Assembly: GCF_021295345.1 (NCBI RefSeq)
Contig: NZ_JAIMJB010000008.1
Span: 1-64,000, forward strand
Reading direction: 5' to 3'
Length of the DNA stretch: 64,000 nucleotides
Source of the DNA: Motilimonas eburnea
Lineage (GTDB): Bacteria; Pseudomonadota; Gammaproteobacteria; Enterobacterales; CBDFNC01
Every line of letters starts with the position of its first letter. The first letter of the stretch is position 1. Positions 1-64,000 of this stretch are shown one piece after another. Both the position numbers and the translations under genes were made by a program. The notes under the pieces are model-generated. The model ran no database searches. It was not told where the DNA came from and saw only the letters and a program-made list of their open reading frames with translations.

Positions 1-1916
1 AGGCTTGGGAAGATACGCGGGTATTCTAACTTGAAGTTGGTACCATCCAGTTTCACCCAGTCTAAGTAGATTGAATCCGAAATCGGCCCGCCTGAGATGT
101 TCACCTCGGTAATGTCCGGCCCATGCAAGTCACTGAGCTTGATGCTGATACTCTCAAGCCCCAGCACTGTTTGGCCATCGACAATGGCTTTGTTTTCCGC
201 AAACACCGCGATAGATGGCGGCGTGTTGTCGATAAGTAGATTCCCTGCCGATTTTGTGGCTACGTTACCATGGCGATCTGTTGCAGAAACCACGATTTCA
301 TAATCACCATCTGCCAAGCTTCTAGTGTCAAATTGGACATCGTGGGTTTTGTAGTCGAGTCGGTCACGCTTGATAAATGGGACGGTGACCGTGTTTGCCC
401 CTTTTTTGGCAACGGCATTGAATTTATCTACCTGCCACATATGGGAGTTCCAAGTGTTGACAGCATCTTGGTCAACCACGCGCATGTTGACGATGCCATC
501 GGTAATAGATGTGCTTTCAATTATTGGTTCGTTGAAATCCCAAATATTTAAAATATGTGATGTGGTTACTCGGTAAGAACCATCTTCATAAGCAGAGGTG
601 TATGCTAAAGGCACATATCCCCTACCTTCCGTAAATGCCATGCTCCCACTTATGTCACAAAATTCTTTACCAACGGGGACATAGCATGACCCAAAACTAC
701 TCACTACAACTGATTGGGTATAGCTACGCTTGGCGACAAAAACACGCACGTCGGTCAATGTGTACGGCTTGTTCTCTTCTATTGTGCAGCTTCTCCAACC
801 AGCACTGGTCGTTATCTGACATTGAACGGATGTAGCCTTAGGTCCGTATTCCACACCTTCGGCCAAGGTAAAATCGTAATTAGCATAATGTATGGCTCGG
901 TAGCCACCAGACGCAGTGTATTGGTAGAAATAGCTGTAACGTTGTGGGTAAGAAAATGTAACTTCCCGGTAGAGATAATCGCCTTCTTCATAACTGTACT
1001 GCCCAGCTGTCCATCCAATTTGGGAGTTATTAAAGCTAGTATGATCTGCTTTACGCATTCTCCAGCGCATGGTTACAGGCTGCTGGTATATCTTCATACC
1101 ACTTTGATAGTCTTCCCATTTATTTGTTTGTTTATTTAATACTTGAGGCAATAGCTCTGGTACGTTGTTACTTATAATCGATTCTTGCTCTATCTTGGTT
1201 GTGTTTCCCGCCTCATCTTCAACGATAAATCCGACATGGTATGTGCCTGTCTTGGGAGCCATACTGGAGTTGGCCGCGGCTCCAATTGACACACTTAATG
1301 AGGCGTCGGTGGAGTTGTAAGGGGCACTGACAGTTCGCTGTATACCCTGTTCTTCGGTAAAGAACACCGCAGATTTCACTGGCGCAATATCACTCGTCAC
1401 ACCTGGCAAAAAAATGTCTTTAATCAATCCGCCGGTACCAAAATTGTTAATTGACCCCGTACTTCCGTGGCGACGTCGCACAGTCATCTGCCCAGTGATT
1501 TCCGGCCCTACAGTATCTCTGACAAAGCTTTTCTCTTCTCTTTTGATTAGTTTCATCGAAGTATCGAATGTTTCTTGCACTATGCGGTGATCACCATCCG
1601 AACTCACAGGCAAAACAAAACGCTTACCATAAAACTCCTTACCATCACTCGTTGCCAAGCGATCATTAATCCCTACTATTTGAGACGTTTTTTGCCCCAA
1701 CTGTTTGCTGCCACGGAAGCTTGTTACTCGAATGATCCGGTCTAAACCTGCGGATACGGTGACCTCCATGTTGTTAACAGGATTCAAGTACGGTAAATCC
1801 GCCCCTCTCACGACTACTCTATTGTTGGTGTCTGTGAATTCGTACTCAAGTATTTCGGCATTAGCGGTAAAACAAGCGCCGCACAAGATGGTAATGGCAA
1901 AGGGTTTCGTTTTCAT
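1..1916 (-). CDS. Giant secreted Ig-like domain protein (C-terminus outside window)
   Basis: The reading frame opens at an ATG at 1916 and stays open to the window edge, giving about 638 residues of an incomplete protein. The N-terminus is a typical Sec signal peptide (Lys-rich start, hydrophobic core, cleavage likely after Ala-Asn-Ala around residue 20). The rest is rich in beta-strand and Thr/Ser/Asp, with segments such as DNTPPSI that mark starts of bacterial Ig-like repeats. Large Ig-like proteins of this kind accompany conjugation genes in IncHI and related plasmids, where they are exported. It resembles the 1392-residue protein at 56722-60900 in style. Precise family and partner are unknown to me. 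Confidence 0.75.
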   Translation of the reverse strand, partial: MKTKPFAITILCGACFTANAEILEYEFTDTNNRVVVRGADLPYLNPVNNMEVTVSAGLDRIIRVTSFRGSKQLGQKTSQIVGINDRLATSDGKEFYGKRFVLPVSSDGDHRIVQETFDTSMKLIKREEKSFVRDTVGPEITGQMTVRRRHGSTGSINNFGTGGLIKDIFLPGVTSDIAPVKSAVFFTEEQGIQRTVSAPYNSTDASLSVSIGAAANSSMAPKTGTYHVGFIVEDEAGNTTKIEQESIISNNVPELLPQVLNKQTNKWEDYQSGMKIYQQPVTMRWRMRKADHTSFNNSQIGWTAGQYSYEEGDYLYREVTFSYPQRYSYFYQYTASGGYRAIHYANYDFTLAEGVEYGPKATSVQCQITTSAGWRSCTIEENKPYTLTDVRVFVAKRSYTQSVVVSSFGSCYVPVGKEFCDISGSMAFTEGRGYVPLAYTSAYEDGSYRVTTSHILNIWDFNEPIIESTSITDGIVNMRVVDQDAVNTWNSHMWQVDKFNAVAKKGANTVTVPFIKRDRLDYKTHDVQFDTRSLADGDYEIVVSATDRHGNVATKSAGNLLIDNTPPSIAVFAENKAIVDGQTVLGLESISIKLSDLHGPDITEVNISGGPISDSIYLDWVKLDGTNFKLEYPRIFPS

Positions 1917-2082
1917 AGCAAAGTCCAGTTGTAACTGTATTCGCTAGTTATACATGCTTTAACTTAGTTTCAGTTTCATTAGAGAGACGATTTTGGGGCA
2001 TCTAAGTGATTAGCAATTGCGCCGTAAACCCTCGCACGATGAGTTATCTATAGTACCAATAAATACTGTTAACAAAGTAAGC

Positions 2083-2592
2083 TCATTGTACAATTGTCAA
2101 ACTGGGCTTGTTGAACTGAGGACTGTTATTTCTAATTGCTACCGAGAATGAGACTAAAAGATAGGATAGTTCTTCTTTATCTGACGGGAAATAGGCTGAT
2201 GGTTCTAAAGGGGAGTTATTAATCTCAACATCTTTGCACACAATGGCGCCTGTGTAAGCCGACAACAACCCTCCAAGGCAATTACCGCGGTAGGCAGGCA
2301 GTACATAAACCATAGCAAGTTCAGCAATTATCTTGCCTTTTTTTGGGGAGTGTAAATAGTATGACGCAAAACCAATGACTTGATTCGCTCTTTGAAATTG
2401 TACCGTTTTAAAAGGGTGGCCAACGAAATTAAAATATCTAAAATCGCTTGGCATCAACTCAATAAGCGAATCGTATTCGCGTTGTGTTTCTAAGACAAAT
2501 GCAATAATCTCATCTTGTGGCTTTGGTTTTACGCCATTTTTTAGCCGGACACACGAAGTTAATGAGGTTGTCAAATTAGGACAGCGCTTCAT
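2083..2592 (-). CDS. Putative GNAT-like acetyltransferase
   Basis: 169 residues. The central stretch around residues 92-110 (ELAMVYVLPAYRGNCLGG) resembles GNAT motif A, a beta-strand followed by an R-G-x-x-x-G acetyl-CoA loop, although the loop is not canonical. The preceding F-x-x-A-S-Y-Y strand also fits. The start overlaps the stop of the upstream membrane-protein gene as TAATG, so the two are translationally coupled. Substrate unknown; the call rests on this one motif. Confidence 0.45.
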   Translation of the reverse strand: MKRCPNLTTSLTSCVRLKNGVKPKPQDEIIAFVLETQREYDSLIELMPSDFRYFNFVGHPFKTVQFQRANQVIGFASYYLHSPKKGKIIAELAMVYVLPAYRGNCLGGLLSAYTGAIVCKDVEINNSPLEPSAYFPSDKEELSYLLVSFSVAIRNNSPQFNKPSLTIVQ

Positions 2593-2876
2593 TACATGCC
2601 TTCCCTGTCAAACCATGGCGCTATCCGTTGTTCGCGCTTGTAATCCAGAATTACCATTAACACCATTAAGATTGCGCTTATCGTTGTTGGCACCAAGCCA
2701 ACCGCTAACAGCACATCATTCTCCTTATAAACGCCAACCTGAAGGATCATGAAACCAATCAATCCAAAACGTGCGCAATATCGTTTTGTTTGTTTATCAT
2801 TAGCAAAATCATATCGCTCGGAATAGATCATTAACATTAAAAAGGTTAGGGAAAAAAACGAGACAAGATAGAACAT
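2592..2876 (-). CDS. Small integral membrane protein
   Basis: 94 residues with about three hydrophobic segments (residues 1-17, 37-50, 55-74) and charged loops, ending in a basic and acidic tail. No family recognised. First gene of a two-gene unit with the GNAT-like gene. Confidence 0.6.
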   Translation of the reverse strand: MFYLVSFFSLTFLMLMIYSERYDFANDKQTKRYCARFGLIGFMILQVGVYKENDVLLAVGLVPTTISAILMVLMVILDYKREQRIAPWFDREGM

Positions 2877-2970
2877 AGCAAAGTACCGTGGCTATTGAAC
2901 ATATAGACATTATGGACTATCTCATAGCGTTACAGCAACAATGGGAAATGATTATATTCAGGAAATGCAA

Positions 2971-3004
2971 AAAGAGTGCATCCAGAAGGATGCAACTCTT
3001 TTTT
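2971..3004. terminator. Bidirectional intrinsic terminator
   Basis: GAGTGCATCC and GGATGCAACTC form a strong stem with an AGAA loop. It is flanked by a T-run on the plus strand and an A-run before it that gives a T-run on the minus strand. It lies just downstream of the 36-residue minus-strand gene ending at 3006. Confidence 0.8.
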
Positions 3005-3005
3005 A

Positions 3006-3116
3006 TTACTCGTTAATTATCCAGCCTAAGCCGAATAATTTTAACATTGGCTTTACAGCTTTACTGTAAACAACAATACCAATTATCGCACAAACTAATA
3101 ATAATAAGATTTCCAT
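3006..3116 (-). CDS. 36-residue single-span membrane peptide
   Basis: A short minus-strand frame with a very strong Shine-Dalgarno (GGAGGAC three bases before ATG), the same start signal used throughout the 26-47 kb gene array. The peptide is a hydrophobic helix (residues 2-18) followed by a short basic and amphipathic tail. Such peptides can be small membrane regulators or type I toxins; nothing here decides. It ends directly at an intrinsic terminator, supporting a real transcription unit. Confidence 0.65.
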   Translation of the reverse strand: MEILLLLVCAIIGIVVYSKAVKPMLKLFGLGWIINE

Positions 3117-3519
3117 AATGTCCTCCAGAGACAGTAGATACAGCCGATCCGGAAAGAACATGGAAGTTCTTATGCCAGTGGCTGAATGGTAGCCATTGGC
3201 TAATTTGTGGTTTTACTCTTAACTATGATCGCTAAGAATAGTTTTTTAACGTGTATGCTCACGTAACAAAATAGTTTGCTCAGCAAAAATAGGTTCGATT
3301 ACCTAAATAATGCCATCCAATGACTAAAGAACGATTTCTTTAGATTGAATAAAAACAAACAAAAAGTTAATTAAATAGTAAAACAACCAGACAAACTATG
3401 CCTGCCAACTTTTATCAGTTTTGCTCACAATTTCGTTGATTTATTAATAATGTCTTTCTGTGACACAGTGGGTTTAACAATTTCGCCGCCAACCCTCTCC
3501 CGTTGGGATTGGTATGAAA
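3117..3519 (-). other. Gene-free, hairpin-rich leader of the 36-residue peptide gene
   Basis: I see no coding frame. The minus strand can form several short perfect hairpins: CTAAAGAA/TTCTTTAG, AACTAT/ATAGTT, ACGTG/CACGT and AAGAAC/GTTCTT, the last about 30 bases before the Shine-Dalgarno. The arrangement recalls the long structured leaders at 31-42 kb. Confidence 0.4.
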
Positions 3520-3523
3520 TTAC

Positions 3524-3597
3524 CAAAATCGGCGAAAAGCTCCTACCTTCAGATGGGGGATGGATAGCCGTTATTGCGTAGCAATAAACCGATTGAC
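3524..3597 (+). repeat. Conserved left-end structure of element 1
   Basis: Nearly identical to 21241-21313. It contains AATCGG pairing with CCGATT at the other end, an internal CTCC...GGGG stem (CCCC...GGGG in the other copy), and a perfect TTATTGC/GCAATAA hairpin. This fits the imperfect-palindrome ends recognised as single-stranded DNA by IS200/IS605 transposases. Confidence 0.65.
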
Positions 3598-3651
3598 AAT
3601 GTAAATAGCTTGTCAGAGGATACTGTTTATATGCACAGTGGTGATTTTTGA

Positions 3652-4968
3652 ATGAAAGATGTCCGAGTCGTTAAAATCAACATAGGCGCGCCAACACGAA
3701 CTCAAAGCGAGCTTCGGTGTGAGTCTGCTCGCCTATGGAATCGACTGGTCAAACTTCACAAATACTGCCGAACGCGCCACTGGCAATGGCCCTCAAAGGG
3801 CGACTTAGAAAAACACTTCAAGGGGCGTTTTGCTCTCCACTCCCAATCCGTTCAAGCCCTCATCCAGAAGTTTTGCGCTAATATTGACGCCACTCGTACC
3901 AAGCGTAAAGAGGGGGATAAGCAAGCGCGATACCCGTGGCGCGATCAGAAAAAGTTTCAGATCGTGATGTGGAAAGGCGGTGCAGTGAAGCGCCAAGGTA
4001 ACCGGCTCCGATTATCGTGCGGTACAGGGCGAAAACCTCTGGTAGTTAAAGTCCCAACCAACCTCCCGTTAGGTAAGATTGCTGCTGTTGAGCTAGGCTT
4101 TCGCGAGCTTCGCATCACCATCAGCAACGAGATTGATAAACCACTTTCAGCAGGCAGTAACATGGTCGCGGCTGATGTGGGCGTGATCCACTTGGCGGTA
4201 ATGACTGATGGTGTGGTATCTGAAGCTATTGTCGGGCGAGGCCTCCGTTCGTTGGTTCAGGGGAAAAACCGAAGTCTCGCCATGCTTCAAGAGCGTTTGA
4301 GCAAGACTCAAAAAGGCTCTCGGCGTAACCGAAAGTTAAGAAAGACGAAAACGAGATTACTTGCCCGTTTTCACCAACGAGTGCATAACCTGTTGCATCA
4401 TGCAGCCAACAAAATGATCCACTTTTGCGTTGAACGAGAAGCCGGCACGCTGTTTGTTGGTGATATTGCTGAAATATCACGCCATGCCAGAGTTAAGAAG
4501 AAAGGCTCTCGCAGAGCCAATCAGATGAACAGCGGTAATCCTTTGGGGATCCTCTATAACTACCTTGAGTACAAAGGAAAGCTCAACGGCGTCACCTTAA
4601 AGAAAGATAGTGAAGCCTACACCACTCAAACTTGTCCACTGTGCAGCCATCGCCATAAACCCAGTGGTCGGATCTACAAGTGCAAAAATGAACAATGCAG
4701 CTTTGTGGGGATCCGAGATAACGTTGGTGCAACCAACTTTTTGAATAAACAGTACCACGATGGAAGGATTATGGCTGGCGCTATGCTCCCCCCATCACAG
4801 GTAAAGTATCACCGACCCGTGCCGATGCGCCGGAACGGTGTAGACCGTCTGACTGGCGGCACGTTGCTAGATACCTCCCTTAAATCGGCATTGGATACCT
4901 CGGTATCAGGCTCTAACGAGCCGTCGGTGCTGGTTTCTGTGGCCTGTTCTAGAATCTCCCTCCTTTAG
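3652..4968 (+). CDS. tnpB: TnpB RNA-guided nuclease
   Basis: 438 residues. The RuvC-like triad is visible: D175 (in AADVGV), E274 (in GDIAE) and D356 (in RDNVGA). A zinc ribbon is formed by C328, C331, C344 and C349. TnpB cuts DNA guided by an omega-RNA read from the 3' end of its own gene and the element right end. Here the stop codon lies inside the right-end hairpin, so coding and guide-RNA scaffold overlap. The tail of about 75 residues after the catalytic Asp lies over the expected omega-RNA region. No neighbouring tnpA, so mobility would depend on a transposase in trans. All key residues are present. Confidence 0.9.
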   Translation: MKDVRVVKINIGAPTRTQSELRCESARLWNRLVKLHKYCRTRHWQWPSKGDLEKHFKGRFALHSQSVQALIQKFCANIDATRTKRKEGDKQARYPWRDQKKFQIVMWKGGAVKRQGNRLRLSCGTGRKPLVVKVPTNLPLGKIAAVELGFRELRITISNEIDKPLSAGSNMVAADVGVIHLAVMTDGVVSEAIVGRGLRSLVQGKNRSLAMLQERLSKTQKGSRRNRKLRKTKTRLLARFHQRVHNLLHHAANKMIHFCVEREAGTLFVGDIAEISRHARVKKKGSRRANQMNSGNPLGILYNYLEYKGKLNGVTLKKDSEAYTTQTCPLCSHRHKPSGRIYKCKNEQCSFVGIRDNVGATNFLNKQYHDGRIMAGAMLPPSQVKYHRPVPMRRNGVDRLTGGTLLDTSLKSALDTSVSGSNEPSVLVSVACSRISLL

Positions 4969-5082
4969 GTGGGAGAGCAGTCAATTGCAATATCTCGCCC
5001 AAGATTCGCCTTGAAATGCAACTCATAGACTGCCATGTATCTTAAAATAGCCATACTTTCTAGCGCATATTGGAGCAAAATT

Positions 5083-5517
5083 ATGATACCTGCTGACCAA
5101 ATACCGGAGCCCGTCGATGTACCCAGGCACGTTATTGAGCACTGTATGGTGCAATCCGCTAATGCTTATGGGTTCGATGTAAAGTGGTTAAAGCTGCTTC
5201 ATCGCATGGAAGGGGGGAAGTCCGGCACCGTAAAACTCAACAAGGATGGTTCGTATGATCTAGGCATCATGCAAATTAATACCATCAACTTAGCCGACCT
5301 TAAACGCGTAAAGCCCGATACAACTTGGAAAAACCTTGCAGTTGAGCCATGTCGCAACATCGATGCTTCCGCTTGGTATTTCACCAAGATGCTGAAAAAA
5401 CGCAAGGGTAATCTTTGGGAGGCCATTGGTGATTACAACTCCACAACCCCCAAAGTCAGACACACTTATTTAGTCCGAGCTATGTCAATCTATGCAAAAT
5501 ATTCTCATAAGTGGTAA
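5083..5517 (+). CDS. Lytic transglycosylase-like peptidoglycan hydrolase
   Basis: 144 residues from the ATG at 5083, chosen for its GGAG seven bases upstream. SLT-type lysozyme fold motifs are present: R-M-E-G-G with the likely catalytic Glu, then D-L-G-I-M-Q-I-N, then G-D-Y-N-S. In conjugative elements such VirB1/TrbN-like enzymes open the cell wall for the transfer machine. A longer frame from 5035 would add 16 residues but has no Shine-Dalgarno. No clear signal peptide from either start. Element 1 sits immediately upstream and may have cut it off from its native promoter. Confidence 0.75.
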   Translation: MIPADQIPEPVDVPRHVIEHCMVQSANAYGFDVKWLKLLHRMEGGKSGTVKLNKDGSYDLGIMQINTINLADLKRVKPDTTWKNLAVEPCRNIDASAWYFTKMLKKRKGNLWEAIGDYNSTTPKVRHTYLVRAMSIYAKYSHKW

Positions 5518-6174
5518 TTAAGATTGGTTCGTTTTCTTTTGGTGGAGAGTATCTGCGTATTTTTTCAATTCGGCATATCTTTTAATAACTGAGATAGCAC
5601 TGTCCGATGTCATCCCAGGAAAATTACTGATGTACTGGGATAGTGCTACCATCCCCATTTGTATTGCTTTCGTCATCGGAATCGGGACGTTTTTTTGTGT
5701 CTTCCCTTTCTCTGTTAGTTGAATAAAGATTTGTGGCCCATACTTATTTGTTTGAAATTTCATCTCAAACTGCTTAGAGCTATCGCCGATGCCATGGTTA
5801 CCATACTTACAGCCCATTGAAAAACCAAGAAATACGGCTGCAACTTCGATCAGTTCTTCATTCGTTACTTGAATAGAGATTTTGTCTTGCTTGTTTTGCC
5901 ATTGAAACGATTTCGAGCCTTGGATAGCTGATGCCGCCTCCAACATGATGGTGTAAAAACCTCCTTGTGTAACAGAGGGCTTAACTTCACACGCCGCTTT
6001 TGTGCCGTGGGCTTTGACATTAAAGTATTCAGGAAAATGTAACGACGACTTCTCTCTTGGCTTAGCCGGTTGATTGCTGCCTGTCTGCTCCTGATAGCCA
6101 GCTTGGTATGGGGTAGGTTCAGGGTAATGAGTCATTGTTTGTTGATTGTTATGCTGAGGCCATGTTGATTGCAT
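5518..6174 (-). CDS. Whirly-like putative single-strand nucleic-acid-binding protein
   Basis: 218 residues from the ATG at 6174, which has AGGAG upstream; an earlier in-frame ATG lies in the promoter. A disordered Gln/Pro-rich N-terminus (about 40 residues) precedes one globular domain. That domain has a Phe-Gln-Trp...Lys-Gln-x-Lys-Ile-Ser-Ile-x-Val-Thr strand near residue 95 and a P-I-P-M-T-K-A turn near residue 175. In order and spacing these recall Whirly domains (YDW-RKQ-F-LSVTE, then VPVTKAEF). That is remote resemblance by eye. A GTAGCG promoter lies directly upstream. Confidence 0.5.
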   Translation of the reverse strand: MQSTWPQHNNQQTMTHYPEPTPYQAGYQEQTGSNQPAKPREKSSLHFPEYFNVKAHGTKAACEVKPSVTQGGFYTIMLEAASAIQGSKSFQWQNKQDKISIQVTNEELIEVAAVFLGFSMGCKYGNHGIGDSSKQFEMKFQTNKYGPQIFIQLTEKGKTQKNVPIPMTKAIQMGMVALSQYISNFPGMTSDSAISVIKRYAELKKYADTLHQKKTNQS

Positions 6175-6201
6175 GTGCTTATTCTCCTCTGTGTTTTTTT
6201 T

Positions 6202-6230
6202 ATTATGCCCCAACATCAATTAGGCGCTAC
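6202..6230 (-). promoter_or_regulatory. GTAGCG-class promoter of the Whirly-like gene
   Basis: GTAGCG at the -35 position, 17-bp spacer, CATAAT -10. One of eleven such sites in the window. Confidence 0.7.
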
Positions 6231-6233
6231 TGA

Positions 6234-6551
6234 TTAAAGAGTTTCATTTAACCAACCTAGTGGCTCACTATCCAAGAAGTCTTCTACCCCTTGGTGATAA
6301 CTATCATGCCAAAGATCAAATAATGAGCCTTTCATAAAGCTCGGATGAAAGAAACAATCAACCGTAGCTGCACCATTTCTAGTGTCATTATAACCTTTTC
6401 GGCGAGCGTACCGGCGCGTAAACTGCATCATATTGGTCAGCTCTGTCCCTGTTATTTGATGCTCGTATTTCCCACTCCACACGGGTTGCCCTAGGTCATT
6501 GCAGAAAATCAACGGGCTGCGATTTGGTTTTCCCGTGCTTTTAATCATCAT
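6234..6551 (-). CDS. Hypothetical protein overlapping the RecG-like gene
   Basis: 105 residues, rich in aromatic and His residues, no recognised domain. It overlaps the end of the RecG-like gene by ATGA, so it is translationally coupled and probably acts with that helicase. The 60-bp gap below holds the promoter of the next gene. Confidence 0.65.
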   Translation of the reverse strand: MMIKSTGKPNRSPLIFCNDLGQPVWSGKYEHQITGTELTNMMQFTRRYARRKGYNDTRNGAATVDCFFHPSFMKGSLFDLWHDSYHQGVEDFLDSEPLGWLNETL

Positions 6552-8521
6552 GTTTTTATCTCCATATCGATCTGGGCTCCGATTTCTTCAATCAACGATA
6601 GCGGTACTGTTTGGCCGTACACGCCTATGTTGCTGGCCCCGTGCTGTAAAGTTCCACTTTCTTTAATATCTCCAACTCCACGGTTTTGCATATCGAGCAG
6701 GGCTAACTCAAAGCCATCGGTTGTGGTGCGTATTTGCTCTAGTCGCGCGAGGGACTTGTCACTCACCTTGTACGGTAAAAACATATCAAAACAGCAAGTG
6801 CCACCAGCGCGCGCCCCTCGTCCCCGCAATTGATGCAGGGTTACCGCTCCAAGTCTTTCAGGGCTGTAGATCAATACATGGTTCAAATTGGGTACGGTTA
6901 AACCACACTCAACCACTGTGGTTGCAATAAGAATGTTGATTTGGCCTGTTTTGAAGGCTTGCATGGTTGTTTCGTTTGTCTGTGCATCGATACCTGAGTG
7001 AGCTTTACCAACGATGATATGCTTGTTGAATTTGCTTTGGTTCCTTTGGATCAACTTGCTCCACTTTTGGTGCATATCTTCGACGCTATTTAAATCAGCC
7101 ATTGGGTTGTCAGGCGATGGATTGTCGGCATCTTCTTTCCTTGGGCAAATAATGAGTATCTTTGATCCTGCATTTAAGCTTTTAAATACACTCTGTAACA
7201 ACAACTTGCCTTCCTGCCGCTGATAGATCCTTGAAACAAACTCTTTGTTTACATGACACTCCCGCAATGTATAAACTGGCACTAAACCATGCCTCATCCA
7301 ACAATAAGTTCGTGGGATCGGTGTGGCAGTCACTTCTAAAAGCGATGTTGTGCCCGCTAACAGGGCATTTCGCTGCTCTGTGCCGAATTTATGCTGTTCG
7401 TCTATGACAACGAGGTCAAAGTCATGCTTCCACTTTTTTGATAATAACCCCGTTGTGCCTATCCAGAGTGCGCTATCCTCATTTATGACTTTGGCGCCAT
7501 CGCAGACCAATTGAGCATCCAGCTCTGGCCAATAGCGGCAAAACTCTTGATGTTTTTCTTCGGCTAGGTTTTTTGCTGGTAGCATGATAGCGACTCGCCC
7601 TCCGGCTTTAATGACTGCTGCAACCACCAAGCCATATACGGCCGTTTTGCCGCTCCCGACATCACCTATGAGCATCGCTTTTAAGACGTGCGGCTTTGCG
7701 AGATCGTTTGTAATACGCTCAACTGCGCTAGTTTGCTCATGGGTTAATTGAAATGGTAACCCAGAACAGTTTTCTCGCCATTTAGTTAGATTGAGTGGCT
7801 GCCTATGTTGTTCAGTTAGGCGATGGCTGATCTTTTTTAATTCACTCAGCATGGCAACAGCAGCAACCCGGTTTAAAATTTTAATGCACCGCTCGCCCTG
7901 CTCTGGTGTATCAGGGAAATGCGCTTGGGCTAATACTTCTTTCAGTGTCATATTGTGACAACGAAGGATTTCTCTTATTTGTTTATTGGAGTTAAATATC
8001 TTGTGTAAGAGCTCTCTCAGCTCTGTTTCAGCCTGAGGCATGACTTCGTGCAGGTGTTGTTTTTGCCAATGTAAAACTGTTTCCGGTTTTAGCACACCGC
8101 GCTTTCCATTATACTGCGGCATCACTTTACCCACTTCACTCACTTCGATTTGCTTTGCTTTATGGCACCACATTGTAGCGCCCAAGTAACTTACTTCTCC
8201 AAGTAAAGCAATCCAGTCTGACTCAAGTAGTTTTTGTTTCACTTGTTCAACATTACGTTTATTAGTAAAGAGCATAAATCTTAACTCGTTACCTGAGTCA
8301 TCAAACAATCTCGCTTTTACCCTGATACTTTGTTTGTACTCAAGCTCTATCGAGTTCGGTTTTAGCTTGCCGACAAACGTGAACACTATCCCCTCCTGAT
8401 AACCGCCAACATTGAAGTGAGTGATTGGGAATCGGCAATCAATATACCCAACTGGCGGGTAAAGGGCTGCTTGCCATGGCTCAGATATACCTAATGATTT
8501 GAGTTTGCCAAGCTTTACCAT
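6548..8521 (-). CDS. RecG-like superfamily 2 DNA helicase
   Basis: 657 residues. Helicase motifs in order: Walker A GDVGSGKT (286-293), DEQH Walker B, TATPIPRT (motif III), and QLRGRGAR (motif VI), all arranged as in RecG. The N-terminal 250 residues would hold the OB-fold wedge that splits forks, but are divergent, and the protein is slightly shorter than chromosomal RecG (about 690). RecG-type enzymes reverse stalled forks and process D-loops. Preceded by a GTAGCG promoter and coupled to the gene at 6234. Confidence 0.85.
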   Translation of the reverse strand: MVKLGKLKSLGISEPWQAALYPPVGYIDCRFPITHFNVGGYQEGIVFTFVGKLKPNSIELEYKQSIRVKARLFDDSGNELRFMLFTNKRNVEQVKQKLLESDWIALLGEVSYLGATMWCHKAKQIEVSEVGKVMPQYNGKRGVLKPETVLHWQKQHLHEVMPQAETELRELLHKIFNSNKQIREILRCHNMTLKEVLAQAHFPDTPEQGERCIKILNRVAAVAMLSELKKISHRLTEQHRQPLNLTKWRENCSGLPFQLTHEQTSAVERITNDLAKPHVLKAMLIGDVGSGKTAVYGLVVAAVIKAGGRVAIMLPAKNLAEEKHQEFCRYWPELDAQLVCDGAKVINEDSALWIGTTGLLSKKWKHDFDLVVIDEQHKFGTEQRNALLAGTTSLLEVTATPIPRTYCWMRHGLVPVYTLRECHVNKEFVSRIYQRQEGKLLLQSVFKSLNAGSKILIICPRKEDADNPSPDNPMADLNSVEDMHQKWSKLIQRNQSKFNKHIIVGKAHSGIDAQTNETTMQAFKTGQINILIATTVVECGLTVPNLNHVLIYSPERLGAVTLHQLRGRGARAGGTCCFDMFLPYKVSDKSLARLEQIRTTTDGFELALLDMQNRGVGDIKESGTLQHGASNIGVYGQTVPLSLIEEIGAQIDMEIKT

Positions 8522-8560
8522 TACCTCTCCCCTTGTATAGCAAAATCTTATATCAAGGGA

Positions 8561-8589
8561 TTTGTATCACGATGAGCACCAACCGCTAC
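8561..8589 (-). promoter_or_regulatory. GTAGCG-class promoter of the RecG-like gene
   Basis: GTAGCG, 17-bp spacer, TACAAA -10, 40 bases before the start codon. Confidence 0.6.
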
Positions 8590-9092
8590 TTAGTTAGTTT
8601 TATTGAAGCATTTGAGCTCATAGCAACATCAACTACTTTTATGCTTTTCATATTACGAGAGGAGAAACTTAGTAATGTACCCGTCAAGAAGTATCCAAAA
8701 CTCAACAAAACCAAGGTCAAATATGCCTGAATAATGGCTTCCATCCACGCGTTTACAGCCTTCTGGATAGTTGTTTGTGAGGTTTCACATTTCTGGGGGA
8801 CTTTCGCTATCGAAGACGCTGACAAATCGGTAGCGGATCCACAACGAGATATGTTCAGATAACCTGGTTGAGCCTGTTGAAGATCTTGAATCATGCTAAC
8901 AATCTCGCTGTTGATCGTTTGCCTTAACCCTTGGTCTTCATTAAAAGTAAAGGTCACCATAAATAATAATAAGCAGAGCATTGTAATTGGCCAGAGCACA
9001 AGTACCTTAAAGGCAGAGACGCCGGTATTCACAAGCAGAATTACATTGCTCTTGACTATTTCGGGGATGTTCTTAAAGTTATTGGATAGCAT
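8586..9092 (-). CDS. Membrane protein with periplasmic loop
   Basis: 168 residues with two strong membrane segments (about 30-48 and 120-140) enclosing a Cys- and Gln-containing loop, so probably both ends are cytoplasmic. It overlaps the lipoprotein gene upstream by 14 bases. No family recognised. Confidence 0.65.
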   Translation of the reverse strand: MLSNNFKNIPEIVKSNVILLVNTGVSAFKVLVLWPITMLCLLLFMVTFTFNEDQGLRQTINSEIVSMIQDLQQAQPGYLNISRCGSATDLSASSIAKVPQKCETSQTTIQKAVNAWMEAIIQAYLTLVLLSFGYFLTGTLLSFSSRNMKSIKVVDVAMSSNASIKLTK

Positions 9093-9525
9093 CGCTATTT
9101 CCTCTTACTGTTTTTAAATAAGTTTCATATTCATGGAATACTACTTGAGCTAGCTCAGGAACAGGCTCACCAAACAGGGTAGCTTCATGGATGACAAGTT
9201 CTCTGCCTTGCTGTGGCTCATATACAGAAATAATCAATTCCAGTGGCCCGGTAATGACGCTAACTGTTTCGACTGGTTTTCCAACTACACATGTTGGTGT
9301 TTCATACTTGTCGGGTAGCGAAGTGATCTCTAGTCTTTTATTCATACCAGAGTTCTTAATCAGACCATTTTCAAAATAGTAATAGTCGACTATCTCTGAG
9401 GCTTCATTGAGAACACAATCAGTATCAACGGCGACCCATTCGCCGTCTATTGGTAGAGATTTATTAAATTCGATACATGACGACAGACTGACAGCCATTA
9501 AGACTGCAATGGACACTTTTTGCAT
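9079..9525 (-). CDS. Putative lipoprotein
   Basis: 148 residues with a signal peptide and lipobox L-S-S-C (Cys17). The mature part is acidic and beta-rich, with a Cys pair in TDC and TPTC. Overlaps the following membrane-protein gene, suggesting an envelope pair; the role is unknown. Confidence 0.65.
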   Translation of the reverse strand: MQKVSIAVLMAVSLSSCIEFNKSLPIDGEWVAVDTDCVLNEASEIVDYYYFENGLIKNSGMNKRLEITSLPDKYETPTCVVGKPVETVSVITGPLELIISVYEPQQGRELVIHEATLFGEPVPELAQVVFHEYETYLKTVRGNSDAIQ

Positions 9526-9775
9526 TGCTTAACCCCGATTACTAGTATTTCATTACACTAGCAGGAGTCATTTAGAAATATTTTCACTCTCCTACACGTT
9601 TTTGGGGATCTAATGTAATTATTGGGAAACAGAGATATTTTTTAACTTTCCCCTCATACTCGAACTACCTGATCATTGCCACCCACTGAAGAAAGTAGCT
9701 TCCCGCCAATTTTGGGTAATGAATTCACGAGATTTACGGCGAAGAAGGTTTTAACTGTTTTAGTGTCCGATGTCG
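9526..9775. other. Gap without a recognisable gene
   Basis: About 250 bp between the lipoprotein gene and the 169-residue gene. No convincing frame with a start signal, and no GTAGCG site. Confidence 0.4.
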
Positions 9776-10285
9776 CTATCCTGTTTCATCGCATTTGGTC
9801 CCTAGTAGGCCCGCAACATTCATCAAGGATTGTAAGTTTGAAATCAAGTGCAACACCCTCATACCGCCATATCTAAAATCATGAACCTGCCTAATACACA
9901 AACTATTCTTGATTTTTATAAACTGGTAATGCGGGTTATCTTCGTTCAGTTTGTTTATCATCTCGAGCTCAATATCACAGTCTAATAATGCACTCACTGA
10001 CATGATTTCAGTTGATGGTGTTGATTCACCATCTAACAACCAGCCTCGATCTATGGCTTCAAATACAAACTCTAAGCCATTTGAATACATAACAATGCAC
10101 CCTTCTCGGCATTTATTCTGTTTTTCTTGCTCGATTGCGTGAGTGTCTATTTCGTCCGGTAAGAATGTGTGGAGGATTTCAGCTAATTCGTATAACTCCA
10201 GATTACTGACGATATGATGCAATTCCGGTACAATCGCAACCTCTCTCCTTAATTCAATTTGCTGCCCTGTTCGACTTTTAAGCAT
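9776..10285 (-). CDS. Hypothetical protein
   Basis: 169 residues, acidic, mixed alpha and beta, no recognised motif. Starts on the stop codon of the preceding 87-residue gene (TAATG), so coupled to it. Confidence 0.55.
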   Translation of the reverse strand: MLKSRTGQQIELRREVAIVPELHHIVSNLELYELAEILHTFLPDEIDTHAIEQEKQNKCREGCIVMYSNGLEFVFEAIDRGWLLDGESTPSTEIMSVSALLDCDIELEMINKLNEDNPHYQFIKIKNSLCIRQVHDFRYGGMRVLHLISNLQSLMNVAGLLGTKCDETG

Positions 10286-10548
10286 TAGTGGATTACTCCT
10301 TCGACAATAGTAAACCTTCCAATTTCATTGCCTGTTGAAGTTAAAACTCGGCCCTCTAATGTCCGCTGGTTGTAAGGAAACTTGAATTCCTCAAAATCGC
10401 AGTTTAACTTCGCTTGAACAGACGCGCTCAGAAATCGTTCTGTTATTGGACCAAAAACATCTAGTGACCACGCCTCAACAGCGTTACTTGCTCGATCAGA
10501 ATAGATCCTTGAAGGCTCAACATCAAAAAAATGAACTTTTGCAACCAT
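10285..10548 (-). CDS. Small hypothetical protein
   Basis: 87 residues, no recognised domain. It lies six bases after the YdjM-like gene and is coupled to the gene at 9776, in an apparent operon starting at the lipoprotein gene at 11789. Confidence 0.6.
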   Translation of the reverse strand: MVAKVHFFDVEPSRIYSDRASNAVEAWSLDVFGPITERFLSASVQAKLNCDFEEFKFPYNQRTLEGRVLTSTGNEIGRFTIVEGVIH

Positions 10549-10554
10549 AGTGCC

Positions 10555-11040
10555 TCACATCATGACGAAATAGATTGAATAACAAAACATCGCTATACAC
10601 ATAACGTTTTCAATAACCCCGTTCACGCTAAAGTTAATCGGACTAACGAACCGGCGCTTTGCAGGCCAAGTAAGAGGAAGCCCACTAGTACCAAAAACGT
10701 AATCACCTAATAAATGTGACATATACCCCCAGACTAGGTAAAGCCCCCATAACGGCAAGTCTCCGGAAGCCCAGAATAAACCATAAACACAGGCAACAAC
10801 GGCGATTAAACTATGAGTGACTCCTCTATGCCCAAAGAATGCGCTTACTGGGTAGCTGATAAATGGGACGAATTTTCCTGCCCTTGAGCTTGGGTGATCA
10901 ATATCTGGAAGGAGCGAGCCAACCCCCACCAGCACCACTTCCAAGTAGAGAGGAAACCAGTCCTTTTGGTCACCATAAATGTAGGGCCTAGCCAGCACCC
11001 AGCTGGCTACGCCGAACATGATGTGATTGCGAGCGATCAT
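10555..11040 (-). CDS. YdjM-family membrane-bound metal-dependent hydrolase
   Basis: 161 residues. Motifs of the YdjM/DUF457 family are clear: L-L-P-D-I-D-H-P near residue 44, G-H-R-G-V-T-H-S near residue 69, and S-H-L-L-G-D near residue 107, giving the His/Asp metal ligands between about four membrane helices. Its start overlaps the stop of the LPP20-like gene (ATGA). The physiological substrate of this family is not established. Confidence 0.8.
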   Translation of the reverse strand: MIARNHIMFGVASWVLARPYIYGDQKDWFPLYLEVVLVGVGSLLPDIDHPSSRAGKFVPFISYPVSAFFGHRGVTHSLIAVVACVYGLFWASGDLPLWGLYLVWGYMSHLLGDYVFGTSGLPLTWPAKRRFVSPINFSVNGVIENVMCIAMFCYSIYFVMM

Positions 11041-11789
11041 AACTCGCTACCATCTTCCCGACGGCCACCGGGATTATCTTCCAACGTTTGCAGTTGATTA
11101 ACACGGCTAGCCATGGTTTCTTTTTCACGTTCGTATTGAATTTGTTCATCTTCCATGCGGTTTTGACGTCGACGCTCTAAACGCGCTTCCAAATCATCAA
11201 ACGCTCGGCGAAACTCTGCATCATTGTTTAATGACCGTTGTTGCTGCAACATGCGGTTAAATTCGTCATATGGCAATTTTACAAGCATGAAGATGTGCTT
11301 TTGACCATCCATGACTACGGGCTTATTTTTGATGGTTTCAACGCCCACCAGCGCTACGTTGTCAAACACAGCATCAATCAGCAACTCACTGGTATCGGTA
11401 TAATCACCTTCAATACCAATGTCTTTTTGACGACTGCGCTCTTGACCTGAGAGCTCTAACTTATACTGTTTTGCCAGCTCTGCGTAGGCTTGCAAGCGTG
11501 CTTTTTTAACCGCAAAACCAAGGCTTTTACTGTGAGCGGTGCCAACAGCATAGATACCCGTACCATCTGGCCCAGGAGGAGTTAAAAACCAATCCGGCAC
11601 CAAGGATAGTTCATCTTCCATCCGCTCATTTTCTTGCTCAATGCGCTCTTTACGCGCTTCTTCACGCATTTTAGCAATTTCAATTTGTTCCTCAGCAATG
11701 TCTTCCGCACTCATTTTTGATGAACAAGCACTTAGTAATAACATTGAAGCTGCAGCGGTAACTAATACCGGTGTGATTAACTTACGCAT
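11037..11789 (-). CDS. LPP20-like outer-membrane lipoprotein
   Basis: 250 residues. Signal peptide with lipobox L-S-A-C (Cys22). The region P-D-W-F-L-T-P-P...G-I-Y-A-V-G-T-A followed by repeated Ala-containing helices matches the LPP20 lipoprotein domain. Charged coiled-coil segments flank it at both ends (about 25-60 and 195-240). First gene of a unit running to 9776 and preceded by a GTAGCG promoter. Confidence 0.75.
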   Translation of the reverse strand: MRKLITPVLVTAAASMLLLSACSSKMSAEDIAEEQIEIAKMREEARKERIEQENERMEDELSLVPDWFLTPPGPDGTGIYAVGTAHSKSLGFAVKKARLQAYAELAKQYKLELSGQERSRQKDIGIEGDYTDTSELLIDAVFDNVALVGVETIKNKPVVMDGQKHIFMLVKLPYDEFNRMLQQQRSLNNDAEFRRAFDDLEARLERRRQNRMEDEQIQYEREKETMASRVNQLQTLEDNPGGRREDGSEL

Positions 11790-11820
11790 TGTTTCTTCCT
11801 CATTGTTAGATTGCGCTTAT

Positions 11821-11849
11821 AAGATCTCACAGCTATCTAAAGGCGCTAC
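11821..11849 (-). promoter_or_regulatory. GTAGCG-class promoter of the LPP20-like operon
   Basis: GTAGCG, 17-bp spacer, weak GATCTT -10. Confidence 0.6.
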
Positions 11850-11882
11850 TGGATTTTTAGTTACACAATTGCTGTTTGTTTC

Positions 11883-12188
11883 TTAAACGTTTGGAACTGC
11901 AAATACCGCGCAAGGTCCATCTTCGGTATCATTAATCGTGAGGATAAATGCGTTAGCCACATCGACAAAAGGTTGCCAAGGTGTGCAGTCATTCACCTCG
12001 CCGTTGAACCACGCTTCAACAAAATCATCATCGTAGCTATTTTCCATCGATACTGTTAGCAAACTGACATTATTCGCTTGCCGCCATTGTTCAAACTCTT
12101 CCGGAGTCGTGCCCTCATCCCAATTTGGTAATTCGGGGTGAAAAAAGAATCCGTTTTCATCGCGTACCACTTCAACTGGCTGAATCAT
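11883..12188 (-). CDS. Hypothetical acidic protein
   Basis: 101 residues, strongly acidic and Trp-rich, with GGAG upstream of the ATG. No family recognised. Confidence 0.6.
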   Translation of the reverse strand: MIQPVEVVRDENGFFFHPELPNWDEGTTPEEFEQWRQANNVSLLTVSMENSYDDDFVEAWFNGEVNDCTPWQPFVDVANAFILTINDTEDGPCAVFAVPNV

Positions 12189-12312
12189 GTTATATCTCCA
12201 TTGGATTGATTAATTTGGATTGTGCACTTTTTGCCTGATAATCCACCAAGCCACAGCCGACAAATTGAGCTTCTGGATGTTAGGTTAAGAGTGTTCTCAT
12301 ACATTGTCTCGG

Positions 12313-12711
12313 TTAATCTCTCACTCTGCATTTTGGCCCACCGCAACTTCGGCTCAACCCATGTCTTAAGTTTTGCCCCAACACGAGCGCTTTGAAGCCA
12401 CATTCACACTGACAAAGGAATTGCTGCTTTCGGTGCATGTCTGAGCCTTTATTCTCCAGCACCAACCATCTATGCACCTTTACGCCCGGTGATAGCTTTA
12501 TCGCTTTCTGATGGCCAAGGTCTTTTCTCAAGTGACCGCATGACTTTATGGTTCCACGTCTGACCGCGGATGCTGCCCTTAACACACATTTTCCACATGA
12601 GCAGCGGAACAATGTTAATGCTGCACCGTATTTGTCGCGCTTCGACGTCATTCTGATTACCGTAAGTTCAGCGATAACTGTTCCTGGCGCTAAAGTAAGC
12701 CTTTTAGTCAC
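12313..12711 (-). CDS. Cys-rich protein with a duplicated zinc-binding-like module
   Basis: 132 residues. Two tandem units each carry P-G, a beta-rich stretch, C-x-C-G, about 15-20 residues, then S-C-G. This looks like an internally duplicated zinc-binding fold of the kind found beside AP2/HNH domains in phage and mobile-element proteins, with likely nucleic-acid binding. The last unit ends in GGPKC. Function is inference. Confidence 0.55.
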   Translation of the reverse strand: MTKRLTLAPGTVIAELTVIRMTSKRDKYGAALTLFRCSCGKCVLRAASAVRRGTIKSCGHLRKDLGHQKAIKLSPGVKVHRWLVLENKGSDMHRKQQFLCQCECGFKALVLGQNLRHGLSRSCGGPKCRVRD

Positions 12712-12833
12712 AAGCTTTATATCTATTATTTATACTTAATTTAACAATAACCGATAGCCAGAGCTCTACTATCTACTAATGATGTGTATTGTGGATTCCG
12801 TCTCATATTTCTGCACCTAAGGCATAGCCTCGG
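12712..12833. other. Gap without a recognisable gene
   Basis: AT-rich stretch between the Cys-rich gene and the 3' remnant of the TnpB-split gene. Nothing recognisable. Confidence 0.4.
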
Positions 12834-12987
12834 CTAGTTAACCCGAAATATGGAATGGCACTGCTCACCAAGACAAAACAAGCCTTCGAGCAGATTTAAG
12901 TCCTGGATTGGCTTTAATTCTTCTTGCGACCATCCCGCATCTTCGGTTATATCTGCTTCGGTTAACCAGCGAATGTCCAGTGCCTCA
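12834..12987 (-). pseudogene. 3' part of a gene split by TnpB element 2
   Basis: An open frame of 51 codons runs from the element's right end to a TAG at 12834-12836, without its own start. Joining it to the frame ending near 14297 at the inferred insertion point restores one continuous gene of 160 codons plus stop (329 + 154 = 483 bases). The restored protein is an acidic hypothetical protein. Confidence 0.7.
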
Positions 12988-14296
12988 TTGACTTCTCCCC
13001 TCCCTAAAAGGGGATTCTTGCTTCAAGGCGTTATGCCCGAAGTTCATTAGAACAATCGGGACTTACTTACGCTCCACAAGCTAACACCGCTTGCCCAGCG
13101 GCTTGGATATTTATAGCTGCATTGGTATCACGGTCTAAGCGTATTTCACACGCAGGACAAGTCCAATGCCTTATGTGCAACGGCAGAGAATCAACAACGT
13201 GACCACAGCAATTGCAACGCTTACTGGACGGATACCACTTGTTAATTTTGACCAGTGTTCTGCCGTACCAATCAGCTTTGTACTCAAGCTGTCTAACCAT
13301 TTCTCCCCAATTGGCGTCACTAATGGCTTTAGCCAGTCTCGGATTCTTGACCATGTTTTTAACGCTCAAACTCTCACAGCTAATCACTTGGTTTTCGTTT
13401 ATCAACTTAGTGGTGAGTTTGTGGGTAAAGTCGCGGCGGCAGTCGGCAATCTTTGCCTGAATGCGAGCAACTTTTACTCTGGCTTTGTGGAAGTTAGCAG
13501 ATCCCTTCTTCTTCTTAGAAAGGCGGCGTTGTGCCTGAGTCAGTTTCTTCTCGTACTTTGCAGTATGGCGGGGATTGCCAGATTTAAACCCGTCAGCGGT
13601 AATTACAAGGTCGGTCAAACCCAAATCAATGCCAGTAGTCTTTTTGCTAACAGGCAGTGGTTTAGGCTCGAAGCGGCACAGCATAGACACGAAGTAACGG
13701 CCTGCACTGTCTTTCGAGATAGTGATGGTGGTTGGTTCGCTTGGAAGCTCAAACGACCAGCGAACATCGAGCGGCTGTTTGGATTTAGCAATGTAGATAT
13801 TGCCGTCTTTAAACTTAAATGCCGACTTGGTGAATTCAGCACTTTGCTTACTGCGCTTCTTCTTAAAAGTTGGGTATTTGGCTCGACCATCAAAGAAATT
13901 TTTAAATGCAGTTTGTTGATGACGCAGGGATTGTTGAAGTGGAACACACGATACGCTATTAAGCCAGTCAAACTCAGGCTGTTTCTTGAGTTCAGTCAGC
14001 TTAGAGCTTGCCGTGTTGTAGTTGATTCTCTGACCTTTATTGTAGAAAGCATCGGTTCGCCATTTCAGGATCGTGTTGTAAACGAATCGCACACAGCCAA
14101 ACGTCTGCGCAAGCAATTGAGCTTGTTCGGAAGTTGGGTAAAAACGTTGTTTGATTGCGATATCTTCCATACTTACAAGAACACTGTTTTTTTGAACAGT
14201 ATATATCAACCTTAAACAATCGGGTAGTTTTTGCTCCTTCGGAGCAACCGCTATCCCTCCCCGCCCGATGAGGACGGGGTTTCTCGCGGGATTTAG
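12988..14296 (-). mobile_element. TnpB-only IS200/IS605-type element (element 2)
   Basis: The right end (minus strand) is a CCCCT/AGGGG hairpin followed by AAG-TCAA (12988-12991). The left end carries a CCCCG/CGGGG hairpin near 14260. The preceding TCAT (14297-14300, minus strand) is the likely target and TAM. No tnpA. The exact left end was chosen as the one that restores the interrupted frame. Confidence 0.75.
13067..14170 (-). CDS. tnpB: TnpB RNA-guided nuclease
   Basis: 367 residues from the ATG at 14170, where family members normally begin; an upstream TTG would add 13. N-terminal helix-turn-helix-like region, RuvC motif I G-I-D-L-G (Asp182), C-E-S-L-S (catalytic Glu), a zinc ribbon C-x2-C...C-x2-C, and R-D-T-N-A-A with the last Asp. 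It ends in A-C-G-A, as many IS605-group TnpBs do. The guide segment of its omega-RNA should be the flank beginning TGAGGCACTGG, which belongs to the gene it interrupted. Confidence 0.9.
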   Translation of the reverse strand: MEDIAIKQRFYPTSEQAQLLAQTFGCVRFVYNTILKWRTDAFYNKGQRINYNTASSKLTELKKQPEFDWLNSVSCVPLQQSLRHQQTAFKNFFDGRAKYPTFKKKRSKQSAEFTKSAFKFKDGNIYIAKSKQPLDVRWSFELPSEPTTITISKDSAGRYFVSMLCRFEPKPLPVSKKTTGIDLGLTDLVITADGFKSGNPRHTAKYEKKLTQAQRRLSKKKKGSANFHKARVKVARIQAKIADCRRDFTHKLTTKLINENQVISCESLSVKNMVKNPRLAKAISDANWGEMVRQLEYKADWYGRTLVKINKWYPSSKRCNCCGHVVDSLPLHIRHWTCPACEIRLDRDTNAAINIQAAGQAVLACGA

Positions 14297-14625
14297 ATGA
14301 CGCTATCAATGCCACCATTAAAGCTGTCCAAGCCACCAAAAAACGGATTTTCCCACACGACTAGATAAGTCTTGCATGGGAATCGACTTTGGATTTTATG
14401 TATCATATAAGCGTAACGCTCAGCGTCCGTGGCTTTAAGCAAGTAGGCTTGGTCATCGAAATCAAAGTCACCATCGACAATTCCAAGTAGTTTTTCTGTC
14501 CGCTTAAATGCCGCATTCTCGACTTCAACGGACAGCTCAATATCAAAATATCGCTCGCACTCAGTTGTGTGCTTGAGGTTGAACAAAAATAGACATAATG
14601 CTTGATCGCGTATTGAAGCTGGCAT
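14297..14625 (-). pseudogene. 5' part of a gene split by TnpB element 2
   Basis: 109 codons with a good Shine-Dalgarno (GAGG) before the ATG at 14625. The frame runs into the element and meets a TAA at 14293-14295, so a shortened 110-residue product is still possible. The missing C-terminus lies at 12834-12987. No known domain. Has its own GTAGCG promoter with an operator-like palindrome. Confidence 0.7.
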
Positions 14626-14654
14626 TATTACCTCGAGTTGGCTTTGATTAAGTT

Positions 14655-14677
14655 GATAGGGTTAGATTAACCCTATC
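14655..14677 (-). promoter_or_regulatory. Operator-like perfect palindrome
   Basis: Two 10-bp arms, GATAGGGTTA and TAACCCTATC, around a 3-bp centre. It covers the -10 of the GTAGCG promoter at 14664-14692, the classic place for a repressor. No T-run follows, so a terminator is less likely. Confidence 0.55.
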
Positions 14678-14692
14678 AGTTGAAGGCGCTAC
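14664..14692 (-). promoter_or_regulatory. GTAGCG-class promoter of the split gene
   Basis: GTAGCG, 17-bp spacer, TAATCT -10. Confidence 0.65.
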
Positions 14693-14721
14693 TGGTTTTT
14701 CTGGATAATTGTGTCTTTAGC

Positions 14722-15186
14722 TTAGCCAATTCCCTTCGCATGGGTCCAACCGGTCTCCCATGCCATATAGTTAAAACAGCCATGAGGATGAGGGTTGCTA
14801 TCAATACTTTGTAGGCATCGGTAGGCATCAATGCCTGCGTCATATGCCGCCCAAGCATTCTCTTGCTCGCTTTCTGGTTGCCCCTGAACTTTCCAAAACC
14901 ACTTAACGCGCTCACGCCACTTGGGAGATGTAGCATTAGGCACTAACTCAAAAAAGAAAAGAGGACATGAAGAAGCTGACGGCCCCTCTGCTTCGGAAAC
15001 GTCTTTAATTCCTCCAACTAACCACACAATTTCTCTGGATTGAGCGTCTTCATTGTCACCCTCGAATACGACCCAGTAACTCTCATGACCTCTTTTTTCA
15101 TCTAATTCAGCAGGAAACACAACTAAGGGAAATCGCCTAAATTCCTCTTCTATGCCTTCATAAATTCTATGCAAGTTTTCGTTCAT
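14722..15186 (-). CDS. Protein with C-terminal Rmf/CrpP-like motif
   Basis: 154 residues from the ATG at 15186 (a GTG one codon earlier is possible). The C-terminal 40 residues follow the pattern A-Y-x-x-G-x-x-A...N-P...W-x-x-G-W-x-x-A seen in ribosome-modulation-factor and CrpP-like small proteins. The N-terminal 110 residues are acidic and unrecognised. Lies 28 bases after the PP-loop gene and is probably co-transcribed with it. Confidence 0.55.
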   Translation of the reverse strand: MNENLHRIYEGIEEEFRRFPLVVFPAELDEKRGHESYWVVFEGDNEDAQSREIVWLVGGIKDVSEAEGPSASSCPLFFFELVPNATSPKWRERVKWFWKVQGQPESEQENAWAAYDAGIDAYRCLQSIDSNPHPHGCFNYMAWETGWTHAKGIG

Positions 15187-15214
15187 CACTATTTCTCATT
15201 TCCGGTTAATACAA

Positions 15215-18200
15215 CTAATTTTGTACGATAGATCGCCGTTGTGCCAGATAACTGCCTTTGACTTTACCTGCCAGTAATGATGCCGTGTCCGACACACTTG
15301 AATTGTCTACCAAGTCTTGTGTGAGTGATGGACCGAAATCCACCGACTGCTCCAATAAAAACACCTTGGCTTTTAGCACTTTGGATTTCCCGTTTTCATT
15401 CCAGCTCTTGCATTGGCGCCGGCCTTGCCAATCGACGCGATCTAAACCCGATGCAGCCGCTAAAACTTGCTGCAAATTGTACTCAAGTAGGTTCCAATCA
15501 AGAGCATCTATTTGAGAGCACCATGAACTAACTAGGTTTGTGGCTTTAGACTGGCCATGCTTACCAAGCCATTGATAAGCGCCCTTGGCCGTTAATGCAA
15601 CATGCGTCTCAAGATAGCTCAGTGCTTCTCTTTCATCCACGCAGGTAAGCTTTCTTCTGCTTTGGCTAACTTGCTGTTCAATTTTATTCGCCAGTCCTAT
15701 CATCGCTGGGTAATTTGACTCAATCGCTTTGCGCTCGGCATCGGTAGCCAACAGGTTTAGCACCTCTTTCATGCTGCTCAACACGCTACCATACTGCGCC
15801 AGCCAGAAACCGAATTGTTCTGCTTTGGCCTCACCAATCAGGCCCAGGATGTTCAACAATTTTGCGGTGCGATAGGCTGAGCGAATTTGAGTGTCGTGCT
15901 GAATAAACGTCATTACACGGCTTGTTACTCGTTGCAATGCAGTATTGACGGGATCTGCTTTCATGGCATCCATCACCGCCTTAGCTTCAAGACGGTTAAT
16001 ATTTCTTGCGCGCCGAACAGCCATCAAATGCTGCGCTTTTTGGCTTCGGTGTGTTGCCATATCGACAACAAAAGGTACTTGCTCAATCACTTCACGCTTG
16101 CTAAGGCCAAGCTCAAACAAGTTCGCGTTATTAAAAATCTCCACCCGCTTGATGTAAGCAAGGACATAACGACGGTTAGTGTCACTCACTGACAAACCAA
16201 GCCCGTTGAGCAACTTGAATACGGGGCGTGTGCCGGTGAACTTGCGTGTCGATACCCGATACTTTAGGCAGTATGCTAGCTGCTTGTCATGCAGTTGGAT
16301 CAGCTCGTCTAACCCGCCAAACGACTCAAACTCTGAAAAAGCAAAATCATCAAACTCAAACGCATCCGCCGCGGGAATATCATCACTCGCTATATCTAAT
16401 ACCCTCTGGGTTGTCATCATGTAGCTAGGCAGGTAGTAACTGACTTCTGCGGTTGTTTGCACTGATAGGTTGGATTCGACGGCTGGCGTGTAGGTGATCA
16501 GTGAGGCGCGGCCGACTTCATAGCGGCTTGCTTTCTTATTCCACTGGCGTTTTCTCGCGCTGGCTCTAACTCGCACTGGCAAACCAGCAACGTGATTTAC
16601 GCGGCAACCTTTAATGCCACTGGTGAATAGCGCTTGATTAGGCAGGGTTAACGTCTTGCTTTGACCTACACTCATGTCAGCTAGGTAAGTGATAATAAAA
16701 CCGGGCTCTAGGTTCATCACTTTGCTTGTGGCCATATCAACCAACTTATACTCATTGCCGCTTAGCTTGGTCGCTTTCACTTTGCGATTATGCACCGCTT
16801 CATTGCTTAGTAAGCAATTGCCCGCACCCAATAACTCACTCACGCTATCAGGCTTGATCCAAGCTTCATTGATGTCCCATGGCAACATATCGTCTTCACT
16901 TGCCGCAGGTTTAAAGATTTGAGCCACCAGCGCGTCGGGGATTTTGGGGGCTGTCAGGCGTGTAAATAAGCCTTTCTCAGCCAGCTCCGTATTTAGCGCA
17001 GGAAATGGCAAACGCTTACCAGAGCGTACCAGCTCAAGGATTTTTAGTGGACGGTATGGCAAAGCACAGACACCATGCAATGACCATAGTAGAGATAGCA
17101 ATACGGCATGCTTAGTGGTGAACATTTCCCACATTGGCGATTGCAACCGGGCGATATACATTTCCAAGTAATCCGCTTTCACTTTGTCGCTCATGCTCGT
17201 GTCATTGATAATATCTTGCACGCCTTCATCTTCCATTACGCGACCTTGATCCACCAGCGCCTTAAATTGGGCGGCTATTTTTACGCTGTCTTCACTGATT
17301 TGCGCCGCATACCACACCAACTTTTCTAAAATCCTTGGGTGCAATACATTCGGTTGCAAAAACACGTTGTTGTTCGCCGCAGGATCGTAAGCTTTAGGGT
17401 GATAGATCCGCGCATTCACATCGGAAGTGACGCGGGCAACGTAATCGCGTAGTCGTGAGGTAGCATCGCCAAAGCGACCCCAGCGCCACTCTTTACGGTA
17501 TTGTAGCTCCGATGAGTTTTCAGAGTTGACCATTCCGCAAGTAACACAGCCATATCGAGCGCTGCCGTTGCAACTGGTATCGCCATTTTTGCCCGTTGCT
17601 ACATCGCAAGTATCGTTAGCCCCTTCACCATAAATGTTTAGCAGTAAGCCAAAGTTCCCAGCATAACCGGCAATACTTTTGCCTGTTATTGGTTTCGTCA
17701 TTGGATCGCCACCCATTCTTAGCAAACAACTGAATACTTCAGGGGTTGACCATTCTGCTATCGGGGCGAATCGCCATACTTGGGCCTTATCCGCTTCGAT
17801 GATTTGTGTTGCTAACGCTTTGGCGGTTAACTCACTGACGCCTTGCTTTTGCATGTTCATCGAACGGCGTGATGATTCAGCCGAACGAGAGCCAGAACAA
17901 CTAACCCAGTTTAGCTCCTGGTGCTTCTTGGGTAATGATTGTTTAACCTCGCGCAATAACGCTCTGGCTGTATCCAACTTCCAGATAATGCTGCAATCTG
18001 CCGCACGGCCTGACGCAGCGGTAGCAGGTAGCTTCATGGCACCAAAGAATAGTACCGACAACTGCTTATTAATTGGCGGTGAACCAATTTTTAAGATCAG
18101 GTTAATCCCTTCGGCTGCGCAGTATGCTTTCAACTGCTTATGCGCAAACGGGACGTAGCAAGTGATTGGCTCTGGCTCTAGCAAGGTATCAATCGTGGTA

Positions 18201-18439
18201 ACCACCAGCGGGTGATCGCGCTCTATGTAGCCCACCTTTATCGCCCTGCGCATTGCTTCAACCGCACCATTCAAAATAATCGTTGAGTCTTTTGCCATCG
18301 AACTTCCGATTTGCAGCGCTGCGCCTGTTTTTAACAGTTCAACATAACCAGCCACCATGTCCTCATACATAGCATGTATTTCGCTATCTTCGGCGGCTTT
18401 TAAACTATCAAGATCAAGGATTGAGATTAGCTCTGGCAT
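15215..18439 (-). CDS. DndC/PAPS-reductase-like PP-loop protein with iron-sulfur cysteines
   Basis: 1074 residues. The N-terminal third looks like the adenine-nucleotide alpha-hydrolase fold of PAPS reductase and DndC: a PP-loop-like GSSMAKDST (45-53), S-G-S-R-S-A-E-S-S-R (182-191), and four cysteines C278, C290, C298 and C301 in a G-C-V-T-C-G setting like the DndC iron-sulfur site. DndC moves sulfur into the DNA backbone. The remaining 700 residues are unlike DndC (about 500 residues) and unrecognised; they may bind nucleic acid. The PP-loop is altered (normally SGGKDS), so activity is uncertain. GTAGCG promoter upstream; DGQHR and TusA-like genes lie 3 kb away. Confidence 0.7.
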   Translation of the reverse strand: MPELISILDLDSLKAAEDSEIHAMYEDMVAGYVELLKTGAALQIGSSMAKDSTIILNGAVEAMRRAIKVGYIERDHPLVVTTIDTLLEPEPITCYVPFAHKQLKAYCAAEGINLILKIGSPPINKQLSVLFFGAMKLPATAASGRAADCSIIWKLDTARALLREVKQSLPKKHQELNWVSCSGSRSAESSRRSMNMQKQGVSELTAKALATQIIEADKAQVWRFAPIAEWSTPEVFSCLLRMGGDPMTKPITGKSIAGYAGNFGLLLNIYGEGANDTCDVATGKNGDTSCNGSARYGCVTCGMVNSENSSELQYRKEWRWGRFGDATSRLRDYVARVTSDVNARIYHPKAYDPAANNNVFLQPNVLHPRILEKLVWYAAQISEDSVKIAAQFKALVDQGRVMEDEGVQDIINDTSMSDKVKADYLEMYIARLQSPMWEMFTTKHAVLLSLLWSLHGVCALPYRPLKILELVRSGKRLPFPALNTELAEKGLFTRLTAPKIPDALVAQIFKPAASEDDMLPWDINEAWIKPDSVSELLGAGNCLLSNEAVHNRKVKATKLSGNEYKLVDMATSKVMNLEPGFIITYLADMSVGQSKTLTLPNQALFTSGIKGCRVNHVAGLPVRVRASARKRQWNKKASRYEVGRASLITYTPAVESNLSVQTTAEVSYYLPSYMMTTQRVLDIASDDIPAADAFEFDDFAFSEFESFGGLDELIQLHDKQLAYCLKYRVSTRKFTGTRPVFKLLNGLGLSVSDTNRRYVLAYIKRVEIFNNANLFELGLSKREVIEQVPFVVDMATHRSQKAQHLMAVRRARNINRLEAKAVMDAMKADPVNTALQRVTSRVMTFIQHDTQIRSAYRTAKLLNILGLIGEAKAEQFGFWLAQYGSVLSSMKEVLNLLATDAERKAIESNYPAMIGLANKIEQQVSQSRRKLTCVDEREALSYLETHVALTAKGAYQWLGKHGQSKATNLVSSWCSQIDALDWNLLEYNLQQVLAAASGLDRVDWQGRRQCKSWNENGKSKVLKAKVFLLEQSVDFGPSLTQDLVDNSSVSDTASLLAGKVKGSYLAQRRSIVQN

Positions 18440-18470
18440 CGGTGGTTAGCTCTTAGTTAACTTTGAGCTA

Positions 18471-18499
18471 ATGGTAACTCGGCGTTGAGAAGGCGCTAC
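18471..18499 (-). promoter_or_regulatory. GTAGCG-class promoter of the DndC-like gene
   Basis: GTAGCG, 17-bp spacer, TACCAT -10, about 30 bases before the start codon. Confidence 0.7.
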
Positions 18500-18502
18500 T
18501 AA

Positions 18503-18545
18503 GGCACAGGGTTATGCGGAGGTGTATTTCCGCAGCCCTGTTAGC
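18503..18545 (-). terminator. Possible terminator hairpin
   Basis: CAGGG and GCGGA pair with TCCGC and CCCTG around an eight-base loop, downstream of the 108-residue gene. There is no good T-run, so it is only a weak intrinsic terminator candidate. Confidence 0.35.
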
Positions 18546-18578
18546 AACGATGTTATAGAGGGAGTTTTACTTAGGCTA

Positions 18579-18905
18579 TTAGGCAAGTAGGTTATCACCA
18601 ACTTTTGCTTTGGCTTTCGCTTTGGCTTCTGCGTCTAACGCTTCACGGACGGCTTTACCTTTACCTTGGTTATTAGCCGCATCAACTGTTATTTCTACAT
18701 GGTCAGTCGCTTTTTTCTGGTTTTGCATTTCTATTTTGTATCGCTGCTGAGGATCAAGCGATGCTGTATTGCTATCTTCATTGTACTTCTCAGCCAGTTT
18801 GTTCACGGTCTTTGTTACGCCGTGATCGTCTATTGACACAAGTAAATGATAAGCATCATTAGCATTATTAAGCGCTTTGCGGGCATGTTTCAATGTTGTT
18901 GTCAT
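18579..18905 (-). CDS. Hypothetical Lys/Ala/Asp-rich helical protein
   Basis: 108 residues, hydrophilic and probably helical, with an A-K-A-K-A-K run near the C-terminus. AAGGATC Shine-Dalgarno before the ATG. Downstream partner of the Gly/Ala-rich gene in the same unit. No family recognised. Confidence 0.6.
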   Translation of the reverse strand: MTTTLKHARKALNNANDAYHLLVSIDDHGVTKTVNKLAEKYNEDSNTASLDPQQRYKIEMQNQKKATDHVEITVDAANNQGKGKAVREALDAEAKAKAKAKVGDNLLA

Positions 18906-19057
18906 TGGTTGATCCTTATGATTGAGTAAAGAGCTGGCTAACCAGCATCTATTTTTGTGATGTAGTTGTTTACATTAGTGGCTATTCCTGCAACTCTAAA
19001 TGATGCATACGAAAGCTCCTTGTTGAGTCGCAATATACAGCGGCGGCGCCATTGAAA

Positions 19058-19402
19058 TTAGTCACACTTAGAGGCAATAACACCTGAAGCGATTGCACCA
19101 GTACCAGCGCCGGTAGCAGTGACTACAGCTGTACCACCCGCCATACCCGCGCCACCAGCAGCTAAACTACCACCACCTAAAGCTGCAAGGCCTGCGCTAC
19201 TTGCCGCAGCACCGCTCAATGTACCACCAGCTACACCAAAGCCTGCGGCACTTACCGCGGCTCCGACAGCTGGGGCTGCAGCTAGCGCAACGCCACCTGT
19301 GGCAACGGTTGCTGCCACTACAGCCAAACATTTGCCAGGGTTGTCTGTTACATAATCTACAGTCCCACCAACAATGTCACAAAATGTGTCAATAATACCC
19401 AT
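19058..19402 (-). CDS. Gly/Ala-rich hydrophobic (glycine-zipper-like) protein
   Basis: 114 residues. After a 24-residue N-terminus with two Cys, about 85 residues are almost only Gly, Ala, Val, Ser and Thr with many GxxxG/AxxxG spacings. The protein ends in S-K-C-D. Such sequences insert into or form pores in membranes (glycine zippers, some bacteriocins), or are oligomeric envelope proteins. No leader of the double-glycine type. GTAGCG promoter upstream. Confidence 0.65.
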   Translation of the reverse strand: MGIIDTFCDIVGGTVDYVTDNPGKCLAVVAATVATGGVALAAAPAVGAAVSAAGFGVAGGTLSGAAASSAGLAALGGGSLAAGGAGMAGGTAVVTATGAGTGAIASGVIASKCD

Positions 19403-19437
19403 ACTTCACCTCATCGATTAATGATTCTCGCACCCGC

Positions 19438-19466
19438 TTAAAAAGTGGCCGCACATTAGGCGCTAC
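19438..19466 (-). promoter_or_regulatory. GTAGCG-class promoter of the Gly-rich protein gene
   Basis: GTAGCG, 17-bp spacer, TTTTAA -10. Confidence 0.6.
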
Positions 19467-19614
19467 GTTTATAGCTAACCTTAGCCACTAAATCTTAGGC
19501 AGCAAGACACAACCAAGTCAAGAACTAAATTGGCACAACAATGAAAAACCAAAAAACAAAAACAACCCTTACTGGTGATTGATTTACCTCATTTTTAAAG
19601 AAACTATCACCATG

Positions 19615-19645
19615 TTGACAAATTTAGGTATTAATGCGATATACA
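19615..19645 (+). promoter_or_regulatory. Ordinary sigma70-type promoter of the 518-residue gene
   Basis: Perfect TTGACA followed after 19 bp by TATACA. This differs from the GTAGCG promoters of the neighbours. Confidence 0.5.
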
Positions 19646-19670
19646 AACCATCTAAGATAGAGGGTTACTC

Positions 19671-21227
19671 ATGTCCACTACAATTTTATCATTCAACCCA
19701 AACGCTAAGTTTAACCACATAAAATCAGCGTACTCTTATGTTTTTGAACAAATATGGCTACTTCACAGGTACGCAATAGACTGCATTGCTAATGGTGATA
19801 GAAATAAAATGCAAATATTCGCCAAGAGATTGATGTTTTGGGGGGCTACAATTAGAAGATTAAATCGTTCAGATGATCATCAGCTCAACGATATTTTGCG
19901 TTTACTTGATTCGGGTATCAGCGCTTTTGATCTCATTAGCAAGCTAAAAAATAACGAGACTTCATTAAAAGAACTAGATCGCAATTTGATAATCAAAGAG
20001 ATGGAAGAACACGCCATTATGTTTCCTGTATCCTTTGATACTCACCCATACCCCTTCTCGATGATGCATACAATTATTGAGAACCCTCTATATGTATACC
20101 AGCCTTTTTTGATGCTACCTCCGATCGAGAATCTTATCGATATTGCAGTGATTAATGCCCTTCAACCCTATGAAGACGATTTTATGGACCGACCTAGCGA
20201 TCAGAAGAATTTGATGGGTTCACGCGTTCTCCGCAAGCGACCTTCACACGATGATCGCCAACCTCTTTCATTGGAAAGAGCTCGTAAAATTTATCAGTAT
20301 ATTAATGCAATTCATGGCTCCCATTATTGGGCATATATAATGCAACTCGTTGGTGACGGTAAAATCAGCTTGAATAAAAATGAATTTTCTTCAGCCGTCG
20401 AGTCTGACATCGAAGGTTTATTGAAAGAATGGGCTGAATATGTGTTTAATTCCCTAACGCCAACCCCTGAGCCAACAGGAAAACTCTTTGATGAACTATT
20501 AGACACATCCGCTTTAGGAAGCGAAGGGCTCTTAAAGGTTTGCCCCGCTACGCTAGAGCATCTGTGTATGTTAGGTCAATCGAATCATATTGGCGAGCTG
20601 ATCGCTCATAAACTCGAATCTCAATATATGAAAGACAAAAAAAACTCTCCAACCTTTGAAACTAAGGGTTTTGGCTGTTTATCTCAGTTGTCTAAGTGGT
20701 ATAAGGCTACAAAAACGAAGTTTAACACTGAACCATCACAAATCCCTGCCAATATTGCCCCTGCTTTGTATTTTCATGTCACTGAGAGCGACGGACTTCA
20801 ATATGTTTCATTTGGAAAATACGACATTCTGAAAGGAATGGATAAAGCGAGTGTTCAAAGCCGTCAAAAATTGGTCTCTGCACTCATCAGAACTTATCTG
20901 TATTTCTACAATCCTATCGGGCATTGCTTTCTGCAGGTTGATAGAAGTGACGCTAACCGCCTTGATGATACAGCAATCAGCGTAGATGAATATATTGCTC
21001 AAATTGAGAATGGGCAAAAAACCACAGTGTATAATCCGTTAATGCAAGCTTGGAGTGATTATCAAGAAAAAACTGCAAGGGATCGGTTTAAAAGGCCTAT
21101 GAACGAATTCAACAAGCGTTGGGGGGGGACGTTGGCCATGATCGACAGACAACGCCAAGCTAGTATAACACAACCCTTCCCTGTGGATTTCCCGCTCCCG
21201 TTATGGGCTAGAAAAAGCTTTAAGTAA
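19671..21227 (+). CDS. Large protein of unknown function, possible inserted cargo
   Basis: 518 residues, soluble, helical N-terminal half, no motif I recognise. Shine-Dalgarno AGAGGG before the ATG. It looks more AT-rich than its neighbours, has a standard promoter, and stops ten bases before a solo IS left-end copy. Together these suggest a later arrival. Defence or host-interaction cargo is a guess from position only. Confidence 0.75.
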   Translation: MSTTILSFNPNAKFNHIKSAYSYVFEQIWLLHRYAIDCIANGDRNKMQIFAKRLMFWGATIRRLNRSDDHQLNDILRLLDSGISAFDLISKLKNNETSLKELDRNLIIKEMEEHAIMFPVSFDTHPYPFSMMHTIIENPLYVYQPFLMLPPIENLIDIAVINALQPYEDDFMDRPSDQKNLMGSRVLRKRPSHDDRQPLSLERARKIYQYINAIHGSHYWAYIMQLVGDGKISLNKNEFSSAVESDIEGLLKEWAEYVFNSLTPTPEPTGKLFDELLDTSALGSEGLLKVCPATLEHLCMLGQSNHIGELIAHKLESQYMKDKKNSPTFETKGFGCLSQLSKWYKATKTKFNTEPSQIPANIAPALYFHVTESDGLQYVSFGKYDILKGMDKASVQSRQKLVSALIRTYLYFYNPIGHCFLQVDRSDANRLDDTAISVDEYIAQIENGQKTTVYNPLMQAWSDYQEKTARDRFKRPMNEFNKRWGGTLAMIDRQRQASITQPFPVDFPLPLWARKSFK

Positions 21228-21236
21228 GTAGGCATT

Positions 21237-21313
21237 TTACCAAAATCGGCGGAAAGCCCCTTCGTTCAGGTGGGGGATGGATAGCCGTTATTGCGTAGCA
21301 ATAAACCGATTGA
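21237..21313 (+). repeat. Solo copy of the element 1 left end
   Basis: Nearly identical to 3520-3597 including the preceding TTAC, but with no tnpB and no right end. It keeps the AATCGG/CCGATT closing pair, the CCCC/GGGG stem and the TTATTGC/GCAATAA hairpin. It abuts the -35 region of the next gene, where GTAGCG has become CTAGCG. Confidence 0.75.
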
Positions 21314-21342
21314 CTAGCGCCTTTCCCTATCTGCTCAATACT
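21314..21342 (+). promoter_or_regulatory. GTAGCG-class promoter of the DGQHR gene (variant CTAGCG)
   Basis: CTAGCG-CC, 17-bp spacer, AATACT -10. The first base is changed at the junction with the solo IS end. Confidence 0.55.
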
Positions 21343-21376
21343 AGCTCCATCAAGCAATCGCCTTTTGGAGCTAACC

Positions 21377-22561
21377 ATGATTGATGCACAAATCGAATTG
21401 AAACAGCAAAAAATCACTGTCGAGCACGACTTAGCCTTTGTCGGTATGACGGGCAACGAAGGTATTGGTGCGACCGTGGCCACACGGCTAACCTACGCTC
21501 AGTTTGTTGCAACGTTTCCCTGCGAGGATGAAACCAAGCAGGTGAAAGACCGCTATCAGCGCAATGCAGAAAATTCCCGCGTAAAAGGGATTTATCGCTA
21601 TCTTGTTGAGCGTCGCAATACTGTGTTTCCAAGCGTGACTGTCGTGGTTTGTGATTTGGCAACCATAGCTAAGCGCTTTGTTTACACCAACTCAGGCATC
21701 GAGATTGTTGAATTTAATTTGCCCGCCACCAGCGACCGAATCTTGATCGATGGCCAAGGCCGAGTCTCAGGCATTGCCCTTGCCCTAGCCGAATGCCCTG
21801 AGCTAGCTGATTACCACATTGATGTGAAAGTGATCCCCGTACCCACGGCCACCCTTTATGAATCACGCACTTTTATCCGCCAAATTTTTTCTGATTTTCA
21901 CGCCGGTAAAAAACCCAATAGTTCACAAACCATCTTTTTTGATAGTGCAACAGGCCTGAGCCGATTGACTAATGAGCTAGCCGACTTAATTGAAGCGACC
22001 CCTTGTTTTGCCAACTTTATTGCCCGTGATGGTAAGCCAACCGTCGGACAAATCTTCACTCTTGCTCAGTTAACCAACTTTGTGCGCCTCGCCCTTGGCG
22101 GTAAAACCAAGGCGGTACTCGATAGAGAGCTCGCCGATGTCAGCGTTTACGACCTGTATTTGGGCGCTCTTTTGCAATTTTTTGATGCGTTAGCCACAAG
22201 CTTGCCTTGGGCGTCGATTACGTCACAGCAGGACAATAAAGAATGGCTAGCCGCTAAAGCCAATAGTCTGTTTTGCTACGCCATTACCTTCTACGCGTTT
22301 GGTCATGTCATTCATTGCATGCTTGCGGAAGTGGAAGCAGGCAAACGCCAGTGTGTAGATGGCTTGATTGACTTTTCTGAGTTGTCACAGCTCGACAATC
22401 TGGCGCTTGATGATTTTGCAGATGAAATTTGGCAAGACTTAGATGTAACGCACACCATCGAAGGCGCTCTTAAAGTGGTTCGCGGCTCTGAGAAGCGCTT
22501 AGCGCGCTACCTTTGTAATGAGCTTCGCATCAAAGTTAGCCGTCAATTGCTAAAAGACTAG
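21377..22561 (+). CDS. DndB-like DGQHR-domain protein
   Basis: 394 residues from the ATG at 21377 (GGAG upstream; an in-frame TTG at 21365 is unlikely). The signature R-I-L-I-D-G-Q-G-R lies at residues 121-129, and the following I-A-L-A-L is as in DGQHR proteins such as DndB, the regulator of DNA phosphorothioation, and related proteins in the Dpd system. These are ParB-related folds; some hydrolyse ATP. The TusA-like gene follows nine bases later. The pairing with a DndC-like gene supports a sulfur-modification context. Confidence 0.75.
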   Translation: MIDAQIELKQQKITVEHDLAFVGMTGNEGIGATVATRLTYAQFVATFPCEDETKQVKDRYQRNAENSRVKGIYRYLVERRNTVFPSVTVVVCDLATIAKRFVYTNSGIEIVEFNLPATSDRILIDGQGRVSGIALALAECPELADYHIDVKVIPVPTATLYESRTFIRQIFSDFHAGKKPNSSQTIFFDSATGLSRLTNELADLIEATPCFANFIARDGKPTVGQIFTLAQLTNFVRLALGGKTKAVLDRELADVSVYDLYLGALLQFFDALATSLPWASITSQQDNKEWLAAKANSLFCYAITFYAFGHVIHCMLAEVEAGKRQCVDGLIDFSELSQLDNLALDDFADEIWQDLDVTHTIEGALKVVRGSEKRLARYLCNELRIKVSRQLLKD

Positions 22562-22570
22562 GAGCCAACC

Positions 22571-22825
22571 ATGGAACATCTGCTCGATTTAAAGGATCAT
22601 GTTTGCCCCAACGTGATGATATATGTGCGCCGAGCACTACAAATGAGTGAATTACGCGGGCAATCAGTACAAATCAAAACCATTGAAGCCAGTGCGCCAC
22701 GGGATGTGCGCGTGTTTCTCGGCATGTGTCCAGAGTTAGGGTTTACCATCGGCGATGTAACGCAGCATAATAGCGCAGAAGGCACTTACTGGCTGATTAA
22801 TCTTACCAGCGCGCCTCCAGCGTAG
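22571..22825 (+). CDS. TusA/SirA-like sulfur-carrier protein
   Basis: 84 residues, usual TusA size. It has L-D-L-K-D-H-V-C-P-N-V near the N-terminus with the sulfur-carrying Cys of the C-P motif, and the fold's later strands. TusA relays persulfide sulfur from a cysteine desulfurase to acceptors such as thiouridine synthesis. Being in one operon with a DGQHR protein suggests it may supply sulfur to the DndC-like enzyme. No desulfurase gene is in the window, so the host IscS would have to serve. Confidence 0.7.
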   Translation: MEHLLDLKDHVCPNVMIYVRRALQMSELRGQSVQIKTIEASAPRDVRVFLGMCPELGFTIGDVTQHNSAEGTYWLINLTSAPPA

Positions 22826-22828
22826 CCG

Positions 22829-23158
22829 TTATTGTTGGGTGGTCACTGCAATGGGCGGTACTTGCACATATTTAAACCCGACTAGGCCGAGTGCTTTTGC
22901 CCGAGCCCTGGCAATGGTTTTGGTTTGATATGGATAAATGCCTGCGGCAGCCAGTGCTTGTACTGCCTTTTCGGGAAAGGCTATCATCCAGATGTCGTCT
23001 AAAATGCACTTGCCTGCGTAGTTCGTTTTGATGAGTGCGCCTTCTTCGTTCACATACGCGATCGTTTTTTGGTGTGCATAGTCCAGATCAACACTGATAA
23101 CCTCACCATCGCTATTATAAAATTTGGGTACCGCGTGACCGCTTATTAGATACCACAT
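22829..23158 (-). CDS. Hypothetical protein
   Basis: 109 residues, convergent with the TusA-like gene with three bases between them. AGGA precedes the ATG. No recognised motif. Confidence 0.55.
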   Translation of the reverse strand: MWYLISGHAVPKFYNSDGEVISVDLDYAHQKTIAYVNEEGALIKTNYAGKCILDDIWMIAFPEKAVQALAAAGIYPYQTKTIARARAKALGLVGFKYVQVPPIAVTTQQ

Positions 23159-23243
23159 GCATTCCTGCCCCTACTTTGATTGTTTGACGAACACATTGCC
23201 ACAAAACCTTATCCATACGAATAATTTTCGTCTTATTTTGTCG

Positions 23244-23272
23244 GTAGCGCCTTTGCCATCGCAGGTAATAAT
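23244..23272 (+). promoter_or_regulatory. GTAGCG-class promoter of the recT operon
   Basis: GTAGCG, 17-bp spacer, AATAAT -10, about 30 bases before the first recT start. Confidence 0.7.
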
Positions 23273-23302
23273 ACCCTCAAGATAGTAAAGGAGTAACCGA
23301 TC

Positions 23303-24061
23303 ATGCTCAGTCAACCAAATGAAATCAGCACCGTCCTCAAAGGCATTATTGAGCTAAAAACCAAGGTTGAGAAAGTCTTTCGCCAAAAGGGTTACAACCT
23401 CAATTTTGATAATGAGTATAACTTTGCATACATGCAATTAAACAAGCAACCCGCGCTTGCCTATGCGCCGGTTAACACCATTTTCCATGCCTTTATGCAG
23501 GCGATGGAGTTGGGGTTAACTCTCGATCCTCGTAAACAGCAATGTTACTTAACGTCGGTCACCAATCCGCAAAATCCTGCCCAAGTAAAGTGTCAGATTG
23601 AGATTGGATACCGAGGCTATCTGCTTGTCGCCACTCGAGCGGGGGTTATCGTTCGCGCTGATGCGGCAGTGGTTTACGCAAAAGATGAGTTTGAGTATTA
23701 CGGGCCATACGAAAAAGTGAAACACGTTGTTAAAACGCTATCGACCGATCCGAGCGCCCGTGGCGCCATCGATGGCGGTTATGTTATGGCAAAAACACCT
23801 AGCGGTAGCATATTAACTACCACGATGTCTGCACAAGAGCTGTTTGCGGCCGAGGAAGCCTCTATTGCGATGCGGGGTACTCAAAGCCTTTATATGTCGG
23901 CTTGGGCTGATGAAATGCGAAAATCAGCATTACTTCGCCGCGCTTGGAAACAGTGGGAAACCGAGTTTTTATTTAACAGTGAGAACAATGATGCCGTCGC
24001 ATTAGCTAGTCAGATCACAAGCAATAATGAAGACATTAAACTGTTAAGAGCGGCCAGCTAG
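23303..24061 (+). CDS. recT: RecT-family single-strand annealing protein
   Basis: 252 residues, typical RecT length. The family core is clear: F-x-A-F-M-Q-A-M-E-L-G-L-T-L-D-P, then C-Q-I-E-I-G-Y-R-G-Y-L-x-V-A-x-R-A-G, then D-E-F-E-Y-Y. RecT binds ssDNA and anneals complementary strands in recombination. First gene of a three-gene plus-strand operon with a second RecT-like gene and a ligase-like gene. No RecE or lambda-type exonuclease neighbour is seen. Confidence 0.9.
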   Translation: MLSQPNEISTVLKGIIELKTKVEKVFRQKGYNLNFDNEYNFAYMQLNKQPALAYAPVNTIFHAFMQAMELGLTLDPRKQQCYLTSVTNPQNPAQVKCQIEIGYRGYLLVATRAGVIVRADAAVVYAKDEFEYYGPYEKVKHVVKTLSTDPSARGAIDGGYVMAKTPSGSILTTTMSAQELFAAEEASIAMRGTQSLYMSAWADEMRKSALLRRAWKQWETEFLFNSENNDAVALASQITSNNEDIKLLRAAS

Positions 24062-24070
24062 GAGAGCGTC

Positions 24071-25018
24071 ATGTTAAATACTAAGCTGAAACACGCCATT
24101 GATGAACGTCACTCTGATTTATCAAAGTCATTCACCCTTGATTGGTCACAAGAGCTTTCATTTTTGGATGATTTAATGGCCGAGGCACAACCTGCTAAAA
24201 TGGGTTTAATTGATGTGCCATTACATCGTTGCCACCAAGCCTCTATCGTCAATGCATTTATGACGCTAATGCAATTTAACCTGTCGCTGGATCCGGCTGC
24301 GAAATTAGCCACAATGAAAGTCGCTGTCGATCATCAACACGGTTATGCCATTGCTGTACCTGAGGTGCTTGCGATGGGTTACCTTGTTATCGCCTCAAAA
24401 GCGGGTTTAGTTAAGAACGCTAAAGGCTCATTGATTTTTGAAGGTGATGAGTTTCAATTCAACGGTTTTTATGAATACCCTGATTTTAAGGCTAACCCAA
24501 ACAGCAATAAGGCGAATATTCAAGGCGGCTTTGTTTGTGCAATCATGGCTGATGGTGATGTACTTACTTCTGTTATTTCGCCCGAAGAACTACACGCAGC
24601 CATTGATGAAAGCTTGTTTAAGAAATACGGCGGGGTTAAATGTTGGTCGCAAGCTGATATTCGAGACGCGCTGGAAGCTTCTATTATGCGCCGTTTCTTA
24701 AAGCAAGCTATGACTTATACCTTTGCTAATGATGAATCAGAAACGCTCCTGTTTGAATTGTTAGAGGTTCATACCTCCTACTTTCGTAGCTATAACGAAG
24801 TCAGTCAGAAACAAAGCACAGGTTACAATCCACGCCATAAAGCTTGTGTTAGCGAGCAAAGCAGCACACTTTTGCGCGCTCTAGGCCACTCGACTCGCTT
24901 ACCAAAGTTGGCTCCACCCGAGCCACAAGAAGCCCCAGAGGAAGCACCTGAGCTTCACACTCACAATGGGCTAGGTTTGACAGATTTGTTTGGTCTGCAA
25001 ATAGGGTTAGGAGGTTAA
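24071..25018 (+). CDS. Divergent second RecT-like protein
   Basis: 315 residues. It aligns with the upstream RecT over its core (A-F-M-T-L-M-Q-F-N-L-S-L-D-P...G-Y-L-V-I-A-S-K-A-G...D-E-F-Q-F-N-G-F-Y-E), but the middle has changed and a 60-residue Pro/Glu tail is added, ending in a Gly/Leu/Phe-rich motif. This looks like a duplicated annealing protein with a new role, perhaps a hetero-oligomer partner or loading factor. Nine bases separate it from recT. Confidence 0.8.
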   Translation: MLNTKLKHAIDERHSDLSKSFTLDWSQELSFLDDLMAEAQPAKMGLIDVPLHRCHQASIVNAFMTLMQFNLSLDPAAKLATMKVAVDHQHGYAIAVPEVLAMGYLVIASKAGLVKNAKGSLIFEGDEFQFNGFYEYPDFKANPNSNKANIQGGFVCAIMADGDVLTSVISPEELHAAIDESLFKKYGGVKCWSQADIRDALEASIMRRFLKQAMTYTFANDESETLLFELLEVHTSYFRSYNEVSQKQSTGYNPRHKACVSEQSSTLLRALGHSTRLPKLAPPEPQEAPEEAPELHTHNGLGLTDLFGLQIGLGG

Positions 25019-25019
25019 A

Positions 25020-26000
25020 ATGTTAGCGACATTTCACCTAAGAGCCAAGCGCATGGAAGGCGCGCCGCCACCTAAGCCTTTCACCTTTCATGTTCGCCAG
25101 GTCTCTTTAGATACCTTTGTTGTGGAACAAGAATACATTCGCGCTGGACGAGCTTACACCAAACGAATTTGCGATGCTTCTAAATGGCCGGTTATCGAGA
25201 AGTTTTGTGATCAGTTGATCCAAATGAAAGCGGCAGAAGGCAAAACAGAGTTAACCAGAGATGTGCATCATCACCACTTTCAGCTACCGTCATTACCAAA
25301 AGAGAGCTTGCCTGTGCGTGAGGAGTCAGATTATGACGCTGATCTATCCGATAGCCAAACGCGGTTTATGATGCCCTACATGCGCGGAGAACGTGTGCTT
25401 GTGTCACTCTTTGAAAATGGTGAAGTGGTGCTAAGCCACCGAAACCAACCTCAAAGCCGGGTTGCCCATAAGGTTCAAGGAAAACTATCTACGCTGTGTC
25501 GCACTGTGACAGCAACAGCGACAGTGCTTGTTGGCACCTTAGTGGATGACACATTTTTTGCTCAAGACATCTTGATGCTCAACGGGGAGTTGCTTACTGC
25601 TCCGCTTGATGAACGTCATGCTCTGATGTCAAAACGGTTTATTGATTTGGTGAGCCCTGCTTTTCGCATCGTCCCTTTGGCGCCATTAAAGCAGAAACAA
25701 CAGCTCGATAAATGGCGCAAAACACCTAACGTCATGGGAGTGCTGATTTATGAGCCAAACAGCGATGAGGCGCTACAGTTATGCTCTTTCTACCCTGTAA
25801 AAACCTATGTCGCTCTATCACAAAATAAGGCGATTCATTGCGTGACATTGGCGGCAGAGGTCGATGATGACTTGGTTAACCTTGGTGATGCTCTTTGTCC
25901 CGGTACGTTATCTATTGAGGTGCTTGATCCATTAGTGTTTCAACACATCACGTCTGAGACTGACATCGAATTAAACTTGCTTCCCACCGCCAAAATATAA
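25020..26000 (+). CDS. Degenerate ATP-dependent DNA-ligase-like protein
   Basis: 326 residues. The middle (about 118-215) follows the nucleotidyltransferase fold of DNA ligases: R-G-E-R-V-L-V...S-H-R-N-Q, then L-V-G-T-L-V-D-D...F-A-Q-D-I-L...L-D-E-R, then a G-V-L-I motif. The motif I Lys-x-Asp-Gly is replaced by Tyr-Met-Arg-Gly, so adenylation should be lost. The N-terminal 80 residues may be WGR-like. It probably binds nicked or annealed DNA beside the RecT pair. Ligase kinship is inferred by eye. Confidence 0.55.
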   Translation: MLATFHLRAKRMEGAPPPKPFTFHVRQVSLDTFVVEQEYIRAGRAYTKRICDASKWPVIEKFCDQLIQMKAAEGKTELTRDVHHHHFQLPSLPKESLPVREESDYDADLSDSQTRFMMPYMRGERVLVSLFENGEVVLSHRNQPQSRVAHKVQGKLSTLCRTVTATATVLVGTLVDDTFFAQDILMLNGELLTAPLDERHALMSKRFIDLVSPAFRIVPLAPLKQKQQLDKWRKTPNVMGVLIYEPNSDEALQLCSFYPVKTYVALSQNKAIHCVTLAAEVDDDLVNLGDALCPGTLSIEVLDPLVFQHITSETDIELNLLPTAKI

Positions 26001-26013
26001 CCCCCCAGAAACA

Positions 26014-26052
26014 AAAAACCTCCACCAGCGCTCAGGCTGGATGGAGGTTAAT
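26014..26052. terminator. Strong terminator between convergent units
   Basis: AACCTCCA and CCAGC pair with GCTGG and TGGAGGTT. An A-run on the plus side gives a T-run in the minus direction, so it should end the long minus-strand array, and may also stop the recT operon. Confidence 0.8.
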
Positions 26053-26060
26053 TGTATTGG

Positions 26061-26243
26061 CTAAATGGCAATCTCACGGTTGAGTGCCATCGCATCTTCA
26101 AAACCAGCCGCCCAGCATGTGTGTTCATGCGTTGGTATTGCATAAGGGTTGCTGTTGCGTGGTTTTTTTTCGTAATACGCTTTTTCACCTGCCTGATAGA
26201 TTTGGCAAAAATTGCGTTTTTCTTGGGGTGTTAAAGCGCGCAT
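26061..26243 (-). CDS. Small Rmf/CrpP-like protein
   Basis: 60 residues. Pattern Y-x-A-G-x-x-A-Y...N-P-Y...C-W-A-A-G-F-x-x-A is the ribosome-modulation-factor/CrpP type. RMF dimerises ribosomes in stationary phase; what plasmid versions bind is not settled. It overlaps the upstream gene by 13 bases and is last in the array. Confidence 0.65.
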   Translation of the reverse strand: MRALTPQEKRNFCQIYQAGEKAYYEKKPRNSNPYAIPTHEHTCWAAGFEDAMALNREIAI

Positions 26244-26614
26244 GGTACATATTCCTTTAACTGATCCAATATCTTTTGCTTGACCTCATCCTTGCTTAAC
26301 ACAATCAATTGCGTTTTGCTGTTTGAAGTCTTGCGCTTTGGGATCGCAAGGTACTGAATTAATGTATCACCCACCTTACGGTGACGCTTTAAAAAACAAG
26401 CCACTCCTTGTACTTCTATTTCAGCGGCAAACTGTGTGTTAATTAGAAAGCATGAATTATCTAATAATTCCGGAATATCTTGGGCCGGATTATCAGAGTA
26501 GACATGCTTATAGTGCGTGCCGGTTGAGTACTGATTCACGATTTCGCCAACTTTTATAAAGGGGCTTTCGGGCATCTGTGAGTACGGGCTTGTTGGATTG
26601 TATGATTTGATCAT
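26231..26614 (-). CDS. Hypothetical protein
   Basis: 127 residues from the ATG at 26614, set by AAGGAGAG upstream. No recognised domain; Lys-rich C-terminal half. Expression is likely controlled by the hairpin leader at 26615-26685. Confidence 0.6.
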   Translation of the reverse strand: MIKSYNPTSPYSQMPESPFIKVGEIVNQYSTGTHYKHVYSDNPAQDIPELLDNSCFLINTQFAAEIEVQGVACFLKRHRKVGDTLIQYLAIPKRKTSNSKTQLIVLSKDEVKQKILDQLKEYVPCAL

Positions 26615-26685
26615 GGTGCTCTCCTTAAGCGGGAACACCCCCAAAAAGGGAGGCTCCCCTTTTGGGTTGGTTAGTGGTTAGTTAA
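26615..26685 (-). promoter_or_regulatory. Switch-like SD leader
   Basis: Hairpin A (CCCAAAAGGG with CCCTTTTTGGG) follows the upstream stop. GGTGTTCCC can instead pair with GAGAGCACC, covering the Shine-Dalgarno. Confidence 0.55.
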
Positions 26686-27162
26686 TCATGCTCGCTCAGC
26701 AAGAAACTGATTGATGATTAATCGAACGGTCTCAGCTTTACTTTCGCTGATCATTTTCTTGGCCATTCTTCTTGCTCTAAGACGAAAACTAGCCATTTGC
26801 GACTCTCGGGCAGACCAATCAGGAATGTCCTTATCGTCATATTCTTTGGCAAGCGCGACCATTTGTTGCTCTAGGAACGCTTTTTCATCTTCGGTAAGTA
26901 CAGGAGCACCTTCCGCTTTGAAGTTTGGATCAGGAGCAAGGATGAACCCATAGCTCATGTTATCAAAGCGGGGGCGGAACCCTTCAAAATACACCGAACA
27001 CAACTGCTCCACCTTCTTTTTAAGCATGGGTGATGCAGTTAGGTACTCTTGCGTAAAAAAGGGCACTTGGTAGTGAAAGTTAAACCCTTCACCGTCAAAG
27101 TTGACCTTAACGCCGCTACCTTCTAGGTATTGGTTTAATTCGCTGATTAGTAGGTTTTCCAT
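26686..27162 (-). CDS. Hypothetical protein
   Basis: 158 residues, acidic N-terminal half and basic helical C-terminal half with R-L-R-A-R-R-M-A-K-K. No family recognised. Confidence 0.6.
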   Translation of the reverse strand: MENLLISELNQYLEGSGVKVNFDGEGFNFHYQVPFFTQEYLTASPMLKKKVEQLCSVYFEGFRPRFDNMSYGFILAPDPNFKAEGAPVLTEDEKAFLEQQMVALAKEYDDKDIPDWSARESQMASFRLRARRMAKKMISESKAETVRLIINQFLAERA

Positions 27163-27234
27163 AATAACGTCCTCATATTGGTTAATTGAGGCGTTAGGAC
27201 TCCCATACGGGAGGTAACGCCCGTTTGGGTTGGT
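27163..27234 (-). promoter_or_regulatory. Switch-like SD leader
   Basis: Arm 27188-27196 (TAACGCCTC) can pair with the SD arm 27165-27174 with one bulge, or its TAACGCC with the upstream arm 27215-27221 (GGCGTTA), which encloses a CTCCC/GGGAG hairpin. The two folds exclude each other. Confidence 0.6.
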
Positions 27235-27975
27235 TTATTGAAACATTTTTAGCTCTTCTATAAAGTCTCTCTCGTGCAATCCATCTTGTTCCAATACTTC
27301 TTGATACAGCGCATCCAATTCAGGTAGCAATCGGCGCGTGTCTTTTTCAGCATCGGTGACAAAGGTGGCTTTAAGCAACTTGGCTTTTTCATCGTGTAAG
27401 TGCTCTAGCTTTGCGTTGAGCTCATACTCGTATGCTTTTAGGAAAAGCCATTGCTGGTTTTTTTCCTGCGCAAGCTTTCTCTGCATACGAATCGTTAAGT
27501 TGCTGTTGAACAACTGTCGTGCCCAATTTAATTCAGCGTCATTAAAAACTTCGACTTTATCCATTATTTTGGCTGTGACAAAGTTTTTTGCTAACAGAAC
27601 CAAATCAGCCTCTTTGTTCCAAGATCTTACCTTTTCTCGCAACGTCGCCTTGCGGCTTTCTGATGTGTTTTTGGTAAAAAATTTAAAGTGGCTGTACTTG
27701 ATTCGGATGATGAATCGATCTTCCAATATTTCCACATCATGAATACTTGAAAAGTTCGGTTGTTCGTCCCCAGTAATGCATTTTTCCTCTAAAAATAATC
27801 TATCTGGCACTTCACTCTTTTGAATGGTTACCGTCACTTCATTAGAAATCGTGAACATATGTTCGAGCTCTATCTCCCCAAGGCATTTAAGCTGGAATCG
27901 CTCGCCATCTAGTTGCTCTGGGTTGAATGTGTAATGCTTAACATCGAATTTGGTTGTTTCTGTCGTGACTAGCAT
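27235..27975 (-). CDS. Hypothetical protein
   Basis: 246 residues. Beta-rich first half, charged coiled-coil-like second half (about 150-215). GAGAGGAC before the ATG. No recognised family. Confidence 0.6.
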   Translation of the reverse strand: MLVTTETTKFDVKHYTFNPEQLDGERFQLKCLGEIELEHMFTISNEVTVTIQKSEVPDRLFLEEKCITGDEQPNFSSIHDVEILEDRFIIRIKYSHFKFFTKNTSESRKATLREKVRSWNKEADLVLLAKNFVTAKIMDKVEVFNDAELNWARQLFNSNLTIRMQRKLAQEKNQQWLFLKAYEYELNAKLEHLHDEKAKLLKATFVTDAEKDTRRLLPELDALYQEVLEQDGLHERDFIEELKMFQ

Positions 27976-28056
27976 ATTGTCGTCCTCTCTTTGTGTTTAG
28001 AGGGCGCAGTCCCATAACGGGTACTGACGCCCGTTAGGGTTGGTTGTTTAATTGGT
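27976..28056 (-). promoter_or_regulatory. Switch-like SD leader
   Basis: A hairpin of about 12 pairs (GGGCG, CAGT, CCC with GGG, ACTG, CGCCC) competes with pairing of CGCCCTC to the SD region GAGGACG (six of seven pairs). Confidence 0.55.
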
Positions 28057-28431
28057 TTAACTTCTCATTAGATTGACGAATTCAATATGCTCTTGCAGCG
28101 CACCGCGCTTGACCAGATCATATTTAATCGCACCCATGGCCGAATCAATGCCGTTTACTGCATCTGAATGCGGATAGTAGGGGTACGTGTCACTGCTCGC
28201 CTTCCAGTAGTTACCAAAAGGTGAAAGCAGTTCTCTTAACGCGACGGTTGAGCCAAATTGCAGGGCGTTTTTCATTTGCTCTGCATACTGGTTGTCTTGC
28301 TTTTCCTTGTTTACCGCTTTTTCAAGCAGAGCCAAAGCATCAAGACGATCCGTGGCACTCAGCGTATCGCGGAGTTTGGTCAACGTTCCTTCTAGCGAGT
28401 AGTAGTTATTTAACTGTATTGTGTCGCGCAT
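28057..28431 (-). CDS. Hypothetical protein
   Basis: 124 residues, mainly helical, no recognised motif. Start at 28431 set by AAAAGGAA, a different Shine-Dalgarno from its neighbours but sequestered in the same way. Confidence 0.6.
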   Translation of the reverse strand: MRDTIQLNNYYSLEGTLTKLRDTLSATDRLDALALLEKAVNKEKQDNQYAEQMKNALQFGSTVALRELLSPFGNYWKASSDTYPYYPHSDAVNGIDSAMGAIKYDLVKRGALQEHIEFVNLMRS

Positions 28432-28490
28432 AAATGTTCCTTTTCACGATAGCAAAAGGATACTGCCCAAGGGCAAGTACCCTTGGGGTG
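28432..28490 (-). promoter_or_regulatory. Switch-like SD leader
   Basis: SD hairpin: arms 28438-28444 and 28454-28460, a perfect 7 bp (TCCTTTT/AAAAGGA). Competing hairpin: 28456-28463 with 28477-28484 plus inner TGCCC/GGGCA, about 13 bp. Confidence 0.65.
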
Positions 28491-29291
28491 TTATGCAGTC
28501 AGCAGTGAGTTAAGCCATAACCCATCGCTTGATGATGATGCAATAGGCTCAAGGCTGGGCTTGATAAACTTACTTATCTCTTCCCTGCCTTCGTCTAACA
28601 CAGCTTTGAGTGGCTGATACAAGCCTTCCCAAGTGCCTCCAGGTTGCTTAAAAAGAGCAGTCGAATTTATTCGATTTGAATAGATCACTCTTCCTTCTTC
28701 ATTTGACCACACGTTGACCATCAAAGAGCCCAGAAATAGGTTGCCAAAAAAGGCCGCTTTCACTATTTCGTACTTCTCTTCGTCTAGTCTCCAGCTGATG
28801 TACTCATCTAGCTCATCTATATCGTGACGAGCCATGACCACTACATTTAGGTTTTTGGTTTTTAACTTCCAAATTACCTTAGAGTCACTGGTTGACTGAT
28901 AGATCAATTGGAATCTAGCCAACAGTTGAGCCTTGATGCTCTCAAGCTCACGCTTAACACAGAGTGTTAACCACTCTAGTAAACGTTTTTGCATTTTTGA
29001 GCATCCCTCATCATCACTGATGATGTATTCAACCGTGAACGGTCCTGGCACCCTTTTTACAGTTATCTCAATCTGCTTGAGAGTGAGCAGTAAGATCAGG
29101 CGCTCTTTTTCAAATTGACTAAAAACCTTAAAACCTTCAACTTTTTTAACCAAGGTTTCGGTTGTCAGCGTCCCGGCCAGCGTTAAGTTATCCATGCCGG
29201 CATCTTCGACTAAGAACTCGTGTAATTTGAGTCCATGATAGCCAAAATGTTTTAACTTTTGGTTTGCTGAAAAGTGGTATAGACCTTTCAT
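28491..29291 (-). CDS. Member 1 of a three-gene paralogous family
   Basis: 266 residues. Shares with the products at 29650 and 30531 an N-terminal K-x-x-L-x-x-x-G-Y motif, a central helix with K-R-E-L-x-x-I-K-A-Q-L, the segment K-T-K-N-L-N-V-V-V, and a following acidic loop and beta region. Function unknown; the duplication suggests alternative or hetero-oligomeric versions. Confidence 0.65.
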   Translation of the reverse strand: MKGLYHFSANQKLKHFGYHGLKLHEFLVEDAGMDNLTLAGTLTTETLVKKVEGFKVFSQFEKERLILLLTLKQIEITVKRVPGPFTVEYIISDDEGCSKMQKRLLEWLTLCVKRELESIKAQLLARFQLIYQSTSDSKVIWKLKTKNLNVVVMARHDIDELDEYISWRLDEEKYEIVKAAFFGNLFLGSLMVNVWSNEEGRVIYSNRINSTALFKQPGGTWEGLYQPLKAVLDEGREEISKFIKPSLEPIASSSSDGLWLNSLLTA

Positions 29292-29374
29292 AGTGTCCTC
29301 CTAAGACATTGGTAAATGCTGAGGGCACTATTCCGCTAGGGGAATAAATGCCCCTGCGGGTTTTGTTTACTTGA
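29292..29374 (-). promoter_or_regulatory. Switch-like SD leader
   Basis: ATAGTGCCCTC pairs with the SD arm GAGGACACTAT (10 of 11), or upstream in a GGGCA-TATTCC/GGAATA-TGCCC hairpin. Confidence 0.6.
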
Positions 29375-29638
29375 TTAGCAGCTTGGTAGCAGTGACGAAA
29401 CCGGCTGTTCCCAGTTAGGATCATCCCTTTCCAATATCACCGCTTTGTCTTGCTCATGCCACACGATTTCCACATGAGTACAGTGACGCAGATATGGTAA
29501 ACAGCCTAAATCGAGTGATTTGGTGTATTCCATATTCTGCTTGAACGCATCTTGTGGGGTGGTCGAAGCAATTGAAGCACCCACAAATTTCTTACCATAG
29601 TAGAAGTAAGCTGTGGGATGGTTTAATTGTGATTTCAT
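29375..29638 (-). CDS. Small hypothetical protein
   Basis: 87 residues from the ATG at 29638 (AGGAGG upstream). Several Tyr, His and Cys; no family recognised. Only 11 bases separate it from the upstream gene, so it lacks the hairpin leader. Confidence 0.6.
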   Translation of the reverse strand: MKSQLNHPTAYFYYGKKFVGASIASTTPQDAFKQNMEYTKSLDLGCLPYLRHCTHVEIVWHEQDKAVILERDDPNWEQPVSSLLPSC

Positions 29639-29649
29639 ACAGCCTCCTA

Positions 29650-30447
29650 TCAAGCTGGGATCAACGAGCTTAGCCAACCAATTGAGTTAACAGGCTCGGT
29701 GAGCACTGCCACTTTTTGGGTTTCGGGCAAATCAAAGAAGGGGCGCTCTTCTGTGATCATCTTAGAGACAATCTCAGACAAGCCTTGCCAATGGCCATTT
29801 AGGGTTTGGTAAATAGCGCATCCCCCTTTGGTCATGGTGTAGATGTTTACCATGTCGCTTTGATTGTAAATATCCACGGTGACCGTGCCATACAGCATTG
29901 AACCCAAGATCGCATGTTTAACCATGTGATCATATTCTTCTTCATCCCCGAGCTCCAAAAGGCTGCCGTCCTCTGCATCATCGTATGTAATTGACACGAC
30001 GACGTTTAAGTTTTTGGTCGTTTTATCCACCAAAACTTTCTGCTTACCACGGGCTTCCATGATAAGCCTAATAACCGCGTACATCTGGTTTTTTAGATGG
30101 CTTAGCTCGCGCTTTATCTCCTTCTCTAACCAGCTAATAAGCTGCTTTTGTTTAGAGTTGAACACTGGAGCATTGGTAACCAGCCATTCAACTGAGAACT
30201 TGTCTTTACGCAAGCTATCAAGCTGAAGCTGCTCTTGCCAAATAAGAGCGGTCAAATCCCACTGTTGCCGATCATTAAAGATAGGCAGCCTACCGGCTTT
30301 ATCCACCAGCGCTTGAGTGGATAAACTGCCAAAGACAGCAATATCATCAAAAGGATGATCGCCGTATTCCCAGTAAAGCCCATCAAGCTCGCCATAACCA
30401 TGCTCGGTTAAGGTTTTCTTCACGTAATAGGTGATTAGTGCATCCAT
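29650..30447 (-). CDS. Member 2 of a three-gene paralogous family
   Basis: 265 residues, paralogue of the product at 28491: shared G-Y-G-E-L N-terminal motif, W-L-E-K-E-I-K-R-E-L helix, T-T-K-N-L-N-V-V-V and G-S-M-L-Y-G-T-V-T-V-D. The ends of both proteins are also alike (W-L-S/N-S-L-I/L-x-A). No known domain. Confidence 0.65.
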   Translation of the reverse strand: MDALITYYVKKTLTEHGYGELDGLYWEYGDHPFDDIAVFGSLSTQALVDKAGRLPIFNDRQQWDLTALIWQEQLQLDSLRKDKFSVEWLVTNAPVFNSKQKQLISWLEKEIKRELSHLKNQMYAVIRLIMEARGKQKVLVDKTTKNLNVVVSITYDDAEDGSLLELGDEEEYDHMVKHAILGSMLYGTVTVDIYNQSDMVNIYTMTKGGCAIYQTLNGHWQGLSEIVSKMITEERPFFDLPETQKVAVLTEPVNSIGWLSSLIPA

Positions 30448-30530
30448 AGTGTCCTCCTAGAACATTTTGAAATGCAGAAGGCACTATTCCGCTAGGGGAA
30501 TAAATGCCCCTGCGGGTTGGGTTTAAAGGT
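30448..30530 (-). promoter_or_regulatory. Switch-like SD leader
   Basis: Closely related to the leader at 29292-29374, with one extra G-U pair in the SD stem. Next to the upstream stop are three tandem copies of AAACCTTT. Confidence 0.6.
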
Positions 30531-31472
30531 TTAAAGGTTTAACGTAAGCGGATTGTTGGTTGAAACTTGCCAAAGAGATGTAAACAACGCATCTTCTTGC
30601 TGCTGTTTCTCCAACGCTTCGCGCTCTCGCTGCTGCTCGTGTTCCTGCGCAATGGCAGTCTCACGACGAAACGCTCTGGCCACTCGCCCAGCATCACGTT
30701 CAGCTACATTTTTTCGCTCAACACCAAGCTCTTTTAAAGCAAGATTGGCGTAGTCACGAATAAACGACCTGACGAAATCGTGGTAAATCAGCGGGTATTT
30801 ATCCCCCTTCTTAACCAACTGAGTGTTACCGTAATACTCATTCGCCAGTAGCGTATGCTCATCATCGACATGTAAGCCGATATAAAGCGCACCGTGAACG
30901 AGTACGCCGGCAAGCATTTGTTCGATGCATTCATCGATAACGGCTTCATCCCACATTTCAACGCAGTCGTCGACGTTATCGCAGTAAACGAGCTTGACCT
31001 CAAGCTTAAGGCGCTTGGTTCGGATCGTTTTGATCTCAAACGCGCCATCTAAATCATCCACTGGACTCGCTTCAATTAAGGCATAACAATCAGCCAAAAT
31101 TGAGTCCAGTGTGTCGGTTACCTCATCACAGATGTAAGCAACTAACTCGTCTAGCATTTGCTCCATTTCTGGTTCTGCTAATCCAGCGTTAATCGCTTCA
31201 AAACGGATTGATTTAGAGTGGTAGTAGCCTCCTGAGTGACTTACCTCGATGTACACATCCTCATCATCGAGAAATTTGACTAACTCCCTGATGTCTTTGC
31301 GTGACATAGACAGCTCGGTTGCTTTTTCTTTGCACTCGCTGTTACTGATGTAGCCCGTACAGCAAATGCCGTCACCTTGGCAATAACCGAGTGAAAAATG
31401 AATATTTTCCAGCTCGTCATAGCCTTTTTTCTTTAGGTTGTTTCGCGCATGGCGCTCAATGTAGACCTTCAT
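30531..31472 (-). CDS. Member 3 of a three-gene paralogous family
   Basis: 313 residues from the ATG at 31472 (GGAGGAC upstream). More diverged, but keeps the N-terminal K-K-K-G-Y-D-E-L motif, the helical centre and the beta segment K-L-E-V-K-L-V-Y. It adds a charged Glu/Gln/Arg-rich coiled coil near the C-terminus (about 265-300). Confidence 0.6.
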   Translation of the reverse strand: MKVYIERHARNNLKKKGYDELENIHFSLGYCQGDGICCTGYISNSECKEKATELSMSRKDIRELVKFLDDEDVYIEVSHSGGYYHSKSIRFEAINAGLAEPEMEQMLDELVAYICDEVTDTLDSILADCYALIEASPVDDLDGAFEIKTIRTKRLKLEVKLVYCDNVDDCVEMWDEAVIDECIEQMLAGVLVHGALYIGLHVDDEHTLLANEYYGNTQLVKKGDKYPLIYHDFVRSFIRDYANLALKELGVERKNVAERDAGRVARAFRRETAIAQEHEQQREREALEKQQQEDALFTSLWQVSTNNPLTLNL

Positions 31473-31723
31473 ACGTCCTCCAAAATTTAAGTAATTTTGC
31501 AGACGTATTATTCCCATGCGGGTACGTCCGCAGGGCGGGTGGTAAAAACGGCATTTTGTTTGCCGTGCTTGATTTTAAAGTGTCGAGCAACACTGACTAA
31601 TTGAAGGTTTTAACCAAAAGGTTCGGTTAATAGTTCAATTAGGTTGAAACTGCTTTGCTTTGAACTTTGATGACTCAAAGTGCAAGGAAAAGCAGTTGAG
31701 CCCATATGGACTCAACTAAGGCG
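31473..31723 (-). ncRNA. Long structured leader RNA, copy 1
   Basis: About 250 nt, strongly similar to 33285-33538. Stems (minus strand): GTTGAGTCC/GGGCTCAAC; AACTGCTTT/AAAGCAGTT enclosing ACTTTGA/TCAAAGT; CTAATTGAA/TTCAATTAG enclosing TTAACC/GGTTAA; AGTGT/ACACT; ACGGCA/TGCCGT. It ends in a switch: TACGTC pairs with upstream GGACGTA or with GACGTA at the SD, with CAAAATT/AATTTTG inside. Confidence 0.65.
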
Positions 31724-32194
31724 TTAGATGGTGACTAATTGCTTAGCCCGCTCTAAACGCTGTAAGGTTTTAGCGACTTTAGCCGCTATAGGGTTGGCGT
31801 TGTTTCGATTTATCTGTGCTAAAAGATAATCTTTCAGCATCAAACGAGCTGCAAAACACCAATCTTTTTCTTGCTTGGCTAATTTCAGTTCATTGATAGC
31901 GGCTTGTCTTACGCTATAACCACCAAAGAACCCGAAACTGCTATACGCTCGGATGGTTAGCGCCAGCTGGCTGTCAGTAACCTCAATGCGCCCGACCGCA
32001 TTGCGAATGTAAGGCACAATCATGTTTTCTTCTTTCTGTAGAAGAATATCTGCTACGTTAGTCACCTTAACAGTGACTTGTATGTACATTTCATAGCCAC
32101 CTTCTGTTTCAATAATCTCGCCATACTTCGGCGAAATATGGCAGCTATTTGAAGCAAGATAGGCTTGTTGGTTAGTATTGTTAGCTATAATCAT
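31724..32194 (-). CDS. Hypothetical protein
   Basis: 156 residues, beta-rich N-terminal half and helical basic C-terminus. GGAGG before the ATG. No family recognised. Confidence 0.55.
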   Translation of the reverse strand: MIIANNTNQQAYLASNSCHISPKYGEIIETEGGYEMYIQVTVKVTNVADILLQKEENMIVPYIRNAVGRIEVTDSQLALTIRAYSSFGFFGGYSVRQAAINELKLAKQEKDWCFAARLMLKDYLLAQINRNNANPIAAKVAKTLQRLERAKQLVTI

Positions 32195-32240
32195 TGCGTT
32201 TTCCTCCAGTGATTTTGGTTTTCTGCTAGGGTGGTGAGGC

Positions 32241-32588
32241 CTAGTTGTAATGATTTAAGGATTTGAGCTCTCGATAGCGCCAGGCCACCTTTTCGACCAG
32301 ATTATCTCTGGTTAAATCAGGCGCCTCTATCGGTAGTAAGGTAAGGTTAATTATTTTGCTGTTGAGCAGAAGATGCTTCAATCTCGTCCAGACAAATGGT
32401 GATATTTGCCCGTAAGCGAGCAAGCCTTCAACATGAGTCAAGAGATCCTGCGTATTCGCTTCAAGCTCCCAGCACCATGAGCACTGACCAGTTGCTTCAT
32501 AAGTTGAATCATGGTCGCAAACATGATCACAAACGATGCACTCACCGTCTATAACACTCAATTGACCACAACGGTTGCACTCTTTCAT
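32241..32588 (-). CDS. Hypothetical zinc-ribbon protein
   Basis: 115 residues. The N-terminus has C-x2-C...C-x2-C followed by more Cys/His (C-D-H-D...C-S-W-C), a likely zinc-binding module of about 40 residues; the rest is helical. Function unknown. Confidence 0.6.
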   Translation of the reverse strand: MKECNRCGQLSVIDGECIVCDHVCDHDSTYEATGQCSWCWELEANTQDLLTHVEGLLAYGQISPFVWTRLKHLLLNSKIINLTLLPIEAPDLTRDNLVEKVAWRYRELKSLNHYN

Positions 32589-32642
32589 ATATCCTCCATA
32601 TTGAGGGATACGCTCCCCTAAGGGCGCGCCCTCAAGGGTTTG
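32589..32642 (-). promoter_or_regulatory. Switch-like SD leader
   Basis: CCCTC can pair with upstream GAGGG or, within TATCCCTC, with the SD GAGGATA. An AGGGC/GCCCT palindrome precedes. Confidence 0.5.
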
Positions 32643-33284
32643 TTAGTTAGCTAGTTTTAATGGTTCGTCACCTTGCACAAACTCATTAGCGAGCTTGTCG
32701 TATGACATGGACATGCCTGGGGTGAAAACCTCCATAAAGTAGGCTACTTCGGGCATTTTTTTGGCGAGGTCTTTTATGACTTCAGTTTGACGTGCTAGAA
32801 CATCACCAAACTCTTTCTCATTAAAAGCTTCTACTTCATCTATCGCTTTTAAAAGCGCAGAGAGTAGATCGGCAGCCTTCACTACTTTATGAACTTCTTC
32901 GACTGGGTACATAGCCTGAGTCATATGCTCGCGCATTTCATAAGGAAGCGTGTTAATTATCTTCCTTTTTGCTATTTCTGCAATTTCAGCACATGCCTCT
33001 GACATTCTTAAGGTCATGTTCTTACATACAAAACTTGTATCCTGACATACACTTTCCTCAAGATCATGCACCATGGCCGCTTCGAGTAAGACGCCCAAAT
33101 CCCAGTCTGTTTGTTTGAAAACTTTACTGTGTATCATCCACAGTATGTGAGTGATCATCACCGTGTCCATACTGTGTGAATGCACAGATTCTGGTATTTT
33201 TACGCGCATCAAAGGCCAACGAAATTGATCTTTTAAACGCATGACTAGGCCTAAGAAGCCTGATTGTTGGTTGATTTTTGTCAT
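32643..33284 (-). CDS. YfbR-like 5'-deoxynucleotidase (HD domain)
   Basis: 213 residues, near the 199 of YfbR. HD-type metal ligands are visible: H-S-H-S-M-D-x-V-M-I-T-H near residue 34, V-H-D-L-E-E near residue 72, and K-A-A-D-L-L near residue 137, with the YfbR-like segment Y-F-M-E-V-F near the end. YfbR removes phosphate from deoxynucleoside monophosphates. On a plasmid it may tune nucleotide pools during replication. Motif-level similarity along the whole length makes this a good call. Confidence 0.8.
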   Translation of the reverse strand: MTKINQQSGFLGLVMRLKDQFRWPLMRVKIPESVHSHSMDTVMITHILWMIHSKVFKQTDWDLGVLLEAAMVHDLEESVCQDTSFVCKNMTLRMSEACAEIAEIAKRKIINTLPYEMREHMTQAMYPVEEVHKVVKAADLLSALLKAIDEVEAFNEKEFGDVLARQTEVIKDLAKKMPEVAYFMEVFTPGMSMSYDKLANEFVQGDEPLKLAN

Positions 33285-33538
33285 AATACGACCTCCAAAA
33301 TAAAAGTAATTTTGCAGACGTATTGTTCCCGTGCGGGTACGTCCGCAGGGCGGTTTGTAAAAACGGCATTTTGTTTGCCGTGCTTGATTTTAAAGTGTCG
33401 AGCAACACTGACTGATTAACAATAATCACCAAAGGGTTTGGCCATTAAGTTAATCAGGGGTGAAACTGCTTTGCTTTGAACTCTATCACCTAGAGCGCAA
33501 GGAAAAGCAGTTGAGCCCATAAGGACTCAACTTAGTGA
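33285..33538 (-). ncRNA. Long structured leader RNA, copy 2
   Basis: Homologous to copy 1, but the paired bases have changed together: CTGATTAAC/GTTAATCAG replaces CTAATTGAA/TTCAATTAG, and CTCTA/TAGAG replaces ACTTTGA/TCAAAGT. The outer GTTGAGTCC/GGGCTCAAC, ACGGCA/TGCCGT and the SD switch are kept. Confidence 0.65.
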
Positions 33539-34075
33539 TTAAGAGAAATTCATCTCCCGACGAGACGCATAACTCTTAACAGCTGGAACTTCCTCAATAG
33601 AAGTTTTTCCGTTAAGCGCCTCTTTTAGTTGCTCAAGAGCAACATCTTGCTCTCTTTGCTTACGAGGCTTGCGCTTTTTCAAAACAGATGTTGGCTTAGC
33701 AACGTCTGCTTTAAGTTCTACTGGAGCCGTGGCGGTCAGTATTCCTACTGGTGACTCCTTAATTGTATATTCTCTGATTGGCTCATCGACCTGAACAGAG
33801 AAAAACTCATCTTGCACCTTACTCTTAGCTGAAAACAGCTGAGTAAATACGTTGATGCAAACGACGTAAATAGTGCAAAGCATTACACTTAACACCAATC
33901 CACTCGCAGTGGATGATGTATAGTCTAATTGCAGTACATTTAGGTATGCTATGTAGCACATCCAAATGACTGCTTTGTTCTTGGTACCAATTATCAAGCG
34001 GTCTAGCGTGCTTGTATTAGCTAGGTAACAAGTACCTATTGTAATTATAAATATACCAATCCAGATACCTGTCAT
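33539..34075 (-). CDS. Membrane protein with cytoplasmic basic tail
   Basis: 178 residues with three hydrophobic segments (about 3-18, 36-50, 58-80), followed by a long soluble tail with a K-K-R-K-P-R-K-Q-R cluster. No family recognised. Confidence 0.6.
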   Translation of the reverse strand: MTGIWIGIFIITIGTCYLANTSTLDRLIIGTKNKAVIWMCYIAYLNVLQLDYTSSTASGLVLSVMLCTIYVVCINVFTQLFSAKSKVQDEFFSVQVDEPIREYTIKESPVGILTATAPVELKADVAKPTSVLKKRKPRKQREQDVALEQLKEALNGKTSIEEVPAVKSYASRREMNFS

Positions 34076-34104
34076 GGTCGTCCTCCATTTGGTTTGTGTG
34101 TGGG

Positions 34105-34290
34105 TTAACGGTTAGTTGTTTTTACCGATGCACGCATTTTTATTAATGCGGCTTCGACGACTTTTTCAACCTTTGGCTTATGAATATCAGCAAGCCTTTT
34201 TAGGTCTATGTGTATTGGGCCTTTATAGTCAGGGCGAGCAAATCTTATATACTCTGAAATGACATACCCATCTAGTATTGTGAGTTTCAT
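34105..34290 (-). CDS. Small hypothetical basic protein
   Basis: 61 residues, AGGAG upstream of the ATG. No recognised motif. Confidence 0.55.
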   Translation of the reverse strand: MKLTILDGYVISEYIRFARPDYKGPIHIDLKRLADIHKPKVEKVVEAALIKMRASVKTTNR

Positions 34291-34496
34291 AGAAAACTCC
34301 TGTTGTTGTTAAACAGTAGATGGCCTACTGAGTTTGCACTTGGAAAAGTGTAGTGCGGCACTTGCCGTTAGAATTAATACAATGAATGCTTCATTGAAGA
34401 AAACTAACTAGCGATGAAACCTTTTGCGATGCACTGTCTTATTATCAACGCATTGAAAAAGGGCATAAGCAGCCAGCGGCCACTTATGCAAAAAGG
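34291..34496 (-). ncRNA. Long structured leader RNA, copy 3
   Basis: Same plan as copies 1 and 2 with different bases: GCATAAG/CTTATGC; CCTTTT/AAAAGG enclosing the shared motif GACAG-N2-CATCGCAAA; CAATGAA/TTCATTG; CGGCA/TGCCG; GCACT/AGTGC; then AGTAG/CTACT near the SD. Confidence 0.55.
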
Positions 34497-35375
34497 TTAT
34501 GGGATATAGATTTGTTGTTGGTTAGTGATGGCCAGTCTCCTTGCCTTCACTTCTTCATCAACGATGATGTTGACATCTTCTTGCATGTAACCGAATGGCT
34601 CAACAAGCGCATAAAGCTGGATTAGCTCCACTCTCTTTCTACCCAGACAAGAGGCATAAATCGTGCTTCTCACTAGGTTTTCAGCGTGCTTTTCTAACCG
34701 CTTGCGCATGGGAGCAATTGGCGTCACTGACTTTTCTTTACGAAAAACCAGTAACTTCTCATGCATTATCCTTACGATGTTGCCGGTGTACTGACGACTA
34801 TCTGACACATTGTTGTGCTGTGTTTTGATAATTTCGTCAATCAATACGCCCGGCGCCAATCGCTCAATCATTGAAGAAAGATTATAGTAGCGACCCTTTC
34901 TTCGCATGTTGCCGATCAACACCCCGTACACACCGCCATCTTGCAGCGCATCGTAGATGTTAAACAACGCAACTTGAACAAATTGCCCGAAGGTTTCAAT
35001 GCCCATCTGTGACAAATCGTATGGATTTACCTCACCGTACATATTGCCCGAGTATTTGATCATGTCTGCGTAAGGCGGGTGCCAAAACACCAAGTTGGCT
35101 TTTGTTTGGTAGTGCTTAGCCACTTCATCTGCCAGCGAGTCAGTCAGCAAGTTAAAACCCTGATGTAAATCAGTGCCTACATACGCAACGCCTAACTCTT
35201 TAGCAACATCCATGAAGGTTCCGCCTCCTATGGATGGGTCAACCACCAAACTATTCGGGTTTCCGTAAGTCTGGATGAAATCCTTGATGATGTGGCCAGA
35301 GCAGTTCCCCCGGTACTTGTTGTTGCCCCAGTGACCGCGATCAGGATATGAGACAATGCTTGATTTAAAGCACAT
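34497..35375 (-). CDS. N4/N6-type DNA methyltransferase
   Basis: 292 residues from the ATG at 35375 (AGGAGG upstream). The SAM-binding motif is D-P-S-I-G-G-G-T (near residue 46) and the catalytic motif IV is H-P-P-Y in L-V-F-W-H-P-P-Y (near residue 98), the form used by several amino-methyltransferases. A target-recognition part follows. No restriction partner is adjacent, so it probably acts as a solitary plasmid methylase that masks sites or marks DNA. Specificity cannot be read from sequence. Confidence 0.8.
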   Translation of the reverse strand: MCFKSSIVSYPDRGHWGNNKYRGNCSGHIIKDFIQTYGNPNSLVVDPSIGGGTFMDVAKELGVAYVGTDLHQGFNLLTDSLADEVAKHYQTKANLVFWHPPYADMIKYSGNMYGEVNPYDLSQMGIETFGQFVQVALFNIYDALQDGGVYGVLIGNMRRKGRYYNLSSMIERLAPGVLIDEIIKTQHNNVSDSRQYTGNIVRIMHEKLLVFRKEKSVTPIAPMRKRLEKHAENLVRSTIYASCLGRKRVELIQLYALVEPFGYMQEDVNIIVDEEVKARRLAITNQQQIYIP

Positions 35376-35384
35376 GCTCACCTC

Positions 35385-35549
35385 CTAAACGGATAAATTG
35401 TGGTAACTACTTAGTACCCCATCGGTAAGAAGTTCGATAGCAACCAATTGGTTATCTTCACCCTTACTATCAGCGCTGTCGCTGTTTTGCCACGGGCTAC
35501 CGACTCCATCATGGTCAACTTCCTTCTCAGGTTGGGTTGGTTTATTCAT
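35385..35549 (-). CDS. Small acidic hypothetical protein
   Basis: 54 residues, hydrophilic and acidic, with AGGAGG before the ATG at 35549. Overlaps the end of the upstream gene by eight bases. Confidence 0.6.
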   Translation of the reverse strand: MNKPTQPEKEVDHDGVGSPWQNSDSADSKGEDNQLVAIELLTDGVLSSYHNLSV

Positions 35550-35886
35550 GGTCAGCCTCCTTGCCCAGCTCACGATCAATCCGGTTAGGAGTGAAACGGC
35601 CAGACAATGTGAGGTTTGTGGTTTGCAACACCTGCTTACGCATGGTGTTCTTGCCACTTTGACCTCTCAAGTCTTTTTCACGCTGAACATAGTTTTGCTC
35701 AAGCTCAAGCATGAATCTGTGATCTGATAATAACCGGCGGTACTTCGCCTTTAGCTGTTTCAGATCGGTTCTTGAACGGCTAATTAAAGCCGCGACTAAT
35801 GATGGTATTGCCGCTGCAATAATCAAAGATAAGCCTTTAATCACCTCAATCAGCATTAGCCCTTCTTGTGGGTTTGCGTTACTCAT
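35542..35886 (-). CDS. Small membrane-anchored protein with coiled coil
   Basis: 114 residues from the ATG at 35886 (GGAGGAT upstream). One membrane span (about 11-34), then a basic coiled-coil region. No family recognised. Confidence 0.6.
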   Translation of the reverse strand: MSNANPQEGLMLIEVIKGLSLIIAAAIPSLVAALISRSRTDLKQLKAKYRRLLSDHRFMLELEQNYVQREKDLRGQSGKNTMRKQVLQTTNLTLSGRFTPNRIDRELGKEADHE

Positions 35887-35938
35887 ACATCCTCCAGAAA
35901 GGCAGGCAAATTTATTGCCTACCTTATAGTTATCCACA
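35887..35938 (-). promoter_or_regulatory. Hairpin leader
   Basis: AGGTAGGCAA pairs with TTGCCTGCCT (10 bp, one wobble) directly before the GGAGGAT Shine-Dalgarno. Confidence 0.5.
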
Positions 35939-36217
35939 TTAAGCCGCGATGGTGACTTTGTGTGGGGTTGGTTGTTCATCACTCCAGCAATCAAGCAACG
36001 ACTCAGCGTGCGAGATTGCTTGGCTCATTAGGGGTATGTCTAATGGACCGAGAAGTGATATAGGTTGACGTCCATTTTTGTAAATGAACACTTTGGTACC
36101 ATCGCCGAAGTAGTAAATGGCAATGGACTTATTTCGCTTTTTATCCTCTGGGGCGCAAAGGAATTTAACTTCTCCTTTGGTCACAGCAAGACGTCCAAGC
36201 TTTAGGTAGATAGACAT
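35939..36217 (-). CDS. Small hypothetical protein
   Basis: 92 residues from the ATG at 36217, which overlaps the radC stop (TAATG); a GTG three codons earlier is possible. No recognised motif. Coupled to radC. Confidence 0.55.
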   Translation of the reverse strand: MSIYLKLGRLAVTKGEVKFLCAPEDKKRNKSIAIYYFGDGTKVFIYKNGRQPISLLGPLDIPLMSQAISHAESLLDCWSDEQPTPHKVTIAA

Positions 36218-36720
36218 TAGATCCACCCCCGCTCTGCGAACGAAGTGGCTCCGGTGGCTGATACCACAAAGTGATCCAGCAACCTTACATCCACCAGCCC
36301 TAGCGCTTCATTTAAACGCAGTGTAATACGACGATCTGCTTGCGAAGGTTCTGTTTTACCACTAGGGTGATTGTGATATAGCACTATCGCAGCGCTGTTT
36401 CGAGCAAGACAGCTTTTCACTACCTCCCTCGGGTGAACTGACGCGCTATCTATCGTACCAAAGAATAATTCTTCAACATCAAGGATTTGATGCTGGTTAT
36501 TCAGATGAATTACGCCGAATACCTCTCGCTCATAGCTTTGAGAGATGCTGCGAATGTGTTCTTTCATCATCACCGTGCTGCTGATAGCAACCTCACCTGC
36601 TTTCATTTTATTGATGGCTATCTCACGAGCCATCGTTAAAATTTCCGCTTCGGTTAATGTTACTCCGCGTTTTAGGCGATAAGTTCCAGGCGCTTCTTTA
36701 ACTTGAATGAGTTTTTGCAT
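36217..36720 (-). CDS. radC: RadC-like JAB-domain protein
   Basis: 167 residues from the ATG at 36720. The metal-binding JAMM/JAB motif is intact: H-N-H-P-S-G followed by S-Q-A-D. Plasmid and island RadC-like proteins are common in SXT-type elements; the name comes from an old repair link that is no longer supported, and the true role is unclear. The N-terminal helix-hairpin-helix of long RadC is absent, as in other mobile-element copies. Confidence 0.85.
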   Translation of the reverse strand: MQKLIQVKEAPGTYRLKRGVTLTEAEILTMAREIAINKMKAGEVAISSTVMMKEHIRSISQSYEREVFGVIHLNNQHQILDVEELFFGTIDSASVHPREVVKSCLARNSAAIVLYHNHPSGKTEPSQADRRITLRLNEALGLVDVRLLDHFVVSATGATSFAERGWI

Positions 36721-36794
36721 GGTAGTGTCCTCCAAAGACAATATTGAATAGAGGACACTATCCCTGTAGGGGAAGTATCCCCTGTAGGGTTGGG
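36721..36794 (-). promoter_or_regulatory. Switch-like SD leader of radC
   Basis: Perfect 10-bp SD stem TAGTGTCCTC/GAGGACACTA (36723-36732 with 36751-36760). AGTGTCC can instead pair with GGATACT (36774-36780). Confidence 0.7.
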
Positions 36795-37235
36795 TTATTT
36801 AATTTTGTGCGGTGTTTGCAGCAGCTTTGCCATGACATGCTCTGCCATGCGATGTTCACTCTTTAACAAATCAAGAATGTCCTTCCGTGTTTTGGGCGAA
36901 TAAACGCTTAGCTTTTTCTCCAAATCACATCGGATATCTTGCAGCAAAGAGTTGTCCGGCATTCCTTTGTTGATTAGGTATGCAGCTCTTGCAACTTGCA
37001 ATGCCGATAAAATCTCCTGCTGCTCCACCGAGAGCTTTGGCGGTTGGCAGTCGATTTTATATTTATATGTGATCGGCACTTTGAGTTGTTTGATGAATTT
37101 ATCAAGCAACAACAGACCAATGATGGCTTGCACTAGGAAAATTAAACCTTCAACCATGACGCCTTGCATGAAGTTTTCAAAACTTGTGCCTGCACAAATG
37201 AGCAGGATTGCGGCCAAGTAATAGCGTTTATTCAT
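36795..37235 (-). CDS. Membrane-anchored hypothetical protein
   Basis: 146 residues from the ATG at 37235 (AGGAGG upstream). Two hydrophobic segments (about 5-20 and 28-46), then a soluble domain. Overlaps the 32-residue gene upstream by eight bases. Confidence 0.6.
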   Translation of the reverse strand: MNKRYYLAAILLICAGTSFENFMQGVMVEGLIFLVQAIIGLLLLDKFIKQLKVPITYKYKIDCQPPKLSVEQQEILSALQVARAAYLINKGMPDNSLLQDIRCDLEKKLSVYSPKTRKDILDLLKSEHRMAEHVMAKLLQTPHKIK

Positions 37236-37326
37236 CTGAGCCTCCTGCCTTAAAGTTTTCAGGTGCTTTACCAAGTGCTGTGCTTACGCTAAGCACTGTG
37301 CAAATTAACCATTTAATTTTATTCAT
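37228..37326 (-). CDS. 32-residue secreted or membrane peptide
   Basis: Short gene with GGAGG before the ATG at 37326 and a switch leader. The first 20 residues look like a signal peptide (Lys, hydrophobic core, Ser-Thr-Ala). The mature tail is only about a dozen residues, so it may stay as a membrane peptide. Overlap with the next start suggests coupling. Confidence 0.6.
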   Translation of the reverse strand: MNKIKWLICTVLSVSTALGKAPENFKAGGSDE

Positions 37327-37395
37327 GCATCCTCCAAGGATAAAACAAAGAGGATTTAACCCAACAAGGGCAAAATCCCCCGGTTGGGTTTATGG
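37327..37395 (-). promoter_or_regulatory. Switch-like SD leader
   Basis: SD stem ATCCTC/GAGGAT (37329-37334 with 37350-37355). Upstream alternatives are AACCCAAC/GTTGGGTT (37358-37365 with 37383-37390) and GGATTT/AAATCC. The SD is GAGGAT here rather than GAGGAC, and its partner has changed to match. Confidence 0.65.
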
Positions 37396-39249
37396 TTAGA
37401 ACAGTTTTTCTTTTAGGGCTTGACCAACTGTTTTGTGTAGCGTTGCAACATCATCAATGACAACAAAGCCACACGCTTCAAAACCGAGCAATCGATCAGT
37501 ATTTATCCCAAAACCCACAACTTGTATGCCAAGTGCATTCGCTTCCGCTATTGCTCTTGACGTGGCATCGGGGCAATTAGGATCGCCATCGGTGATAACA
37601 AACAGCAATTTCTTGTTTGCTTGTTGTTGGCTTAACTCCAAAACAACGGAATTAATAGCCTCACCTGTTGGCGTTCCACCACTGTGCGATACGCCGAAAC
37701 GCTTCACATTGGGTGCCAGTTTGTCACTAAAGCCTACCACTTGATTGAGAGACCACCCCACTTGCGGATCACTATAAGGATAGAACCCTACATTGAACCG
37801 TACATCGGGTATGGCATCCAAGGCATAAGCCAAGGCAAGCGCACTCTTACACGCTTTTTCCATGCGCTCATATCCCATTGAGCCAGATCTATCAATGAGA
37901 ATGCTAACAGCTGCATTCTCTTTTCTGACCAAGGTTTCACGCTTGAAAATCGCTATATTTCCAGCTGGCACACCCGCAAGCAGGTCTTGATCAAACGAAT
38001 CCCCTAGCCTGTCGTAAGACGCAGGCTTATGGTTTCGGTCAAACAGCCCTTTTTGTAAAGCTCGTCTAACAGCGAAAGACGCTTTTTTGGCTTCCTTTAC
38101 ATCCATGCTGTATTCGCCTGGAAATTTGTGGATAGGCAACAAATCGTTAACCTCTCCTTCACGATAAGCCTCCGTTGAAGCTTCTTCCAGTTTCGCTTTG
38201 ATTAGCTCATGGAAGTCATCAACTAGATCTTCTGGTAAAGCATCAAGAATGCCTTGCAACACTCCTTTTTCCAGATCGCTTCGTCCCTGCTTTGCTTGAC
38301 TTGAGCTTGAATCATCACCACCTTGGCAGCTGTCGCTGCCTTGGCTTGAGTCATCATCACCTTGGCCGCTGTCGCTACCTTGGCTTGAATCATCATCACC
38401 TTGGCCGCTGTCGCTACCTTGGCTTGAATCATCATCACCTTGGCCGCTGTCGCTACCTTGGCTTGAATCATCATCACCTTGGTCGCTGTCGCTACCTTGG
38501 TTTGAATCATCATCATCTTGGTCGCTGTCGCTACCTTGGTTTGAATCATCATCTTGGTCGCTGTCGCTGCCTTGGTTTGAATCATCACCTTGGTCGCTGT
38601 CGCTACCTTGGCTTGAATCATCTTCAAACAACTTCAACGCTTCAAGCGCCAAGTCTAGCGCATCCTGCTCTGTCACAACGTGACCTAGCTTTTGGTGGAT
38701 AGCTTCAAGACCTTGGTAGATATCTTCCGGCAAAAGCTCTTGCAATAAATCCCAAGTCCGCTGAGCATAATCGCTCAACAAAGTTTGGTTGCAGTACTCC
38801 GCTCGACCACGATAGAGCAGTCCCATCTGAACTAATGAAGCTGGCTTCATCTGCTCAGGCTCGGGGAACCAGCCATTTGTCAAACACCACTTGATAGTGT
38901 TGTTAAGTGTTTTGACTGACCCAGGCCACTCATTCATCACGAGTTGTTCCATCCGGACGTCTTCAAAACCATTCTGAAAGCGCTCACAAAGGGTTGAAAT
39001 TTTACGCGCTTTTAGAACTAAGCACTCTTTTGAGTGTTCATGATGGCCAAATTCATGGTCATTAAAGCCCTCTAGTGCCTCTAGGTACTCAATGTCATCT
39101 GCTGCACCGGCAGGCAGATACACACTATTTTCTGTGTGAAAAGCTTGATTTCCACTAATGTGGACATTTAGGCCTTTTCGTTTTGTCATAATCCGGCCCA
39201 TTATTTTCAAGCGGGCTTGGATTTTTTTTAGGTTAGTTTTTTGTTTCAT
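37396..39249 (-). CDS. CobT-like VWA-domain protein with acidic repeat tract
   Basis: 617 residues from the ATG at 39249 (AGGAGGAC upstream). The C-terminal VWA domain has the MIDAS sequence D-R-S-G-S-M. The N-terminus has H-E-F-G-H-H-E, a zinc-metallopeptidase-like helix also seen in CobT-like proteins. Between them lie eight Gln-Gly-Ser-Asp repeats. CobT-like VWA proteins pair with MoxR/CobS ATPases; the ATPase and DUF3150 genes lie 3-6 kb upstream in this array, as in SXT and IncA/C elements. Likely a chaperone-type remodelling complex; its target is unknown. Confidence 0.8.
   Translation of the reverse strand: MKQKTNLKKIQARLKIMGRIMTKRKGLNVHISGNQAFHTENSVYLPAGAADDIEYLEALEGFNDHEFGHHEHSKECLVLKARKISTLCERFQNGFEDVRMEQLVMNEWPGSVKTLNNTIKWCLTNGWFPEPEQMKPASLVQMGLLYRGRAEYCNQTLLSDYAQRTWDLLQELLPEDIYQGLEAIHQKLGHVVTEQDALDLALEALKLFEDDSSQGSDSDQGDDSNQGSDSDQDDDSNQGSDSDQDDDDSNQGSDSDQGDDDSSQGSDSGQGDDDSSQGSDSGQGDDDSSQGSDSGQGDDDSSQGSDSCQGGDDSSSSQAKQGRSDLEKGVLQGILDALPEDLVDDFHELIKAKLEEASTEAYREGEVNDLLPIHKFPGEYSMDVKEAKKASFAVRRALQKGLFDRNHKPASYDRLGDSFDQDLLAGVPAGNIAIFKRETLVRKENAAVSILIDRSGSMGYERMEKACKSALALAYALDAIPDVRFNVGFYPYSDPQVGWSLNQVVGFSDKLAPNVKRFGVSHSGGTPTGEAINSVVLELSQQQANKKLLFVITDGDPNCPDATSRAIAEANALGIQVVGFGINTDRLLGFEACGFVVIDDVATLHKTVGQALKEKLF
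38300..38625 (-). repeat. Tandem repeat inside the VWA gene
   Basis: Eight units of 36-39 bp encoding S-S/N-Q-G-S-D-S-x-Q-G-D-D-D. The units are near-identical in DNA, so the tract is recent and probably length-variable. It forms a highly acidic flexible linker. Confidence 0.8.
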
Positions 39250-39517
39250 AACGTCCTCCTGTGACTTCAAAGAAAGAGAGAACGCCCCAAAGGGGTGTTT
39301 TCTAATCCCCTTCGGTCAGGTTAGTTGTGTTGATAGTTAACATTACTGATTATTTGGTAATCAGGTTCCGGGTTTTAAGTGCTGAAACAGGCACTGAGTT
39401 TATTCTCAACTGAGAAAAAGGTTTTCAAAGTGTCGAATAAACAGGGAAACTCTTTGCGATGCCCTGTCATTGCAAGACATTGGAAAGAGCCAGCCACCGT
39501 TAAGTGGCTGAACCCAA
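39250..39517 (-). ncRNA. Long structured leader RNA, copy 4
   Basis: Stems: GAGTCC/GGGTTC; CAGCCAC/GTGGCTG; CTCTTT/AAAGAG enclosing GACAG-GG-CATCGCAAA; GTTTATTC/GAATAAAC enclosing TTCTCA/TGAGAA; AGTGC/GCACT; GATTA/TAATC. It ends in a switch at the SD of the VWA gene (CGTTCTC with GAGGACG, one G-U). Confidence 0.6.
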
Positions 39518-39700
39518 TTAGGACTCATAAACGATCAGCTCATCTTGCTCAGTCATTAGACCGCGCTTCATAGCCCATTTAGAGATCCGAGTGTGAGCAT
39601 CTTCGATTGAACAAAACGATGCCTTAATTTGAAATATTTTCTTTCCAACATGAAGTTTATTGTCAGAAATATCTATGTGTAAAAGTTGTTGTGTGTTCAT
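39518..39700 (-). CDS. Small hypothetical protein
   Basis: 60 residues, AAAGGAG before the ATG. Mixed charge, no recognised motif. Confidence 0.6.
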   Translation of the reverse strand: MNTQQLLHIDISDNKLHVGKKIFQIKASFCSIEDAHTRISKWAMKRGLMTEQDELIVYES

Positions 39701-39794
39701 GGCTCGCTCCTTTAGTGACTACCGTGTATTCACTGAGCGCATCTTCAAAAAAATACGCTTAGAGAATACACGGCAGCCAAAGCTGCCATGTGTA
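39701..39794 (-). promoter_or_regulatory. Switch-like leader
   Basis: Hairpin GGCAGC/GCTGCC (39772-39777 with 39782-39787) competes with the perfect 10-bp CCGTGTATTC/GAATACACGG pairing (39722-39731 with 39764-39773). Confidence 0.6.
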
Positions 39795-40007
39795 TTAGTT
39801 TATGGTTAACTCACCTTGAGCCACGCACACGCAAGGCAAGATCTCACCTTTGGCGAGATAGCCAAGCGGCTCTTTTAGGTATTTAACCTCGCCGCTTGCG
39901 CATGTCTTACAAGCTCCACAAAAACCATTGCGACACTGGGACTCAATATCAGCCCCTTGCGACAACATGGCTTCTAAAACAGTGACGCTTTGATCTGTTA
40001 TTACCAT
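39795..40007 (-). CDS. 2Fe-2S ferredoxin
   Basis: 70 residues. Plant-type ferredoxin cluster ligands C-x4-C-x2-C in C-R-N-G-F-C-G-A-C, and the fourth Cys in L-P-C-V-C. Size and motif are like YfaE, which keeps the class Ia ribonucleotide reductase cofactor active; that role here is only a guess. GGAGG upstream of the ATG; eight bases after the primase gene. Confidence 0.85.
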   Translation of the reverse strand: MVITDQSVTVLEAMLSQGADIESQCRNGFCGACKTCASGEVKYLKEPLGYLAKGEILPCVCVAQGELTIN

Positions 40008-40015
40008 ATTGCCTC

Positions 40016-41167
40016 CTATGCTGTCTCAACTTGTGTTTGCGTAGCGTGTTGCTGCTCATAGAGCGCTTGCCATTGCGCCAAGTCATCCTCATCGATGTAG
40101 AACTCGAAAGCATCGACACCGTTCCAGATGAACTCATCCAGCCAATCTACCGATTTAGCCCCCGCAGGGATAGGTGATGACGGAGTAAGAATTTCAACTG
40201 AACGACCTTCTTTCAAAAGGCGCGTCTCAAGCTGTTTGGCGCAGCGCTGGCCTCCCTCACTTCTGTCTTTATCTTCGTAGATAAGGACGTTAGTGACTTC
40301 AGGCGGGAACTCCATTAACGCCATAATATCAGCGCTAATTCCTGCCCAAACGGGGATGCCCGTGGCTTCCATGATGGCAAGCCCTGTCTCGATACCTTCA
40401 CAGGTAGCAATCAGGTACCCATTGGGTGTCCAGACCGGCTCTGCCAATCGAATAAACTTACCGCCCATGTACTCAGGGGCAGGCATTTGTTGCTTCGCTC
40501 GACAAACGGGCGCTTTGTCGCTGCCATCTTTCTCCAAATAAATGATATGGAGAGAGACGTTGCGGCCATTAACGTCGGTGATCACCGATACGATGGCTGG
40601 CCACCAGCTGTTTTTGCCTGTTTCTGGGTCCCAATGCCTAACACTCGGGTTAAACATCATTGACCGAGGTAGGTTATCAACGTTGAGGCCTCTATTTTGC
40701 AAGTAAGTCAATGCCACTGCGCTCGATTGGATCGGGACACAGCCACTAAAAACTTTCTCAACATTGGCCTTCCGTTTAGCCACCTTTTCTGGCTCTATGT
40801 AATGTTCTCGTGCACTTTGTTGTGCATCTTGAACACGTTTTACATCGGATCTGGTGACGGAAGATAAATCACCACCTAGAATCTGAATAATCAGATTCAT
40901 TGCTTCGCCTTTGCTGATATTCTCAACCTCAGCAATCACTTCAATGCCATCTGGCAGCGCTCCAACTCCGTTCAAATAGCCTCCGCCGGTTTCCCGCCAG
41001 TCTTTGTAAAGACGAAAGCGAGTTTTACCTTCACCATTGCGAGGATCGGGTACGGCAGCACCGTTTTTATTCGCGCTTTTCATGATGGCAGGGTAGGTTT
41101 TATACACTGCTTCCCAGCCACCACGTTGTAGTACAAGCGCTTTTACTCTATCGATCTTGCTGTCCAT
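40016..41167 (-). CDS. Toprim-domain DNA primase-like protein
   Basis: 383 residues. The Toprim signature E-G-I-E-T-G lies near residue 263 and the acidic Y-E-D-K-D-R-S near residue 305. The N-terminal half resembles the P4-alpha/TraC-type primase region preceding Toprim in phage and plasmid proteins; I do not see the zinc finger cysteines. Conjugative plasmids use such primases to start synthesis on transferred ssDNA. AGGAGG before the ATG. Confidence 0.8.
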   Translation of the reverse strand: MDSKIDRVKALVLQRGGWEAVYKTYPAIMKSANKNGAAVPDPRNGEGKTRFRLYKDWRETGGGYLNGVGALPDGIEVIAEVENISKGEAMNLIIQILGGDLSSVTRSDVKRVQDAQQSAREHYIEPEKVAKRKANVEKVFSGCVPIQSSAVALTYLQNRGLNVDNLPRSMMFNPSVRHWDPETGKNSWWPAIVSVITDVNGRNVSLHIIYLEKDGSDKAPVCRAKQQMPAPEYMGGKFIRLAEPVWTPNGYLIATCEGIETGLAIMEATGIPVWAGISADIMALMEFPPEVTNVLIYEDKDRSEGGQRCAKQLETRLLKEGRSVEILTPSSPIPAGAKSVDWLDEFIWNGVDAFEFYIDEDDLAQWQALYEQQHATQTQVETA

Positions 41168-41269
41168 GGGGACCTCCTGAGATTCACGAAAACCCCAAAA
41201 AACTCCCGCAACGCAGGAATACTTTGGTGGTTCCCGCGAACCGGTTGAAGAGAGAGTGTTCGCTCGCCG

Positions 41270-41374
41270 CTATTTGCTTTCGCTAAATAACGGTCCCCAC
41301 TTCCAGACGGCGCCAGCTACATGGCCTTTGCTGTCTAGGACAATTTTTTTGCTTTCATTTTTTGCTTTGCTCAT
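41270..41374 (-). CDS. 34-residue hypothetical protein
   Basis: Short frame with CTGGAGGAC before the ATG at 41374 and a switch leader. Basic N-terminus (S-K-A-K-N-E-S-K-K), then V-W-K-W-G-P. No family recognised. Confidence 0.6.
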   Translation of the reverse strand: MSKAKNESKKIVLDSKGHVAGAVWKWGPLFSESK

Positions 41375-41447
41375 AAGTCCTCCAGGACGAACCAAAGAGG
41401 AATAGAGCCCCAATCGGGGTTATTCCCCAGTTGGGTTGGTTTGTTGG
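41375..41447 (-). promoter_or_regulatory. Switch-like SD leader
   Basis: GGAATA-CCCC/GGGG-TATTCC hairpin competes with TCCTC pairing to the SD GAGGA. Confidence 0.5.
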
Positions 41448-41750
41448 TTAAAGTCTTGCTATGACGCTAAACCACGGATTTCCTAAGCGCTCCTCAATGG
41501 CTTGTGTCATTATCTGAAGTTGATGGTTAGTCAACACAGATCTAGCAATGGTCAAGAGCTTGTCAGCAGATGCTTGAAGCTCAGGTAATGTCCCACAGCA
41601 ATAGTGCTTGTGATAATCACGAACGAGGGGCTCAAGCGAACTTGGGCAACCGAGTAAGTGTTCATCTAGCAAAACGCCGCGGGGTTTTGTTTGTAAAGCG
41701 TATGGGCCAAGATAGAAATCTAACTCGACCGGTTGTTGATAGGCACTCAT
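41448..41750 (-). CDS. Hypothetical protein
   Basis: 100 residues from the ATG at 41750, chosen for GGAGGG upstream; the frame is open further up but that part is the structured leader. No recognised motif. Confidence 0.6.
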   Translation of the reverse strand: MSAYQQPVELDFYLGPYALQTKPRGVLLDEHLLGCPSSLEPLVRDYHKHYCCGTLPELQASADKLLTIARSVLTNHQLQIMTQAIEERLGNPWFSVIARL

Positions 41751-42299
41751 AGACCCTCCAATTACATGCAGGTGATAGTGCCGGCAAGGGCGCATTGTCC
41801 CTGCGTGAAAGTTCTGACAATTATGATTATCAGGCTTCAGTTTTAAAGTGCTGAAACAAGGCACTGGCATTTGTTTTTCCGCTAAGGAAAGGTTCCAAAG
41901 AATCAAAACAAATGGTTGAAAAACCGTTTTACGATGGACTGTCTTAACAGCGCATTGGAAAACAGGATCTGCGGTGAAACTCAAACCAGCCCCACCGCTT
42001 TGTTGAGTTCCACATTTGCAAATTATTCATTACTTAATCATATCTAGCCCACGCAACATATCTAACGAGTGTGGAGCTTTGGTTGCCTAACAATAAGCGA
42101 CTTGCTTACTGTTTTTGGCCTAGTGTGTGTATCAACGCTAATGAGGGTGTTCATGTGGTTGAGAGTGTTACTAGGGGGTGTTTTCTGAAGGGGGTTTCAG
42201 AGGAACTACTGTTTTTGCTACAAGGGGATTTGTAGCAAAGTTGAAAGGATGATAAACACCCGCAAGGCGGGCGCCTATTGAGTGTTTATCATCTTGCTG
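41751..42299 (-). ncRNA. Long structured leader RNA, copy 5, with upstream hairpins
   Basis: Gene-free. From 41751 to about 42000 the plan of copies 3 and 4 returns: GTTTT/AAAAC enclosing AATGC and GACAG-TC-CATCG; CATTTGTTTT/AAAACAAATG; AGTGC/GCACT. Further up are GCTACAA/TTGTAGC (about 42218-42237) and a perfect 12-bp hairpin GATGATAAACAC/GTGTTTATCATC (42248-42259 with 42282-42293), directly after the stop of the upstream gene. Confidence 0.55.
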
Positions 42300-42638
42300 T
42301 TATCGCACGAAGCGATCCCAGCGTTTAATGGCAATTTCAATATAACCATTGTCGTCGTCAAACTGACTCGTCCCGAAGGACGTGTTAATAAGACAACGCT
42401 TGCCATCCATAGCCACTGTTGCACCAGCGCGAAGCGCTTCTGTGATTACTTGTCCTAAGACGCGGTAACCACTGTCTTCGCATTTGGTTGCGATCCAGTA
42501 GCAATTATCTGCCATCATGTGCCAAAAAGCGGCATCATCTGACTGATTTTCTTTAACATCAAAGCCGTAGCTTCGAGTAAACGTGACTATCTCGGTACGA
42601 GATAATTTGCTGTTTCCAGCAATCTGCGAACTTTTCAT
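42300..42638 (-). CDS. Hypothetical protein
   Basis: 112 residues, no recognised motif. AAGGAAAG Shine-Dalgarno. Confidence 0.6.
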   Translation of the reverse strand: MKSSQIAGNSKLSRTEIVTFTRSYGFDVKENQSDDAAFWHMMADNCYWIATKCEDSGYRVLGQVITEALRAGATVAMDGKRCLINTSFGTSQFDDDNGYIEIAIKRWDRFVR

Positions 42639-42681
42639 CGCTCTTTCCTTCTAAAGAAACAGGGCCGAAACCCTGTGATTG
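42639..42681 (-). promoter_or_regulatory. Hairpin leader
   Basis: CAGGG/CCCTG hairpin, then TTTCTTT pairing with AAGGAAA over the Shine-Dalgarno. Confidence 0.5.
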
Positions 42682-43767
42682 CTAGAAACCACCTAGACCT
42701 AAACCAAAACCAAAGCCTTGATCCATTGCGGCCGCTACCTCAACTTGAGGCACTGGCTCGCTGGTGGCTTGATTGGGGCTAGGTTGTTCGGCGGGTTGTG
42801 TTGGCTCAGGCGCAAATTGCGCAAGGCCACCCATAACTGGGGTTGGAGCTTGTTGTTGAGCTAGAGGAGCAAGCAAGGTGTTATAACCTGTTTTGCTCAC
42901 GTTGCGCAGCTTCTGCTCATCCCCGCAAATGAGGATCCATTTGCAAAGCTGCTCATACGGTGCCCCACTTATCCAACCTGCTTTCGGCAAGTTGTCTAAC
43001 AGCTCCTCAAAAACAGCAGTCACGTTATTAAGTTGTTCATCCAAAAAGCTGAAATTAATCATCTTCTGGAACAAACGCTTAACATAACTATTTATTGGCG
43101 CTTGACCAACGCGGTCGTTGCCTTCTAACTTCTCTGACCAGATGAAATTCGCTTCTTTGCAAATTTCTTGGTACAGATTGTTAGCTGCACTTTCCACCAG
43201 CTCATCTTGATCTTCCTCATATAGAGGCGTGAACGCGATAGGCGGCGTTACGTTGAAGCTAAAGCGGCCTCGAAAAGCATCGACATCCAACTTAAAGCGG
43301 TCAATTAAGTCCGCTACGTTGGTATTATCGAGCTTTAATCGCTCTATTTTGCTGTGGTAGTCGCTGCAGCTTTCGTTCAACTTGGAGTTGAAGTCAGCCT
43401 TGATGCTTTCCACCTCTTCGTAGCACTCTTTGAGCTTACAAATAGGTACAAGCGCTACCCCACCATTGAGCATGGTGCCGTAAGACAAAATCTTACGTTG
43501 TAGCCGGGTGCCAATGGTGTTGACGAATTTGATTTCCTCACGAGGAAACCATCTAATTTTAGATCCAGATATTAGTTCTGAATCTAAATCTCGTCCGTCT
43601 AACGCAATGCGCGCTTTAGGAATAGTGGCCTCGCCACAGCAACCTCCTACACGCCAGGTGACCATGGCACAGCCTTCTTCAAGGGCGGCAACTTTTTCTA
43701 CGACCGCTTTTGCGGCTTCTTTTGCTGCTAACTCTTGGTTTGCTGCTTGACTTGTTTGGTTTTGCAT
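42682..43767 (-). CDS. DUF3150-type partner of the CobS/VWA complex
   Basis: 361 residues. Position between a CobS-like ATPase and a VWA protein, length, and a helical middle with coiled coil (about 115-165) fit the DUF3150 proteins of SXT, IncA/C and T4-like genomes. The C-terminal 60 residues are Pro/Gln-rich and end in a Gly/Phe/Leu tail like that of the second RecT-like protein. Biochemical role not established. Confidence 0.65.
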   Translation of the reverse strand: MQNQTSQAANQELAAKEAAKAVVEKVAALEEGCAMVTWRVGGCCGEATIPKARIALDGRDLDSELISGSKIRWFPREEIKFVNTIGTRLQRKILSYGTMLNGGVALVPICKLKECYEEVESIKADFNSKLNESCSDYHSKIERLKLDNTNVADLIDRFKLDVDAFRGRFSFNVTPPIAFTPLYEEDQDELVESAANNLYQEICKEANFIWSEKLEGNDRVGQAPINSYVKRLFQKMINFSFLDEQLNNVTAVFEELLDNLPKAGWISGAPYEQLCKWILICGDEQKLRNVSKTGYNTLLAPLAQQQAPTPVMGGLAQFAPEPTQPAEQPSPNQATSEPVPQVEVAAAMDQGFGFGLGLGGF

Positions 43768-43860
43768 AATTGTGTCCTCCAGGACTTAGTTAAAAAGCAG
43801 AGGACACAATTACCCCAAGGGGATAATTGGATCCCCTGCGGGTGTGGATAGTCAGTGTGC
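43768..43860 (-). promoter_or_regulatory. Switch-like SD leader of the DUF3150-type gene
   Basis: Perfect 12-bp stem AATTGTGTCCTC/GAGGACACAATT (43768-43779 with 43800-43811) hides the SD. The same TAATTG can pair upstream with CAATTA around a CCCC/GGGG hairpin. The clearest example of the series. Confidence 0.7.
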
Positions 43861-44217
43861 TTAGCGCGTCACTAGCTGTCCTTCTTTGATGGTGAAACCG
43901 ATGGTTCCATGGGAAAGGACGTAACCTTTTCGTCTTTTCTGTTGAACTAGCAAGTCACGATCTTGACATTGGTTGGCTACATCTAGGTGATCTGATTTGT
44001 AATACACAAGCCCCTCTCCTGTTTCGGGATTGGTAAAAATCCGATGTAGATGCCTTCCGTCATCGTCAAGGGCAACAGCCCACACCTTATAATTACCATC
44101 GTCGATCAGTTTTGACCCCGAGGTAAAACGCAGTGCTTCCAACTCTCTAACATTTGGCAGCGGCGAACACTTGTAAGGCGGCTCATCTGAGCTGCCTTGA
44201 GTGTCAACCGCTACGAC
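43861..44217 (-). CDS. Predicted -1 frameshift extension of the CobS-like ATPase
   Basis: 118 codons in the -1 frame relative to the ATPase gene, from the slippery site to a stop at 43861. There is no ATG or GTG that could start it; the only start-like codon is a TTG at 44142 with a poor Shine-Dalgarno, and the usual hairpin leader is missing. Read through the frameshift it would add K-C... and a beta-rich domain with V-W-A-V-A-L-D-D-D-G-R to the ATPase, giving about 460 residues in all. Separate TTG initiation (93 residues) is the alternative. Confidence 0.65.
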   Translation of the reverse strand, partial: VVAVDTQGSSDEPPYKCSPLPNVRELEALRFTSGSKLIDDGNYKVWAVALDDDGRHLHRIFTNPETGEGLVYYKSDHLDVANQCQDRDLLVQQKRRKGYVLSHGTIGFTIKEGQLVTR

Positions 44218-44223
44218 TTTTTT
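44159..44223 (-). promoter_or_regulatory. Programmed -1 frameshift signal
   Basis: Slippery heptamer A-AAA-AAG (44223-44217) in frame with the ATPase gene, a four-base spacer, then a stem-loop (44212-44159) of four stacked stems: AGCGG/CCGCT, ACACT/AGTGT, AAGGC/GCCTT and GCTC/GAGC with an AGAT loop. The same heptamer drives frameshifting in E. coli dnaX. Confidence 0.75.
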
Positions 44224-45242
44224 GCAAGATAGGCACTTAGTGGCTTTTCTAATGCATCCGCGAATTTCTTCGCAATCGCATCATTTGCCACCTCAAGCTC
44301 ATCCGCTTCAAGGCCGTTCAAGTAAGTAAAATCTAGCGCGTTTTTCAGCGTTGCCGCTTCACCAAATACTAAACAATACTTGTACCAGTCGACCGTGTTG
44401 CGCACACCAAATGGTGAGCTCACACTGTCTATATCAGGGCTTGCCAATTCACGAATGAAGTTAGCGACCTGCACCATTAACTTACGACCAGCCAAATCAA
44501 TGATCGGACTGATTGCCTTTAAGATTGCTATCTCGTTCTCCATTTCTGGATACGGATGAACCAAAAAGGCAAAGCGCAAGCGAAGTGCGGCATCCCAAGG
44601 CATACACGTTGTGTAACGGGTTGAACCGTTACCGTTGGTGTTGCCAGTGGACATCAAGCGAAATTGCTTATGTCGCACGATGGTTTTGCCCTTTTCCGTG
44701 GTGTGCGGCTTGCCGTCACAAATATCGTGAAGGTGTGATGTTACATCCGGGTTGGCTTTATCCAACTCATCAGCAACAAACATTCCTCCATGTTCATAAG
44801 CCTGCATTAAGTCAGACTCAATGTGGCGGGTAATAACACCTGCTCCTTCTTCCACCAGAATTGAGTAGCCTTCAACAGATTGAACTCGCATCTGGCCATG
44901 GAATGTCAATTGGAACATGGGCTCGTTAAAGCAAGCACACAACCAGCGCGCTAGCTCTGACTTACCTGCACCTGACTCACCCCAACAATGCAGTGGCTTG
45001 TAGCAATTTGCTTGCGCAAACCACCAATTCACCGCCATCATTGCGATTTTCTTGTTAGGAAAATAAAGAGGATTTAAATCAGGCACCGCTTCATGCTTAT
45101 GCTTGCGAACAGGCACTTGCATGGCTTTTGCTCCATCTGGTAAATCAATGTTTTTCAACACTTCACCCAGAGGCTTCATTTCCATCTCGTTATAGTTAAC
45201 TTGAGATGGGTTTACATTTAAGTTTGTTACTTGTGCATTCAT
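44211..45242 (-). CDS. CobS/MoxR-like AAA+ ATPase
   Basis: 343 residues in the zero frame. Walker A is G-E-S-G-A-G-K-S (88-95), Walker B is F-V-A-D-E-L-D-K-A, and sensor-like S-T-G-N-T-N follows. This is the CobS-type AAA+ that works with VWA proteins; all three partners are in this array. Its last sense codons, Ala-Lys-Lys-Ser, form the slippery site, so two products are predicted: this one and a 460-residue form. Confidence 0.85.
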   Translation of the reverse strand: MNAQVTNLNVNPSQVNYNEMEMKPLGEVLKNIDLPDGAKAMQVPVRKHKHEAVPDLNPLYFPNKKIAMMAVNWWFAQANCYKPLHCWGESGAGKSELARWLCACFNEPMFQLTFHGQMRVQSVEGYSILVEEGAGVITRHIESDLMQAYEHGGMFVADELDKANPDVTSHLHDICDGKPHTTEKGKTIVRHKQFRLMSTGNTNGNGSTRYTTCMPWDAALRLRFAFLVHPYPEMENEIAILKAISPIIDLAGRKLMVQVANFIRELASPDIDSVSSPFGVRNTVDWYKYCLVFGEAATLKNALDFTYLNGLEADELEVANDAIAKKFADALEKPLSAYLAKKS

Positions 45243-45314
45243 ATCAGTGTCCTCCAGGACAATAAATGAGCGAATACACCCCCTAAAGGTGTGTTCGCCC
45301 TTCAGGGTTAAAAG
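45243..45314 (-). promoter_or_regulatory. Hairpin leader of the CobS-like gene
   Basis: GCGAA-ACACC pairs with GGTGT-TTCGC; a TGTCC/GGACA mini-hairpin covers the SD. Confidence 0.5.
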
Positions 45315-45854
45315 TTATTTATTTATGTGTTCAGGCATCATATCTAACAAGGCGCTTTGAATTTGCCGTGCATAGTCGTGATACCCCATTTCTTCCAAAA
45401 CTCTCACAAAGAACTTGGTTTCAATCCAGTCCGCTTCAGTTTGAAGCTCTCCAAGATTGCCCTTGCCTTTCGATCCAAAATTCATGATGTTATGTATTTT
45501 GTCGAACGTATGCTGAAGCATCCCTTGCCAAAGCAAGTCGATGTCTGCATCCGTCCACACGAAGTGGCAAGTTTTGTTCTCCAAATCAAAATCGGGATTG
45601 AGCATCACCATGTTCAGGTACTTGCTGTCACCGCTTTCAATTTTTTGAATAAGATCTTTGTCCAAGGCGTGCTCAATGCAGCGAGGATCATCCCAATGGG
45701 GTTGACGCTTCATCTGCATTTTGCGAAATGATGTTGTTTTCACCGTAGCACGCTTAGCGCGTGGCTTGCGCTGCTTGGGCACGTCATCAATGGCTTGAAA
45801 CGTCCCTGAAAACATATCACCTTGCAGTTCACTTCTTTTTGTTGTTGCTTTCAT
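45315..45854 (-). CDS. Hypothetical protein
   Basis: 179 residues from the ATG at 45854 (GGAGGACAC upstream). Basic N-terminal 45 residues (K-P-R-A-K-R), then a helical domain with several Trp and His. Could bind nucleic acid through its tail; no family recognised. Confidence 0.6.
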   Translation of the reverse strand: MKATTKRSELQGDMFSGTFQAIDDVPKQRKPRAKRATVKTTSFRKMQMKRQPHWDDPRCIEHALDKDLIQKIESGDSKYLNMVMLNPDFDLENKTCHFVWTDADIDLLWQGMLQHTFDKIHNIMNFGSKGKGNLGELQTEADWIETKFFVRVLEEMGYHDYARQIQSALLDMMPEHINK

Positions 45855-45928
45855 GTGTCCTCCAAAAGCAAGGCACACGACTCCCAAGAGGGAATAATGC
45901 CCTCGCTGGGTTGTTGGTTTTGAAGTGA
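45855..45928 (-). promoter_or_regulatory. Switch-like SD leader
   Basis: TGTGCCTT pairs with the SD region GAGGACACA, or TGCCTT with upstream AGGGCA. Confidence 0.5.
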
Positions 45929-46099
45929 TTACGCTAGGAAAATATTTTCTTTGGCTTCCGCTTTAGTGCGCTGTGAGGCGTACAAAAGCTTGATCCACTT
46001 AGCGTCCTGCCCAAGACTTTGAAGCTTCTTACGAAGCTTGTTAGCACGGCGCCCTTGGTACGCACCGGTGGCTTTACGGGCTTTTGATTGGATACTCAT
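45929..46099 (-). CDS. Small very basic protein
   Basis: 56 residues from the ATG at 46099 (AAAGGAGG upstream), rich in Lys and Arg, likely nucleic-acid binding. Start overlaps the stop of the 43-residue gene (ATGA). Confidence 0.6.
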   Translation of the reverse strand: MSIQSKARKATGAYQGRRANKLRKKLQSLGQDAKWIKLLYASQRTKAEAKENIFLA

Positions 46100-46227
46100 T
46101 TTGAGCCTCCTTTCTTTTTGCCTTGGGTCAATTGGGCATAGGTGTAGCCAATGCCGCATACGCTAAATAGTGCGCATAAAAACAAGATACACGCGTAGGT
46201 GTACTCTACAGTATGGAAGCTATACAT
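46096..46227 (-). CDS. 43-residue single-span membrane protein
   Basis: GGAGGACGAGCT precedes the ATG at 46227. One hydrophobic helix with two Cys (about 10-32), then a basic tail K-K-K. Coupled to the basic protein that follows. No family recognised. Confidence 0.6.
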   Translation of the reverse strand: MYSFHTVEYTYACILFLCALFSVCGIGYTYAQLTQGKKKGGSK

Positions 46228-46292
46228 AGCTCGTCCTCCAGTTATGGAGGGAGTCATCCCATGAGGGAGTCATCCCTCTTAGGGTTGGTTTA
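46228..46292 (-). promoter_or_regulatory. Hairpin leader with tandem repeat
   Basis: GGGATGACTCCCTC occurs twice in a row; CTCC pairs with GGAG at the SD. Confidence 0.45.
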
Positions 46293-46841
46293 TTATTGGT
46301 TGTAGAAGCCGCCGTTGCCTTGAGGCTGTTGCGGTTGCCCCCAAGCTTGGTTTTGCTGATTGACTTGAGCCGGCTTTGGAGCAGTCGCATCTTGCTGACC
46401 TCCCCATTGCTGGGTTGGTTGCGCTGGCGCTTGATTCTGGGCTTGATAAGGACGCGTTTGCATCCCTATAAGCCCCTGCTGCTTAAGCATCTCTTTGACC
46501 GACTTCGGTAAGTGTAAGTCGATATGACTGACACGAACTTTGGTGGCTTCTCGATTTTTCTGAGTTTGGTTATCTTGAAATTCTTCAGTGATTAACTCGC
46601 CTGAGACAATAAGATAATCCCCAACTTCAAGAGCCATCGTAAGGTTTTTCAATGCGAAGCTATCAACTTTAAGGTTAACAAAAGTGGTCTTTTCAACCCG
46701 CTCTTGACTGCCTTTTTTGGTGAAGCTTGCATCGTGCGCGAGGCGCACTGTTCCATACGGGCCGTTGTTTCCTTGGTTGAGGTTTACAACTACAACATTC
46801 CCGTCGATGGTGGTTTTGTTGATACGATTAAACATTTTCAT
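46293..46841 (-). CDS. ssb: Single-stranded DNA-binding protein (SSB-like)
   Basis: 182 residues from the ATG at 46841 (AAGGAG upstream). An N-terminal OB-fold of about 115 residues with V-V-V-V-N-L-N-Q-G, T-F-V-N-L-K-V-D-S-F-A and G-D-Y-L-I-V-S-G-E-L as in SSB. A Gln/Pro-rich tail follows, but the end is G-G-F-Y-N-Q and not the acidic D-x-I-P-F tail that recruits host enzymes. It may therefore serve plasmid proteins only. Confidence 0.75.
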   Translation of the reverse strand: MKMFNRINKTTIDGNVVVVNLNQGNNGPYGTVRLAHDASFTKKGSQERVEKTTFVNLKVDSFALKNLTMALEVGDYLIVSGELITEEFQDNQTQKNREATKVRVSHIDLHLPKSVKEMLKQQGLIGMQTRPYQAQNQAPAQPTQQWGGQQDATAPKPAQVNQQNQAWGQPQQPQGNGGFYNQ

Positions 46842-47186
46842 AGCTAGCTCCTTGTCCTCCAGAGAGGTTGAATTCCCACGGAAAACGAGCATAACTATTC
46901 CCTGTGTGGGAGTGTGTATGCTCCCGCGAGGGTGGTGGTGTTGAAGTATGTGTTACGTTAAAGTGCGATGCACCGTCAGTACCCTTGTACCCGCTAAAAG
47001 ATTAACCTGTCTTAGCTAACAAGCCTTTTGCTATGAGTCATTCGCCGAGAAGCGAGTAAAACCTAACAACAGGATTAAAACTGGTGATTGCTGCTTTTAA
47101 AGCAACCGTCCTTTGATTTTAATTTAACAATTTTACTCTTGCACAATATCTGTGGGTAATTGTGAGCTTTTAGACGTTTTTCTTTA
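46842..47186 (-). ncRNA. Long gene-free leader of ssb, possible sixth leader RNA copy
   Basis: About 345 bp. It contains GTGC-ATC-GCAC followed by TTTAAC, like the AGTGC/GCACTTTAAAAC element of other copies, GCTTT/AAAGC, and GAGCATA/TATGCTC just before the SD. Less complete than copies 1-5. Confidence 0.4.
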
Positions 47187-48959
47187 TTAAGCGGCCTCAT
47201 CACCTTGTGGCTCTGCCTCTTTTGCGACTAGCTGCTTAATATGGTTCTCGCAAGTCTCCTCTATATGGGTAATAAAGATGCTTTGGTCGTAAACATAGCT
47301 GATGCAAAGCTCGACTTTTGCCCTAGTCATAGCAACGTAAAATAAGCGCCGCTCCTCCTCGACGCCATGCTCCTCTAAAGCGCGTTTGTTGGGAACTTTG
47401 CCATGGTTAACGTCGAGTATCCAAACGCGTTCCCACTCTAATCCCTTACTGCCGTGCATGGTTGCTAAGGTAATGGTATTTTGCCCCGCCTCGGCTGTAT
47501 TGGCATTGCTTGTAAACAATCTCTCTGTGATTTTCTTGGTTCGACTAAATAGTGACCCCTTCATACCCAATAGGATTTGGATAACACTATCCGATACGCC
47601 TGCCACAGCACAGTCCATCTTGGCCATAAACACCGCTAACTCCGTTAACTTTGTTTTTATCACGGCGTCATTACCCGAGTCTAACGTCCAATCGACGAAC
47701 TTTTGTTGGATCTTGTGTGTGCGGCTCCCCCAAGGAAACTCAGGTGACTCGATGACCCCGCAAATGCCACCAGAGCTTCTTGCTTGGCTGCAAATATCAT
47801 GGATAACATCTTCACATTCTTCGTTTAAACCCAAGATCTCGTGTAAAAAGCGAACGTCTCCTGGATTGGTTAACGAGTAGAGAAATTTCATTAAAAGTTC
47901 AGCCGTAGGGTGGTCCCAAATACTCTTACCACCGAGCCGATTAGCTCTCACGCCAAACTTAGAAAGTTCTTTTTCTATTTCGTCTAGGCTCTGATTAGTT
48001 CTTGCTAATATTGCCCATTCGCTGGTGTTGCTAAGCGTTTGGTTTAATACTGCATCTGTTTGTGCTTGTGCAGTTTTGCATTTAATGATCTTAACCTCTC
48101 CGCTTTCTTTCACATTGGATACCATGGTCTTAGGTATCCTTTGGATGTTTTGCCGAATGAACTTTTCAGCGACATATAAGATCACCGGCGCACAGCGAAA
48201 ACAGTCGATCAACTGATGCCCCATCGCTTGAAACTCTCTTTGAAAGTCCACCAGCACTTTATAACCACTTGAGCCTCTAAAGCCATAAATAGACTGATCA
48301 TCATCCCCCACACACGAAAGTTTTGTTCCGTTATGCCCAAGGCTACACAACCAGTCATATTGGACATCATCGCAATCCTGAAACTCGTCCACAATCGCAT
48401 GAGTAAAGTTCATCGGGCTTATTTGCTCTTGATCGAGGCCAATGCAAACACGTCTTGCGATGATATTAAAATCAACGTAGTTATACCTTGTCATTAGCTC
48501 GACATAACATTTATATAATTCAATGGCGCCAGCGCTCTCACCCGAGGTATCAAACATCCTTCCCAGACGCTCTACTATCTGTTTTGCCTCGTTGTCATCC
48601 ATCTTGCTATTGACTCTATTTTTCGCTCTTAAGACAAAATTTGCTTGGACGTTGCCAATGGCAAGCTGAAATCCTTGGTTGTACTGCTTGTATTGCTCCA
48701 GAAACAAAGAATGGAAGGTCTCAACCTTAACACGGCCGGCATCTTTCGAGCCTAGCGCCTTATAGAGTCGGTGCTGCATTTCGTTTGTCGCAGCACGAGT
48801 AAATGTCACCATTAACACTGTATTGTCAGGGTTTAACGCCAAGATGTGCTTACATGCACCTATCGCCGAGTGTGATTTTCCCGACCCAGGAAGCGCAACC
48901 ACAAGATTGTGTCCATCTGAATGGTTGATGAAATGGGATTGACTTGAAGTGTACGACAT
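47187..48959 (-). CDS. UvrD/Rep-family superfamily 1 helicase
   Basis: 590 residues. Walker A A-L-P-G-S-G-K-S (22-29), T-F-T-R-A-A-T-N-E-M (motif Ia), V-D-E-F-Q-D (motif II), G-D-D-D-Q-S-I-Y-G-F-R-G (motif III), T-M-H-G-S-K-G-L-E-W (motif V) and L-F-Y-V-A-M-T-R-A-K (motif VI) are all present. Shorter than UvrD (about 720) because the 1B/2B subdomains are reduced. Likely a 3'-5' helicase for plasmid repair or replication. AGAGAG precedes the ATG. Confidence 0.9.
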   Translation of the reverse strand: MSYTSSQSHFINHSDGHNLVVALPGSGKSHSAIGACKHILALNPDNTVLMVTFTRAATNEMQHRLYKALGSKDAGRVKVETFHSLFLEQYKQYNQGFQLAIGNVQANFVLRAKNRVNSKMDDNEAKQIVERLGRMFDTSGESAGAIELYKCYVELMTRYNYVDFNIIARRVCIGLDQEQISPMNFTHAIVDEFQDCDDVQYDWLCSLGHNGTKLSCVGDDDQSIYGFRGSSGYKVLVDFQREFQAMGHQLIDCFRCAPVILYVAEKFIRQNIQRIPKTMVSNVKESGEVKIIKCKTAQAQTDAVLNQTLSNTSEWAILARTNQSLDEIEKELSKFGVRANRLGGKSIWDHPTAELLMKFLYSLTNPGDVRFLHEILGLNEECEDVIHDICSQARSSGGICGVIESPEFPWGSRTHKIQQKFVDWTLDSGNDAVIKTKLTELAVFMAKMDCAVAGVSDSVIQILLGMKGSLFSRTKKITERLFTSNANTAEAGQNTITLATMHGSKGLEWERVWILDVNHGKVPNKRALEEHGVEEERRLFYVAMTRAKVELCISYVYDQSIFITHIEETCENHIKQLVAKEAEPQGDEAA

Positions 48960-49125
48960 GGCTTCTCTCTGTATAAATTCCTGTTGTCACGCTAACACAG
49001 TGTTCGTCCCGATAGTTTCATTTCAGAGGTGTTTTAGATTGTTCTAATGATTTAGTTTGAGTTGCGTAGCAGAAAGAGCACATTGTTTTTGCAATGACTT
49101 TCTATTTATATTTTTATTATCGTCA

Positions 49126-49154
49126 GTAGCGGCTAGGTATGGTCATGATTTAAT
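49126..49154 (+). promoter_or_regulatory. GTAGCG-class promoter of the lipoprotein gene
   Basis: GTAGCG-GC, 17-bp spacer, TTTAAT -10, about 37 bases before the start codon. Confidence 0.65.
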
Positions 49155-49190
49155 AGCCCTGTACTTTGAATCCCCCAAGGAATACTGACA

Positions 49191-50045
49191 ATGAAAAAAC
49201 TACTTATGTTAGCCTCTGCCGCGCTGTTAGCGGCATGTAACACCACTGGCGAAAACACTTACTACGCTAACGATGGTTATGAATTTTCGCCTGATCCAAC
49301 CAAAAGCCTCGCCCTTAACGTGATGCAAGCAGGCGGCACGACTCGCCTACTTAAAGACGCTGATATTCCAGCCGAAGCATGGGATGACGTCAGCACAGCC
49401 CAATATGCCACAGGTTTTACCATACAATTTCTTCAAAACGGTATTCTGGGCGGTATAAGTAGTTTGATAATTGATAGCAATATAGATGATGCCGCGCCCC
49501 TTGATTGGCCTAACTATGTTGCTTGGATACCCGTTTCATCCTCAGGGTTTTCTGCATCCTTGCAAAAGGAGGCGTTCAATAAAAACATAGCGAACATCGA
49601 ATCATCTCTCAGAAATCATGGCGCAGTTATAACTGTTTCTGAGCAAAGAAGTAGCTTTTACAGTATTGAGTACCAAGGGACTCTTTGTGATAAAGCAACA
49701 TCCATTGTCCTAAAAGCAAACCCTAGTTTAAAGAGCAAAATTGATTCAGGCCGAGTAAAACCATGCATTATGAATTTATACCCTGAAGTAATTAGACCTG
49801 CTAAAAAATCTATATCGTCAGATAATAAGGGGGATTACATTGTTGTTAGAACAAAATTCGTTTCTGTTTTCGAGTTTGGTGTAATTAATGTTATCCCAGA
49901 AGGGTACTTTGTCTATGTACCACCAAGATGGGGGACTCCGAGTTTAATGTTTAATACTGGCTACCCATCTGTTAGAGATAATGACAATATCTACTTATTT
50001 ATCGAGCCCAACAACGGCAATCAAGCGAAGCTATCTAAGCTGTAA
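49191..50045 (+). CDS. Putative lipoprotein
   Basis: 284 residues. Signal peptide with lipobox L-A-A-C (Cys16). The mature part is mixed alpha/beta, no recognised domain. Convergent with traN, which suggests an envelope role in transfer such as exclusion, but this is only position. Confidence 0.65.
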   Translation: MKKLLMLASAALLAACNTTGENTYYANDGYEFSPDPTKSLALNVMQAGGTTRLLKDADIPAEAWDDVSTAQYATGFTIQFLQNGILGGISSLIIDSNIDDAAPLDWPNYVAWIPVSSSGFSASLQKEAFNKNIANIESSLRNHGAVITVSEQRSSFYSIEYQGTLCDKATSIVLKANPSLKSKIDSGRVKPCIMNLYPEVIRPAKKSISSDNKGDYIVVRTKFVSVFEFGVINVIPEGYFVYVPPRWGTPSLMFNTGYPSVRDNDNIYLFIEPNNGNQAKLSKL

Positions 50046-50076
50046 GAACCAGTAGTGTCCTACTTATGTAGTAATC

Positions 50077-53000
50077 TTAGTTCCAGTCACATGCTGATGG
50101 CCTAGGAACTTGAGAGCAGTCAAGGTTCTCTATTTTGATATGCTCTCTTGCTTCTATGGCCCTGTTTTGTAAATCATTGCCATCTAGTCGGTTTTCCATT
50201 CTGTCAGATATATTTTCTCTTGTATCGTTATTTAAATACCTACCGCTTCCGGTAAGTGCATCTTGAGTAAAATCCTCTCCAACCGAAGGCATAAAGTCTC
50301 CTTGTTGCATTAAGGCAACCCACTCGCTTAGATCAATTTGCGACCAATCAAGCTGGCTAATCTCCGTGGGGGTTAATCCCTCACACCCGGGCTTAAAACC
50401 TACCTGTTCATAAGCTTGCTTCATTATGATTCGTGATAAAATACTGTCATAACAACAATAATCTCGTCTATCTTTTACACATATTCCTAGTATTTTTTTA
50501 CCACAATATACCCCGCTTGTTTTGAAGCATTGCTTCAATGTAATACGCATGCCCATGTCTTTTTCGTCATCATCACAAGCCGTCAGTAAGTTTAATGCTA
50601 GTTTTACAAATTGATATGCCGCATAAACCATCATTACAGCACTGACAATCGAAGCCACAGTTTGCATTCCTGATGAGAGGGCAACATCCGCACCAATACC
50701 AGTAGGTTCGAAAAACACCCCTCCCAAATCCGGCCCCATAATCTCATAAGCATAGTTCATAGCTTCTTGCTTCAGAGTATCCAATCCAAAACTTGTCGCA
50801 ACATCTGCTCCACCTTGGGCAACTGAAGTGCTTCCCGTTGTTGCCAGTGTACCCCCTGATGTTGTCGCGGCATTACCAGCCAACATATCCGCAGCTCCCG
50901 CGAAGGAATCGGTTACTGATGACCAAGCGTTTGACATCATTTCACCCGCAGAAGATATGCCATCCGCGATAGGGGTGTGAATATTTGACCATGCACCTTG
51001 GACAACCTCTGGTACAGCTTCTGCAGTAGCAAGCCACTCGCTAGATTGATACAAAGTGTGGCCAGCACTCAAGTAATCCATAAAATTGATACCATCAGGA
51101 GCGATGCAACAATTCGCTCCAAAATCGGATTTTTTTGATTCGCTTATCCATGATGCCCAAGAGCAATACTTAGGTTCACCATTGAAAACTCGACATGTCG
51201 ATGGATCGTTTGGATCTTCACACTCCGCATCGCCATTCATGTTATTTGCAACTTGTAACATAGCTGCAGCCCTATCAAAGTCGTTATTCACCTCATTACC
51301 GAAGTTAAAACAATCCCCACCAGAGCAATTCAGTAACCCCGCACAAGTATTTGTCGTAGTTGATACATTGCGTGTATAACTCACCCCAACATCACAGGAA
51401 TACTCCACGGTTTTCATGTAACACTCATTGGTGCCATCATCAAACCAACCTTCTGTGCACGTCTCTGACTTTTTGTAGCATGCTGGATTAGTTTTGATAT
51501 CCATGCAATTGTCAGGCATGGTTCGGATATCATTATAATTTAATGATTTAACAGTCCCATCATCAAGCGTCACAGTGAGAGGTTGATTTTTCAATGGATC
51601 ACAAAAGTACCCTTTAAGATTTGCTTTCCACGTAAGGTTTCCTGTATCGCCAGGGTACAGCGGCCTTCCAATATTGAGAATGGATTGATGTAAACCATGC
51701 GTTCCAACCTCTATAGCTTCTATTGACTCGTAACTGCAAATACCATTTGATGCAATCACTTTGTCATAGCAGAGTTCAGGTGTTTGAATATGTTCATCAT
51801 TGAAAAAATCTCCACTAAAGTGAATTTCAATCTCCACCTTTGCTTCACCGCTTCCCCCGATAAAAGAAGGAGTTCCCGCTTCGTCATATTCCAACCCTCC
51901 AATACCGCCATATGAAACCGATTGGCTAAATTGTATTATGCGATCAGCCTTTGTACTAAGCTCATCATTCATTGCTGCTGTGATATCTACATCTCTCACA
52001 CCAGCTTGAGGTAAATCCCAAATACCCAAGGTTTCACACTCAGATGTTGGTAGTGAACTCCCTGAAGAGTCACCATTAAACGTCATAATTGGGCTGTTAC
52101 CCAATTTAACTTGAGTGTTATCATCCCAACGTGCTGATTTTATGACGGCACTAGTTATCGATATTTCTTCATCGAATTTTAATCGCACTGCATTTGTTCT
52201 TTGTTTACATTGAGCGGGCAACTGTCCAGGACAAACAGTTAGCAAACTATCTTTACCTCCTAGTTTGCATAGCTGTAGCTCTCCAGTGTAGCCACTATTA
52301 TCTTCTCTTTGCTCTATTGTAAGTTTTACACAGTTGGGCCCACACATTTCAACTTCACCTGTACCACCTATTAAATAGATTGGTACATGAAGATCTCTTG
52401 ATAACTCACAGCTAACAGGATTATCCCGCTTTGGTTGCTTACACGTGGTATCTTGCCAATCCGGTACATGAACCGTTTGTTGTCTCGTCGTTGTCACGTT
52501 CTGACAATCCATGAACCACTCACCTTGTCCCTCAGCCGCTCTTTTTATTTCATTGGCGCCATTAGTGAAAACTGGATCAAATGGTGAAATATCTCGCTTC
52601 GGGTTGGAGGAGTATGAATTCATTAATGTTTGATAGGCTTTGGCATCTTGGGTATTACCCGTCTCCAGCCTAGAGCGCGTTTGTTTTCCGCTATTAATAA
52701 AAGCATTGTTATCACCATAGGTACTTGGCGCATCAAAGGTTATTTCTGGTGAATCCGCATCTTCACCCAAGAATTCTCGTTGCTCAATGTTAGCCCCATC
52801 ACTGCCTTGGTCTGACCGAGCTTGGATTTCAACCTTACCTTCGCTGTTAGTCTGGATGTCGGTTTTACCTTTAGTTTTGTATGAGGATTCAATCCTTCCT
52901 TGTCCGTCCATGACAGGTGCAGCCACTTGGCTACTGATGGCTCTTGCATTTTTGGCACTTTTATCAAGGGTTTCACCGGTGATCGGTGAGTTATATCTGG

Positions 53001-53283
53001 AGTAATCCGTAGGTGGTACCGGGCTTCTGTTGATGGATTTTTGAATTAAATAACCTTCAAGATTCGATCTGTCTTCGTCGAGCTGAGCTAGCTGCAGGCG
53101 ATTTGAATCGAAGTCATAATCGTCATAGATAGAGTTAATAAAAGTCTGGTCTGCGAAAGCAATCGAGATAGGTGAAGGCGCGATAATACCTAACAGCACG
53201 CCGAGATACGCAATGTGGAATAATTGCATTCCCCATGTAACGAAGATTGCGAATACCGTGGTCAGTTTAAATGTATTATTCAT
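50077..53283 (-). CDS. traN: TraN-like mating-pair stabilisation protein
   Basis: 1068 residues from the ATG at 53283 (AAGGTG upstream). Very Cys-rich with spaced pairs (C-W-A-S, C-C-I-A-P, T-A-C-D-D-D-E-K, C-G-K-K-I-L-G-I-C, C-C-Y-D-S-I-L-S-R-I), typical of TraN, an outer-membrane adhesin contacting the recipient. Length matches TraN of IncA/C, SXT and IncHI elements, larger than F TraN (602). The N-terminus has a hydrophobic export segment. Directly after traU, as in those systems. Confidence 0.85.
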   Translation of the reverse strand: MNNTFKLTTVFAIFVTWGMQLFHIAYLGVLLGIIAPSPISIAFADQTFINSIYDDYDFDSNRLQLAQLDEDRSNLEGYLIQKSINRSPVPPTDYSRYNSPITGETLDKSAKNARAISSQVAAPVMDGQGRIESSYKTKGKTDIQTNSEGKVEIQARSDQGSDGANIEQREFLGEDADSPEITFDAPSTYGDNNAFINSGKQTRSRLETGNTQDAKAYQTLMNSYSSNPKRDISPFDPVFTNGANEIKRAAEGQGEWFMDCQNVTTTRQQTVHVPDWQDTTCKQPKRDNPVSCELSRDLHVPIYLIGGTGEVEMCGPNCVKLTIEQREDNSGYTGELQLCKLGGKDSLLTVCPGQLPAQCKQRTNAVRLKFDEEISITSAVIKSARWDDNTQVKLGNSPIMTFNGDSSGSSLPTSECETLGIWDLPQAGVRDVDITAAMNDELSTKADRIIQFSQSVSYGGIGGLEYDEAGTPSFIGGSGEAKVEIEIHFSGDFFNDEHIQTPELCYDKVIASNGICSYESIEAIEVGTHGLHQSILNIGRPLYPGDTGNLTWKANLKGYFCDPLKNQPLTVTLDDGTVKSLNYNDIRTMPDNCMDIKTNPACYKKSETCTEGWFDDGTNECYMKTVEYSCDVGVSYTRNVSTTTNTCAGLLNCSGGDCFNFGNEVNNDFDRAAAMLQVANNMNGDAECEDPNDPSTCRVFNGEPKYCSWASWISESKKSDFGANCCIAPDGINFMDYLSAGHTLYQSSEWLATAEAVPEVVQGAWSNIHTPIADGISSAGEMMSNAWSSVTDSFAGAADMLAGNAATTSGGTLATTGSTSVAQGGADVATSFGLDTLKQEAMNYAYEIMGPDLGGVFFEPTGIGADVALSSGMQTVASIVSAVMMVYAAYQFVKLALNLLTACDDDEKDMGMRITLKQCFKTSGVYCGKKILGICVKDRRDYCCYDSILSRIIMKQAYEQVGFKPGCEGLTPTEISQLDWSQIDLSEWVALMQQGDFMPSVGEDFTQDALTGSGRYLNNDTRENISDRMENRLDGNDLQNRAIEAREHIKIENLDCSQVPRPSACDWN

Positions 53284-53300
53284 CACCTTCACCTTTTGAA

Positions 53301-54401
53301 TCACCAAAGCACGCAGCAATCAGTCCAACGCCAAATCATGTAAACGAAATCTTCTTTACCGGGTCTGTGCCGGCCACCAGCGGGGGTCGCCCATTTGTGC
53401 ACCGATTCACCCAACGGGTGACAACATTTGTCACTGGGGTCAAGTGCCGATGGCGGGATCAAGTTACCATCACCATCAGTTTCACCTTGCTCATTGGGCG
53501 TCAGGATATTGGTCGAAGCTTCTGGCACGGGATATAACATAGACAGCTTATATTGAGATCGCGGGATCATAGGATGGAATGAAGCTTCACACATTTGATT
53601 ATTGCCCATGGTCTTGTACGCCAAACCGCGTCGGTGCAGTGAGGCTAACACGCGTTGTGTGATTAAACTTGAGCCTCGGACATGATCAACGTTGGCTGTA
53701 TAATTACCTGTTAGCGGATACAATGTGCCGTCACAACCAGCGCAACCAAACGTATTCTCACTCACATTACCCGCAGTCACAGCGGCGCAATCCCCGGCAC
53801 ACCATAATTGCGCTAACGGATTAGCAAAAATAATGGCCTCTGGTGCTAACATCAAAGCCAGCATATCGTCATGGTAAGTTGGATCGAGCTCTGATAGATA
53901 AAGTAAATCCATGTCGACAAAGGGATCTTTATTGCACTCTGGAATAATAAAAAGCTCAAGCATGTAGGTAAGTGGATAAGCCCAATAGTGGTACTCATAA
54001 AATGATTTTTCTGACGAATCATGCTCTGTTGAGTCTCGGCTTTGGCCGAGATTGTAGTTCTCTTGCAGCGTTCTCCCCCCCAGAACAGGGCTGCACCAGG
54101 GTTGCTTAATGACCTCTTGCAATCGAACAGGCAGATTAATCCCTAAGGGATATCCAATCTGTGGAACACCTGCAGAATCCGGGCAATCGCAAATTCCCGT
54201 AGTCGTCGCAGCGCCATCAGGCTTATCTCCAAAACCAAAAAAGTTAATGGGCAACAAACAAGACCAACAAACTTGAGTGATGAGATTGGTTGAAAACAGG
54301 CCAGCATCTTTACAGATCTGGCTAGCGTTCCCTAACGTGTCGTTAGCTTTAGCCGTAAAATAGGGAAAGGTTAAGATAAATAAAAAAAGAAGTCTTAACA
54401 T
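53301..54401 (-). CDS. traU: TraU-like conjugation protein
   Basis: 366 residues from the ATG at 54401. Signal peptide to about residue 20, then the Cys- and Trp-rich TraU pattern (C-W-S-C-L-L-P, C-D-C-P, P-W-C-S-P, C-A-G-D-C, C-A-G-C-D-G). TraU is a periplasmic protein required for DNA transfer in F-type systems. Lies between traW/trbC and traN in the conserved order. Confidence 0.9.
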   Translation of the reverse strand: MLRLLFLFILTFPYFTAKANDTLGNASQICKDAGLFSTNLITQVCWSCLLPINFFGFGDKPDGAATTTGICDCPDSAGVPQIGYPLGINLPVRLQEVIKQPWCSPVLGGRTLQENYNLGQSRDSTEHDSSEKSFYEYHYWAYPLTYMLELFIIPECNKDPFVDMDLLYLSELDPTYHDDMLALMLAPEAIIFANPLAQLWCAGDCAAVTAGNVSENTFGCAGCDGTLYPLTGNYTANVDHVRGSSLITQRVLASLHRRGLAYKTMGNNQMCEASFHPMIPRSQYKLSMLYPVPEASTNILTPNEQGETDGDGNLIPPSALDPSDKCCHPLGESVHKWATPAGGRHRPGKEDFVYMIWRWTDCCVLW

Positions 54402-54402
54402 T

Positions 54403-54549
54403 TTATTTCCCCACGCCAACAAGGAGTTCCTTGAACCAATTGATGACTGTTTCGATGTAGGGCATTGCTTGGCCTGCCAAGTCAGGATTAGTGCTTGCTA
54501 TGTAAATGCCTGCCGCGGTGAACACAATTGCGTAAAATACAATCTTCAT
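54403..54549 (-). CDS. 48-residue exported peptide between traW and traU
   Basis: ATG at 54549 with AAAAG upstream; stop one base before the traU start. One hydrophobic N-terminal segment, then an amphipathic helix I-N-W-F-K-E-L-L-V-G-V-G-K. Position in the tra operon suggests a small periplasmic or membrane part of the channel. Confidence 0.6.
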   Translation of the reverse strand: MKIVFYAIVFTAAGIYIASTNPDLAGQAMPYIETVINWFKELLVGVGK

Positions 54550-54555
54550 TTGCTT

Positions 54556-55809
54556 TTATCCTTCTTTGTTGGCCAATGTTTCTGGCAGGGCATGTTGAGT
54601 AACAGTGAAGTATTTCCCAGTGGCTTCTATTTCGGTTGGTGTCCCTTTGAGTGCGAATTTGCGAATGATTTCAGGCTGGCTTAGGTACACATTTCGTTTA
54701 AATCTGGCGCGCAGTGACTCAAGCTGCTTCCAACCATTGTTGGTGTCTATTTCAGTCGCTAATAGCATGAGCTTTGAATAGATTCCTTGGTGGCTGAGCA
54801 GGCTATCAACCCAAGCTAACTCGCTTTCGTTGCTTGGGTTAAACACCACCAAATGAATCTGTGTATGCGCCTTTTCTAATGGGTTAATTATCTCGCCGGC
54901 CATGCCAATTAACTCACCTTTGCGATTAAACACATCCTTTTGGATTTTGACCGTTGGATCGATATACCACGTTGCCGATTCCTGAGCCCGAGGCAGTTTT
55001 GTAAACGTCTGTTTGGACCAAAAATTTTCATAAGCGGCGCGCTTCTTTTGCTCCCAGTCTATCGCTAGCATGCGCTTTTGCATGTCTTCGACAAAATCCA
55101 TTTCATCAATATCATGGACATCACCAAATACCCCTAAATCGGTTTCGCTGCTTGTTTCAAGCTGTTCAATGAACCAATCTGGATTCATTACTCCGGCTAC
55201 TTTGTAAATCTTTCCAGCCTTTTCATAGGTCATCGCTGGAACACCTGTGATCCCATATTTTCTAAAGTTATTTGGATCAAGCTGGAACAAAGGGGCTGGG
55301 TCTAACTCCATTTCATTTGTTAGCTTGGCAACGTACTGAAAAGTGTTGAGTATGTTTTTGGTCCCTTTCAGTAAGCCTCTAACTTGAATAGGGATGCGCT
55401 TTTGTGACGATACTCTAAGCGCTTCTTTTACGATGGACTCAGGCATTCCAAATGAGATGTAAATCTTCATTCCTGGGTAATCTGTAGGTATGTCCTCAAG
55501 TTCACGCTGCTGATTTGGTTGCTCAATTGCTTTGGCGAATTGGTCAGCTCCTTCAACCCAGCCAGATAGATGATTTGTCGTTCCAGAAATCAACTGACGC
55601 CGCGCTTCTTCGGCTATTTCCTTCGCTATCTCTTGCTCTTTGGTAAGATCCGCTCCTGATACATTAGTGTTAATGCCTTCAAGCCAACCAGCTTCCTTTG
55701 AGCGGGCAATCGCAGCATCAATGGTCTCGGAAATGCCAGTCTCTTGGGCTGAAACATTAAGCACACAGGCTAAGCCACCAGCTAAGATGACGCGGTTAAA
55801 AAAAGGCAT
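54556..55809 (-). CDS. traW: TrbC-TraW fusion protein
   Basis: 417 residues from the ATG at 55809 (AGGGGAGGG upstream). Signal peptide, then a TrbC-like thioredoxin-fold part (G-M-K-I-Y-I-S-F-G-M-P near residue 112, G-I-T-G-V-P-A near residue 185), followed by a TraW-like part. In F these are two proteins that interact during pilus assembly; IncA/C and SXT elements have the same fusion. Confidence 0.85.
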   Translation of the reverse strand: MPFFNRVILAGGLACVLNVSAQETGISETIDAAIARSKEAGWLEGINTNVSGADLTKEQEIAKEIAEEARRQLISGTTNHLSGWVEGADQFAKAIEQPNQQRELEDIPTDYPGMKIYISFGMPESIVKEALRVSSQKRIPIQVRGLLKGTKNILNTFQYVAKLTNEMELDPAPLFQLDPNNFRKYGITGVPAMTYEKAGKIYKVAGVMNPDWFIEQLETSSETDLGVFGDVHDIDEMDFVEDMQKRMLAIDWEQKKRAAYENFWSKQTFTKLPRAQESATWYIDPTVKIQKDVFNRKGELIGMAGEIINPLEKAHTQIHLVVFNPSNESELAWVDSLLSHQGIYSKLMLLATEIDTNNGWKQLESLRARFKRNVYLSQPEIIRKFALKGTPTEIEATGKYFTVTQHALPETLANKEG

Positions 55810-56332
55810 ATGCCCTCCCCTGAATATTGGATACGGGTACCGTGCCCCAAAATCGACTGTCATAACTCCTTGGCAAATCACCTAACATCAATAGCTCACC
55901 TTCTGGAACCACCCCATGGCGAACAATCGAATCAAGGTCTCTTCCTATACTGGCTGCTATCGGTTTGACAGAGCTGTAAAAGAAACGAGTCTCTCCAGTT
56001 CGGCTTGTAGTGACTGTGATATCTGGTGTGATGTCGTATTGCTCTCCAGCGACAGCAGCAACTTTTTTAATGAAGCGCTGGCCCTGCTTGAAAAACCGGT
56101 CACCCTCTATAGGGAAAGCAAAAGCAAGAATATCGCCTTGCTCATAATGCTTATCCCAAGTGTCGATAACCCAGACCTTTCCTTCCAAGCATCCTTCGCC
56201 TTTTTGCATGGGTAGCGAAACCTCATATCGCCACATGAAAAGCCCTACAAAGGTATAAATAGTGCACGCGATCAACCCACCAATCATGATGCGGCGTTTC
56301 ATGGGATTGAAATGAGGATTGCCTTGCGACAT
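55796..56332 (-). CDS. TrhF/TraF-type signal peptidase S26
   Basis: 178 residues. One N-terminal membrane span (about 14-33), a V-S-L-P segment with the likely nucleophile Ser, F-I-K-K-V-A-A-V-A-G with the general-base Lys, and the conserved G-D-L-P-R-S-Y-D-S-R-F-W-G box. Such enzymes process pilin or tra exports. Overlaps the traW start by 14 bases, as expected for the order trhF-traW-traU-traN. Confidence 0.8.
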   Translation of the reverse strand: MSQGNPHFNPMKRRIMIGGLIACTIYTFVGLFMWRYEVSLPMQKGEGCLEGKVWVIDTWDKHYEQGDILAFAFPIEGDRFFKQGQRFIKKVAAVAGEQYDITPDITVTTSRTGETRFFYSSVKPIAASIGRDLDSIVRHGVVPEGELLMLGDLPRSYDSRFWGTVPVSNIQGRAYAFF

Positions 56333-56371
56333 GTCTTTTACTCTATGTTTTCGTCATTAATACCTATTTTT

Positions 56372-56536
56372 TCACATTGCTTTTAACCACTTTTGCATTA
56401 CCAGCGCTAATTTGGGCCGTCTAATGTTTTTGGATCCGATTCCAGGAGCTATTGGTGGAAAACCATGAGCATATAGACATTTATTAATACTTATGTTGCA
56501 GTTCTTCGCGCAGCTGGTAGAGTTGTATATAGAAAT
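56372..56536 (-). CDS. Possible 54-residue gene with ATT start
   Basis: No ATG or GTG, but an ATT sits three bases after GGAGGAC, exactly where all array genes have ATG. The leader has the same competing pairings: CCTCC with upstream or downstream GGAGG. The product is Cys-containing, then basic (K-N-I-R-R-P-K). ATT starts are known for E. coli infC and pcnB. It could also be a decayed gene. Confidence 0.35.
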   Translation of the reverse strand: MSIYNSTSCAKNCNISINKCLYAHGFPPIAPGIGSKNIRRPKLALVMQKWLKAM

Positions 56537-56628
56537 TGCGTCCTCCAGACACGTTTCTAAGGAGGGTGGTTCCTCCTACAGGCGGCTGGTTACCGCCGCA
56601 AGAAAAGCGAGCTTAGGCTCGCTTTTCT
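56537..56628 (-). promoter_or_regulatory. Terminator followed by switch-like SD leader
   Basis: AGAAAAGCGAGC/GCTCGCTTTTCT (56601-56628) is a strong hairpin, possibly a terminator on both strands. Then come GGCGG/CCGCC and GGAGG/CCTCC/GGAGG alternatives before the GGAGGAC Shine-Dalgarno. Confidence 0.55.
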
Positions 56629-56680
56629 TGTTTGTTCTGGTTTTATCAAGAGTTTCTTGGACTTTGTTATTAGACAAAAA

Positions 56681-56706
56681 AATAGGAGCCCTGTGGCTCC
56701 TATTTT
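56681..56706 (-). terminator. Intrinsic terminator after the giant Ig-like gene
   Basis: AATAGGAGCC/GGCTCCTATT with a CTGT loop, followed on the minus strand by a run of seven T. It lies 16 bases past the stop codon at 56722. Confidence 0.85.
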
Positions 56707-56721
56707 CCTTAACCTTGTCAG

Positions 56722-59700
56722 CTACATCTGCACAGATGCTGCAGCTTCTGCAAATGCTCCAGAGTCGTCATAACCTTTAAGAGATACGGATATTAGTTCC
56801 TTATCTGCTTTAAGAAAGCTGATTTTACTACCGGTTACTTCCCTATCGCCATTGATAAGCCAGCGATAACCAACCATGGCACCATCTTCATCTGAACACC
56901 TGGCAACAAAGTATACGGAGCTAATTGTCTCACCCGTTTCCACCTCGCAAATTGGTGGAATGTTTTCGGCCACGTTATAAGTGATCGGTAGCTCTCCCAT
57001 TTGGCCAAATGCGGTTTTAATCACTAATTTTCCGCTATTTGCCCCCGCCTTCATGTCCTTAAATTCACCTATGCGGCTTTCACCAACCTTATCTCCATTT
57101 AAAAACCACTCATAGGACACGATTTGGTCTTGGGGATGACCCAATTTCACCCTTGGGCTCATAATGGATGTCACAGGTTCACGTAACCGTTTTGGCGAAA
57201 GATAATCAGCCACCTCGATATTCATCGGTTCGGGATCAAGCAGTTCAACAAATTCTTTTACGATCACATCATTGCCACGGTTGTCTGACACTCGCACTCT
57301 GATTTCATGAAGTCCCGCATCGTTAACTTTAACTACGCTGTAGCGGCCATTATCGCTGATCAGTGTCATACCAGAATTAAGCTCAACGTTGGTTTTAATT
57401 TCAACATCTGGCGCTTCGACTCTGCCCATTTCGATCTGGACTTTCACTTCTGCAGGTACCACTCTGGTTTTCGGCGTTAGCTTAATGGCAATATCCGGTA
57501 ACTCGTAACGATAGGTCTTGATGTCCACTGTCTTAGAGAACATAGTTTCATCTTTTCGACCTTCAATCCAAGTCTGGTACGTGAAATGCCCCATATCATC
57601 AACAATGTCATCCTCGGACATGGTGATAGCCAATTCCGAACCTTCGACTATTTCACCGTTTGCACGGATCCATTGTGCTTTTGTAGGTCGTGTCACACCG
57701 TAATAAGGCAGTCTTGGCTCAGCTTCAAGTTTTATTGGCTGACCCACTTCTACGCTGCGGGGCAATTTAAGCTTGGCTTTCATGGGTAGAATTTCCATTA
57801 CCTTCACTGACTGGTAGGTTTCACCCCAAGCTCGGGTTTCAATTTGGTCCGCGTGGTTGTATCTCATGCGAGCGCTTACATAGCGAATGCCCTCCGTCGC
57901 TTCAAACGAAAATTCTTCTTCGCCAGGAACCCACGTTTTCCCCTTGTCAGTGCTCCACTCAATGTCACCTTCAGCCACATTAGCCTCTTTACCCATATTC
58001 AGTAATTTGAAGGTAAAGGTTTCACCAGTAATTTTCATTCGTTCGCCTTCCAGCTTTAACTCTGGTCGTTCAAACGCAATCAATTGAAGCGGTTCTGTGA
58101 CATTAGTTGCACCTGTGAAGTCATTGTGGATCACTGCTCTAATGAAGAATTCACCCGGCTCTAGTTGCTCATGGTTAATGCCTTCCTGATTTTTATACTC
58201 CGGCATTTCATTCCAGCTTTGGTTGTCTGTACTGATCTCCCAGCGAATGTCACCTAAGGATCTATCGTCTAATTTTGTGTCAGGCTTATATCGCACGCGC
58301 ACCGACATTGGGACGGTATCGATTATTTTGCTTGCTACCAAGCCACCTTCAAGTTTTTCGCCTTTGTAGACCCGAACATAAGTTGATTTACTAACAATTT
58401 TCCGTGTGTAGCCTTCCACTTCTGAAATCAGCTCACCTACAGCTAAGATTTGACCGCCGTACTCACCAATCTTATCACTGGCCAACTTGAACGATGCCTT
58501 ACCGTCGGCACTTAATTCAACGGGATCAGTAATGGGTACTGACTCACGGTAATTAATTTTGTTCTCAAGGTGTACTTTCCACTTGCCTAGCACCTCTGGA
58601 TCATAGATATCAGAACGTGTGGCGCGGTCATATTGTCCAATACCGACATTAAACGTGGTTTCGCGTGTTGTTAGCGCGACATCATCTACCACTGACATCC
58701 CAATACGCACCCGCTTAGGCGGGACATAGACGCCGCGTATTGTTTTGGTTGTGGCCAACTCTGGCGCTTTGTTGTATTTCGCCGTTAAATCAAAATCCAC
58801 TTCTTGCCAAAGCTTGCCTTCCTTATTTTTGACAGGCACTGAAGCTTGCTGCTCTAAGCCACTGCGAGGACGCTGGCGAATACGGGTGTACTTGATTTGC
58901 TCACCTGACTGGTCAATGGTGAAGTCCACATCGGCTGGCGCGCTTTTTACTAGCGTCTTAGTGAAATAGCCGCCATCTTGCTCTAGCACATACAGGCCAC
59001 TATCTAGGCGTTTCTCAAAACGGTCAGCAATCGTATCAATGCTTGGCGCAGGCGGCTCCTTAACATCAATCGACATTAAGTTGCTGGGTACTACTTTAGA
59101 CGCTCCTTTATGGTTGTGCATAGTGACTTCATAACCGAAATCGTTTGCACCCGTGGTTGAAAAGATACCTGACACTAGGTAATTCCTGCCTATGGGTGTT
59201 GCTACAAACCCTTGAGGAAGCATCGGCCATGAGATCGAACAGGTATGCAAATTAGGCCGCGCTGACGCTTTTGCTATCCGCTCTGTTGGCATGAAGGCAC
59301 ACTTTTCTCCTTCATTTTCAAGACGCATGTTGACCGTTTGGATCGTGGCAAACGCCACCTCAGGCACATTACTTATTGTGAAATTAAGCGGCATGTAATC
59401 AAAGCTAAAGCTCTTGTTGTACTCGATACCGTAACCGTCAACCGCCGTTATATCTAATTGATGTGTCGAATAAGGCTCGAATCCTTCACCAATAAATTCT
59501 TTCGTGGTAAATGAAAGCGGCGCGTTTGGCGTTGATAACGGTAAGTCTTCACCATTTAGTTTCGCACTCACTACTTTGGCGTCACCTGCTAGACCATTGA
59601 ACGCAGCCAACACAAGACTGTCCTCGAAAAAGACTTTGCCTGTGCCGGTTGATGGCATGGATGTGTACTCATAAAATAAACCGATATCCGTTTCCGCCCG

Positions 59701-60900
59701 ATTTGAACGAACATCATTAAAGATCTTGGTCGAGGTATTGTTGTACTTGTCCGATGCCTTTACAGTCGCATCAAACTTACCATGCTCCAGCGAGCTTACA
59801 TCCACATCATAAACATAGTAGTTACCCATCTGAGTTGGCTCACCGTTGGAAACCAATGAGAACTGCTTTGAGCTTGGTCGCATTGTAGCCCGCATGAGTG
59901 TTTTGCCATCTAGCTCTAAACCATCAAAGCTTAGCCCCTCAATTGGCGCATAGTTTAGCTCTATCTGCTTAGGTAACCACCAATCCCCGCCTTTTTGGTC
60001 ATGGCTACTTGTGACAGCAATCTTCGCTATGTTGTTTACGATTTCGACATCCTGGCCATTGATGCTAATACTGCGCTTTAAATCATAACCATCCGGGCTG
60101 ACATTATGTGCAAACAGCTCGATTGAGGGAGGGGTGAAGTCCCACTTTGACACAAAATCATAAATGCTGTTTTCCGCAAAAAACATATTTAATGAATTTG
60201 CTTTGATCTCGTAACTTAATGAGCCTTTAAGTTCTGTCTTGTTATGATATTCGCCGCTCATGTCAATCTGACACTTCGTAGATCCTTCAAGAACATCACA
60301 ATCGCCAATATTGTCGATCATTATTTTTTGATCAAATGCTCTTGGCTCAACATTGACTGTGAACTGGTCTAGGCCATTTCGGTCATTTATTTCTAACTGG
60401 TTGGGATCATAGGTCACGCCTCCGCCATTGGCTGTGACCCCTAATAATTTAGGCGCTGTTGGCGCTTGTACTTGAAAGCCGTCCATGACTTCGGTGATCA
60501 CGATAGGTTTTTTGTTCGTGCCACTGAAAAACGTCACCTTATAACCTACGCTATTCAAACCTGTATCACGAGGAATACCTTGTATAGAGAGGTTTTTAAT
60601 GTCTGAAAGTCCTGCTGGGATATTCGTGAATTCAAATAGGCAACGCTTTTCTGCTTCAGAGCCATCACCAGTAACCCATGCGCTGTCACTAGACACTTTA
60701 CAAAATCCGTTGTCATTCTGCGACAAAGAGACCGTTCTAACCTTAACACCTTGCAAAATTGGACTTGCTTGGCTGTCTATCTTAATTTTTGGCAAATGGG
60801 CATTCACCTCTCCCATAAGATAAAGCGCTTTTGCGCTCGCTGTGGATGAGAGACATCCTGCAAACAACCCAAGAATTGCTATTCGCATTGTGTTTTTCAC
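56722..60900 (-). CDS. Giant secreted Ig-like repeat protein
   Basis: 1392 residues from a GTG at 60900 (GAGG six bases upstream; a TTG four codons earlier is less likely). Sec signal peptide with cleavage after Ser-Thr-Ala-Ser-Ala. The rest is a chain of beta-sandwich modules with recurring Y-x-W, W-S-T-D-K-G-K-T-W and P-P-I/S-I/C patterns of Ig-like and PKD-like domains, as in the large exported Ig-like proteins of IncHI-type plasmids. It has few Cys and no membrane anchor at the C-terminus. Likely surface or released; partner unknown. Confidence 0.75.
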   Translation of the reverse strand: MKNTMRIAILGLFAGCLSSTASAKALYLMGEVNAHLPKIKIDSQASPILQGVKVRTVSLSQNDNGFCKVSSDSAWVTGDGSEAEKRCLFEFTNIPAGLSDIKNLSIQGIPRDTGLNSVGYKVTFFSGTNKKPIVITEVMDGFQVQAPTAPKLLGVTANGGGVTYDPNQLEINDRNGLDQFTVNVEPRAFDQKIMIDNIGDCDVLEGSTKCQIDMSGEYHNKTELKGSLSYEIKANSLNMFFAENSIYDFVSKWDFTPPSIELFAHNVSPDGYDLKRSISINGQDVEIVNNIAKIAVTSSHDQKGGDWWLPKQIELNYAPIEGLSFDGLELDGKTLMRATMRPSSKQFSLVSNGEPTQMGNYYVYDVDVSSLEHGKFDATVKASDKYNNTSTKIFNDVRSNRAETDIGLFYEYTSMPSTGTGKVFFEDSLVLAAFNGLAGDAKVVSAKLNGEDLPLSTPNAPLSFTTKEFIGEGFEPYSTHQLDITAVDGYGIEYNKSFSFDYMPLNFTISNVPEVAFATIQTVNMRLENEGEKCAFMPTERIAKASARPNLHTCSISWPMLPQGFVATPIGRNYLVSGIFSTTGANDFGYEVTMHNHKGASKVVPSNLMSIDVKEPPAPSIDTIADRFEKRLDSGLYVLEQDGGYFTKTLVKSAPADVDFTIDQSGEQIKYTRIRQRPRSGLEQQASVPVKNKEGKLWQEVDFDLTAKYNKAPELATTKTIRGVYVPPKRVRIGMSVVDDVALTTRETTFNVGIGQYDRATRSDIYDPEVLGKWKVHLENKINYRESVPITDPVELSADGKASFKLASDKIGEYGGQILAVGELISEVEGYTRKIVSKSTYVRVYKGEKLEGGLVASKIIDTVPMSVRVRYKPDTKLDDRSLGDIRWEISTDNQSWNEMPEYKNQEGINHEQLEPGEFFIRAVIHNDFTGATNVTEPLQLIAFERPELKLEGERMKITGETFTFKLLNMGKEANVAEGDIEWSTDKGKTWVPGEEEFSFEATEGIRYVSARMRYNHADQIETRAWGETYQSVKVMEILPMKAKLKLPRSVEVGQPIKLEAEPRLPYYGVTRPTKAQWIRANGEIVEGSELAITMSEDDIVDDMGHFTYQTWIEGRKDETMFSKTVDIKTYRYELPDIAIKLTPKTRVVPAEVKVQIEMGRVEAPDVEIKTNVELNSGMTLISDNGRYSVVKVNDAGLHEIRVRVSDNRGNDVIVKEFVELLDPEPMNIEVADYLSPKRLREPVTSIMSPRVKLGHPQDQIVSYEWFLNGDKVGESRIGEFKDMKAGANSGKLVIKTAFGQMGELPITYNVAENIPPICEVETGETISSVYFVARCSDEDGAMVGYRWLINGDREVTGSKISFLKADKELISVSLKGYDDSGAFAEAAASVQM

Positions 60901-61016
60901 GTTGAACCTCAATTGTCTAATAGGGACATTGATTAATTTTATCGTTTAGAACACACGCTCAATTTCATTGGCAAGCCCAATTTTGCACAACTAACGAACA
61001 ATAGGCCGTCTATTTG

Positions 61017-61045
61017 GTAGCGGGCTCATTGATTGGTGGCATTGT
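61017..61045 (+). promoter_or_regulatory. GTAGCG-class promoter of the sliding-clamp gene
   Basis: GTAGCG-GG, 17-bp spacer, CATTGT -10, about 28 bases before the ATG. Confidence 0.65.
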
Positions 61046-61073
61046 GTCCCTAACCACTCTGGAGGGATGTAAG

Positions 61074-62216
61074 ATGAAATTTAAAGTAGATGCGATGATC
61101 GCCAAGCAATTGGTGCGAGTAAACACGATAATCCAAGGTAAAATGGCGAACGCCATCCTAGAAAACATCCATATTATCGCTGACACTAACGGGCTGTTGT
61201 TTACCGCAAGCAACGGTAGCCAGCACGTTTCTGTTGATTGCGCGTTCAATGAAGTGGAAGTTATCGAAGAAGGGCAAATCATTGTCGATAGCAAGCGCCT
61301 CGTTAGTGTGATAAACGCCCTTAATGATTCAAAAGCGGCCACGTTCACAGTGCAAGGTGAAGCTGATAAGCAAAAATTGATTGTCCAATCTGGCCGCAGC
61401 CGTAGTCAAATCCAGTGTAGTGATGGTCACGTTTTTCCGCTTGTTAACGTGGTTTTTTCTTCTGAGCAGGTCAATTTGTCCGTGCCTTTTAGGACATTCA
61501 TTGGAATGTACCACGATGTTGCGCCATTTGCGGCGGTGAACGATGTGCGTACTGCGTTGAACCATTATAACTTGACAACCAATATCGCTACTGGCCAGCT
61601 TCGCCTGTGCGCAACCAACGGCCATTGTGTTTCAGTTAGCTACACCCCTTTAGATTTATCTGGATTACAGGCTGATGTGAACTTGGTTGTCCCTCGTGCT
61701 TGCTTTTCTGCACTTGGCGCTAAGTGCTTCGATGAAAAAAGCGTAGTGAATTTGCAATTTGATGAACGCTGGTTCCAGCTTAAATGTGGCAACACCACCT
61801 TTTCCAGTGTGAGCGTTGATCAGTCCTTCCCTGATGTTGATCGCGTTATCCCGCGAATGGCTAACGCGGAAATAGTTGTCAATATTGATGAATTCCTAGA
61901 AGCCGTTCAGCGTGTCTCTATTATTAACAACAAAGTTAATCCCTCGGTAACGTGTCTGGCTGAAAATGGCGAATTACGCATTATAAGCAACAACCGTTCT
62001 ACAGGTGAATCTTGTGAAGATGCCGTGTCATACCAGATGTCAAGGTGTGACTCACCCACTTGCGAGTTCTCGGTGATGCCTCAATACCTGATTAATGCAC
62101 TTAACTCAGCGCATGGTGATACCGCGATTGTCAAATGTGGGCAGCCAAATTTACCTATTTCTATCTGCACCTCACAATCAAATAATGTATGTGTGATAGC
62201 TCCCTGTCGCGCTTAA
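61074..62216 (+). CDS. Plasmid-encoded DnaN-like DNA polymerase sliding clamp
   Basis: 380 residues from the ATG at 61074 (GGAGGG upstream), close to the 366 of DnaN. Beta-clamp features: S-G-R-S-R-S-Q-I-Q near residue 107, L-R-L-C-A-T-N-G-H near residue 180 (the clamp L-x-A-T-D-G/N-R-L motif), and S-F-P-D-V-D-R-V near residue 250. It is Cys-rich and has lost the terminal P-M-R-L pattern, ending I-A-P-C-R-A. It may load plasmid polymerase or repair factors or modulate the host clamp. Confidence 0.85.
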   Translation: MKFKVDAMIAKQLVRVNTIIQGKMANAILENIHIIADTNGLLFTASNGSQHVSVDCAFNEVEVIEEGQIIVDSKRLVSVINALNDSKAATFTVQGEADKQKLIVQSGRSRSQIQCSDGHVFPLVNVVFSSEQVNLSVPFRTFIGMYHDVAPFAAVNDVRTALNHYNLTTNIATGQLRLCATNGHCVSVSYTPLDLSGLQADVNLVVPRACFSALGAKCFDEKSVVNLQFDERWFQLKCGNTTFSSVSVDQSFPDVDRVIPRMANAEIVVNIDEFLEAVQRVSIINNKVNPSVTCLAENGELRIISNNRSTGESCEDAVSYQMSRCDSPTCEFSVMPQYLINALNSAHGDTAIVKCGQPNLPISICTSQSNNVCVIAPCRA

Positions 62217-62223
62217 TTTTTCG

Positions 62224-62252
62224 GTAGCGGCTCTGTAAACCAGTGATTAAAT
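62224..62252 (+). promoter_or_regulatory. GTAGCG-class promoter of the parB-like gene
   Basis: GTAGCG-GC, 17-bp spacer, TTAAAT -10. Confidence 0.65.
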
Positions 62253-62287
62253 AAACCTCGTAAACAAAACGTCTGGAGACACAAAAT

Positions 62288-64000
62288 ATGGTTACTGCAA
62301 CAGAAAATAGCTTTTACGATAAGATGGTTGATGTGTCTGAGCTTTCAGCCTCTACCCCTTTAGCGCAGCAAAATGAAACAACGGCAAATGCTAATGCACC
62401 TGTCATCATTTGGTTTGATGATAACGGTTCACAGCATATCGACCTAACGGGCGTGAAAGATAACGACCAGTTCATGCTGCCCGTTAGCCAGTTACAGGTT
62501 TTTACTCTTGGTAACGTGCGTAAATCTCGTAATGAGAAAGCGTTTCGTGAATTAGTGCAAGATGTGAAAATCAACGGCGTTATTCAGCCCATCGCCATCC
62601 GTGTTATCGACAAAGGCCATGCCGAAATTTTGGCGGGAGAAGGCCGTTGGTTGGCCTCCAAAGAGATTGGCTTACCTGCCATTCCTGTGATTGTTAAAGA
62701 CGTTAACGATCAGCAAGCTATCGCTATTAATCTATCTGAAAACCTTAACCGTGAGGGTGTTTCCATCCTTGACCAAGCGGAATCTGCACAGCGTTATGTG
62801 ACCTTATTTGAGGGTGATAGAAACGCCGCTGCCGCCGAGCTAGGTTGGTCACGCGCCAAGTTAGATAAACGATTAGAGCTGCTTAAATGCTCCGATAAAA
62901 TTAAGGCTTACCTCGACCAAGGTAAAATCAATGTGGAAGTGGCGTTGATCTTATCTTCTTTCCCAGCCGACCGCCAAGACGCAACCGCTGATACCTGTGT
63001 TGAGGAAAAATGGACTGCGGCCTATGCGCGTACTCGCGTAGCTAAAGCCCAAATGCCTCTCGATACAGCTATCTTTTGCACTCAGGCATGTGCAACTTGT
63101 GAGCATAATACTGGCTTGCAAGGTGAACTCATGTCTGATTTATTCGGTGAAACAGCGCCTTCGTTATGCTCAAATCGCAAATGCTATAAAGAAAAGACGT
63201 TACAGGCTTTGGAAGTTAAAAAGGCCGAAGCCGAGCAGCAATACGGCAAAGTGCTATTTTGGTCAGAAGTGTCACCAGAAGATAGCAATGTTGTTTGTCC
63301 TGATGTGATGGGTGCAGAGCAATTTGCCAATGGCTGTACGGGTTGTGCCAGTAATGCTTGTGTACTTGATGACCGTTTAGGTGTTGAAGGGAATGTTTAT
63401 CCCAATACGTGTGTCGATAAGGCTTGTTTCATTAAATTAACTACCCCCGCCAAGGTCAAAGAAACGGCGACTAATGCGGTTGAAGTAACAGATGATACCT
63501 CAACCGAACCATCCGCCAAGAAAGGCACGAAAGGCACGAAAGCAACTAAAGCAACTAAAGCAACTAAAGCAACTAAAGCAAAGCCTGTGATACAAAAAAC
63601 GCCGCAAAAAGTCATGGATTTTCATCGTGGTTTACTCCGCAAAGCCGCCCTTTGCTTTACCAAAGATCCACTATATATGCTGTCGTTGAGTGTCGCTTCG
63701 TTGTGTGAATCTACGGGCTTTAAACCAACCATTGATAATTATCCTCGCAATTTAAATCAGCAAGTCGTATTCGGTTTATCATTGCCACTTGAACAGCTCC
63801 AAAAAACCAGCCTTGAGGCGGTGGCATGGCTGTTAGAAAACGAAGCACAAGACACGCACAGCCACACTAAACGAACTCCTATCGACCTTGCCATTGATTT
63901 ACTCAAGACTCGCAGTGACGCTATCGATTTAGCTAAGGCGCAGTGGTTCGCTAACAACGAAACACTCAAACTTTACAACCAAGCTGATATTGTGGCCTTC
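62288..64000 (+). CDS. ParB-like protein with Cys-rich insert (C-terminus outside window)
   Basis: Open from the ATG at 62288 (TGGAGAC upstream) to the window edge, 571 codons. ParB N-domain motifs: I-R-V-I-D-K-G...I-L-A-G-E-G-R-W-L-A and I-N-L-S-E-N-L-N-R-E (box like G-E-R-R and E-N-x-x-R), followed by a helix-turn-helix. A Cys-rich region (C-x2-C...C...C...C-x2-C) and a Lys-Ala-Thr repeat linker follow, as in the extended ParB-like proteins of large plasmids. Partition or DNA-tethering role is likely; no ParA is in the window. Confidence 0.8.
   Translation, partial: MVTATENSFYDKMVDVSELSASTPLAQQNETTANANAPVIIWFDDNGSQHIDLTGVKDNDQFMLPVSQLQVFTLGNVRKSRNEKAFRELVQDVKINGVIQPIAIRVIDKGHAEILAGEGRWLASKEIGLPAIPVIVKDVNDQQAIAINLSENLNREGVSILDQAESAQRYVTLFEGDRNAAAAELGWSRAKLDKRLELLKCSDKIKAYLDQGKINVEVALILSSFPADRQDATADTCVEEKWTAAYARTRVAKAQMPLDTAIFCTQACATCEHNTGLQGELMSDLFGETAPSLCSNRKCYKEKTLQALEVKKAEAEQQYGKVLFWSEVSPEDSNVVCPDVMGAEQFANGCTGCASNACVLDDRLGVEGNVYPNTCVDKACFIKLTTPAKVKETATNAVEVTDDTSTEPSAKKGTKGTKATKATKATKATKAKPVIQKTPQKVMDFHRGLLRKAALCFTKDPLYMLSLSVASLCESTGFKPTIDNYPRNLNQQVVFGLSLPLEQLQKTSLEAVAWLLENEAQDTHSHTKRTPIDLAIDLLKTRSDAIDLAKAQWFANNETLKLYNQADIVAF
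63520..63585 (+). repeat. Short tandem repeat in the parB-like gene
   Basis: Two copies of a K-G-T unit followed by four to five copies of AAAGCAACT (Lys-Ala-Thr). A basic flexible linker, likely length-variable. Confidence 0.75.

Follow-up and report, generated by a model that had tools for sequence, protein, structure and literature searches.

Translational attenuators of the ermC/cat type consist of two hairpins, the second of which lies over the Shine-Dalgarno (SD) sequence, together with an exclusive alternative pairing, and they are set off by a ribosome stalling on a leader peptide. The MS2 maturation gene is controlled by delayed folding of its RNA. A further point of reference, at the level of DNA, is the integron attC core site, GTTRRRY. 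Closest in gene content is a strong attenuator of translation that lies before bet in SXT and is also present in IncA/C plasmids, described in parts of a review (PMC4542580, citing Garriss et al., 2013); lowered translation is reported there for the bet case only. IncA/C plasmids and SXT/R391 elements are vehicles for the spread of many antibiotic resistance genes (PMC4542580), and the portion of PMC3915882 consulted makes no mention of an attenuator. A search of the open PMC literature for a gene-by-gene leader family found only the bet attenuator, although most subscription papers are outside this scope and absence is not thereby proven.

Here, we describe short RNA leaders, one to a gene, that precede many neighbouring genes in conjugative plasmids and allied mobile elements forming a large family, and that are predicted to adopt two competing folds, one hiding and the other exposing the ribosome-binding site. 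Their anatomy, their dependence on their own segments, their position at start codons and their spread are established by sequence and computation. In the window, a 64,000-nucleotide stretch of Motilimonas eburnea DNA, a leader of about 75 nt stands at 18 of the 34 start sites examined in a minus-strand array (26612-46941). The initial annotation, which had counted about sixteen and placed one on every gene, was thus low in number and too generous in reach; in six annotated plasmid stretches, 63 of the 96 genes between the first and the last leader carry one.

Each leader begins with hairpin A (CCC-nnn-GGG…CCC-nnn-GGG) and continues with hairpin S, in which segment 2 is predicted to pair over the SD. 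In the alternative predicted fold, P, segment 2 pairs with segment 1, that is, the loop and last G's of hairpin A; the SD is free, and the 3′ arm of A folds on itself as a CCC-n-GGG mini-hairpin (at least 3 bp in 92 of 93 leaders). The P and S pairings are mutually exclusive, whereas A is compatible with S. The scheme of three segments first proposed therefore captured the two exclusive pairings but omitted A as a hairpin in its own right that supplies segment 1. Likewise, the shape is conserved as had been stated, but conservation extends to CCC/GGG in each arm of A and to GGAG; by eye, the letters common to the leaders are CCC/GGG and the SD. Upstream of A, leaders that otherwise differ share a G-poor, A/C-rich flank in addition to the CCC/GGG of A, the conservation of the flank being biased because the flank is part of the search model.

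The arrangement is well illustrated by the leader of the radC-like gene (36718-36798, start 36720, 57.0 bits; gene assigned on RadC), in which hairpin A of the putative OFF fold occupies 36762-36789, the core of segment 1, the partner of segment 2 in the putative ON fold, 36774-36780, segment 2 (anti-SD) 36751-36760 and segment 3 with the SD 36723-36732, all on the minus strand. The two pairings initially proposed for it, 36723-36732/36751-36760 versus 36753-36759/36774-36780, are correct and mutually exclusive, as are 43768-43779/43800-43811 versus CAATTA/TAATTG in the leader of the DUF3150 gene (43765-43851, start 43767, 52.2 bits; assigned on DUF3150). In a third example, 28438-28444/28454-28460 is indeed stem S; the longer stem upstream, however, which had been set against it, is A and compatible with S, and S is instead excluded by a P helix of 8 bp.

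All other leaders also lie on the minus strand. The weakest member, that of ssb (46839-46941, start 46841, 28.4 bits), has a longer spacer and pairs as GAGCATA/TATGCTC in P and TAGTTAtGCTC/GAGCTAGCTA in S. Next are the leaders of a small ORF (46225-46293, start 46227, 55.2 bits; P weak, 5 bp), a gene starting at 45854 (45852-45919, 50.8 bits), a CobS-like AAA gene (45240-45316, start 45242, 50.7 bits; assigned on AAA_5), a 34-codon ORF (41372-41444, start 41374, 55.7 bits) and a CobT/VWA gene (39247-39324, start 39249, 45.5 bits; assigned on VWA), and a leader that has the ATG at 37326 as its end (37324-37397, 49.5 bits). Beyond radC are those of a YfbR-like gene (33282-33359, start 33284, 40.6 bits) and of genes starting at 32588 (32586-32647, 42.4 bits), 31472 (31470-31544, 44.6 bits), 30447 (30445-30525, 67.1 bits), 29291 (29289-29369, 63.8 bits), 28431 (28429-28497, 37.9 bits), 27975 (27973-28048, 56.0 bits), 27162 (27160-27238, 59.3 bits) and 26614 (26612-26675, 41.8 bits). 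Two of them, that at 28431, with the SD AAAGGA, and that at 26614, are predicted to remain in A until the SD is made. A match at 35884-35976 (16.7 bits) was excluded, its anatomy being different.

Do these pairings depend on the segments belonging together? In the 18 window leaders, own segments paired more strongly than swapped ones, at -11.8 versus -7.6 kcal/mol for P and -12.8 versus -9.2 kcal/mol for S (p=5e-5 for each; the leader with its ATG at 37326 was entered with start 37325). Chance as the source of the pairings is thus rejected (p≤5e-5 for P and S), and both arms change together, as the initial annotation had claimed. P is weak in five window leaders (46841, 46227, 45854, 37326 and 32588), whose own pairing ranks 5th-7th of 18. 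With 75 nonredundant leaders, a test in which the automatic choice of hairpin A mistook P for A in several rows, z was -15.5 for both P and S, and a control pairing of segment 1 with segment 3 gave a small effect, but not nil (z -2.6, p 0.005; -1.8 without the window leaders). With the 63 usable of 66 held-out leaders from other genomes, z was -14.1 for P, -11.1 for S and -0.7 for the control. P was absent from the search model, but S was included, so that the swap test of S is partly circular.

The predicted folds point the same way, with segment borders that were set by regular expressions and are approximate in the fold, chimera, barrier, ORF-distance, mini-hairpin, held-out, SD-accessibility and T-run counts. 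When the RNA ends before the SD, the minimum free energy fold is P in 93 of 129 nonredundant leaders (of 211 in all) and in 40 of the 66 held-out ones, leaving 36 and 26, respectively, in which P is not preferred. At full length, S is present in 117 and A in 112 of the 129, and P before the SD, S and A occur together in 78; the held-out figures are 62, 59 and 34. Chimeras joining A of one leader to the downstream part of another have S in 97.5% and A in 98.2%, but P in only 11.9% and all three in 11.3% (held-out chimeras: P 13.6%, all three 11.9%), and those with the SD segment of another leader have P in 71.7%, S in 64.6% and A in 59.1%. The predicted probability that the SD is unpaired is 0.19 for the 18 leader genes versus 0.45 for 15/16 other array genes (p=0.004). 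The SD is thus predicted to be hidden in the default fold, as had been supposed, with an exclusive alternative that would free it.

Covariation at A and S was 0.323 versus 0.146, in a set that included 9 antisense rows, and was reached in 0 of 500 shuffles; with the held-out z for P, this bears out the covariation expected in homologous elements. The formal column test failed for P, only the A and S columns standing out, as the registers imposed by P and by S in the model alignment differ, and the swap tests were used instead. Rows left out were 7 of 129 (6 antisense and 35884-35976), 9 antisense of 98 and 4 minority-strand of 84, followed by near-copies (at least 80% similarity).

The array had no megablast match among plasmids, and homologues were therefore sought through proteins and a covariance model; a CobS-based search of genome contigs for related loci yielded no relative. 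With the covariance model, rows of leaders came to light in plasmids of the IncC type and of Shewanella and Pseudoalteromonas, in SXT-type elements and in further genomes. In annotated plasmids, 65 of the 81 sense matches end exactly at an annotated start, and about 14 remaining ones end at or near an ATG or GTG of ORFs of 17-164 codons. The A/P/S anatomy recurs in the bet leaders of L048, which we take to be an SXT-type element, and of L068, an IncC plasmid; L048 is 98% identical to seven E. coli chromosomal copies, the three listed being annotated Bet, YqaJ and SSB. Rfam 15 gave 0 gathering matches in the window; the sole matches in 26000-47200 were two to microRNAs, with E up to 5, and are put down to chance. 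No aptamer family was matched, and the term riboswitch-like is not supported if it implies a ligand.

Each leader probably acts in cis as a translational attenuator with two states, built of four strands. In the OFF state, the 5′ and 3′ arms of A would be paired with each other and segment 2 with the SD segment (S); in the ON state, segment 1 (the G-run and loop of A) would pair with segment 2 as P, the 3′ arm of A would fold on itself and the SD would be exposed. The preference would shift as the RNA grows, from A to P when segment 2 has been made and to A with S when the SD has been made. If these predictions hold in the cell, P would be ON and A with S OFF there. With less than even confidence, we suggest a ligand-free folding timer, by which translation would be confined to young transcripts and shut off on finished ones, and so come in short bursts. 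Along nested refolding paths, the median barriers are 18.1 kcal/mol from A to P and 13.5 kcal/mol from ON to OFF, the former being lower in only 8 of 78 leaders. If formed first, A should accordingly trap the RNA, and a spontaneous timer would need help or a pseudoknot toehold in the A loop, of which a median of 4 nt belongs to P. A version in which the whole of A is kept while its loop pairs with segment 2 was rejected, since the linker bases are by eye too few and the free-SD fold opens A in most leaders listed; in some, such as 37324-37397, that fold keeps A and opens S alone. The genes, among them ssb, bet, exo and radC, presumably serve conjugative entry. The variation in letters between genes may reflect a need to avoid identical repeats, which would be open to recombination in elements carrying RecT/Bet recombinases. 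Broader still, and somewhat unlikely as a whole, is a widespread unnamed class of self-timing leaders, in which the ssb/bet/cobS-cobT arrays of MOBH plasmids and SXT-type elements would bear a separate ligand-free timer on most of their genes, open when nascent and shut when finished, with letters kept different against recombination.

What else could open such a leader? A ribosome finishing at the upstream stop might cover the 5′ arm of A, freeing segment 1 for P and opening the next gene. The annotated upstream stop precedes A by a median of 19 nt (10 nt or less in 17 of 67), and an ORF stop precedes 14 of the 18 window leaders by 2-19 nt, but a terminating ribosome would extend only about 10 nt beyond the stop, and the nearest ORF of at least 40 codons is 142 nt before the window ssb leader. 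Moreover, P forms before the SD in 20 of 28 leaders without the end of such an ORF within 60 nt, as against 25 of 33 (12 nt or less), 31 of 44 (13-25 nt) and 17 of 24 (26-60 nt), a count that does not cover ORFs below 40 codons. Since P is equally common there, upstream translation as the sole trigger is disfavoured, and such a relay is unlikely. Slightly less so, though still rather unlikely, is a protein or RNA of the element or host that acts in trans, opening A or holding P as one signal for all leaders. It would account for one device on so many genes and for the shared CCC/GGG and A/C-rich flank, but the flank carries the search bias noted above, and no ProQ/FinO family gene was found in the four plasmid records searched. 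As a separate observation, the organism's own genome has one ProQ/FinO family gene, on contig C71.

That P is preferred while the SD is still to be made would also fit transcription attenuation, with P as an intrinsic terminator, A as the antiterminator and S as a second lock. A run of at least 5 T in 8 bases, starting 0-2 bases after P, is found in 62 of 131 P-state leaders (34 of 93 by a stricter count), but in only 1 of 12 in the window; T richness drops as leader GC rises (18/24, 23/47, 16/41, 5/19), and a U-rich stretch before the SD could instead serve the ribosome. This reading, which would make both states OFF and runs against the report, in parts of PMC4542580, of the bet case as translational, is quite improbable. 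That the hairpins act as DNA, in the form of a single-strand promoter, primosome or recombination sites, is extremely improbable: conjugative elements do pass through single-stranded DNA, where DNA hairpins such as Frpo are known according to parts of PMC11541004, but it is the start codon that sets the position of the leader, the SD forms one arm, and the pairing differs between genes and often involves G-U types on the coding strand.

If most genes of the shared ssb-bet-exo-cobS/T arrays have a translational switch of their own, the timing of their proteins could be tested directly with short reporters. Unmatched in Rfam 15, the RNA family offers a rich natural collection of two-state RNAs, and its leaders are a means of finding missed small genes. 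The assertion that the array is unlike any operon was too strong, as the attenuator of bet in SXT and IncA/C plasmids had been reported (PMC4542580) and the bet leaders are alike in anatomy. With that attenuator, known here through a review, the leaders of L048 and L068 share gene and position, but the review reports one gene, whereas here a family with a defined second fold stands on many consecutive genes. SD-hiding riboswitches likewise have two exclusive folds that govern access to the SD, whereas the present leaders have no Rfam match and no known ligand. The ermC/cat type resembles the present leaders in its pair of hairpins, with the SD hidden by the second, and in an alternative pairing that excludes it, but its trigger is a stalled ribosome; in the present leaders it is the 5′ arm that supplies the competitor strand, and P persists where no ORF of at least 40 codons lies nearby upstream. 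As in the MS2 maturation gene, translation would precede the final SD-hiding fold if the timer reading is right, but there a single viral gene with other folds is concerned, whereas here the device is repeated over many plasmid genes.

In the minus-strand gene array, 18 of the 34 start sites examined are preceded by a leader of constant order: a G-poor stretch (often AACCAACCC in the window), then an upstream hairpin (hairpin A) whose arm ends carry CCC and GGG, and then a stem (S) in which segment 2 covers the Shine-Dalgarno (SD) sequence. Segment 2 is also complementary to the last G's and the loop of hairpin A, and this alternative pairing (P) would leave the SD free. Among the 18 window leaders (20,000 permutations), own segments pair better than exchanged ones both in P (-11.8 vs -7.6 kcal/mol, p = 5e-5) and in S (-12.8 vs -9.2 kcal/mol, p = 5e-5); the own P pairing ranks first or second among the 18 in ten leaders and fifth to seventh in five. 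The initial annotation had given three examples of segment 2 choosing between an upstream partner and the SD segment: two were exactly right, whereas in the third (28.43 kb) hairpin A itself makes up the long upstream stem and is compatible with S.

The same pairings were examined in a homologue set of 129 nonredundant leaders from 211 sense hits, window leaders included. The whole-length fold contains S in 117/129 and A in 112/129, the preferred fold without the SD is P in 93/129, and 78/129 leaders show all three behaviours. When one leader's hairpin A was joined to another's downstream part, A (98.2%) and S (97.5%) were kept and P fell to 11.9%, while with a foreign SD segment P stood at 71.7% and S dropped to 64.6%; P thus does not merely follow from A and S. 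In held-out leaders taken from another 20 stretches, P was predicted in 40/66, S in 62/66, A in 59/66 and all three in 34/66, against 13.6% for P and 11.9% for all three in held-out chimeras. In the own-versus-swapped comparison of the 63 usable held-out leaders, z was -14.1 for P, -11.1 for S and -0.7 for the control; in an earlier set of 75 leaders it was -15.5 for both P and S, the control value of -2.6 (p 0.005) being small beside these. The S test is partly circular, S being in the search model, but this does not apply to P. Paired columns of A and S also covary (0.323 vs 0.146; 0/500 shuffles; slid versions at most 0.098) in an alignment fitted to that structure. The leader family is real, selected and widespread.

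When the SD is kept unpaired, most leaders are predicted to rearrange instead of simply opening S: segments 1 and 2 pair, and the 3′ arm of A closes on itself within the P loop, forming an inner mini-hairpin of ≥ 3 bp in 92/93 P-state leaders. The CCC and GGG of this arm thus pair in both states, with the 5′ arm or with each other, which accounts for the conserved letters. Before the SD is made, A is retained in 3/15 nonredundant window leaders (37324-37397, 28429-28497 and 26612-26675). The free-SD fold lies a median 5.7 kcal/mol over the best fold (75 leaders), and in the window the predicted probability of an unpaired SD is 0.19 in leader genes vs 0.45 in other array genes (p = 0.004; 15/16 others scorable).

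These predicted folds make it probable that the leader is a two-state translational attenuator, OFF as A plus S and ON as P. It may further work as a folding timer: the growing RNA would prefer A, then P, then A plus S, so that a young mRNA would stay open. This order fits a timer, but median nested-path barriers (78 leaders) are 18.1 kcal/mol from A to P and 13.5 from ON to OFF, so that A would persist, S would follow and the leader would be OFF, unless a loop toehold or a helper intervenes. We therefore commit to the attenuator and hold the timer, a tentative reading, lower.

A trans factor driving the switch is somewhat unlikely. Still less likely is a relay in which upstream ribosomes open the leader, and as sole trigger it is disfavoured, since P is found in 20/28 leaders without the end of an ORF of at least 40 codons within 60 nt and equally frequently (25/33) with such an end within 12 nt; shorter leader peptides lie outside this test. 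It is possible that P acts as a terminator in leaders with a T run, which number 62/131, but this is unlikely for most of the window, where a T run occurs in 1/12. As a side observation, the nine bases 5′ of hairpin A have G at 0-5% per position, with A at -1 in 90% (195 nonredundant leaders; model-biased), and this G-poor flank is a candidate rut-like or protein-binding site.

The window lies in contig C70 (211 kb) of a 4.59 Mb genome. With a TraI_2 (MobH-type) relaxase domain at 119463-120368 of the contig and an F-type transfer region (TraU, TrbC) in the window, a conjugative plasmid or element of MOBH type is probable. The minus-strand array encodes SSB, CobS-like AAA, DUF3150, DUF7146/Toprim, ferredoxin-like, CobT/VWA, RadC, DNA methylase and YfbR-like proteins and many without a Pfam match, in an order alike in Shewanella and Pseudoalteromonas plasmids. 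Two adjacent RecT-family genes and a 326-aa gene without a Pfam match (23303-26000, plus strand) face it, and a DndB-like gene lies at 21365. Repeats occur in the CobT/VWA gene (36-39 nt, eight copies, 38266-38626), at 39355-39389/41824-41858 (80%) and at 31471-31720/33286-33535 (86% alike in 173-nt and 51-nt parts), the last covering one leader plus some 180 nt upstream. Ahead of one leader, 31545-31723 folds as ssDNA far better than shuffles (z -6.2), resembling single-strand (Frpo-like) promoters in position only.

A covariance model (R1) containing A and S, with P left out, was built from the 18 window leaders and recovers them at 28 to 67 bits. Searched at E ≤ 1, the own genome has matches in the array only (at least 17 among the matches listed; 150 of 489 first-look candidates scored). 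At E ≤ 0.001, under stricter filters and counting the own genome each time, R1 matches 39/394 genomes of the order, 28/369 of the class and 20/398 of the phylum. Leaders also occur in genomes of 5-7 Mb that belong to a different family within the class (e.g., stretches L088-L090 and L107), so the device is not confined to the host's order. Rfam 15 gave no family match to the leaders. In a 20.7 kb Aeromonas plasmid stretch (L075), R1 finds no leader at E ≤ 0.05.

Leaders stand in rows, 13 in stretch L059 and eight apiece in three near-identical elements (L048-L050), which we take by gene set to be SXT-type. Chromosomal copies of L048 at 98% identity occur in 7/5426 E. coli genomes; the three among the matches listed are annotated with Bet, YqaJ recombinase and SSB. 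From first to last leader, the genes with one number 11/19 in the IncC plasmid L068, 13/19 in the S. xiamenensis plasmid, 8/13 in Pseudoalteromonas, 9/12 in the IncC plasmid of S. baltica, 8/13 in S. algae and 14/20 in S. aestuarii. Leaders seem, from their sequences, to have been copied from gene to gene, as hairpin A and segment 2 are identical between the L068 leaders of the AAA gene (9751-9824) and DUF3150 (14586-14659).

In eight annotated plasmid stretches, the leader ends exactly at an annotated start codon in 65/81 sense hits and within 12 nt of one in 67/81. Since the other 14 end at the ATG (13) or GTG (1) of ORFs that are 17 to 164 codons long, leaders at unannotated ORFs probably mark missed small genes. 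Such leaders precede a 39-codon ORF about 230 nt ahead of the toprim gene in three Shewanella plasmids (L069:17002-17080, L072:15018-15097, L073:15411-15483) and a 30-codon ORF in four plasmids (L068:9139-9210, L071:8138-8210, L069:9017-9097, L073:7107-7186). The leaders are open to experiment and may expose overlooked small genes.

In the open-licence literature, we found no paper on such a device at genes other than bet. The accessible part of the leading-region paper PMC11541004 deals with single-strand promoters and anti-defence genes and contains no leaders of this kind. In an SXT-type element and in an IncC plasmid, the predicted fold of the bet leader is A plus S, or P if the SD is kept free; at E ≤ 0.05, R1 does not pick up the SXT-type one. 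Reading A plus S as OFF agrees with the translational attenuator reported upstream of bet in SXT, and as present in IncA/C plasmids, in the accessible part of a review (PMC4542580); one member of the family, bet, is already foreshadowed in print.
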